Shown: piece by piece, positions 1-31,257 of the stretch | Layout: each line of letters opens with the position of its first letter | Position numbering within the stretch: the first letter of the stretch is position 1 | DNA from: a virus | Virus record (IMG/VR): IMGVR_UViG_3300010334_000182 | Span: 1-31,257 of that record | Length of the DNA: 31,257 nt | Strand: one strand, 5' to 3' | Position numbers and translations under genes: made by a program | The notes under the pieces: generated by a model | The model's database searches: none | Seen by the model: only the letters and a program-made list of their open reading frames with translations | Told to the model about the DNA's origin: nothing

Positions 1-1
1 A

Positions 2-889
2 AAAACTGATCAACTAGCAAAAGATCAACGAGACGTACTAATCAATGTGTTAGATTTATATATTGATAAAATGGTACAAGATGACTTAGCTAGTGCTAAC
101 TTACCTAGTGCTGTAACTCAAGAATTATATGCTAGTTACATCAAGTCTAGTGATAAGTATTTAGTAGAACTACAGCACCGTGTTACAAATCAAGGTACCA
201 CAGCTGCTGCAAGTAGAAGTATTACACTTGAGCTTAGCAAAATATTTGGTGTAACTGCAGAAGATTTACTTAAAACAGTAACAAGCTCACCAACAGTTGC
301 TGCAACTTTGCTAAAAACTGAAGGCTCTCCTAGTTTTGTAACTATTCTTGCAAAGCAGCTTGCTAGCGCAATGGCAGGCAAACCAAAAGATAAAACTGTT
401 TATAGCGCAAAGTCGGCACTTGTAGGTAAAAAAACTACCAAGATTACAAAACCAAAAAGCCATAAACAGGATATACAAAAGCTTAAAAAATTAAAGGAAG
501 AGCTAGAAAAAGTTAAGCCAGACCCTAGCAGCATAAAAGTTGCGGTAGACGTACCAGAATCATTAAATTTATTTAGTCTGCAAACTATAATAAACAGCCA
601 ACTACAAGAAACCATAAGAAAAAATATGGGCACTGGTAGAAGCAGTAATGTGCTAAATTATCGTAGTGGTCGTTTCGCAGCATCAGTTCAAGTGGAACGC
701 CTAACTCAAAGCCGCCAAGGCATGATAACTGTTTTTTATAGCTACATGAAAAATCCTTATCAAACTTTTGAACCTGGTTTTGCACAAGGGTCTCCAGAGT
801 CTAGAAGCCCCAAGCTGTTGATAACTAAATCAATTCGTGAAATTGCAGCAGCTCAAGTAACAAGTCAATTAAGGGCCGTAAGCGTATGA
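2..889 (+). CDS. Putative neck / head-tail joining protein (5' end cut off)
   Basis: The frame is open from base 2 to the TGA at 887-889 (295 codons visible) with no stop upstream, so the gene starts outside the window; the GTG at 47 is an internal codon or a weak alternative start, and no Shine-Dalgarno sequence is visible before it. Visible residues about 120-175 are Lys-rich, with a short charged helix likely to form a coil. The C-terminal 85 residues hold a compact domain with the motif NYRSGRFAASVQVER and then FEPGFAQGS. From memory, similar RSGRFA...FEPGFA sequences occur in phage proteins encoded just before the tail terminator (HK97 gp10-like or lambda Z-like neck/tail completion proteins). 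This is inference from position and motif; I could not compare structures. The stop overlaps the next start (ATGA), so the two are translationally coupled. Confidence 0.5.
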   Translation, partial: KTDQLAKDQRDVLINVLDLYIDKMVQDDLASANLPSAVTQELYASYIKSSDKYLVELQHRVTNQGTTAAASRSITLELSKIFGVTAEDLLKTVTSSPTVAATLLKTEGSPSFVTILAKQLASAMAGKPKDKTVYSAKSALVGKKTTKITKPKSHKQDIQKLKKLKEELEKVKPDPSSIKVAVDVPESLNLFSLQTIINSQLQETIRKNMGTGRSSNVLNYRSGRFAASVQVERLTQSRQGMITVFYSYMKNPYQTFEPGFAQGSPESRSPKLLITKSIREIAAAQVTSQLRAVSV

Positions 890-1323
890 GTCGTAGAACC
901 TCAATAGTTAAAGCATTAGTAGATAAAATTAATCTAATTGATGGTCAGCAACCATATCACATTAACTTATTTTCCAATGCTCATGCCAAGCTAAAATTTT
1001 GGGATGAAATAAATCAGTTTCCAGCAGTTTATTTAACTCCAGGAAGCGAAACACGCGAATATCTTCCTGGTAACTTAACTTGGGCTTACTTAGGTGTAAG
1101 CATAAAAATTTACTGCAAAGGCGAAAAAAGTAAAGATGATTTAGAATTTTTACTTGAAGATATTGAAAAAGTAATCAACAGTAACCGTGTATTAACTTAT
1201 GATACAGATTTCGGTTATCAAACAACAGAAATCTTAGTGATTTCAGTAACAACTGACGAAGGGCTATTAATGCCTTATAGCGTTGGTGAAATAAATTTAC
1301 AAATTCGCTACCAGTTAGTGTAA
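886..1323 (+). CDS. Putative tail terminator / tail completion protein
   Basis: A 145-residue protein starting at ATG 886 inside the ATGA overlap with the upstream gene; AAGGG at 871-875 is a plausible ribosome binding site. Size, mixed alpha/beta composition and position immediately before the major tail protein match the tail terminator (lambda U-like) that caps the tube after polymerisation and presents the interface for head joining. The N-terminal helix (residues 1-18) is followed by a strand/loop region containing FPAVYLTPGSE, a helix rich in acidic residues (DDLEFLLEDIEKV) and a C-terminal strand IRYQLV, an order expected for this fold. No catalytic motif is present. The identification rests mainly on gene order and length. 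A gp10-type joining protein is the main alternative. Confidence 0.55.
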   Translation: MSRRTSIVKALVDKINLIDGQQPYHINLFSNAHAKLKFWDEINQFPAVYLTPGSETREYLPGNLTWAYLGVSIKIYCKGEKSKDDLEFLLEDIEKVINSNRVLTYDTDFGYQTTEILVISVTTDEGLLMPYSVGEINLQIRYQLV

Positions 1324-1358
1324 CTATACCAAAGTACTCAAGCAGATAAATGTCTAGC

Positions 1359-1378
1359 AAAAATACTGTGGTATTTTA
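1359..1378 (+). other. Small AT-rich hairpin before the tail-tube gene
   Basis: AAAATAC (1360-1366) and GTATTTT (1371-1377) form a perfect 7-bp stem around a TGTG loop, 17 bases before the tube start. It is too A+T-rich to be a convincing terminator on its own. It may be a processing or 5'-end stabilising element for the abundant tube mRNA, but chance is possible in AT-rich DNA. Confidence 0.25.
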
Positions 1379-1394
1379 AAACAAAGGAAATAAA

Positions 1395-3383
1395 ATGGCA
1401 TTAAATTTAGCACGTAATAGTAGAGTATTCTTTACTACAAACGTAGACGCATACGGTAAAATCCCTGCAGTGGGATTTACAAGTGATAACACATTTGAAA
1501 TACAAGTTTTAGATGGGTTTACCTTCTCACAAAATACAACACAAGACACAGTAACACTTTCAGAAGCAGGTGGCAATCCAGTTCGTGGACAGCGTAGCTT
1601 TAACACTGCTTTGTCTCCAGCTGATTTTAGCATGAGTACCTATCTTCGCCCATACAATGCAACTACTGCAATTACTGCAGAAGAATCAGTGCTATGGAAT
1701 GCGCTACTAGACAAAGATGCTATTACTAATAGTTATGTTACTAGCACAAATACAGTTACTGCTGTATCAACTGCAGGCGTACTTACTCTAGGAACAGCTG
1801 CAAGTCTAGCAGCAGGTACTCTAATTAGTTTTCCTACTGCATGGATCGGTACAGGTATTACTGCAGGTGCAACTTATTATGTTACCACAGATACTACAAA
1901 TTCAACTAGTGCAACTATTAGTGCAACTAGTGGTGGATCAGCAATAAGTTTAACTACAGCACTTTCTGGTATTGGTACTAATAATACAGTAACTATTGGC
2001 AAAATAACTTCAAATACAGTTACGCTTGCTAATACAACTGCTGCACCAACTTATAGTTATGTTGGTTCAACAGGTGTTGGCACTGTTTCAATTGTTTTAA
2101 GTTCTCTTCCAACAGGTATTAGCAAAGGCGATATTTTAGTATTAGGTGGATTAGCTAGTAGTGATTCAGTTGCCCAAAAAACTGTTAATGCTTCAGCAAA
2201 AGTAGCTAGTGTTAGTGATAGTTTAATTACTTTGGAATTATTAACAAATACCTACTCTACTACTGCTCTTTCAGCTACAGCAAATACAATTACTGCTGTA
2301 TCAGCAACTACAGGTCAAATTACATTAGGCACAAGTGCCACTTTACCAGTAGGTACTGCAATTACTTTACCAAGTGGATGGACGAACGGTGCAAGTGGTT
2401 TAACTGCAGGTACTACTTATTATGTTAAAAGTGGCAGTGGAACCAGTTATGTTGTTAGTGCAACTCCTGGTGGAAGTGCTGTAACTACTTCAGCTGCTAC
2501 TAATATTAACGCTAGTAATAGTATAACACCAGTAGGTGGTTATGGTATGACAATTACTGCACCAACTGCAGGTACATATAAAGCATATAAATCAGCATGG
2601 GCTCCAGTAACAACAACAACAAGTTATGTTTCTACAGGTGCAAGTGATTTAAATCAACTACAAACTTTTGGTATGATTTTTGCAGTTGACAATGTGGTTT
2701 ATACACTAGACAACTGTGCAATGACTCAAGTTAGTATTGATTTTGGCCTAGATGGTATTGCAACAGCAGCTTGGAGTGGTCAAGGTACTCAATTAAATGA
2801 AAGTACAATAACTATAGCTAGTATGGGTTATAAAGCAAAACAAACTGCTGCACCATTTATTACTAATAAATTAAGTACAGCTACTTTGACGTTAAAAAAT
2901 ACTCTAGGTACTGTTGCAGCAGGTACTAGTTACACAGTAGCTTTAACTGGTGGTAACATAACAATTAATAACAATATTAATTATATTACTCCAGCTAACT
3001 TAGCAACAGTTAACGTTGCACAAACTTACTACACAGGTACACGTGCAATTAGTGGTACACTAAATGCTTACTTAAAAACAGGTAGTGGTGTAGGCGGTAC
3101 AGGTCAGTTGCTAAAAGATATGCTTGCAAATATTACAACACAAGCAGCTATTGAACCAATGTTTAATTTAACTTTAGCAATCGGTGGTACATCTTCAACT
3201 GCTCCAGCACGTGTTGAACTAGAAATGCCATCAATTACTTTAACTGTTCCAACAGTAGACGTTCAGCAAGTTATTTCAACAGCAATTAACTTCACTGCTG
3301 AAGGTCTTAGTACTGCTAGTAATGCTAACACTTTTGCAGTTGACGTAGCAAATGAACTAGCAGTTCGTTACTACGCAGCTTAA
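1395..3383 (+). CDS. Major tail (tube) protein, enlarged by inserted beta modules
   Basis: A 662-residue protein with ribosome binding site AAAGGA at 1383-1388 and ATG at 1395. Position between the tail terminator and the chaperone pair, and ahead of a strong terminator, marks it as the tube subunit that polymerises around the tape measure. Residues 1-110 look like a conserved N-terminal tube region (FFTTNVDAYGKIP, then RSFNTALSPADFSMSTYLRP), and about residues 385-662 resume with a compact domain (FAVDNVVYTLDNC, then FGLDGIATAAWSG) ending VANELAVRYYAA. Between them lie about 270 low-complexity Thr/Ser/Ala/Gly-rich residues containing two copies of one module (118-188 and 296-367, each with an ITAG/LTAG-TYYV core). 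Without the insert the protein would be about 390 residues, a more usual size for a tube subunit. The inserts probably project from the outer surface of the tail. No sheath gene accompanies it. Confidence 0.8.
   Translation: MALNLARNSRVFFTTNVDAYGKIPAVGFTSDNTFEIQVLDGFTFSQNTTQDTVTLSEAGGNPVRGQRSFNTALSPADFSMSTYLRPYNATTAITAEESVLWNALLDKDAITNSYVTSTNTVTAVSTAGVLTLGTAASLAAGTLISFPTAWIGTGITAGATYYVTTDTTNSTSATISATSGGSAISLTTALSGIGTNNTVTIGKITSNTVTLANTTAAPTYSYVGSTGVGTVSIVLSSLPTGISKGDILVLGGLASSDSVAQKTVNASAKVASVSDSLITLELLTNTYSTTALSATANTITAVSATTGQITLGTSATLPVGTAITLPSGWTNGASGLTAGTTYYVKSGSGTSYVVSATPGGSAVTTSAATNINASNSITPVGGYGMTITAPTAGTYKAYKSAWAPVTTTTSYVSTGASDLNQLQTFGMIFAVDNVVYTLDNCAMTQVSIDFGLDGIATAAWSGQGTQLNESTITIASMGYKAKQTAAPFITNKLSTATLTLKNTLGTVAAGTSYTVALTGGNITINNNINYITPANLATVNVAQTYYTGTRAISGTLNAYLKTGSGVGGTGQLLKDMLANITTQAAIEPMFNLTLAIGGTSSTAPARVELEMPSITLTVPTVDVQQVISTAINFTAEGLSTASNANTFAVDVANELAVRYYAA
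1746..1958 (+). repeat. Tube-protein module, copy A
   Basis: Residues 118-188 of the major tail protein. They align with copy B over the strings TVTAVS...LTLGTAASL..GT, then G-x-TAG-x-TYYV and GGSA. Similarity is visible at DNA level too (shared runs such as ttactgctgtatca). Copies are about 320 bases apart in the same frame. Confidence 0.75.
2280..2495 (+). repeat. Tube-protein module, copy B
   Basis: Residues 296-367 of the major tail protein, aligned with copy A: TITAVS...ITLGTSATL..GT, then GLTAGTTYYV and PGGSA. The spacing of the shared motifs is nearly the same as in copy A, which supports an internal duplication rather than chance low complexity. Confidence 0.75.
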
Positions 3384-3395
3384 TTTTTTTTTTAC

Positions 3396-3426
3396 GGCAC
3401 TGGACTGATCACCAGTGCCACTTTTT
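3396..3426 (+). terminator. Intrinsic terminator after the tube gene
   Basis: GGCACTGG (3396-3403) and CCAGTGCC (3412-3419) form a perfect 8-bp, mostly G+C stem around an 8-base loop, followed by TTTTT at 3422-3426. A run of ten T (3384-3393) lies between the stop codon and the stem. No consensus promoter follows, so it probably lets only part of the transcription through to the chaperone genes. Confidence 0.85.
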
Positions 3427-3461
3427 CTCTCCTATTATAACAATCAAAGGACAATTCCCTC

Positions 3462-3887
3462 ATGACAAACGCAGCAGTAAACCTTAAATCGCTATTAGTT
3501 CCTTCTAAAAGTGTAGAAGTAGACTATCCAGGTTTAAATGGTTTTAAAGTTAATGTTGTTTTCCTAAGCCGTGAAACCTTAGTTGGTATTCGCAAAAAAG
3601 CTACCAAAACTACCTTTAAAAATCGTCAACCAGTTGAAGAACTTGATGAAAAGTTATTTTTACAACTTTATGTAAATGCTTGTATTAAAGGCTGGTCAGG
3701 TTTAAAGCTTCGCTTTTTAGAAGAACTAGCACCAGTAGATTTAACTGGTCAAGATCCAGAAGCAGAACTTTCATACTCACAAGATGATGCACTATTCTTA
3801 ATGCAAGCCAGTGCAAACTTTGATGCTTTCATCAGCGAAACCGTAACTGAGCTATCAAATTTCACGAAGACCAGTACAAGCAAGTAA
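3462..3887 (+). CDS. Tail assembly chaperone, short form (lambda G-like)
   Basis: A 141-residue protein with ribosome binding site AAAGGA at 3446-3451 and ATG at 3462. It lies between the tube gene and the tape measure gene, where long-tailed phages encode the chaperone pair that binds the tape measure and recruits tube subunits. Residues 16-60 form a beta-rich N-terminal part (VEVDYPGLNGFKVNVVFLS), and residues 60-130 are helical and acidic. It ends at TAA 3885-3887, but 24 bases earlier an A AAT TTC heptamer (3857-3863) allows a -1 shift into the downstream frame, giving a 264-residue long form. Sequence conservation in this family is weak, so the call rests on position, size and the frameshift architecture. 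Confidence 0.8.
   Translation: MTNAAVNLKSLLVPSKSVEVDYPGLNGFKVNVVFLSRETLVGIRKKATKTTFKNRQPVEELDEKLFLQLYVNACIKGWSGLKLRFLEELAPVDLTGQDPEAELSYSQDDALFLMQASANFDAFISETVTELSNFTKTSTSK
3857..3863 (+). promoter_or_regulatory. Programmed -1 ribosomal frameshift site (A AAT TTC)
   Basis: The heptamer fits X XXY YYZ exactly in the zero frame of the short chaperone: codons AAT (3858-3860) and TTC (3861-3863) preceded by A. After slipping, both tRNAs can re-pair with AAA and TTT. The -1 frame has a TGA at 3848-3850 just upstream and is then open from 3851 through the second chaperone ORF to 4253, so the only productive window for a shift is 3851-3887 and the heptamer lies inside it. The fusion is 134 + 130 = 264 residues; junction residues read SNF then HEDQYKQ. 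This matches the lambda G/GT mechanism. No obvious strong stimulatory stem was identified downstream. Confidence 0.85.
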
Positions 3888-3916
3888 ATCATCAGCTAGC
3901 CAGCTACTTTCAAAAT

Positions 3917-4255
3917 ATGCAGGTTAATGTAACCAAAGATTCATATTTTGAAATATGCGAAGCACTAGGCACAGAGCCAGTAGAAGAAGAAATTCCTGTT
4001 GACTTTGAAGATTTACACGTGGATGTTCAGGAAGCTTTAGGTATATACTATAAACTTAAAGATGAGTGGGATACTATGAATGGTAATTATATGGGCAAAA
4101 GCTATGCTGGACTGCTTGATATATTTACCATACTAGAAGTACCGGTCCAAGATCACCAAACACTGTTTAACTTAATAGGTATTATTGATCAGCATAGATC
4201 AAAAGCCATAGCAGACAGTAAGCCAGACTCCAGCAGCAAATCAGCCTCTGTATGA
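3917..4255 (+). CDS. Tail assembly chaperone, T-like domain expressed by -1 frameshift
   Basis: The ORF from the first ATG gives 112 residues, but that ATG (3917) has no Shine-Dalgarno sequence upstream, and the frame stays open back to 3851. The biologically relevant product is therefore most likely the C-terminal part (130 residues from 3863) of a fused long chaperone, analogous to lambda gpGT. The T-like part is acidic (EEEIPVDFEDLHVDVQEALG) and has a helical segment around LLDIFTILEVP. Known role of the family: the long form bridges the tape measure and free tube subunits during assembly and is absent from the finished virion. The final codons form the left arm of the terminator and the TGA stop sits in its loop. 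Confidence 0.8.
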   Translation: MQVNVTKDSYFEICEALGTEPVEEEIPVDFEDLHVDVQEALGIYYKLKDEWDTMNGNYMGKSYAGLLDIFTILEVPVQDHQTLFNLIGIIDQHRSKAIADSKPDSSSKSASV

Positions 4256-4273
4256 AAATACAGGGGCTTTTTT
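4243..4273 (+). terminator. Intrinsic terminator overlapping the chaperone stop codon
   Basis: AGCCTCTGTA (4243-4252) pairs with TACAGGGGCT (4259-4268) as a 10-bp stem with one G-T wobble and loop TGAAAA, followed by TTTTTT at 4268-4273. The TGA in the loop (4253-4255) is the stop of the chaperone frame, so the last coding bases double as the stem. Confidence 0.9.
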
Positions 4274-4294
4274 GTACCTGAAAAAATTTAACTA

Positions 4295-4323
4295 TTGACA
4301 AAATCGCACCAAAATGATATAAT
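4295..4323 (+). promoter_or_regulatory. Consensus sigma-70 promoter for the tape measure gene
   Basis: TTGACA (4295-4300), a 17-base spacer and TATAAT (4318-4323): a full match to the bacterial consensus. The -10 is preceded by TGA, giving the TGn extended form. It begins 22 bases after the preceding terminator. The expected transcription start is near 4330, leaving a leader of about 45 bases before the ATG. Confidence 0.9.
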
Positions 4324-4374
4324 TAGGGTTACTACGAGTACCATATTTTGGTAAAATGCTTAACTGGAGATGTT

Positions 4375-7300
4375 ATGGCAATTCAAGAAACAATACAAGT
4401 TAATGTACAGTCGAACTTAGCAGAAGAAGAAAAACTAGCCAAAAGTATAAATGCTCAGTTAAGAGCAGCTGCAAACGTTAGAATGAGCGCACCCAGTTCC
4501 GCAAAAATGGCAGCTGCTAACCCTGACGGTACTGCCAGCCCCACTAACTTATCTCGCGGCATTGCTGGTCAAACTGGTGCATCAGGTAGAGACTTTGCTG
4601 CACAAGCTCAAGGCTTGGGCGGGCTTGTGCACGTGTATGCTACTTTTGCCGCTAACATATTTGCTGTATCGACAGCTTTTACAGCACTAAGCAAAGCAGC
4701 GGATACCACAAATTTAATTAAAGGTTTAGATCAACTTGGAGCAGCCAGCGGTCGTGCTTTGGGCGGGGTTGCCAAGGCAATGGTTATAGCTTCAGATGGT
4801 GCATTAAGCTTACGCGATGCCATGAGTTCAGCAGCGCTTGCTAGTAGCGCGGGTATGAACAATGCTAATATGATGCGTATGACTGAAGTAGCTAAAAAAG
4901 CTTCACAAGCGCTTGGTCGTGACATGGCTGACAGTATGGATCGTTTAACAAAGGGTATTGCAAAAACGCAACCTGAATTGCTAGACGAACTTGGCATTAT
5001 GGTTCGTGTAATACCTGCACAAGAAGCTTATGCACGTCAAATTGGTAAAACAGTAAGCAGCCTAACAGATTTGGAAAAAAAGCAAGCTTTTGCTAATGCT
5101 GTGTTGGAGGAGGGTGAAAAGAAGTTTTCGGCTATTAATATTGATGCCAATCCCTACAGTCGACTTTCAGCCAGCTTGATTAATGCTATGCAAAGTGCGC
5201 TAGAGTTTATAAACAAAGGTTTAGGCCCGATAGCTGGATTTTTAGCAAGTAGCCCAACTGCACTAACTGTTGCGCTAGCTACATTAGGTGCAGTATTACT
5301 AAAACAAGCACTTCCTGCACTTGGACAATTTAAAGAAGGCATGCAAAAAAGTGCAGACTTAGCTACAGACCTTGCCAATAAAAGAAGTCTAGCAGCAAAT
5401 GCTGCTAGAAAGGCTGAGTTTACTGCACTACAACAATCGCTTGAGAATGAAGCAGAAATAAAAACTGCTGCAGTTGATAAAGCTGAAGCAGCTGCGCGTA
5501 AAATTGCAGCTGCAAGTAGCTTTAAGCCCAGTAAAGGTGTGCGAGATATTCTGAAAAAAGATATTCGAGATGTAACACAAGATGACTTAGCAAAAATAGA
5601 AAATGTAGCAAAAAGTCAAGAAACTCAGGGCAGAACTGCCCTTGCACAATCTTATAGAAATTTAAGTGTTGCTGTAAAAGAGAGCCAAGCAGCAGAAGCT
5701 GCTTACGATAAACAAATAGCAGAAGGTACAAAACGTTTACAAGAACGTCAAGGCGTCATGACTGCAGCAGGCAGAGCTCAAGCTTTAGCAGATAGAGCAA
5801 ACTTAGCCGCAACAACTAGAGGTATTGCCAGTAAAGCTGCAGAAACTGCGTCAACTAGTGGCTTTTTTGCTGCGCGCAGAGAAAGTAATGCAGCAATAGC
5901 TTTAGCTCAGGCAGGTCCACAAACTAAACAGATAATTACCGAAACTGGAAAGCTTGAACAAATAACTGTGCCCGCCATGAGCAAAATGCGTGGGGCATGG
6001 ACAGGATTTTCAGCTAATATTAGTGCGGCAGGTAGTGCAATAAGCGGTTTTTTAAACTTTCTTGGTCCTTGGTCACAAGCTATTGGTTTGGCAGTTACTG
6101 CTTTTAGTTTTTTAAGCGATGCGCTAAGTAAAAACGGTAAAGCTGCTGCTGAGACTCAAATAGCTTTTGACCAGTTAGCCGAAGCGTCAAAAACAAGTGC
6201 TAATGTTTTTGATCGTCTTCAAGGCTTAGACCCTCTTGAACGTTTGTCTACTCAAAATATATCAGCAAAAAGCACGGCAGTTACTGAAACCGCTACTAGC
6301 ATTGAAAATGCTTTTAAGAAAATAACTAAACAAGCGGAAGATGCTAACTTGTGGGACAAACTTGTAGACACTGCAAAAGCAAATATTGGTTTAGGGTTAC
6401 TAAAAGACAGCTCTACCGAACTAGCTAACGCAACCGTAGAAAGTTTACGTTTAGCAAAAGGCACAGCCGCAGGTGCCAAAGCCGCTGAAGAATTATCAAA
6501 AGCCTTAAATATTGATCCAACTGATAAAGAAGCCTTAAAAAGCGCTTTAGGTGAGAGTCCAAAAAAGTTTTTTGAACTTGGCCCGCAAGTGGTTGAGATT
6601 ATAAAGAAAATGAGCACTGAGCTTAATAAAACCAGTATGGCTGCACAAAACTTTGATGCGGCTATAACAACTGCTAATAAAACATTTGATAATTTATTAA
6701 TTAGTATGTTGCCCACAGACAACGTAGCTAAACTAGGTTTTGAGCTTATTGATGTGGGCAAATCAATGGCAGATGCATTAACAGAGCCAGAACAAGCTAT
6801 GCAAAAGCTTGCCGATATTGCCGCAGACAATCAAAAACTAAGACTTTTTAGCCCAGAGTTTGCTGCTGATATTGTTGCAAATAGCAAAGATGTTGATAAT
6901 AGTATTAATAGAAATGCTAAACTGCTGGCAGCGTATCAGCAAGGTATTAAAGGTCAACAAGACTATATTAAAAAGCTAGCTGAAAACCGTAAAAAACTGC
7001 AAGAAGACGAAGAAAAGTATGGGCCTTTTGCCACAGTTTTGAATAGTCGCGCACTTAGTAAGAATACCGAGGCTACAGCACAAGCAAAACAAGATATTAA
7101 GCAACTGGAAAACGTGTCCGCACCGTTAGTAAAAAATCTAGAACCTTTTATTAAAAAATTTACTGAAGAACAAGATCAGGCCTTTGTTAGAGGTGCTAAA
7201 TATGTTCAAGATAGTATCGGCGATGGGTTTGCCAAAGCAGCTATTACAGTTAGCAAAGCATATGCAGAAGGTTTAGGTGGCACAATTGCTGGAATAGAAG

Positions 7301-10300
7301 AACGTGCTAGACTTGAAAAAGAAAGTTTACAAATACAACTGCGTCAAATTAATGTTCAACTAGAGCTTGCTGCTTCAGTGGATAAATTAGCACTGCTAAC
7401 AGAAGAACGTTTACTTTTTGAAAGAGAACAGAGCTTAACAGACAAAGTTAAGGGTGGTGATACTTCAAAAGGCACTGCTGAGCAGTTGGCGTTAGTTAAA
7501 GAACAACAAAAAGGCCTTGAACTTGCAAAAGCTTCTTTAAACGGAAACGGTAAGACTATTAAAGACGTTACAGAAATGCTTAACAGCAGTGATCGAGTAA
7601 TTAAAAGTCAAGGACAGTTTTTGTTGCCATCAACACAAAGAACTGAAGCAGGTAAAGCTCAAGCAGCTGGTGTAAATGCACAAATTAAAGCTGCTGATAT
7701 AGGTGCACAATTTCAAAAAATGCAACAACTTGCTACACTTGAAAAAGATCGTTTGGATACCGTGGCAAGTGGATTAACACTAGACAAAGCAAAACTTGAT
7801 ATTCAAGCAAAAAGTGCACTTTACATGGGTACAGATTTGTTAAATAAAGTACAAGCAAATGAAGAACAAATTGCACTTAATAAAACAACTCAAGAAAATT
7901 TAAGTTATGAACTTGACATATCAAAAGCTTGGAAGGCTTATGCAGGTGCTAAAAAAGGCAGCATAGCTTCGCAACAAGCACTAAACGCAGTGTCAGAACT
8001 GGGGCTTAAGTACGCCAATAAATTAAAGCGTGATGAAGACGAAAGACAAAAAAGAGATTTAACATATATACAGCAACGTCAGGCAGAAGAAAAAAAGCTA
8101 TTTGATTTAATGCTGTCAAATCTTACTAAAATTGAAGCAGGTCGTGCTCAAAATGCTGGTGTAGAGCTACAAATACAAGATGATATTATACAAAGACTAA
8201 CTACACAAGGCACAGCTATAAGCGCAACAACCGTGGCTTTAACAGCTCAAAATGAGTTAAATAAAGAAATTGAACGTACTACTGCGGTGCAGAATACTGC
8301 GGCACTAGCTTACGCAAAAGAAATTAATGACTTAGTAAGCAAAAAGAAAGACCTTAATGTTGAAGAAGCTAAAGCTATAGACGAGCAAATTGTTTTAACT
8401 GCTAAACTTTATCGAGATAGAGTAGTAGGCGAGTCAATACTTAGTGAATCAAAACTAAAAACACTTGCTGTTCAAAATGCTATAAAAGCAGCAGAAGCGG
8501 AAGCAGCTAATGCTGCGTTATTAGAAAAAGATAGATCAAGCGCAGAACAAAACAGATTGGATATACAAGGAGAAATGTTAAGTAGACTATCTGCAACTAA
8601 TGCACTTTCTAAAGAAGAATTAGCTGATAGAACTGGTCAGCTTAATATAGAACGAGAAATAGAAAGAAGTAAGGGTGCTCAAGCTGCAATTATTGCAGCA
8701 AATACTCTTAAAGAAGCAGAACTAAAAGCCAAGCAAGATAGCTTTAAAAATAGCGAAGGTGTTATTATAGACGAAGCTAAGTTCAAAGAAACAGGTGCAC
8801 AGCTAGCAGAAGCTCAAACTAGAGGTGCCACAGCACTAAAGCAAGAAAAAGATTTAAGTGCAGCTAAGATAGAAACTCTTAGTGTTCAATCAGCTATGAA
8901 TCAGCTGCAGGCAAAGCAAGAAGAACGTATGCAAACTGCAATTGGCCTAACACAAAGTTTAACTACTTTGTTTGGTGAAATGGGTGCTAATATCGGTAAA
9001 AGCACAGAAGCTATTGTAAAGTTTGGTGAAACTCAAGAAAACTATGAAGCGTCAAGAGCTGAGTTAATGAAAGACGAAGTTGGCAATAAAAATAAAATCA
9101 AAGCTTTAGACGAAAAAAATACCAGAGATCAGCTGCATGGTATTACAAGCATAGCAGCAGCCAGTAAAAAAATGTTTGGTGAAAAATCAGCAGCTGCCAG
9201 ACTGTTTAGCGGCCTTGAAAAAGCATCAGCAGCAATGAGTATGGCACTTGAAGCACAAAAGCTTGCAAGTTACGTTGCAGGCATGGCTGCAAAAATTGGG
9301 GTTGATATTCCAGGCATTTATGCCAGCTTTATGGCACAGCTGGGTCCATTTGGTCCACCAGCAGCCGCAGTTGCTATTGCAGCCTTTTTAGGTGGTTTCG
9401 GCGGAGGCGGTGGAGGTGGTGGAGGCGGTGGTGGTGGACATGCCAGCTATACAGGTCCCTCAGCTGAAGATCAGAAAAAGATTCAAGGCACTGGCATGCA
9501 GTATCAAGGCAATACACTTGTTGATACTGGTCACGGTGTGCTGGGTGCTTCAGATCAACTAAGTGATACACTAACCAAAGCACAAACACTGCTAGCAGAA
9601 AACTCTGTTAAAGCGCTGGAGATTGATAAAAGCATGCTTAATGCCATCAATGATTTAGTTGATAGTATTAGCAACGTGGTTACTGTTGTAGCACAAAATG
9701 GTGATATAAGTAAGGGTATAAATCTTGGCGATTTACCAAGTGGTAAAAGCATGGGTGGTGGTCTTTTAGGCTTAGGCGGTATAGGTGATTTATTTAAAGG
9801 CTTACCTTTAATAGGCGGTGCTATTGGTAATTTTTTTAATAATGTTTTTGGAGGTGGGATAAGTGCAAGTAGTGAAATTACAGCCGCTGGATTGAAATTT
9901 TCAGGTTCTATTTATGATTTAGCTAGAAATGCTGATGGTGCTTTTGCCAGATTTAGAGATGTGTTAACACATTTTCATGAAGATGGTGGTTGGTTTGGTA
10001 GTGACAGTGACTGGACTGAAATGCACACCCAACTGTTTGCTGTAAATGATGAAATTCGTAATGCAGTTGGCATGATGTTTATGAATGTTGAAAATATTGC
10101 TCGTACCGTTGGTAAAAAAGCAGGGGTTGCAAATGGTGCCCTTGATTCAGCACTACGTTCAATAAAGATTACTGATAGATTAGATTTAAAAGGTTTATCA
10201 ATTGAAGATCAAAATAAACTACTACAAAGCGTAACTAGTAAAGCTTTAACACAAGTATTTGAACAAGTTTTACCACAGTTTAAAAAGTTTCAAAAAGCAG

Positions 10301-12732
10301 GCGAAGATTTAGCTGCCACAGTGTTCAGAGTTATAGATGCTCAAGAAAAAGTAAACCTTTCACTTGACTTAGTAGGCAGCAAGCTTACAAATAATTTAGG
10401 ATATGAGTTTACTGAAAAACTAGTGGCTGCAGCTGGCGGATTGAAAAACTTTGTAGATCAAGCAACTTTTTTTGCAGATCACTTTAATACAGCTGCTGAA
10501 AATAATGCACTTGCTCAAAAGCAATTAACAAAAGGCATGACGGCGTTAGGCTTAAGTTCAGTAACTACCAGAGACCAGTTTAAATATCTAGTAAAAGATT
10601 TAGTAGATAATTTTACTCCAGCAAATGCGGCACTTTATCAGCAGTTAATGAATTTGGCTCCATTATTTGATCAAGTAGCAAGTGCAGCAGAAAAAGCAGC
10701 TGCGACTACTTACGACTTAGAAACTAGCTTGTTAAGTGCTCAAGGTTATTCAAGTGAAGTACAAGATCGTAATAGACAAAAAACTCTAAATGCTATGCAA
10801 TCTGAGAGTGATAAATTTATACAACGCCAAATTTATGCACAAGAAGATTTAAATAAAACTCAAAGTTTAAATGTAGAACTACTTAATGCTCAAGGCAAAA
10901 GTTATGATGCTTTATTAATAACTAGAGAAAAAGAAATTGATGCACTAAGTCTCATAGATCAAATTATTAAGAAAAAAACATATGCGGAACAAGATGCCGC
11001 AAAAACTAGAAGTTTAGACACAGAACTGCTTAATGCTCAAGGTAAAACTTATGATGCTTTATTAATAGCTAGAGCACAAGAGCTTAAGGCATTAAGTGAT
11101 TCAGATGCAGCAATTAAACGTAAAGTTTATGCCGAACAAGACGCTGCAAAAACTCAAGGTTTACAAGTTCAACTATTAAACCTTCAAGGAAAAACAGAAG
11201 AAGCGCTAACTTCGACCAGAGAGCGAGAGTTATTAGCACTAAGTGCTAGCGATCAAGTTATACAAAAGAAAATTTATGCACTACAAGATGAAGCTGCAGC
11301 AATTAGCAAATTAAATACAATTAGAAGCAGTGAAATAGCAATTTATACATTACTAGGTAAAACTTCTGAGGCATTAGCCTTACAAAGAGAACAAGACTTA
11401 GAAAGCACAGCAGATTACTTAAAAGCAAGTAAACGTTATCAGTTTGCACTTGAAAATGAAAAAGTCTTAAAAGATAAAATCTCAGTAGCTTATACAAAAC
11501 AAAAAGATGCACTAAAATCAACAATTACTGGGTTAGAAAGTTCAATAAGCTCGTTAAAAGACTTTAAATCTAGCTTATTAACTAGCGCAAATAGCGTACT
11601 TACTCCGCAACAAATATATCAAAATAATAAAAATACTTTTGATGCATTGGCAGCAGCTTCCTCAGCTACTATTACAAGCACTAGCACAGAAGCAGATATA
11701 AAAGCTAGAGATGATGCACTAAGCAGACTACCAGCAGCTGCTTCAGCATTGTTAGACAGCTCAAGAACAATGTTTGCAAGCTCAGATAGGTATACTGCTG
11801 ATTTTAGTTATGTTAATAGTATCCTGACAGGTACAGTGGGTGCACTAGAAACTCAAAAATCAGTTGCTGAAAATCAACTATCTGCTTTAGAAGATAGCGT
11901 TAGTTTTTTAAACTTAATTGAAACTAATACTGAGACCACTACACAACTATTAGCACAACTAGTGGCTTTAACGCCTGCTACAGAAGCAGCTAGAAAAGCT
12001 GCTGCTGAGAGCGGAAGTATAGCAGCTGGTGGTGCTGGATTTGTACCCCCAGTTATTATTGGTATAAGCGATGTGGTTGCAGCAGTAACTGCATCAACAA
12101 CTGCAGCAACAACTGCATCAAATACTTTAATAAAAACTTTTGATATAGTTGGTGGTGGTACAATAACAGCTATAAAAACAGCAAGCGATAAAGAAGTTAC
12201 AATATCTACTTTAATTGCTAATTATGATTCACTTACTAACACAATTTTAAAGCAATTAGTTGAAATAGTTAGTGCAAATAGAACAATAGCAGTAACAGTT
12301 AATCCTATTATAGAATTTAACCCTACTATTAATGTTGCAGCACCTTCTGTAACAGTAAATAATAGTGGTAGTAAAAGTATTTGGGACAAAGTAGGTGATT
12401 GGTTAGGTTTTGCTGAGGGTGGTTTAGCACCAGCAGGCATTAACTTAGTTGGTGAAAAAGGACCTGAGTTGGTTGACTTCAAAACACCTGGTAGAGTTTA
12501 TAGTAACAAAGCAAGTAACGACTTATTTAACAGCAAGCAATTAGTAGAAGAAATTAGATCATTAAGACAAGAAGTTAACAGACTACGTAACGATCAAAAA
12601 GAACAAACAGGACACTTAATTACTGCAACTTACGATGCAAATGCACAAAATGCCGAGCAAGTAACAGCAGGTACAGAAGATGCCTTACAAGCACAAAACT
12701 GGAAAGCACGATCACAAATCAAGTTTGCCTAA
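4375..12732 (+). CDS. Tape measure protein
   Basis: A 2785-residue protein. The start is set at ATG 4375, because GGAGA at 4366-4370 is a Shine-Dalgarno sequence for it; a TTG at 4348 in the same frame has no such support. Evidence for a tape measure: extreme length, position after the chaperones, long Ala/Lys/Glu/Gln-rich helices, and hydrophobic stretches at about residues 83-105, 286-309, 559-580 and 1652-1676. A 13-Gly run (1676-1688) follows, then a VLGASDQLSDTL region resembling other tape measures. The C-terminal motif FAEGG...VGEKGPELVDF (about 2680-2702) is very common at the ends of this family. Residues about 2110-2350 hold 49-residue repeats. It sets tail length, scaffolds the tube and probably passes into the cell during DNA entry. 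No lysozyme, transglycosylase or peptidase motif was recognised. It has its own promoter and terminator. Confidence 0.95.
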   Translation: MAIQETIQVNVQSNLAEEEKLAKSINAQLRAAANVRMSAPSSAKMAAANPDGTASPTNLSRGIAGQTGASGRDFAAQAQGLGGLVHVYATFAANIFAVSTAFTALSKAADTTNLIKGLDQLGAASGRALGGVAKAMVIASDGALSLRDAMSSAALASSAGMNNANMMRMTEVAKKASQALGRDMADSMDRLTKGIAKTQPELLDELGIMVRVIPAQEAYARQIGKTVSSLTDLEKKQAFANAVLEEGEKKFSAINIDANPYSRLSASLINAMQSALEFINKGLGPIAGFLASSPTALTVALATLGAVLLKQALPALGQFKEGMQKSADLATDLANKRSLAANAARKAEFTALQQSLENEAEIKTAAVDKAEAAARKIAAASSFKPSKGVRDILKKDIRDVTQDDLAKIENVAKSQETQGRTALAQSYRNLSVAVKESQAAEAAYDKQIAEGTKRLQERQGVMTAAGRAQALADRANLAATTRGIASKAAETASTSGFFAARRESNAAIALAQAGPQTKQIITETGKLEQITVPAMSKMRGAWTGFSANISAAGSAISGFLNFLGPWSQAIGLAVTAFSFLSDALSKNGKAAAETQIAFDQLAEASKTSANVFDRLQGLDPLERLSTQNISAKSTAVTETATSIENAFKKITKQAEDANLWDKLVDTAKANIGLGLLKDSSTELANATVESLRLAKGTAAGAKAAEELSKALNIDPTDKEALKSALGESPKKFFELGPQVVEIIKKMSTELNKTSMAAQNFDAAITTANKTFDNLLISMLPTDNVAKLGFELIDVGKSMADALTEPEQAMQKLADIAADNQKLRLFSPEFAADIVANSKDVDNSINRNAKLLAAYQQGIKGQQDYIKKLAENRKKLQEDEEKYGPFATVLNSRALSKNTEATAQAKQDIKQLENVSAPLVKNLEPFIKKFTEEQDQAFVRGAKYVQDSIGDGFAKAAITVSKAYAEGLGGTIAGIEERARLEKESLQIQLRQINVQLELAASVDKLALLTEERLLFEREQSLTDKVKGGDTSKGTAEQLALVKEQQKGLELAKASLNGNGKTIKDVTEMLNSSDRVIKSQGQFLLPSTQRTEAGKAQAAGVNAQIKAADIGAQFQKMQQLATLEKDRLDTVASGLTLDKAKLDIQAKSALYMGTDLLNKVQANEEQIALNKTTQENLSYELDISKAWKAYAGAKKGSIASQQALNAVSELGLKYANKLKRDEDERQKRDLTYIQQRQAEEKKLFDLMLSNLTKIEAGRAQNAGVELQIQDDIIQRLTTQGTAISATTVALTAQNELNKEIERTTAVQNTAALAYAKEINDLVSKKKDLNVEEAKAIDEQIVLTAKLYRDRVVGESILSESKLKTLAVQNAIKAAEAEAANAALLEKDRSSAEQNRLDIQGEMLSRLSATNALSKEELADRTGQLNIEREIERSKGAQAAIIAANTLKEAELKAKQDSFKNSEGVIIDEAKFKETGAQLAEAQTRGATALKQEKDLSAAKIETLSVQSAMNQLQAKQEERMQTAIGLTQSLTTLFGEMGANIGKSTEAIVKFGETQENYEASRAELMKDEVGNKNKIKALDEKNTRDQLHGITSIAAASKKMFGEKSAAARLFSGLEKASAAMSMALEAQKLASYVAGMAAKIGVDIPGIYASFMAQLGPFGPPAAAVAIAAFLGGFGGGGGGGGGGGGGHASYTGPSAEDQKKIQGTGMQYQGNTLVDTGHGVLGASDQLSDTLTKAQTLLAENSVKALEIDKSMLNAINDLVDSISNVVTVVAQNGDISKGINLGDLPSGKSMGGGLLGLGGIGDLFKGLPLIGGAIGNFFNNVFGGGISASSEITAAGLKFSGSIYDLARNADGAFARFRDVLTHFHEDGGWFGSDSDWTEMHTQLFAVNDEIRNAVGMMFMNVENIARTVGKKAGVANGALDSALRSIKITDRLDLKGLSIEDQNKLLQSVTSKALTQVFEQVLPQFKKFQKAGEDLAATVFRVIDAQEKVNLSLDLVGSKLTNNLGYEFTEKLVAAAGGLKNFVDQATFFADHFNTAAENNALAQKQLTKGMTALGLSSVTTRDQFKYLVKDLVDNFTPANAALYQQLMNLAPLFDQVASAAEKAAATTYDLETSLLSAQGYSSEVQDRNRQKTLNAMQSESDKFIQRQIYAQEDLNKTQSLNVELLNAQGKSYDALLITREKEIDALSLIDQIIKKKTYAEQDAAKTRSLDTELLNAQGKTYDALLIARAQELKALSDSDAAIKRKVYAEQDAAKTQGLQVQLLNLQGKTEEALTSTRERELLALSASDQVIQKKIYALQDEAAAISKLNTIRSSEIAIYTLLGKTSEALALQREQDLESTADYLKASKRYQFALENEKVLKDKISVAYTKQKDALKSTITGLESSISSLKDFKSSLLTSANSVLTPQQIYQNNKNTFDALAAASSATITSTSTEADIKARDDALSRLPAAASALLDSSRTMFASSDRYTADFSYVNSILTGTVGALETQKSVAENQLSALEDSVSFLNLIETNTETTTQLLAQLVALTPATEAARKAAAESGSIAAGGAGFVPPVIIGISDVVAAVTASTTAATTASNTLIKTFDIVGGGTITAIKTASDKEVTISTLIANYDSLTNTILKQLVEIVSANRTIAVTVNPIIEFNPTINVAAPSVTVNNSGSKSIWDKVGDWLGFAEGGLAPAGINLVGEKGPELVDFKTPGRVYSNKASNDLFNSKQLVEEIRSLRQEVNRLRNDQKEQTGHLITATYDANAQNAEQVTAGTEDALQAQNWKARSQIKFA
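9391..9438 (+). repeat. Poly-glycine run in the tape measure
   Basis: Two Gly, one Phe, then 13 consecutive Gly codons (GGN mixed: ggc, gga, ggt) directly after a hydrophobic Ala-rich segment. The varied codons argue that the run is kept at protein level rather than being a simple slippage tract. It probably marks a flexible hinge after a membrane-active segment. Confidence 0.8.
10834..11274 (+). repeat. Three tandem 147-bp repeats in the tape measure (49 residues each)
   Basis: Copies at 10834-10980, 10981-11127 and 11128-11274 each begin Tyr-Ala and share the pattern YAxxDxxKT, LLNAQGK, ALxxxRExEL and a closing K/R-rich step. Spacing is exactly 147 bases with no indels. A degenerate copy precedes them (about 10699-10833, LLSAQGYSSEV) and another follows (from 11275, YALQDEAAAI ... 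LLGKTSEALALQRE). The repeat resembles a known tape-measure helical repeat of the form LLxxQGKxxEALxxxRExEL. Confidence 0.9.
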
Positions 12733-12736
12733 CATA

Positions 12737-12763
12737 AAGCCCTGCCACAAGCAGGGCTTTTTT
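12737..12763 (+). terminator. Intrinsic terminator after the tape measure gene
   Basis: AAGCCCTGC (12737-12745) and GCAGGGCTT (12751-12759) form a perfect 9-bp stem around CACAA, ending in a T run at 12758-12763, four bases after the TAA stop. Confidence 0.93.
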
Positions 12764-12783
12764 GTGCCATTTAAAAATTATGC

Positions 12784-12812
12784 TTGACTTGTGGTAGCTA
12801 AACAGGTATAAT
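12784..12812 (+). promoter_or_regulatory. Sigma-70 promoter for the tail-tip unit
   Basis: TTGACT (12784-12789, one mismatch), a 17-base spacer and TATAAT (12807-12812), 21 bases after the tape measure terminator. The expected start near 12819 leaves a leader of about 27 bases carrying AAGG at 12832-12835 before the ATG at 12846. It would drive the closely packed genes from 12846 to 26209. Confidence 0.9.
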
Positions 12813-12845
12813 TAAGGAAAATATTATTTACAAGGTAATAAAGTT

Positions 12846-14462
12846 ATGAGTTTAGTCACACAACCCTGGTTAGAAGATACTAACAGTATAAGATGCTTAT
12901 TAGTCGAATTAAAAGTATTAGACTATGGGAGTACTTACGGCGGTACCAATGGAAACGGCTATGCAGGAACTGTTTACCTTGGTACTACAGGATATAACTT
13001 AGGTGATTCTACTATAAGTTTTTTGCCTTACTTAACAAGCGGCTTCCAAACTTCTCAAAATATGTCACTAGACGGCAGTTTAAGTTTAACTTTTGGCGAC
13101 TTAGAAGTTCAAAATCCAAATGGAGATTTTGACAGCTGGCTAGACAACACAAAATTCATTTGGGCAAATCAATCAGTAAAAGTTTATTTTGGCGATCCAC
13201 GATGGAGCTCAACCTCAATAGATGATGTACGTTTAAACTTTGAATTGATATTTGATGGTATTATACAGGAAATTGATAGCAAATCCAGAGAAACTGTAAA
13301 CTTAAAAATAGCAGATAAACTGCAACGATTGAATAGTCCATTATCAGAAGATAAAATTGGTACTACAGGCACATGGTCGGGCGTTCAGCCAAATAGCGAC
13401 ACCATTAAACCTTTAGTATTTGGTGAAGTATTTAATATGACACCAGAGCTAGTAGACCCTAGTACCTTGCAATATCAGTTTAATGCTACCACAACTGAGT
13501 TGGTTATTGAAATCAGAGACAACGGTGTGCCTATATACACAGATAGTTCTGTATTTAATGCAGCTATTAATTTAGGTACAAGGCCTACAGGCGCTACAAT
13601 TGATTTAACTACTGGCAAGTTTACATTGCCAACACCGCTTGCAGGTTCAGTAACCTGTAGCGTACAGGGTGTAAAAAACAGTATAAACTTAAGCTCAGGC
13701 GCTTTACAAACTGGTACATATAAAAACAATATTGCCAATTTGATTGCACTTATTGCTATGCATTATGGTAATGCTAATTTGCGATTATCAGTAGCAGATT
13801 TAGATTTAACAAATTTAGCAAATTTTGAAAATTCAAACCCACAACCCGTAGGTTACTTAGTAACAGACCGAACAAATGTGCTTGAAGTATGTCAAAGTTT
13901 AGCAAGTAGTGTGGGTGCACAAATTTACATGTCTCGTACAGGAAAACTGCAAATTCTACGATTAGCAGTGCCTAGTAGTGCCACAACAGAAATAACAGAC
14001 AATGACATTTTGCACCATAGCTTAAGCATAAGCACAAAAACTGATGTTGTTGCTGGCAGCAAAATAGCTTACAGTAAAAACTGGACTACGCAAACTGATC
14101 TATTAACAAATATACTGGCTCCACATAAAGAAATATTTGCCACAGATTGGTATACAGAAACTGCACTTGATTCTACAGTAAAAAGCACATATAAACTTTA
14201 TGCAGATCCACCGCAAAAAGAAACTTATCTATTACAACAGTCAGATGCACAAACAGAAGCAGCAAGACTTCGTGATTATTTTAAAACGCCGCGTATAGTA
14301 TATAAGTTTACTGGTATAAGTAAATTGTTGTTGTTAAACTTAGGAGATGCTGTACGTTTAACACACAATAGATTTGGTTTAACAACAGGTAAATTTGGAC
14401 AAATAGTCGGTTTAAATCAAAATTGGGTAGCAGGTACAGTTGACGTGGAGGTATTAATCTAA
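12846..14462 (+). CDS. Tail tip / baseplate hub-like protein
   Basis: A 538-residue protein directly downstream of the tape measure terminator and promoter. Residues 70-165 have the character of a tail hub domain (VKVYFGDPRW at 111-120, IFDGIIQEIDS at 135-145, IADKLQRLN at 155-163), residues 335-372 read TNVLEVCQSLASSVGA and RTGKLQIL, and the C-terminus ends with LGDAVRLTH followed by strands of a small beta domain. From memory this set recurs in phage tail proteins related to the T4 gp27/lambda L-type hub, which closes the tube at the tip and receives the tape measure C-terminus. The start is supported by AAGG ten bases upstream. The stop overlaps the next start (TAATG). Assignment to hub rather than another tip protein is inference. 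Confidence 0.65.
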   Translation: MSLVTQPWLEDTNSIRCLLVELKVLDYGSTYGGTNGNGYAGTVYLGTTGYNLGDSTISFLPYLTSGFQTSQNMSLDGSLSLTFGDLEVQNPNGDFDSWLDNTKFIWANQSVKVYFGDPRWSSTSIDDVRLNFELIFDGIIQEIDSKSRETVNLKIADKLQRLNSPLSEDKIGTTGTWSGVQPNSDTIKPLVFGEVFNMTPELVDPSTLQYQFNATTTELVIEIRDNGVPIYTDSSVFNAAINLGTRPTGATIDLTTGKFTLPTPLAGSVTCSVQGVKNSINLSSGALQTGTYKNNIANLIALIAMHYGNANLRLSVADLDLTNLANFENSNPQPVGYLVTDRTNVLEVCQSLASSVGAQIYMSRTGKLQILRLAVPSSATTEITDNDILHHSLSISTKTDVVAGSKIAYSKNWTTQTDLLTNILAPHKEIFATDWYTETALDSTVKSTYKLYADPPQKETYLLQQSDAQTEAARLRDYFKTPRIVYKFTGISKLLLLNLGDAVRLTHNRFGLTTGKFGQIVGLNQNWVAGTVDVEVLI

Positions 14463-17400
14463 TGGCAACATTAATAAACTCAAGAGATAAAGCCTTACAA
14501 ACTGCACGATATAGACGCGGTGCAACACAAGTAACACTAACAGCGTTAGAAGGTGCTTTTATAAAGCCTAAAAATGGTGCTGCCATAACTCCTAGTAGTA
14601 TAAAAATTACTGCAACAAAAAATAATGTATTTACTGATGCTGCAGTTTATAAATGGGAGTATGCACTAAGTACTAAGCCTGATACTTATACTACAGTAAC
14701 TGATGGTACAAATGCAATAACAACTCCTGAATTAGAAATAACTAGTTCTACAATGTTGTCGATTATAGCCTCAGCTAGTGAAATTTACTACAAATGTACA
14801 GTTAGTGAAAGTAAGCTGGATACTGCTAGCTCAATATTTAAAATAATTTATAGTAAGGAAAGTGACGATCCTATTACTATAAATATGACAAAAACTAATG
14901 TGTCAGTACAGTGTGATCAATATGGTTCACCGAGTAGCTATGCAGGTACAGGTACAACAATCACAGTAACTCGTGGCAGTACACTATTAAACTATAATAG
15001 TATTGGTACAGCTACGGCAAATAGTTTTACAGTTACTACTGCAGCAGATGAAAATCGTACACTTGGTGGAACTACACATAGTACAGCTAATAGCTATGTA
15101 TTAGATGACTTAACTGCGTTAGCAACAGATCAAAGCAGTACTATTTTTACTATTACTGTATATGATGGTAATATGATAGCCACAAACACGTTTTCAAGAA
15201 CCTTATCTTATACTAAAGTAAAAAATGGTTTAGTTGGTTCAGATGGTAGAAGATATTATTTACTATTAAATACACTTGTTTTAGCAAAAAGTAGTAGTAG
15301 TGCAGATATAAGTGGAACACATACACCTAGTAGTATAACTGCTACTGGCAAAAGAATAATTGGTTCTGGAGATCCTACCAATTATGGGTATGTTACAATT
15401 ACAGATAATTCTGGTACCGAAAGTGATCCAAGTCAGTATACAAAAACTTATAATATAGCAAACAGTTACACAGCAGCTTCTTATACAGTAAGACTTTATG
15501 ATACTGCTACTAAAACCAACTTATTAGACAGTCAAACTGTACCTGTTGTATATACAGGCACTAGTGGTACTAGTGGTACTAGTGCTATAAATTTAGTATT
15601 ATCAAATGATAACGTTAGTGTGCCTACAGCAAGCGATGGTAGTGGTGCTGTATATACTGGTACAGGCACAGATATTGTAGTTTATGAAGGTAGTACACAA
15701 TTAACTTATGATGCTAGTGCAACTCCTGCTCAAAGCACTTGGAAGATAGCTAGCGTAAATGCTACTAATATAACTGCAGGAACTTATGCTACAAAAATTC
15801 TTCAATTAAATGCTACTGCATTAACAGTATCTGCAGGTAATGCTACTCTTAGTTATGCTGTCCAAAGTTCATCTCCTTATAGGGTAGGTCAAACAGTTAC
15901 ACTAGCAGGATTTAGTCCTACACAAACTAACGGTTCATTTACCGTACTAACTTGCACAACAACTCAACTAACTTTTGCCCTAACTGGCTCATATACGGTA
16001 ACAACACTAGGTACAGTGTCAGGGTCTGTTAATACTACACAAACAACTACTGTACCTGGATCAATGACAGATGATACTGCAAGTATTACTTATAATATAT
16101 CTGGTGTGACAGCAGCTGCTACAACTTTTACAATTAGTAAAACTCAAAGCTTTAAAAAGCTAAAAGCAGGCAGCGTTGGTGTAGACGGAAAAAGAGCCAT
16201 TATATTAAATGCATATAAATGGGCAAATACTACGACAAGCGTGCCTGTTCAAGCTTTTACATATACTTGGGCTTCGGGAAAAATAGACCCTTATCCCGAA
16301 GGCTGGACTTCAAGTGCGGCTGCACCACCTGGTACTGGTTATACTCTTTATCAACTGAACTTAACTGTCAGCGATTCAGCTACTACAGCTACTACAAGTG
16401 CAAATTGGAGTGCTAGTACACTAAATATAATTGGTTATAGACAAGACGGCACTATAGGTGAACTTAGTGCCTACACTAAAACAGCTTACATTACCCTAAC
16501 CACAGCAACTCCTCCAGGAACTCCAACAGCTACCACAGGTGCTACCAGCTTGCCCGCTGCTGTTGGTACAGTAAGCTGGACAAGTGCAAGTCCTGACACT
16601 GTAGCAGATGGAAGTTATGTTTATATTAGTACTGGCATTTATGGTTCAACAAGCGATAAAGTTGTATGGGGAGCACCTTACTTAAGTTACTTTAAAGTAG
16701 GCAGTTTAAGTGCAATTAGTGCTAGTTTAGGTGTAGTAGGAGTATCTACCACAGGCAACATACATAGCGGTACAGGTGCAAATGACACAAAAACTTATGG
16801 TGGTAATAATGCAGGATTTTTCTTAGGATATGATGGTAGTGGTGCTGGTGCAGCATATAAAATGGATGTGGGCAGTTCAACAAGTTACTTACGTTTTGAC
16901 GGTTCAAAAGTAAGTGCCACAGGCATGAGCATTTATACTGCAGACAATCAAGATATTTTAACTTTAGCAGGTGGACAAGAGTGGACAACTAATGGTAATA
17001 TAACACTTTATAGTGCTGTAAGTTTGAAAAAAACTGGCAGTACTAATAGTTATGATGCTTGGGCCTATGGAAAACAATTTTATTCAAAAGGTGCGGCTGT
17101 AAGTTTTCAAGCAAAAGAAGCTGTAAATCGTCAATTTGAAGTAGGTTTAAAGGCTAGTACTACACCTGGCACAAATGCTACTATTGATTATGGTATACTA
17201 CTGAGCACTTCTGGGGCAGTATTCGCTTGTGTTGGTAGTATAGCTCAGGGTACTATAGCTGATAGTTATGCACTTACTGATCAATTTTTAGTTGCTTATG
17301 ATAATAAACAAATAACTTATTACGTTAATGGTGTACTAAAATATACATATACAACTGGTGTAGTTGCAGATAAAAGTTTTGTGCCAAAAATTTCTTTTTA

Positions 17401-17902
17401 TACACAACAAGCATACGCCACAGCAGTTAAATTTCAACCGTGGAGTGGAGTTGGTGCAGATGGTGCTACTGGACCAACAGGTCCGACTGGTGCTACTGGA
17501 CCAACGGGACCAACAGGGAGTCAAGGTAACACAGGGGATGCAGGTCCTACAGGCACCCGTGCAGCAGCTACTTGGCTTAGTGCAAGTAGCTATAGTAGCT
17601 GGCCTAATAGTGGAGCTGAAACTGCAGCAAACAGTTATTTTTTGACTAATTTTGGTGGAAAAATAATTGGTGATAGGGCTACGATATTTAATAGTAGTAC
17701 TGGTAAAGGAGAAACTAGAAGTTGGAATGGTACTTCTTGGATTCCTGTAAGTGCCTATATTGACGGTAATTTACTAGTAAGTGGTAGTATAACTGGAGAC
17801 GCTTTAGCTGGAAATATTGTAACTGTTGGTCAACGTATAGTATCCAGTGATGGATTATTTGTAATTGATTTAGCTAATAAAACTATAAGTATAAGTGTTT
17901 AA
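14462..17902 (+). CDS. Central tail fibre / tip attachment-like protein with collagen-like stretch
   Basis: A 1146-residue protein with GGAGG at 14447-14451 before ATG 14462, one base overlapping the hub stop. It is built of repeated beta domains. Two short hinge motifs of the form KxGxxGxDGxR (252-263 and 568-578) separate Ig-like segments, as in gpJ-type tip proteins. A GTSGTSGTS linker is at 366-374. A module with VGQTVTLAGF and NGSFTV lies at about 452-522. A lectin/LamG-like sandwich (about 845-995) contains a conserved FLVAYDNKQITYYVNGV strand pair. Eleven Gly-X-Y triplets (998-1030) follow, and the end (DGNLLVSGSITGDALAGN) resembles the C-terminal region of central tail fibres. It is likely exposed at the tip and may bind host surface glycans; the lectin-like call is from pattern only. 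It shares a reading frame with the next ORF, with only its TAA and two sense codons before that ATG. Confidence 0.7.
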   Translation: MATLINSRDKALQTARYRRGATQVTLTALEGAFIKPKNGAAITPSSIKITATKNNVFTDAAVYKWEYALSTKPDTYTTVTDGTNAITTPELEITSSTMLSIIASASEIYYKCTVSESKLDTASSIFKIIYSKESDDPITINMTKTNVSVQCDQYGSPSSYAGTGTTITVTRGSTLLNYNSIGTATANSFTVTTAADENRTLGGTTHSTANSYVLDDLTALATDQSSTIFTITVYDGNMIATNTFSRTLSYTKVKNGLVGSDGRRYYLLLNTLVLAKSSSSADISGTHTPSSITATGKRIIGSGDPTNYGYVTITDNSGTESDPSQYTKTYNIANSYTAASYTVRLYDTATKTNLLDSQTVPVVYTGTSGTSGTSAINLVLSNDNVSVPTASDGSGAVYTGTGTDIVVYEGSTQLTYDASATPAQSTWKIASVNATNITAGTYATKILQLNATALTVSAGNATLSYAVQSSSPYRVGQTVTLAGFSPTQTNGSFTVLTCTTTQLTFALTGSYTVTTLGTVSGSVNTTQTTTVPGSMTDDTASITYNISGVTAAATTFTISKTQSFKKLKAGSVGVDGKRAIILNAYKWANTTTSVPVQAFTYTWASGKIDPYPEGWTSSAAAPPGTGYTLYQLNLTVSDSATTATTSANWSASTLNIIGYRQDGTIGELSAYTKTAYITLTTATPPGTPTATTGATSLPAAVGTVSWTSASPDTVADGSYVYISTGIYGSTSDKVVWGAPYLSYFKVGSLSAISASLGVVGVSTTGNIHSGTGANDTKTYGGNNAGFFLGYDGSGAGAAYKMDVGSSTSYLRFDGSKVSATGMSIYTADNQDILTLAGGQEWTTNGNITLYSAVSLKKTGSTNSYDAWAYGKQFYSKGAAVSFQAKEAVNRQFEVGLKASTTPGTNATIDYGILLSTSGAVFACVGSIAQGTIADSYALTDQFLVAYDNKQITYYVNGVLKYTYTTGVVADKSFVPKISFYTQQAYATAVKFQPWSGVGADGATGPTGPTGATGPTGPTGSQGNTGDAGPTGTRAAATWLSASSYSSWPNSGAETAANSYFLTNFGGKIIGDRATIFNSSTGKGETRSWNGTSWIPVSAYIDGNLLVSGSITGDALAGNIVTVGQRIVSSDGLFVIDLANKTISISV
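17453..17557 (+). repeat. Collagen-like Gly-X-Y stretch in the central fibre
   Basis: Eleven triplets beginning GAD GAT GPT GPT, mostly GPT/GAT, within the 14462 gene. Such runs are known in phage fibres, where they form trimeric stalks; here it links the lectin-like sandwich to the C-terminal domain. Confidence 0.85.
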
Positions 17903-17908
17903 AATATT

Positions 17909-20900
17909 ATGTTGTTTCAAGATTTAACTAATAGCATTACTCCTCAAGCTGCATCAGAAACCAGTACTTTTCAGGCTACTGGTTATAGCTGGTATGGGAA
18001 CTACTATAATATATATATAGCTTTTGTTAGTGGCAGTAGGCCTGCTATAGGTACTACTATTACGGCAACTGGTACAGTAAACGGTGTTTACTATGGCTCA
18101 CTACTTATATCAGGTGACTGGACTAATAATGGTATATATTACTTAAAGGTATATGGTAAATTAAGTGTTGAACCAACTATAAATACCACATTAACTTGTA
18201 CATATACTTCAAATAAAACTTATAGTGAAGCAATTTATACAGGATTACCTAATTATAGTTATATTATTGGTTCTTATTATAATCCAGCAGGCAGGTATAG
18301 CTCACTTACCACTAATATTTGGGCTAGAGGTTCGGGAACTACCCCAACAGCTTATCCACAAAATTTAAATTTATATAGCCAGTATTCTAATTTTCAACTA
18401 AATAATGATTTAACTGGTAACTATATAGGTAATAGTTTATACGAACTTGATATTATATTTGACAGACCAAATAGATTTAGTACTAGAAGCTATTTAAAAT
18501 ATATAGAAAACGGAACTTCTATTGGAATATATAGAACATATAATGATCCTACTTCAAAACCTATTGGTTCATATTCTGTTCCATTAGCAAGTAAATATAC
18601 TTTAAGTGTAGTAGATAATATCACAAATGCTATAATTGTAGATGAAACAGCCCCACGTACTTTTTCAACCAGTAGCAGCGGGCAACTTACTATTAGTACT
18701 GATATATATGCTACTGCATCTTCTGGTACTATTAAAGGAACAACATTTAATGCAGGAGGAGTTGTATCAGGAAGCTTTGGTGTAGGTATGTTACTAGATG
18801 GTACAGGTGTTGTAACAGGTACATATATTACAGGAGGTAGTGCACCTAATTGGACTGTAAATATTAGTCAATCAATCTCATTAGGAATAAACATTTCAGG
18901 TGATTGGGTCCCCACTAATCCCACTAATATTTGGAATGGAAGTAATAGGAATGATTATATATTAAGAATATATTCTTACGATGATCCTTACAGCAGCCCT
19001 AAAAAAATTCTTAGATTAAGGGCGGAAGATAGGCTTTTTGCTAATGTACTTGGTTATCAGGTGCCTGCAAGACTTTGGATAAATAGAAATACATATACTT
19101 ACCCAGTTACACTAGATGGATCTTTAATATTAACAAACTCAACCTCAACAAATACTAATAGTTATGAAGATACAATTGTAACTTGTTTAGATACTCCTAA
19201 AATTACTGGAATTACTGCTGCTCTTAGTAGTAATGATAAATACTATTCACAATTAACTTATATGGGCTATAATGATCAAGATAGTGGTTTAAAATATACT
19301 ACTTCAAGTCTTAGTACTTACCCTATAAGTTGTTATGAAGGTATTATATTTGGTACTGGTAAAACATCTTTAACTGTACTTTTAACTATTTGGGGTACTA
19401 CTACTATCCCTTATCCTGGTATGGTAATGCAAGATATTGATAGTAGTTCTGTAAGTTCAGTATCAATTAAAACTGTATCCTATGACACGAAGACCAAACG
19501 TTATAGTTTTACTTTATCAAGTGCGTGGACAGGTGGTAATAGAGTTAAGTTTCTAAATAAAATGACTGGTCAATATAAAAAGTATACTAAAGATCCAGCA
19601 AATATTTTTCCAATTGGGTATTCAGATGGGATTCCTTATCTTGTAAGTAATTCATATTACTATAAACATGCTCTTGAAAACAGATTTTTAAGCCCAGGGT
19701 TTTTTACAATACTACCTTTATACTCGGTAAAAAAATTAGATGGAACATTAATAGCTACTTTTAGAGATACTACATTATTTACACAAATAGATTCGCCTAC
19801 AACTGCTCTTAGTAGAAATTATTATGCACGAGAAATAAGTACTACGACAAATTATAAATGGTGGACAGTTAGCAGTAGTTCAAGTTATACGGTAATACCA
19901 CCAACTAAGTCTGCTAGTATTTCAAATACTAAAATTAAAGAATTTTATTATACATATGGTCCTTGTCTAATAGAGTTTACTGCTGTAATTTTAAAAAGAG
20001 AAATAACATATGCCAAACAGGTTACTACTCCCAGTCCTTACAGTGATACATATTCAGAATCAGGAGTTGTAATTGGACCACCTACACCTGAATCTGATTA
20101 TCCTCCTTATTCCGATAATAAGGGATATACTGAAACTGAAAGTACTGAAATTATAAGAATTAAAGTACAAGAAACAGTAGTACCCATGATTACACCAACA
20201 GTAAATTTAATAAGACCTAGCAGTTTAATTGGATTTAATACAACTGATTCAACCTACAAAATTAATTTTAATGCTGCCCGTATAACCACTAAATATAAAG
20301 GTAGTAATAGTATACTAATAGAAAAAATTGAGACTAGTGGTAACACAATAACTATTACTAATCATGGTTTAAAAAATGGTCAACTTATTCGTTATGGTTC
20401 AAATGGTACAGTAGCCAAAGGTTTAAAAAATAATAACTATTATTATGTGGTTTATTATAGTGCTAATACGTTTGGGCTAACCACAGATTCTACCGTAATT
20501 GACATTACATCAACAGGTAGTGCAGGAGATCAATATATTTATTTAGATAGTGATAGATATATTTTAACCTCAGAGCTTAGCAAAATAAAAGATAATGCAA
20601 TATATTTTGATAAACCTCATAACTTATCAACAGGCGACAGAATTTTATATTTAGCACCAACAAATAGTGGTGTTTCCAGCTATATTATTAATGTAACACA
20701 TTATACTTATTATATTGCAGTTAGAGTAGATGATTATGCAATAAAACTATTAGATACTGAAAATAATCCTATTACAATAACTTTTATTGCTGAAACTCCA
20801 AAAATAACTATTGGTGTATCTAAAACTAGCAATAATAGTGTTTATTGGAATGGATCATATATTATAGATTCTACTAAAGATTTAGTAACAATTAATCTTA

Positions 20901-23614
20901 ATTGGAGTTATACTGAGTACAAAGATTATATATTTGATATTACTATCAACAGTTCAGTTTACGTAATTTATGAAATTACTAGCAACGGCAATTTTAGTAA
21001 AGATGATATTATAAAAACAACAATACTTGATCCTTATAATCTTACTAGGACTAATTATGGTTCAAGTTGGGGCACGGTTAGTGGCAGTATTTTTCCATAC
21101 ACCTCAACAAAATTAACTATAAAAGTAAGCTCAGCATCACAAGGTTATTATGGTAATTATACTGGAACTTATAATATTTATGTTAAATTTACTAAATTAT
21201 CAGGTGATTATACTGGTATTTTTAATTTTGCTAAATTACCTGATACAATACAAGAAGTAACTGATAAAAATGCAGGTTATATAGGTATAGGTACAGAACC
21301 TGCAGTGCAAGCTGCACCTTCAAAAACTTTATCTAATTTAACTGGAACTAACCTAAATGTAAAATTATATGCAGATAAAACAATAGCAACACAACTTAGT
21401 AGTATAAATATTCCTATTATAAGTAATTTAGTTGATACTAACGCTGTTATTTTCCAAAATAACGCAGCTTTTTACAGCTTAACTGAAGTAGGTTTTTTAC
21501 CAACTGGAGCAGACATAAAACATTATGGAATACCTCAATCTAACAACAACTGGAATTATCCTCAGTATAATACAACTGATACAAAATTAAATAATAAAAG
21601 TACACATAGCACTACTAATGGTGATATAACAATTAATACCAAAACAAGTATATTCGGTATTAGTAGTAGCCCTGCTAATATAATTCTTGCCACAGCTCAT
21701 GGATTATCAACAGGTGCACCTGTGCGCGTTGCTATCCCAGGTCTAACTGGATTTAGTACTACAAACTATAATTTTATTACTAAAGTGAAAAGAAATAGTC
21801 AAGGTACTGGCAGTTTGTTAGGTACAGCTAGTGAGCATGGCTATGTTACTGGTGATATAGTTATGTATCAAAAAGGTTATGATACTTCAACTGCAACTTA
21901 TTTAAATTTATTAGATGTATTAATACCTGGAAAAAAATATTACGTTATTGTTGTAGACACAACTTGGTTTAAGTTAAGTAATAGTCCAGAAGAAGCCGCA
22001 GCAGGTAAAGGTATTACTTTTAATAGTTTTGGTAAATTTGGAACACAAATAGTAGATGGTGTTGATACTAAAACTGCGACCATTTACTTTAAATATGCAC
22101 AAACTGAGGCTGCTGATGCAGTTAATTATTACTATGGCACAGTAGAGAATCCAGTCAGTGCTATTTACAACCAAACAACATATGACAAAACATTAGTCCA
22201 GGGTTTTGATTCTAGCACTTTTAGGTTTAAGTACCCAGGACCTGATAATTATAGTCAACAAGTTTATACTACTTCAACAGGTAACACTTTAGCTACATCA
22301 ACTTTTGATAATATAATAATAGGTTATTTGGATAAATTAGATAGTTTTCCAAACGGTATAAATTGCTACGATACTTACTATGTAATAGTAGTTGATAAAG
22401 ACCAAATTAGGCTTGCTAAAAGTTATGAAGATGCTGTGGCAGTTACTCCAAATTATATACCTATAGAACCAGCTGCTACAGGTACAACAGCTTATATTTA
22501 CACAGGTGTTATAGCGCCAAAAGCACTTACTAGCACTACTCCAGTTATAAAAGATGCACTATTACTAGGAACGCAAAATCCTGTTGCTTTATCAATTTGT
22601 TGGAGTTATACACTAGGTACCGCTAATACATCTGCTAATAACATTGATGGTTTTATAGTTTATGTTAATACTGTTGGTGTTGCAGGTAGCGATCCAGTTA
22701 ATGATAGTAGGTATATTGTGCCTTATGATGACTACTATACATCTGGTAAATATAATATAGTTATATATAATGTACGTAATACGGATTCTCGTATTTATGT
22801 TGCTGTTGCGGCTTATAGATATAGAAATCACTACGACTACAGACATGATGTTTTTTTTGGTACAGATGCTCAAGAGTTACAAATAAGTACATTATTAAAA
22901 GACGATATATATGCCCCTACAAGTACTTCCGATGCTAGTGTATTAACACTGGCTGATGATACTACATATACTACAATTAAAAGATTTTTTATACCAAAAA
23001 CTAAGTTAGCTTATAATGGAAGTCAAGGTTATACTACTCCTCAAAGTACTTTGACTATTGATGGAAATACGGGAACTTTAACTTTAATAAAAAATTCAGT
23101 AAATGTAACTGATCAATTAAAATCAAAATATACAACTCAAACTACTGCAAGTTATTATATTCCTTATCTTTCTACAAGCGGAACTTATCAATATATAGCT
23201 TCAAAGCAAACTATAAATTATAGTAGTAACACTGTATTACAAACTTATATATATAAAACTGATTATAAAAAGCCTTTATTTATAAAACTTATACCAAGTA
23301 ATTTTACAAGTATATCTGGTATTACTTTAAATACTGGTATTACTGCTCCTGTAGTTATTAATAACGTATCTCTTGATACACCTACTATTGCATCAGGCGG
23401 AGGTAATATTAGTATAACACAAAAAGTAATTAGTATAGGACCAACAATTGTACAAAGTATAACTAATAATATAACTAATAGTTTAAGACTATTAATACCT
23501 GTAATAGATAGTAGTACTAATGCAATATCTGTTGCTGAAATTTATTATCAAGATAAAGACACTGAATTATCTAACCTTAATTTTACTACTGTTATACAAG
23601 TATTAGGAACATAA
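17909..23614 (+). CDS. Giant 1901-residue tail-associated protein of unknown role
   Basis: Not recognised as a named family. ATG 17909 lies six bases after the preceding stop and has no Shine-Dalgarno sequence; it is in the same frame as the upstream fibre gene, so re-initiation or stop read-through is possible. The protein is unusually rich in Tyr, Ser, Thr, Asn and Ile, with little predicted helix. Segments seen: a module SSGTIKGTT...DGTG...NISQS (271-325); a Pro/Tyr linker (705-740); HGL/HNL-type beta modules at 813-880 (NHGLKNGQ, YYYVVYY), 895-960 (PHNLSTGD), 1255-1300 (AHGLSTGA), 1307-1375 (EHGYVTGD, KKYYVIVVD) and about 1470-1520 (YYVIVVDKDQIRLA); and a fibronectin-III-like stretch (1558-1650). 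No enzyme motif was seen. Position in the tip/fibre unit suggests a large extended virion surface protein, perhaps a fibre or baseplate component. Confidence 0.6.
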   Translation: MLFQDLTNSITPQAASETSTFQATGYSWYGNYYNIYIAFVSGSRPAIGTTITATGTVNGVYYGSLLISGDWTNNGIYYLKVYGKLSVEPTINTTLTCTYTSNKTYSEAIYTGLPNYSYIIGSYYNPAGRYSSLTTNIWARGSGTTPTAYPQNLNLYSQYSNFQLNNDLTGNYIGNSLYELDIIFDRPNRFSTRSYLKYIENGTSIGIYRTYNDPTSKPIGSYSVPLASKYTLSVVDNITNAIIVDETAPRTFSTSSSGQLTISTDIYATASSGTIKGTTFNAGGVVSGSFGVGMLLDGTGVVTGTYITGGSAPNWTVNISQSISLGINISGDWVPTNPTNIWNGSNRNDYILRIYSYDDPYSSPKKILRLRAEDRLFANVLGYQVPARLWINRNTYTYPVTLDGSLILTNSTSTNTNSYEDTIVTCLDTPKITGITAALSSNDKYYSQLTYMGYNDQDSGLKYTTSSLSTYPISCYEGIIFGTGKTSLTVLLTIWGTTTIPYPGMVMQDIDSSSVSSVSIKTVSYDTKTKRYSFTLSSAWTGGNRVKFLNKMTGQYKKYTKDPANIFPIGYSDGIPYLVSNSYYYKHALENRFLSPGFFTILPLYSVKKLDGTLIATFRDTTLFTQIDSPTTALSRNYYAREISTTTNYKWWTVSSSSSYTVIPPTKSASISNTKIKEFYYTYGPCLIEFTAVILKREITYAKQVTTPSPYSDTYSESGVVIGPPTPESDYPPYSDNKGYTETESTEIIRIKVQETVVPMITPTVNLIRPSSLIGFNTTDSTYKINFNAARITTKYKGSNSILIEKIETSGNTITITNHGLKNGQLIRYGSNGTVAKGLKNNNYYYVVYYSANTFGLTTDSTVIDITSTGSAGDQYIYLDSDRYILTSELSKIKDNAIYFDKPHNLSTGDRILYLAPTNSGVSSYIINVTHYTYYIAVRVDDYAIKLLDTENNPITITFIAETPKITIGVSKTSNNSVYWNGSYIIDSTKDLVTINLNWSYTEYKDYIFDITINSSVYVIYEITSNGNFSKDDIIKTTILDPYNLTRTNYGSSWGTVSGSIFPYTSTKLTIKVSSASQGYYGNYTGTYNIYVKFTKLSGDYTGIFNFAKLPDTIQEVTDKNAGYIGIGTEPAVQAAPSKTLSNLTGTNLNVKLYADKTIATQLSSINIPIISNLVDTNAVIFQNNAAFYSLTEVGFLPTGADIKHYGIPQSNNNWNYPQYNTTDTKLNNKSTHSTTNGDITINTKTSIFGISSSPANIILATAHGLSTGAPVRVAIPGLTGFSTTNYNFITKVKRNSQGTGSLLGTASEHGYVTGDIVMYQKGYDTSTATYLNLLDVLIPGKKYYVIVVDTTWFKLSNSPEEAAAGKGITFNSFGKFGTQIVDGVDTKTATIYFKYAQTEAADAVNYYYGTVENPVSAIYNQTTYDKTLVQGFDSSTFRFKYPGPDNYSQQVYTTSTGNTLATSTFDNIIIGYLDKLDSFPNGINCYDTYYVIVVDKDQIRLAKSYEDAVAVTPNYIPIEPAATGTTAYIYTGVIAPKALTSTTPVIKDALLLGTQNPVALSICWSYTLGTANTSANNIDGFIVYVNTVGVAGSDPVNDSRYIVPYDDYYTSGKYNIVIYNVRNTDSRIYVAVAAYRYRNHYDYRHDVFFGTDAQELQISTLLKDDIYAPTSTSDASVLTLADDTTYTTIKRFFIPKTKLAYNGSQGYTTPQSTLTIDGNTGTLTLIKNSVNVTDQLKSKYTTQTTASYYIPYLSTSGTYQYIASKQTINYSSNTVLQTYIYKTDYKKPLFIKLIPSNFTSISGITLNTGITAPVVINNVSLDTPTIASGGGNISITQKVISIGPTIVQSITNNITNSLRLLIPVIDSSTNAISVAEIYYQDKDTELSNLNFTTVIQVLGT

Positions 23615-23615
23615 T

Positions 23616-24392
23616 ATGGCTGCTACCGAAAGAATAAAAATAACACCAGACTATATAATTGCAAAAAATGCGGTTGGCACAGTAACTTATAGTGCGGGTA
23701 CTCCACCCGCTGATGGTTCAATAAACTTTCCAGCGTACTTAAGAAGTAATAGTACTAGTAGTATAAATACAGACTATGATATATACTATAATCAAGTTGC
23801 ACCACTACCTTATCCAGAGCTTAATACATGGAAAACAATTAGTACAATAAGTGGTAGTATATTTAGTTTAATTGCAGCACCTATAAATAGTACTACAACA
23901 GTAGTTAATACTAGTTTAGTTGAGCCTGGAACTTACGTTATTGTACCAACAGTTTGGTATATAGAAAGTCCAGGTACTACTTCTGATTTAAATACAAGTA
24001 GTAGATTTTCTACAACCAATATTCAAGATCAATTTAAATATGAAATTAAACTTAATGGTATTGTAATTGATAGTTTTTATGTAAGCCGTTATGAAACAGA
24101 TACCAAAATTCTTTGGATAGGACCAACTGGTCCTGCTGATAATTATGGCCTAGATAGTGGCGGGTTTTACATACCAGGACCTTATTCTGTAAAAATTAAT
24201 TATGGTATGACAAATCCAGACAGCGTAAGCTTAACAAATCCTGCCAGTTATATTAGTGATGCATACTCTACAAAAACACTTAGTATAACACCAGTTGCTA
24301 ATGGTCCAACAATTGCAGACAGTTGGACCCGTGGAACTGTAAAAATTTTATATTATTCACGTGGTTATTTAGGCATGAGGTATACAAAATGA
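23616..24392 (+). CDS. Uncharacterised tail-unit protein (258 residues)
   Basis: Starts at ATG 23616 one base after the previous stop, with AGGA at 23605-23608 as ribosome binding site. The protein is beta-rich and polar, with no signal peptide, membrane segment or cysteine pattern. Visible segments are MAATERIKITPDYIIAKN at the N-terminus, a WYIESPGTTSD loop in the middle and YEIKLNGIVIDSFYVSRYE followed by WIGPTGPADNYG. It overlaps the next gene by ATGA. Its role is unknown; cotranscription with hub and fibre genes suggests a small virion tip component. Confidence 0.6.
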   Translation: MAATERIKITPDYIIAKNAVGTVTYSAGTPPADGSINFPAYLRSNSTSSINTDYDIYYNQVAPLPYPELNTWKTISTISGSIFSLIAAPINSTTTVVNTSLVEPGTYVIVPTVWYIESPGTTSDLNTSSRFSTTNIQDQFKYEIKLNGIVIDSFYVSRYETDTKILWIGPTGPADNYGLDSGGFYIPGPYSVKINYGMTNPDSVSLTNPASYISDAYSTKTLSITPVANGPTIADSWTRGTVKILYYSRGYLGMRYTK

Positions 24393-24910
24393 TTGATATA
24401 TCATCATCAGGTATTAAAATAGTGGCAGAAGGTCAACAGATTCCTGAACTTACTGGTACAACACAATTAACTACTTATTTAACAACAGCTAGTGGAAATT
24501 GTACATTTACTGCAAATTCTGGTAGCTATCGTCAAATTACAAATTTAAGTTATAGTACGGTTACTATAGCTGGAAAAAGTTATAATACTTATCAGTCAAA
24601 TTTTACCCATTTTTATGTAATCTACATAACACCTACTAATTTGCCTACAAATAGCTCAATTAGTGTGTTGTTAAATAAAAAGTTTCAACTGTGTATGGGA
24701 CTGCCTTATTTAGTAGAAAAAGATGCTAATGGATATAAATTTACAAAATACGATATTTTAACTGCCAGAATAGTCCCAGGTAGTCCAAGTTATGTTGAAT
24801 TTCAAGCATATGATGCTTTAAATTTACATAGTTTAAACCCAGTTGCGCAAAGTTCAATTAGCTTTAGTTGGACTGCACATACTTATTATTATAAAAATTA
24901 TACTTATTAA
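24389..24910 (+). CDS. Uncharacterised tail-unit protein (173 residues)
   Basis: The open frame reaches back to 24323, but the start is placed at ATG 24389 in the ATGA overlap with the preceding gene, because the upstream extension lies wholly within that gene and has no supporting start signal. The product MIDISSSGIKIVAEGQ... is polar and beta-rich. It has a central FYVIYITPTNLP strand pair and KKFQLCMGLPYLVEKDANG, and it ends in a Tyr-rich tail. There is no recognisable domain. Composition resembles its two upstream neighbours, which supports a shared structural assembly. Confidence 0.6.
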   Translation: MIDISSSGIKIVAEGQQIPELTGTTQLTTYLTTASGNCTFTANSGSYRQITNLSYSTVTIAGKSYNTYQSNFTHFYVIYITPTNLPTNSSISVLLNKKFQLCMGLPYLVEKDANGYKFTKYDILTARIVPGSPSYVEFQAYDALNLHSLNPVAQSSISFSWTAHTYYYKNYTY

Positions 24911-24914
24911 AATT

Positions 24915-25133
24915 ATGGATTTATCAAATAAACAAGTCACAATTAAATCATTAATAAATAACTCAATACCTGAACCCGAAACTGTAGTAACTGTGATTAT
25001 TTACGAAATTGTATCAACAGGTATTAAAAAAAATGTGGGTGAGTATGATATTACTTTAAAAAGTATATTATACTATGATCTGCAAGACCCTCAACTGATG
25101 CAAGCTGTACTACTGCAACTTGCTGAAATCTAG
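24915..25133 (+). CDS. Small uncharacterised tail-unit protein (72 residues)
   Basis: Start chosen at ATG 24915, four bases after the previous stop; the longer open frame (from 24843) would lie inside the previous gene. No clear Shine-Dalgarno sequence, so coupling to the upstream gene is likely. The protein MDLSNKQVTIKSLINNS... has one beta-rich half (TVVTVIIYEIVST) and an amphipathic C-terminal helix (DPQLMQAVLLQLAEI). It ends with the only TAG stop seen in the window. Function is unknown. Confidence 0.55.
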   Translation: MDLSNKQVTIKSLINNSIPEPETVVTVIIYEIVSTGIKKNVGEYDITLKSILYYDLQDPQLMQAVLLQLAEI

Positions 25134-25141
25134 GAACAAAA

Positions 25142-26209
25142 ATGGCGGCAAATAATTTAAAAGTAATTTATGATAATGTAATAGATTATGGTACTACCAC
25201 AGTTTCAGCAGATAGTGTTGCAGGCACATCTTATGCAGCAGCAAATCTTAAAAAAGACGCAAAAAGCCAAACTTGGCGCAGTAATAATTCAAAAACTGCT
25301 ACCTTAACAGTTGGCTTTGGCTCAGGCACGTTTAGTGGATATATCACAGGTACAACACTTGTGGTTACAAGTGCACCTACCATCACACTAGCACCAAATC
25401 AAGTTATTACAGGTGGCAGTATTGCAGCAGGTACTTATATTACAAGTTTTGGCACAGGTACTGGTGGTACGGGTAATTATGTAGTCAATACCAGTCAAAC
25501 TGTGGGCAGCAGTCAATCACCTATTACTGTAACTGCTGCAGCTACAAAAGTTTTAAGTGGTGTGCTTTTAGCATTTACCAACTTAACTAGTACAGCTACA
25601 ATTAAAACTACTGCCATAAATGTAATTGCAGGTGTAAACCCCAGCGCATTGGGTGATGTACTGGCAAGACCGTGGACAGACACAGCTTGGGACAGTACAT
25701 TTTTGCCAGCCAACAGCAACAGCTACAGTTATGGTGGAGGAAATTATGCCAGAACTTGGTTTAGCAGCGACGTAACTTGTACTGGACTTACTATCGCTAT
25801 CACAGATACAGCTAATACCAACAGCTATCTAGAAGCAAGTAGACTGATAGTAGGCAAGTCTTGGAGTCCAAAATACAATACAGAATTTGGCATAGAAGTT
25901 GCCGTAAAAGATTTAAGTAGTCAATCAAGAACTGAAAGCGGTGATTTAATTACCACCCGCGGTGTACGTTACAAAACTTTAAATTTCAACTTAAATTGGT
26001 TAACATACACAGATCGCACAACTTTTGTAAATTTACTAAAAACTAGTGGTTTAAGCAGGCCATTGGCAGTTAGTTTGTTTCCAAATAATAGTGATGACTG
26101 GGATGCTGAAGGTTTATACCAAATATACGGAAAATTAACAGATACAGCAGCTGTTACACACCCAATGTTTACTGTGTACACAAGTTCAGTAAGCATAGAA
26201 GAAATATAA
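25142..26209 (+). CDS. Minor / distal tail protein with inserted beta module
   Basis: A 355-residue protein with AGGA (25132-25135) overlapping the previous stop and ATG 25142. Residues 45-58 and 138-157 look like adjacent strands of one sandwich (SKTATLTVGF and KVLSGVLLAFTNLTSTATI). They are separated by a 75-residue Gly/Thr module (about 60-133: SGYITGTTLVVTS, GTGTGGTGNYVVNTSQTV). The C-terminal half contains RLIVGKSWSPKYN, SGDLITTRGVRYKTL, a Trp/Asp region and LYQIYGKLT. From memory this half matches a minor tail protein found near the tips of several siphoviruses. It may occupy a distal-tail position, binding the hub or fibres. It is the last gene before a terminator. Confidence 0.55.
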   Translation: MAANNLKVIYDNVIDYGTTTVSADSVAGTSYAAANLKKDAKSQTWRSNNSKTATLTVGFGSGTFSGYITGTTLVVTSAPTITLAPNQVITGGSIAAGTYITSFGTGTGGTGNYVVNTSQTVGSSQSPITVTAAATKVLSGVLLAFTNLTSTATIKTTAINVIAGVNPSALGDVLARPWTDTAWDSTFLPANSNSYSYGGGNYARTWFSSDVTCTGLTIAITDTANTNSYLEASRLIVGKSWSPKYNTEFGIEVAVKDLSSQSRTESGDLITTRGVRYKTLNFNLNWLTYTDRTTFVNLLKTSGLSRPLAVSLFPNNSDDWDAEGLYQIYGKLTDTAAVTHPMFTVYTSSVSIEEI

Positions 26210-26239
26210 AAATAGCCTCCATTAGGGGGCTATTTTTTT
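26210..26239 (+). terminator. Intrinsic terminator ending the tail-tip unit
   Basis: AAATAGCCTCC (26210-26220) and GGGGGCTATTT (26225-26235) form an 11-bp stem with one G-T wobble and an ATTA loop, running into seven T (26233-26239). It begins one base after the TAA stop of the minor tail protein. Confidence 0.93.
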
Positions 26240-26242
26240 AAC

Positions 26243-26271
26243 TTGACTGATTTTTGCTAACATGGTATAAT
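26243..26271 (+). promoter_or_regulatory. Sigma-70 promoter for the fibre unit
   Basis: TTGACT (26243-26248, one mismatch), a 17-base spacer and TATAAT (26266-26271), only four bases after the terminator. The -10 is preceded by TGG (TGn extended form). The expected start near 26278 leaves a leader of about 58 bases, ending with a strong AAGGAG at 26322-26327. Confidence 0.9.
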
Positions 26272-26335
26272 AGTACCAAAAATATGTATAACATTTTAAA
26301 TTTAAATACTAAATTGCTGTCAAGGAGTACATCAC

Positions 26336-26677
26336 ATGGAAATAACAGACCCATCAAATATATCCCAGTGGCTTACGGCAGCTTTTTTGGCTGTAGTTGG
26401 ACTAGCTATGGGATTGCAAGTAGTAGTTAAAAACTGGAAAGCAAATAGTACAGAATCAGCTTTATTAAAGATGATGCATGATGAATTAGAACGTATGAGT
26501 GCGCAAAACTTAATACTAAGCCAGGAAATTGGCAAATTGCAAGCCGAACTAGTAAACTTAAGCAATCAACTTAGTGAACTAACTAGTGAAAATACTAAAC
26601 TGCGTGTTGAAGTCAGCAACTTAAATACTGAAATTACCAGACTACATGGTATTATAAAAACAAAGGCGGTAGTATGA
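26336..26677 (+). CDS. Small single-pass membrane protein with long coiled coil
   Basis: A 113-residue protein with a strong ribosome binding site (AAGGAG, 26322-26327). Residues 12-31 (WLTAAFLAVVGLAMGLQVVV) form one hydrophobic segment. It is followed by basic KNWK and then a heptad-rich helix (about 42-108) with many Leu/Ile at a/d positions (LSQEIGKLQAELVNLSNQLS). No signal peptidase or lipobox motif. Charge distribution (acidic N-terminus, basic side after the segment) predicts N-terminus out and coiled coil in the cytoplasm, opposite to an inner-membrane spanin. Possible roles are a lysis-related factor, a membrane anchor or an assembly protein; none is proven. It is first in the unit behind its own promoter and overlaps the next gene by ATGA. 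Confidence 0.7.
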   Translation: MEITDPSNISQWLTAAFLAVVGLAMGLQVVVKNWKANSTESALLKMMHDELERMSAQNLILSQEIGKLQAELVNLSNQLSELTSENTKLRVEVSNLNTEITRLHGIIKTKAVV

Positions 26678-27261
26678 CTGATGCAGTAAAAATAAATTAT
26701 AAAATTATGCAAGGCAATACTTTTTCAGAAACACTACGCTGGGAAAGCGGTGAAAAAGTATATAAGCCTATTACTGCAATAACACAAAGTGCTCCACTAA
26801 CTCTTACTAGTACAGCACACGGCATACCACCACAATGGCGTATTAAAATTACAAACGTGGTAGGCATGACCGACATTAACAACAGTGATATATATAGACT
26901 GGGCGAACCTACTACAGCTAATGTAATAACTATTAATGACATTAACAGTGTAGGTTACCGTGCTTATACAAGCGGTGGTATACTAGAATACAATAAACCT
27001 GTTGATATGACAGGTTACACTGCAAAAATGCAAATTAGACCAAATGTAGATAGTAGTACATTAATTTATGAAATGACTACTAGCAATGGTGGTATTACAA
27101 TTGATAATACAACTAAAAAGATAACTTTACTTATTCCTGCAACTGTAACTAGTACATTTAATTTTACAACTGCAGTTTATGCACTTGAAATTTATGCAGG
27201 TACCACAAGCTTTGTGTTAATTTATGGCAGCATGGGATTAACCAAAGAGGTTGTAAAATGA
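26674..27261 (+). CDS. Fibre-associated tail protein with inserted AHG module
   Basis: A 195-residue protein with AAAGG at 26662-26666 and ATG in the ATGA overlap. Residues 1-32 (GNTFSETLRWESG) and 108-195 (PVDMTGYTAKMQIRP, NGGITIDNTTKKITLLIP, YALEIYAG) make up a domain that I recall as a widespread small phage protein encoded just before tail fibres. Between them, residues about 34-106 form a separate module (STAHGIPPQWRIKITNV ... GYRAYTSGGILEY), of a type often seen in phage and bacterial surface proteins. Its function is not established; adjacency to the fibre suggests a fibre-attachment or baseplate role. Both ends overlap neighbours by ATGA, which indicates tight coupling. Confidence 0.6.
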   Translation: MTDAVKINYKIMQGNTFSETLRWESGEKVYKPITAITQSAPLTLTSTAHGIPPQWRIKITNVVGMTDINNSDIYRLGEPTTANVITINDINSVGYRAYTSGGILEYNKPVDMTGYTAKMQIRPNVDSSTLIYEMTTSNGGITIDNTTKKITLLIPATVTSTFNFTTAVYALEIYAGTTSFVLIYGSMGLTKEVVK

Positions 27262-30200
27262 CAGAAATAGTAAAATTTGTTAATACTATAATTGTTGAAA
27301 ATGCCGTAACCAGCGAAACTATTGTTAGTGGCGTGCAGGGACCACCAGGTGCAACAGGCCCGCAAGGGCCTGCTGGCACTGCTGGCGTTGCAGGGGCAGC
27401 AGGGCCACAAGGCACTCCAGGTGCTGTATTAGTAAATTTAGCTAATAGTGTTGCAATACCTACTGGATTAACTAGCGGTCAAGCCTTGTATAATTATGGA
27501 AATGGAACCGCTAGTAATTATGGTGATAGACTTTTTATAGGCATACCAAGTGGTAATATTGTTAATAGTGTATTAGTTGGCGGCAAATATTACACAGATT
27601 TGTTAGAAACAGCTACTAGTTCTGCCGATTCTAACGTACTTGTAAAACGAGATAGTAACGGTAAATTAATAGGTGATATACTAGGTAATAGCGCAACTGC
27701 TACAAAATTGTCCACAGCAAGAAGCATAAGCGTAATTGGGGATGTAGTTGCTAATGCTGTTAATTTTGATGGTACTAGTAACATACAGTTAAATGCTGCA
27801 CTTGCAACACAAACTGGTTTAACTACTGGTACTTACGGTAGTACTACACTGATTCCTGTACTAACTGTTAACAATAAAGGTGTTATTACAGCCATTAGTA
27901 CTCAAACTGTAGCATCTAATAATTTATTACTAACTGCTGATAATAGCACTTTTGGTTCAGTAGTCACTGGTAGCAGATTACAAATATTAGGTGGTACAGG
28001 TATTACTACAAGTGCAAGTAGTAATACTGTAACTATAAATCTTAATACTAATATTGCCACAACTAGCGGTACTCAAACATTTACTAATAAAACTATTAGC
28101 ACTAATAGTACTTGGGCAGGTAATACTATCAGTCAAAGCCGTGGTGGTACTGGAAGTACAACTGGTAGTATTATTACAGACAGTAATTTAACATTTAGTA
28201 GTGGTAGTACACTTTACTTAAGTGCACAAACAATAGATGTTGGTGGCAGTGTTTTAACAAATCTAACAACACCGCAACAAGATAGTGATGCAGTTACCAA
28301 AGCTTATGCGGATGCACTTAAGCAAGGTTTAGACATAAAAGATTCCGTTAAAGTTGCTACTACAACTAATATTAATCTATTTGGACAACAATCGATAGAT
28401 GGCATAAGTGTACTTGCGGGCCAACGTGTATTAGTAAAAAATCAAACTAATAGTGAAGAAAACGGCATATGGAACGTAAGTTATCAAGATTGGTATAGAA
28501 GTAGCGATGCTGATACTAGTGATAAAGTAACGGCAGGATTATTTACATTTGTAGAACAAGGCACGCAAAATGCTGGAAATGGTTTTGTTTTAACCACAAG
28601 TGGCTCAATTATATTAGACACAACTGCTTTAAATTTTTCACAATTTAGTAGTGGTGGCACAATAATAGCTGGCAGTGGTTTAACTAAAACTGGCAATACA
28701 ATATCTGCCAACTTTAGTGGCAGTTATAATGACTTAAGTAATAAACCTACTAATTTAGCTACTGAAACTTATGTTACTACGGCATTAAGCGGTAAAGTAA
28801 ACACTTCTGCACTTGCAGCTGTAGCTACCAGCGGCAGCTACACAGATTTAACAAATAGATTTCTTGGCTATGACAATGAAATACACGTTAGTCAAGTAGA
28901 CGGAAACGATACTACTGGTAATGGTGACTTGTTAAATCCAGTTGCTACGATTACCAAAGCAATGACTTTAGTAAGTGCACAAAGAAGAAAAGTAATTGTT
29001 CACTCTGGCGGTTATACTGAAGACTTCACAATAAATTTATCTTATGTAACAGTAACTACTGAAGCACAAAAAGGTGACGATGTTGTAATTACTGGAACTG
29101 TAACTGCAAACAAAGGCTGTACTATTTCAGGTTTAAAAATAACAAACCTGACGATTACAGCAGCTACAGGAACAGGAAGTGTAAACATACTTGGTTGTGA
29201 TATTACTGGTACACTTACAAAAAGCAGTGCTGCCGACTATACTCTTATTCGTTTTTGCGATATTGGCACTACAAACATTACTGGTAGCGGTGGTTTAGTT
29301 GCCATATTTGGGGGTAATCCTAATTTCATTACAATCAATAATGCTGCAGCAAGGGTAATTGTTAAAAACGCTGTTACTATTTCTCCAGTTTTAACTGCAG
29401 GAAACGCAAACTTTGTAGACAGCATAGTACTTGCTTCTACTGCTACAAGTAACGCTATTACTTCTGCTGCTGGAACTATTGTTACCTTAGCTAATAGTCA
29501 ATTTATTGTACCAACATTTAATAATGTTGCCAGAGTTTCGTTAAGTGGTTTCTATTCAATTTTCAACTGTGTATATGACAAGCCAAACTCAACTTTGGTG
29601 GCATTGTCGGCAAGTGGCGGGTCAACTAATTCTGTTGATTATTTTCAGTACATTAATGCCGATAGATTGGTACTGGCAACAGGTGGTCAGATTACATTTC
29701 CAGACGGCAGTGTTCAAAATACAGCAAGTGCAAATTATACTGCTACTAATAATGCTGGAATTTCAATCAGTAATGACTATAAACTTGCAACTGTTTATAA
29801 TTCAAATATTAGTAATACAGTTTCAAGCGTAGTTGTTGGCGGTGCGCCAGCAGCGGCAGCTAGTGAATGGAAAAGCAAAACTATTGTACAAGTTTTAGAT
29901 ACAATACTTTTTCCAGATTTAAATCCTGACTATGTAATACCCACATTGACAGTAACAGAATACGCTGTTGGTGTGGCTGAAGTTGGCTCTACTATAACCA
30001 GAACACTTGTTGCAACTGGAACTAAAAATGATGCAGGATTATTTCAAAGTTTTGTATTTAGACGTAATGGTGTTTCGGTTAAAACAACTTATGATCCAAC
30101 AGGTAGTAGTAGTGGTGTTGCTAGCTTAGCTAATCAATTTGGTTACACAAACCCTAATAATCCAAATACCAAATATACGGATTCATATACAGAAAATTAT

Positions 30201-30743
30201 GTCGCCACTACACCAAGTATTATTAATTGGAGTGTTAGTGGTAACTATGCTGCAGGTTTACCAAAATATACAAATAAAGGTGCATTAGACACCAGAACCA
30301 GTCAATCATTATTAACCAATGCACCTCAACTTGGGGGAACCTTGATAGCCAACTCATCTTCACTCTCAATTATGTACCCTTATTTTTGGGGCACAGAAAG
30401 TTCTAGTATAACAGCTGACGGCATTGTAACAAAAATTGCAAATAATGCTGCAACTAAGGTTTTACAGGATAGTAGCGGTAGTATTCAAATTACTTTTAAT
30501 GCAAATGTTAATTACATTTGGTTTGCCATACCCGTTAATGGTGTTAACGGAACAATTGCACAAAAAATTAACTGGGCACAAGATAATAATGCTATAAATA
30601 AGGGCACAATTAGTAACGATAGCGCTTTTATTGGTATACCAACTTTAAAAAATGTTTCTAGTAGTTTGTGGTTAACTGTGCCGTATTATATATACATCTC
30701 CAAAGGTGCAACAAGCACTGAAGGATCTTTTACTTTTTCATAA
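27258..30743 (+). CDS. Long mosaic tail fibre
   Basis: A 1161-residue protein; AAAGAGG at 27244-27250 precedes the ATG within an ATGA overlap. Domain order: short N-terminal attachment region (1-24); eleven Gly-X-Y triplets (25-57); fibre repeats (DILGNSATATKLSTARSI at about 140-158, LTVNNKGVITAI at 202-213, RGGTGSTTGS at 295-304); a module at about 348-470 (KQGLDIKDSVKVATTTNI, VLVKNQTNSEENGIW, FTFVEQGT); SGSYNDLSNKP and SGSYTDLTNRF motifs; a right-handed beta-helix-like region (about 545-770) with a VDGNDTTGNG opening; a GGQITFPDGSVQ motif (809-820); and a C-terminal domain (about 885-1161) ending GSFTFS. All are known phage fibre building blocks. It probably binds the host receptor, with specificity in the C-terminal part. 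Confidence 0.85.
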   Translation: MTEIVKFVNTIIVENAVTSETIVSGVQGPPGATGPQGPAGTAGVAGAAGPQGTPGAVLVNLANSVAIPTGLTSGQALYNYGNGTASNYGDRLFIGIPSGNIVNSVLVGGKYYTDLLETATSSADSNVLVKRDSNGKLIGDILGNSATATKLSTARSISVIGDVVANAVNFDGTSNIQLNAALATQTGLTTGTYGSTTLIPVLTVNNKGVITAISTQTVASNNLLLTADNSTFGSVVTGSRLQILGGTGITTSASSNTVTINLNTNIATTSGTQTFTNKTISTNSTWAGNTISQSRGGTGSTTGSIITDSNLTFSSGSTLYLSAQTIDVGGSVLTNLTTPQQDSDAVTKAYADALKQGLDIKDSVKVATTTNINLFGQQSIDGISVLAGQRVLVKNQTNSEENGIWNVSYQDWYRSSDADTSDKVTAGLFTFVEQGTQNAGNGFVLTTSGSIILDTTALNFSQFSSGGTIIAGSGLTKTGNTISANFSGSYNDLSNKPTNLATETYVTTALSGKVNTSALAAVATSGSYTDLTNRFLGYDNEIHVSQVDGNDTTGNGDLLNPVATITKAMTLVSAQRRKVIVHSGGYTEDFTINLSYVTVTTEAQKGDDVVITGTVTANKGCTISGLKITNLTITAATGTGSVNILGCDITGTLTKSSAADYTLIRFCDIGTTNITGSGGLVAIFGGNPNFITINNAAARVIVKNAVTISPVLTAGNANFVDSIVLASTATSNAITSAAGTIVTLANSQFIVPTFNNVARVSLSGFYSIFNCVYDKPNSTLVALSASGGSTNSVDYFQYINADRLVLATGGQITFPDGSVQNTASANYTATNNAGISISNDYKLATVYNSNISNTVSSVVVGGAPAAAASEWKSKTIVQVLDTILFPDLNPDYVIPTLTVTEYAVGVAEVGSTITRTLVATGTKNDAGLFQSFVFRRNGVSVKTTYDPTGSSSGVASLANQFGYTNPNNPNTKYTDSYTENYVATTPSIINWSVSGNYAAGLPKYTNKGALDTRTSQSLLTNAPQLGGTLIANSSSLSIMYPYFWGTESSSITADGIVTKIANNAATKVLQDSSGSIQITFNANVNYIWFAIPVNGVNGTIAQKINWAQDNNAINKGTISNDSAFIGIPTLKNVSSSLWLTVPYYIYISKGATSTEGSFTFS
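27330..27428 (+). repeat. Collagen-like Gly-X-Y stretch in the tail fibre
   Basis: Eleven triplets starting GVQ GPP GAT GPQ near the N-terminus of the 27258 gene. It is the second collagen-like stalk in the window, with different triplets from the one in the central fibre. Confidence 0.85.
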
Positions 30744-30752
30744 GGAAAAAAT

Positions 30753-31257
30753 ATGTCAATTGCTTTAAGTGACTATTTAAAACCAAATATAGGCGTGCCT
30801 GTTGACTATAGACAAGGTCCTTTTGCTACAACTACTGTAGCCTGCGCAACAGTTAATGTTAATTATAGATATAAAGGTTTAACAGTACTTATTACTAACG
30901 GTAGTACTGTAGATGAGTACTGGTGGAAAGCTGGAACTGCTGATTCAGATTTAGTATTAAAAACTAATAATCCAGTTACTGCCAGTAGTAGTGTACTAGG
31001 TGGAATTAAAATAGGTACTGGATTAAGTATTGATAGTGGTACTGCTAGTGTTGATTTTACAGGATATGCTACTAATGCTTCAGTTACTAGCGCAATAAGC
31101 GCTTTAGTTAATGGTGCTGGAGCAAGTTTAGACACACTAAATGAACTGGCATCAGCACTAGGCAATGATGCAAGCTTTAGTACTACAGTTACTACAGCTT
31201 TAGGCAATAGACTGCGTATTGATGTTGACACTCAAGCATTAACTACTACACAAAAAT
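30753..31257 (+). CDS. Second tail fibre protein, N-terminal part (3' end cut off)
   Basis: Open from ATG 30753 to the window end (168 codons, no stop); the preceding TAAGGA supplies the Shine-Dalgarno sequence and overlaps the previous stop. N-terminus is MSIALSDYLKPNIGVPVD, then a beta domain with DEYWWKAG (54-61), SSSVLGGIKIGTGLSID (78-94) and a helix LDTLNELASALGND (126-139). The LNELASALGND helix followed by a TTVTTALGN segment is a familiar phage tail-fibre repeat. It may be a fibre tip, an accessory fibre or a further distal segment of the fibre above; the rest lies outside the window. Confidence 0.8.
   Translation, partial: MSIALSDYLKPNIGVPVDYRQGPFATTTVACATVNVNYRYKGLTVLITNGSTVDEYWWKAGTADSDLVLKTNNPVTASSSVLGGIKIGTGLSIDSGTASVDFTGYATNASVTSAISALVNGAGASLDTLNELASALGNDASFSTTVTTALGNRLRIDVDTQALTTTQK

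Follow-up and report, generated by a model that had tools for sequence, protein, structure and literature searches.

Predicted small beta modules of two probable sequence families appear to be mobile inserts in the virion proteins of a long-tailed phage

Several tailed phages carry Ig-like domains (Big_1, Big_2, FN3), among them those of lambda gpV, T5 pb6 and SPP1 gp17.1. They are small beta domains on unrelated virion proteins, promiscuous between carriers and dispensable in several phages. Weak adhesion by these domains has been proposed, not proven (PMC5717097, PMC8718954). In the major tail protein of phage YSD1, domain2 is inserted after helix alpha-1 on the outer face of the tube, where it folds onto the outer sheet of the neighbouring subunit (PMC8718954). 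More generally, a survey of RefSeq phages described domain mosaicism, in which fragments are common to otherwise unrelated phage virion proteins (Smug et al. 2023, PMC10684548). The modules described here likewise are small beta domains common to unrelated virion proteins. They differ from the Ig-like domains in lying in internal loops, whereas the latter sit at the C-termini of gpV, pb6 and gp17.1, and in being FCCH-like or of the GTI type. As the first-pass annotation had supposed, they are not classical Ig repeats: no Ig-like Pfam model (Big_1, Big_2, I-set, FN3) matches either the modules or the whole carrier proteins of the window.

The window is the whole IMG/VR record IMGVR_UViG_3300010334_000182 (31,257 nt). 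It covers the tail genes of a long-tailed phage: a tail terminator, a tube protein, a long protein of the tape-measure type, fibres and further tail proteins. No close relative was found among 50,697 phage records, and the nearest relative is the IMG/VR contig 3300027734_000056. At least five virion proteins, each of a different kind, carry modules of about 60-80 residues in their loops; proteins and modules are listed here with their coordinates (L numbers denote homologous loci).

1395..3383, plus strand: carrier 1, tail tube protein of 662 aa resembling T5 pb6, with a single site that holds three modules (phrog_3575; profile against T5/DT57C tube, E 8e-53; model against 5ngj, E 1.7e-14)
1749..1958, plus strand: tube module A, TYYV style (HMM 1.9e-16; missing in L020-L029)
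2010..2258, plus strand: tube module B (middle), GD/VGQ-like style (hhalign to VGQ family 40%, E 3e-4)
2283..2495, plus strand: tube module C, TYYV style, in the window's tube only (53% identity to module A; missing in all homologues found)
14462..17902, plus strand: carrier 2, central fibre, 1146 aa, with a collagen-like stretch close to the C-terminus
15812..16024, plus strand: fibre module VGQTV...NGSFTV (54-63% identity to the modules of unrelated fibres; missing in the close relative L030)
17909..23614, plus strand: carrier 3, 1901-aa protein (relative of ~1757 aa in L030)
18701..18883, plus strand: GTI module of the 1901-aa protein (HMM 1.2e-11; missing in the L030 homologue)
20336..20506, plus strand: HGL module 1 of the 1901-aa protein (HMM 5.1e-20)
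20588..20779, plus strand: HGL (HNL) module 2 of the 1901-aa protein (HMM 2.8e-16)
21818..22018, plus strand: HGL (HGY...KYYV) module 3 of the 1901-aa protein (HMM 4.8e-17)
22295..22447, plus strand: HGL module 4 of the 1901-aa protein, partial or divergent (TYYV half; HMM 3.9e-12, profile positions 17-53 of 59)
25142..26209, plus strand: carrier 4, 355-aa protein, phrog_8610 (homologue without module, ~279 aa, in L031)
25313..25516, plus strand: GTI...SQ module of the 355-aa protein (HMM 5.1e-22; AlphaFold2 model all-beta, pLDDT 76)
26674..27261, plus strand: carrier 5, 195-aa protein, phrog_1084 (homologue of a KPP25 structural protein, PDB 26dk chain M, E 6e-31)
26767..26988, plus strand: HGL module of the 195-aa protein, E1-FCCH-like (Pfam E1_FCCH E 0.0024; profile against E1 93%; missing in the ACP17 and DC31 homologues)

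The interval that the first-pass annotation had assigned to the shared modules (4731-26993) leaves out the tube gene with its three modules. The open reading frame at 24323-24910 was rejected as the 195-residue carrier, which is the frame at 26674-27261. The former is also listed with 195 residues; it has a TTG start and overlaps the preceding gene, and its true start is probably an ATG about 20 codons inward. Two further observations concern the window at large. G+C content is about 0.28-0.33 across positions 18000-25000 (the 1901-residue gene and the genes after it), compared with 0.34-0.42 elsewhere. The 1161-residue fibre-like protein (27258-30743) has a longer homologue in the relative L030 (L030:12045-16580, an open reading frame of 1512 aa), and scanning with the module HMMs returned none of the modules in it.

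Iterated HMM searches were run over fetched viral loci, each seeded with single modules of the window. The three styles distinguished at first reading (TYYV/HGL, GTI...SQ and VGQTV...NGSFTV) are all present above chance, and they probably amount to two sequence families. The TYYV/HGL modules, which the first-pass annotation had already grouped, form one family by profile comparison across tube, 1901-residue and 195-residue proteins: hhalign gave 97.8% for the tube against the 1901-residue protein, 95.4% for the tube against the 195-residue protein and 97.1% for the 1901- against the 195-residue protein, and none of 40 column shuffles attained these within-family scores. Deep alignments settled HGL/TYYV and suggested the placement of VGQ. 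The VGQ family comprises 33 domains, some of which start with HGF or HNL and are apparently intermediate to HGL, and it matches HGL/TYYV at 63% (E 7e-5). Module B of the tube, left unclassified at first reading, is by profile closest to the VGQ style, and both it and the VGQ module are probably a branch of the HGL/TYYV family. The GTI style, noted earlier as common to the 355- and 1901-residue proteins, held up as well: searches from either seed converge on one set of ~165 domains (167-171, spread over about 111 open reading frames, the set being nearly identical from both seeds). The idea of one family embracing all three styles fails at GTI, whose profile reaches at most 7% against the other families (hhalign). 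GTI is thus a separate sequence family, predicted to be all-beta, and no entry for it was found in Pfam or NCBIfam.

Comparison with known domains points to the FCCH barrel of E1 enzymes (E1_FCCH, PF16190; PDB 2lzj/2v31). The HGL/TYYV profile matches 2lzj with E 2.9e-4, and hhalign of the 195-residue protein's HGL module against E1 gives 93%; on these profile matches, HGL/TYYV is a distant relative of the E1-FCCH barrel. The relationship holds for HGL/TYYV only, as the GTI and VGQ profiles have no significant hhalign match to E1. Unlike HGL/TYYV, the aligned E1 sequence lacks the conserved YY motif. The 195-residue protein scores 18.3 and 19.3 bits against E1_FCCH, under the Pfam cut-off of 29.5 bits, and the carriers have no ThiF/UBA matches that would indicate an E1 activating enzyme context. 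A match of the HGL profile to PDB 26dk was set aside as circular, because KPP25 is in that alignment; the 195-residue protein's own match to 26dk is not circular.

For GTI, an AlphaFold2 model is all-beta with seven strands (pLDDT 76, pTM 0.63). Its best match among solved structures is a 124-residue chain from an entry for the Arthrobacter phage Bridgette (TMq 0.61, prob 1.00, E 0.07), and several weaker matches are to E1 structures (TMq 0.46-0.57, with E values from about 0.9 upwards). A common barrel-type fold for GTI and FCCH is possible on this model, if weakly supported. The model also has weak fold matches to 4hiz and 3ju4 of the endosialidase beta-barrel (PF12195), and 3 of 23 HGL/TYYV members match PF12195 below threshold (best E 7e-4), the first member scoring 16.8 bits against a Pfam cut-off of 35 bits. 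Unlike those systems, the window has no endosialidase, and a literature search for a ligand site on the endosialidase barrel turned up nothing. For the binding of glycans or mucus that the first-pass annotation had suggested, the sub-threshold resemblance of these HGL/TYYV members is a weak hint. Conserved residues of the modules are mostly structural Gly and Thr, with few aromatics. Because the GTI consensus has a single near-invariant aromatic, no clear glycan platform is visible in it.

The tube protein has both the tube fold and sequence homology to T5 pb6. Its insertion site lies right after WNALL and is arranged HGL-B-HGL in the window. The same site holds HGL-B in L017/L018, module B alone in L020, L021, L023, L024 and L027, and nothing in L022, L025, L026, L028 and L029; it is likewise empty in the T5-like Vibrio phage VspSw_1, so that one site carries 0, 1, 2 or 3 modules across homologues. 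The carrier of L020 is about 81% identical to that of the window, yet two of the three modules are missing. Tube modules share 41-60% identity compared with 76-84% for the carrier, and thus diverge faster. Fragment rows were misaligned in the tube alignment and were left out. The tube tree has open forks, and the changes along it may be gains or losses. Since module-free tubes occur naturally, the comparison suggests that the modules are dispensable for assembly and infection.

Relatives without the module at the same site exist for all five carriers. In the fibre, the VGQ stretch is missing in L030, and matches of this module to unrelated fibres fall mostly within residues ~449-523. The 355-residue protein has a homologue without the GTI module in L031, and the L030 homologue of the 1901-residue protein lacks the GTI module and retains the HGL modules. 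Homologues of the 195-residue protein in Acidovorax phage ACP17 and Limnohabitans phage DC31 pass directly from ...W..G.P.V to VDLTG/VNLTG, between which the window and KPP25 proteins have the module. This module is stable throughout a clade, where it is more like an integral part. A 309-residue homologue of the same protein (L014:3921-4850) has about 107 extra, helical-looking residues within its HGL module, either a nested insertion or an assembly chimera.

Module edges defined by empty sites roughly agree with those defined by homology to unrelated carriers, and from such sequence comparison the modules are inserts in their carriers. Their GC3 is close to that of the carriers and so gives no hint of a very recent transfer. 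One might instead regard the modules as integral to each carrier family, their likeness reflecting convergence of Thr/Ser/Gly-rich beta sequence. Such a composition is able to inflate matches, and the lack of significant profile similarity between GTI and the other families fits this reading. We consider it exceedingly improbable, given the module-free homologues of all five carriers, which contradict the idea of modules integral to each family, the failure of every shuffled-column control and the rough coincidence of match and insertion edges. The modules are almost certainly mobile inserts.

Beyond the window, the carriers are diverse. With modules excised and looser clustering for all families, the unrelated carrier groups number at least 20 for GTI, 9 for HGL and 8 for VGQ (a first clustering gave 25 for GTI), the abundance of HGL/TYYV being a lower bound; 29 proteins carry mixed families. 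Annotated GTI carriers are virion proteins: the head closure protein Hc3 (P22 gp10-like), a phrog_3287 virion protein, tail sheath, minor head protein, a phrog_376 tail protein and fibres. A further GTI carrier group is a neighbour family of ~325 aa (phrog_12985). The P22 gp10-like carriers have arrays G, GG, GGG, GHG and GGGG in one region. Searched against a viral structure library, the GTI model matches an HK97 major capsid protein and two collagen-repeat proteins of the giant virus Indivirus, A0A1V0SCQ2 and A0A1V0SDM6 (51% and 29% identity), the latter hinting at transfer between viral realms. The initial description of the carriers as tail proteins holds for tube, fibres and sheath and is too narrow, as GTI also occurs in head-closure, minor-head and, by structure-library match, major capsid proteins. 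Repeated acquisition of mobile modules, proposed at the outset, is borne out by the empty sites in all five carriers and the many unrelated carriers; presence on unrelated carriers together with absence from close carrier homologues places the modules among promiscuous virion accessory domains.

In contrast to the mosaicism surveyed in RefSeq phages, a typical GTI module was found in only two of the 50,697 phage records, both from a spring metagenome. Single window modules gave no tblastn match to these phages, probably in part owing to low-complexity masking. At least 280 GTI loci were found in viral contigs with two peptide patterns; a single pattern returned 8 confirmed loci from 257 Gb of cellular genomes. 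Cellular genomes thus seem to carry GTI rarely, an indication only, since the two counts come from different pattern sets. Contigs filed as bacterial (Sphingomonas, Rhodocyclaceae, Nitrospira and others; L141-L148) also have GTI modules and probably stem from prophages or from viral contigs within MAGs.

So broad a carrier range, with tandem arrays varying in number, might arise from near-neutral spread, in which coding stretches that resemble one another recombine and the repetitive Thr/Gly-rich barrels they encode are tolerated rather than favoured. This seems quite unlikely to us, as the GTI modules of unrelated carriers still share ~40-50% identity and one strict motif, with frames and domain edges intact.

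Where the modules lie on the particle bears on what they may do. In the tube model (pLDDT 61.8), helix alpha-1 spans residues 98-105 and the insert begins at about residue 112. On this moderate-confidence model, the tube agrees with YSD1 in the position of its insert, between alpha1 and beta4: in both, a beta domain follows helix alpha-1 of the tube fold. YSD1 carries a single domain and the tube here 0-3 modules of two styles, and the likeness is one of position. Because domain2 of YSD1 sits on the outer face at this point, the tube modules would be displayed on the outside by analogy, and for the modules in general we infer that external display is very probable.

The same correspondence feeds the main rival explanation, a structural role in which the barrels would pack against adjacent subunits and lend the particle stiffness or stability, in the manner of YSD1 domain2 (PMC8718954), with no outside ligand. 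The head-closure, sheath and minor-head carriers suggest roles unconnected with receptor contact, and the Bridgette match of the GTI model is in line with this. A needed interface is hard to fit with module numbers that vary among relatives whose carriers are 76-84% identical, and we regard a structural role as rather unlikely. Whether the modules are adhesive or purely structural is, taken by itself, evenly balanced in our judgement.

The explanation we favour overall, with moderate confidence, is that mobile barrels are inserted in frame, displayed, and act like Ig-like accessory domains. Turnover, promiscuity, tandem mixing and in-frame insertion emerge directly from the comparisons, as does, in the tube, divergence faster than the carrier. 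The modules would be small autonomous beta-barrels of two sequence families, one E1-FCCH-like (HGL/TYYV, probably with VGQ) and the other GTI. They would presumably enter virion proteins by recombination, in frame and at loops that tolerate insertion, and comparison shows that gain, loss and tandem arrangement leave the carrier intact. From the model and the YSD1 precedent, tube modules would hang off the loop after helix alpha-1, many copies lining the tail exterior. We conjecture that displayed modules adhere weakly and multivalently to polymers of the cell surface or the environment, as proposed for Ig-like domains, and that module identity at a given site matters little, hence the fast turnover.

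The principle of phage domain mosaicism and the promiscuity of Ig-like domains are already known; the GTI and FCCH-like families look new as interchangeable virion inserts, and a search of the open literature (covering few subscription papers or preprints) found no paper on FCCH-like domains in phages. Tentatively, and with doubt somewhat outweighing confidence, the two kinds of barrel may together make up a general repertoire, as yet unnamed, of virion inserts that can replace one another and are common in uncultivated viruses. It would serve as a second Ig-like system, on fibres and tubes as well as on sheaths, necks and heads, and would extend to giant viruses. If the proposal is true, a small number of mobile barrel families could account for many Thr/Gly-rich stretches now listed as unknown in environmental virus proteins, and the natural series of zero to three modules at one tube site would be a ready experiment on the function of accessory virion domains. 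The Ig-like picture would then take in head and neck proteins and a fold other than Ig.

Follow-up and report, generated by a model that had tools for sequence, protein, structure and literature searches.

A giant tyrosine-rich protein with HGL modules in an exchangeable tail-tip slot is a probable adhesin of a virus with T5-like tail genes

Introduction

Judged from sequence, HGL modules are a widespread and known type of phage module that occurs in cyanophage gp7, in tail fibers, and in a pelagiphage tail tubular protein B. In the cyanomyophage Synechococcus phage S-SM2, gp7, a giant tail protein of the baseplate wedge subunit family PHROG 2885, carries these modules at irregular spacing, and the tail fibers of Prochlorococcus phages MED4-213 and P-HM2 contain them in a protein of about 3,700 amino acids (aa). 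The putative tail tubular protein B of Pelagibacter phage EXVC032P Baldr has two modules, one of which exceeds the cutoff of the Pfam family E1_FCCH (PF16190; 29.5 bits) with a score of 49 bits, as does a module of Actinomycetia phage DSL-LC01 (31.4 bits) that matches the same profile. Because structural proteins of wedges and tail tubes also have such modules, the occurrence of the modules is no proof of sugar binding. A weak profile likeness also exists to the beta-barrel of endosialidases (PF12195; PDB entries 4hiz and 1v0e), which in the K1F endosialidase is described as containing one of three sites that bind polysialic acid and as a hotspot of host discrimination (PMC12632334). Within the literature collection searched, no publication was found that deals with FCCH-type modules in phage tails, nor any on the domain DUF7359, which is discussed below.

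Here we describe a virus in which modules of this type are part of a giant protein that is probably a tail-tip adhesin. The module type itself is already known from annotated phage proteins; what is new is its occurrence in a giant probable adhesin within an exchangeable tip slot, possibly with one module nested in another. Outside the modules, no relationship was seen between the giant protein and gp7, and the phage described here has a T5-like major tail protein rather than a T4-like baseplate. No relationship beyond the modules was seen to the MED4-213 and P-HM2 fibers either, and the Baldr protein differs in that it is annotated as a tail tube protein and belongs to another phage type. No catalytic domain was found in the giant protein. 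The comparison ties together, by sequence, modules that have been annotated differently (as cyanophage wedges, tail fibers, and tail tube proteins), with weaker ties to endosialidase and to E1 enzymes.

Results and discussion

The giant protein and its tail gene neighborhood

The window, meaning the whole stretch of DNA that was analyzed, is the entire virus record IMGVR_UViG_3300010334_000182 (31,257 bases; G+C content of 35.7%); neither an Rfam scan nor a tRNA scan gave a hit in it. The hub, tip, slot, and D-gene features given below are all encoded on the plus strand. The giant protein (P0001; 1,901 aa) is encoded at positions 17909 to 23614 by an open reading frame (ORF) that is real and uninterrupted, as the sequence-only reading had it, and the claim that it exceeds all of its neighbors except the tape measure was likewise borne out, the tape measure protein (2,794 aa; 4348 to 12732) being the only longer protein in the window. 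Upstream lie a candidate tail hub gene (12846 to 14462; 538 aa; phrog_8917), for which one of eight relatives gave a weak TipJ-related match, and the candidate gene for the central fiber of the tail tip (14462 to 17902; 1,146 aa), which includes a collagen-like stretch. Downstream, after three small genes, a conserved gene that we call D (25142 to 26209; 355 aa; phrog_8610) forms the far border of the slot.

The major tail protein (1395 to 3383) matches many T5-like phages (902 records), with an identity of about 32 to 35% over about half its length among the matches listed. A collagen-containing fiber of 1,161 aa is encoded at 27258 to 30743.

The composition of the giant protein, which had been singled out as unusual, is indeed so, with 13.6% Thr, 10.2% Ser, 9.4% Ile, 8.6% Tyr, and 7.5% Asn. 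The window and related loci, with overlapping loci counted separately, contain 364 complete ORFs on the forward strand that encode 500 aa or more; in Tyr content the giant protein ranks first among them, and the next ranks belong exclusively to its own homologs. Two of its small neighbors in the slot have similarly high Tyr contents (8.5 and 9.2%).

Direct searches with the whole protein against phages, viral contigs, the PDB, and NCBIfam gave no match, and comparison with Pfam, NCBIfam, and PHROGs assigned no family, with no Pfam model reaching its cutoff. A Pfam match to sCache_3_2 (E value of 0.01) was under the cutoff and was judged to be due to chance. Residues 1 to 800 were without a match, and a profile of this part gave nothing convincing in the PDB. 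The description of the protein as one of no known family therefore holds for the whole protein but not for its HGL modules, which are of a known type. AlphaFold2 models, built on alignments of only two and three sequences, had pLDDT values of 27.9 and 31.6, too low to show a fold.

Homologs of the giant protein are encoded on two other contigs, IMGVR 3300027734_000056 (loci L002, L028, and L072; here the L002 contig) and IMGVR 3300046321_000130 (loci L058 and L074; the L058 contig). The L002 homolog (15298 to 20565) is 43 to 46% identical to the giant protein, and the L058 homolog (15137 to 19159) is 27% identical over the alignment. The L002 contig also has a counterpart of the collagen-containing fiber, which is 1,489 aa long and rearranged in the middle.

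HGL modules and their arrangement

A module profile was built from other phages. Searching phages with the L002 homolog found S-SM2 gp7 (E value of 1e-4) and, weakly, MED4-213 (0.07), and a module of the latter used as the query retrieved 49 phage records. The final profile comprised 45 modules from 11 phage proteins, 2 of which had been found through the L002 homolog and the others through the MED4-213 module; the window protein and the L002 homolog were excluded. The giant protein matched this profile in five pieces with 85.7 bits, corresponding to an E value of 6.5e-27 in a set of 84 proteins longer than 150 aa from the window and loci L002 to L010. The L002 and L058 homologs scored 60.3 and 149.4 bits, respectively, and the runner-up among the 84 proteins after the giant protein and the L002 homolog had an E value of 0.21. 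Among 1,000 shuffled versions of the giant protein, of which 997 were reported, the best score was 7.4 bits, and the reversed sequence scored 0.0.

The five pieces are a module at residues 808 to 860 (20330 to 20488; 40.7 bits), a second module at residues 902 to 956 (20612 to 20776; 22.9 bits), the front half of a module at residues 1252 to 1292 (21662 to 21784; 8.4 bits; profile positions 4 to 46), a whole module at residues 1306 to 1366 (21824 to 22006; 39.5 bits), and the back half of a module at residues 1488 to 1511 (22370 to 22441; 15.0 bits; profile positions 40 to 63). The sequence-only reading had counted at least five HGL modules. Five pieces do stand out from chance, but the protein contains only four H[GN][LY] motifs; these lie at residues 819, 904, 1264, and 1310 rather than at about 813, 895, 1255, and 1307, and an exact GD is present in just two of them. 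The site that had been placed near residue 1470 has no HGL, although the back half-module is present, with YYVIVVD at residue 1490. The YYVxVVD string that was said to follow some of the modules occurs at two places, residues 1344 and 1490. Internal repeat detection, which had been proposed as a check, came back empty in a self-comparison of the protein, and DNA repeats were short and weak, which argues that the modules are old and are not recent duplications.

Related modules in L018 and L021 pass the E1_FCCH cutoff; the giant protein itself gave no match to this family in Pfam at an E value of 1 or in a search of its own genome. When 17 aligned modules were compared at E values up to 1, 7 matched the endosialidase beta-barrel family PF12195 and 3 matched E1_FCCH. 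The best PF12195 match had an E value of 7.7e-4, the member shown reached 18.8 bits against the curated cutoff of 35 bits, and the whole giant protein did not match PF12195. In the PDB, the module alignment found the phage tail protein gp15 (E value of 0.0033), endosialidase 4hiz (0.0054), Mtd (0.06), and E1 enzymes (0.9 to 1.8). These sequence links to the endosialidase barrel and to the E1 FCCH domain are individually weak and mutually consistent. The L058 homolog matched the baseplate wedge family PHROG 2885 with an E value of 6e-19 and a tail fiber family with 1e-9, whereas PHROG 2885 gave no match when compared with the giant protein directly. The Baseplate_wedge family (PF23786) gave no match to the giant protein either, which is a weak test in that S-SM2 gp7 itself reaches only 20.3 bits. 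After the D-gene region, the product of a 195-aa gene (26674 to 27261) shows a weak E1_FCCH match at residues 45 to 105 (18.3 to 19.3 bits, below the cutoff), which suggests that the phage may encode another protein with such a barrel.

The third and fifth pieces of the giant protein are the front and back halves of a module and flank one whole module. The layout of the L002 homolog is identical, and the L058 homolog has two whole modules between the halves. This arrangement suggests that one HGL module was split through the insertion of another, and because the three proteins are homologous, it represents one event seen three times and not three events. It is possible, if somewhat doubtful, that the giant protein grows by nesting, such that an HGL barrel split by a whole HGL barrel (by two in L058) would give a branched, matryoshka-like protein rather than a tandem chain, and that exchange moves the tip cassette as one unit, along with the domain of the central fiber on which it docks.

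Beyond the modules, a fibronectin III (Fn3)-like or DUF7359-like region spans positions 22541 to 22873. The likeness to Fn3 was judged by eye, and DUF7359 (PF24058; cutoff of 27.5 bits) was found in the L058 homolog at residues 1079 to 1179 with 51.2 bits, which passes the cutoff, and in the window at 22568 to 22678 with 19.3 bits, which does not. The Fn3-like and HGL regions were unrelated by profile comparison. The C-terminal region of the giant protein (residues 1785 to 1901; 23261 to 23611) corresponds to a separate gene in both L002 (112 aa) and L058 (101 aa). A frameshift as the cause of the split in L002 is disfavored because L058 is split identically, and a fusion in the window or a fission in the others is likelier.

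A cassette inherited with the giant gene

Related loci were found with the hub gene as the query (9 loci), with a hub alignment (52 loci), and with a D-gene alignment (the best 80 of 132). Over 133 records, in which overlapping loci are counted separately and the D-gene loci are the best 80 of 132, the module profile detected the giant protein in three contigs, namely, the window and the L002 and L058 contigs, and weakly matched two other proteins (243 and 195 aa) among the records listed. Conserved pieces of the giant protein searched against viral contigs found only the L002 contig, and no relative turned up in one search of genome contigs.

In all three contigs, the giant gene is followed by genes encoding proteins of about 250, 170, and 72 aa. 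In the window, these are a 258-aa protein (23616 to 24392), for which L028 and L058 encode homologs of 249 and 246 aa in the same position, a 173-aa protein (24389 to 24910), whose gene overlaps the previous stop codon and whose homologs have 173 and 160 aa, and a 72-aa protein (24915 to 25133), whose homolog in L058 also has 72 aa. Synteny in two other contigs thus upholds the placement of the giant gene in a tip unit that runs from the central fiber through the giant gene to small unknown genes; the three small neighbors are present as described, but for two of the listed ORFs a later start is most likely, at the ATG codons at 24389 and 24915. Profiles of the 258- and 173-aa proteins gave nothing convincing in the PDB. 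Before the giant gene, the L002 and L058 contigs have an NlpC/P60-like gene (177 and 174 aa, respectively), the L058 copy of which matched NLPC_P60 with an E value of 0.0013, below the cutoff; this gene is absent from the cassette of the window.

The last ~113 residues of the tip protein (17558 to 17899) occur at full length only in the three contigs with the giant protein, where they score 182 to 199 bits; other proteins reach no more than 59.5 bits, in different stretches, a contrast that is partly built in because the profile was made from those three contigs.

Exchange and divergence at the tip slot

Hub, tip, and D genes were all present in 109 of the 133 records (D-gene loci being the best 80 of 132), and the 24 records that were cut or incomplete were dropped; clustering at 90% tip identity reduced the 109 to 61 clusters. 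Among the matches listed, 13 of the 61 clusters encode a protein of 500 aa or more between the tip and D genes, and the other 48 have no large protein there, which argues that a large slot protein is dispensable for this tail type. A domain scan of slot contents found LamG (L007 and L008), Gly_rich_2 (L003), Calx-beta (L043 and L048), and PKD (L036); the slot protein of L100 matches PHROG tail fibers, and clusters L046, L067, and L147 lay outside the domain scan. The LamG, Calx-beta, PKD, and Gly-rich proteins occupy the same gene position as the giant protein, and no sequence relationship to it was found.

The comparison of proteins with the L002 contig, the closest relative, covered the window from its third gene onward. 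Upstream of the slot, identity was 98.6 and 99.1% for the chaperones, 72.6% for the tape measure protein, 89.6% for the hub, and 64 to 69% for the tip. Identity was 43.0% for the giant protein (31.3% for residues 1 to 258), the lowest value among the genes compared, and then 46.1, 73.4, and 83.3% for the three genes that follow, 93.8% for the D gene, and 100, 97.4, and 74 to 80% farther downstream. Divergence is not unique to the giant gene, since the tape measure (73%) and tip proteins also differ. Within the giant protein, the fourth and fifth module pieces and the Fn3-like region have 50 to 60 identical positions per 100 residues, compared with 18 to 40 in residues 1 to 400.

These results bear on the earlier suggestion that the giant protein is a baseplate or side-fiber platform. 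Its location in the tip unit stands, and a structural platform that surrounds the hub and carries the side fibers, with the modules as spacers like those of cyanomyophage wedges, would account for a gene that adjoins the hub and tip genes and for modules that match wedge proteins (S-SM2 gp7 through the L002 homolog and PHROG 2885 through the L058 homolog). Such a platform is nevertheless unlikely. A slot that lacks a large protein in 48 of the 61 clusters, and has unrelated replacements in others, is a poor fit for an essential part, the giant protein is more diverged than the hub, tip, and D-gene products, and the match to gp7 does not extend beyond the modules. An accessory adhesin fits better than a conserved platform with both the exchange at the slot and the position of the giant protein as the most diverged of the genes compared.

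Proposed role of the giant protein

The giant gene lies at an exchangeable position among tip genes and has diverged more than its flanks, as expected for a tail-tip adhesin. The phage has tail genes resembling those of T5-like siphophages, and we propose that the giant protein is probably its cassette-borne tail-tip adhesin. The adhesin cassette would sit between the central tip fiber and the conserved 355-aa D gene, and the C-terminal domain of the tip fiber, which appears to travel with the cassette, would dock the complex. The giant protein and the coinherited 258- and 173-aa proteins would present surfaces rich in Tyr, Ser, and Asn, and the giant protein would turn its diverged upper part and its modules toward the host. 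Its lower half carries small HGL modules of a predicted beta-barrel type, one apparently nested, followed by the Fn3/DUF7359-like region and then by the C-terminal piece. The modules may serve as spacers or as sugar-binding units that make the first contact with glycans of the host surface, and a swap of the cassette would be expected to change the host range. The sequences themselves show how the modules are related, that the cassette exists, and that it is exchanged and has diverged. We infer that the giant protein is present in the virion and exposed there; its fold, docking, glycan binding, and influence on host range are predicted in the same way.

If the modules instead held a substrate, as the barrels of endosialidase do, the giant protein could be a depolymerase-like tailspike enzyme acting on a host surface polysaccharide. 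We consider this improbable; the faint likeness to the endosialidase barrel seen in 7 of the 17 modules and with 4hiz, and the NlpC/P60-like gene in the L002 and L058 cassettes, would agree with an enzyme, but no catalytic domain was found in any library searched, residues 1 to 800 have no match, and the window's cassette does not include the NlpC/P60-like gene. That the giant protein is a virion decoration or a superfluous moron gene product with no role in adsorption is very improbable, for although 48 of the 61 clusters have no large slot protein, its position among tip genes, the specific tip C terminus inherited with it, and the fusion of a separate protein point to a working tip complex.

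As a probable tip adhesin, a giant protein that was an unknown becomes testable, and the exchange slot, defined by hub, tip, slot, and D gene, can be read in any phage of the group. Slot content is then a candidate predictor of host range.

Other rearrangements in the slot

A related contig, L040, has a sulfotransferase-like gene (17111 to 17947; Sulfotransfer_3 with 34.2 bits, over the cutoff) in its tip slot, next to the gene for a protein with a very weak match to the GP38 adhesin. Separately, a 312-aa protein of L007 (18393 to 19331) matches both ends of the 1,758-aa Calx-beta protein of L048 (14372 to 19648), a pattern that would result if a small tip protein had gained a large Calx-beta array by insertion. 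The C terminus of the LamG protein of L007 (15403 to 18396) corresponds to a stand-alone 96-aa gene in L048 (14100 to 14390), which is another case of fusion or fission in the same slot.
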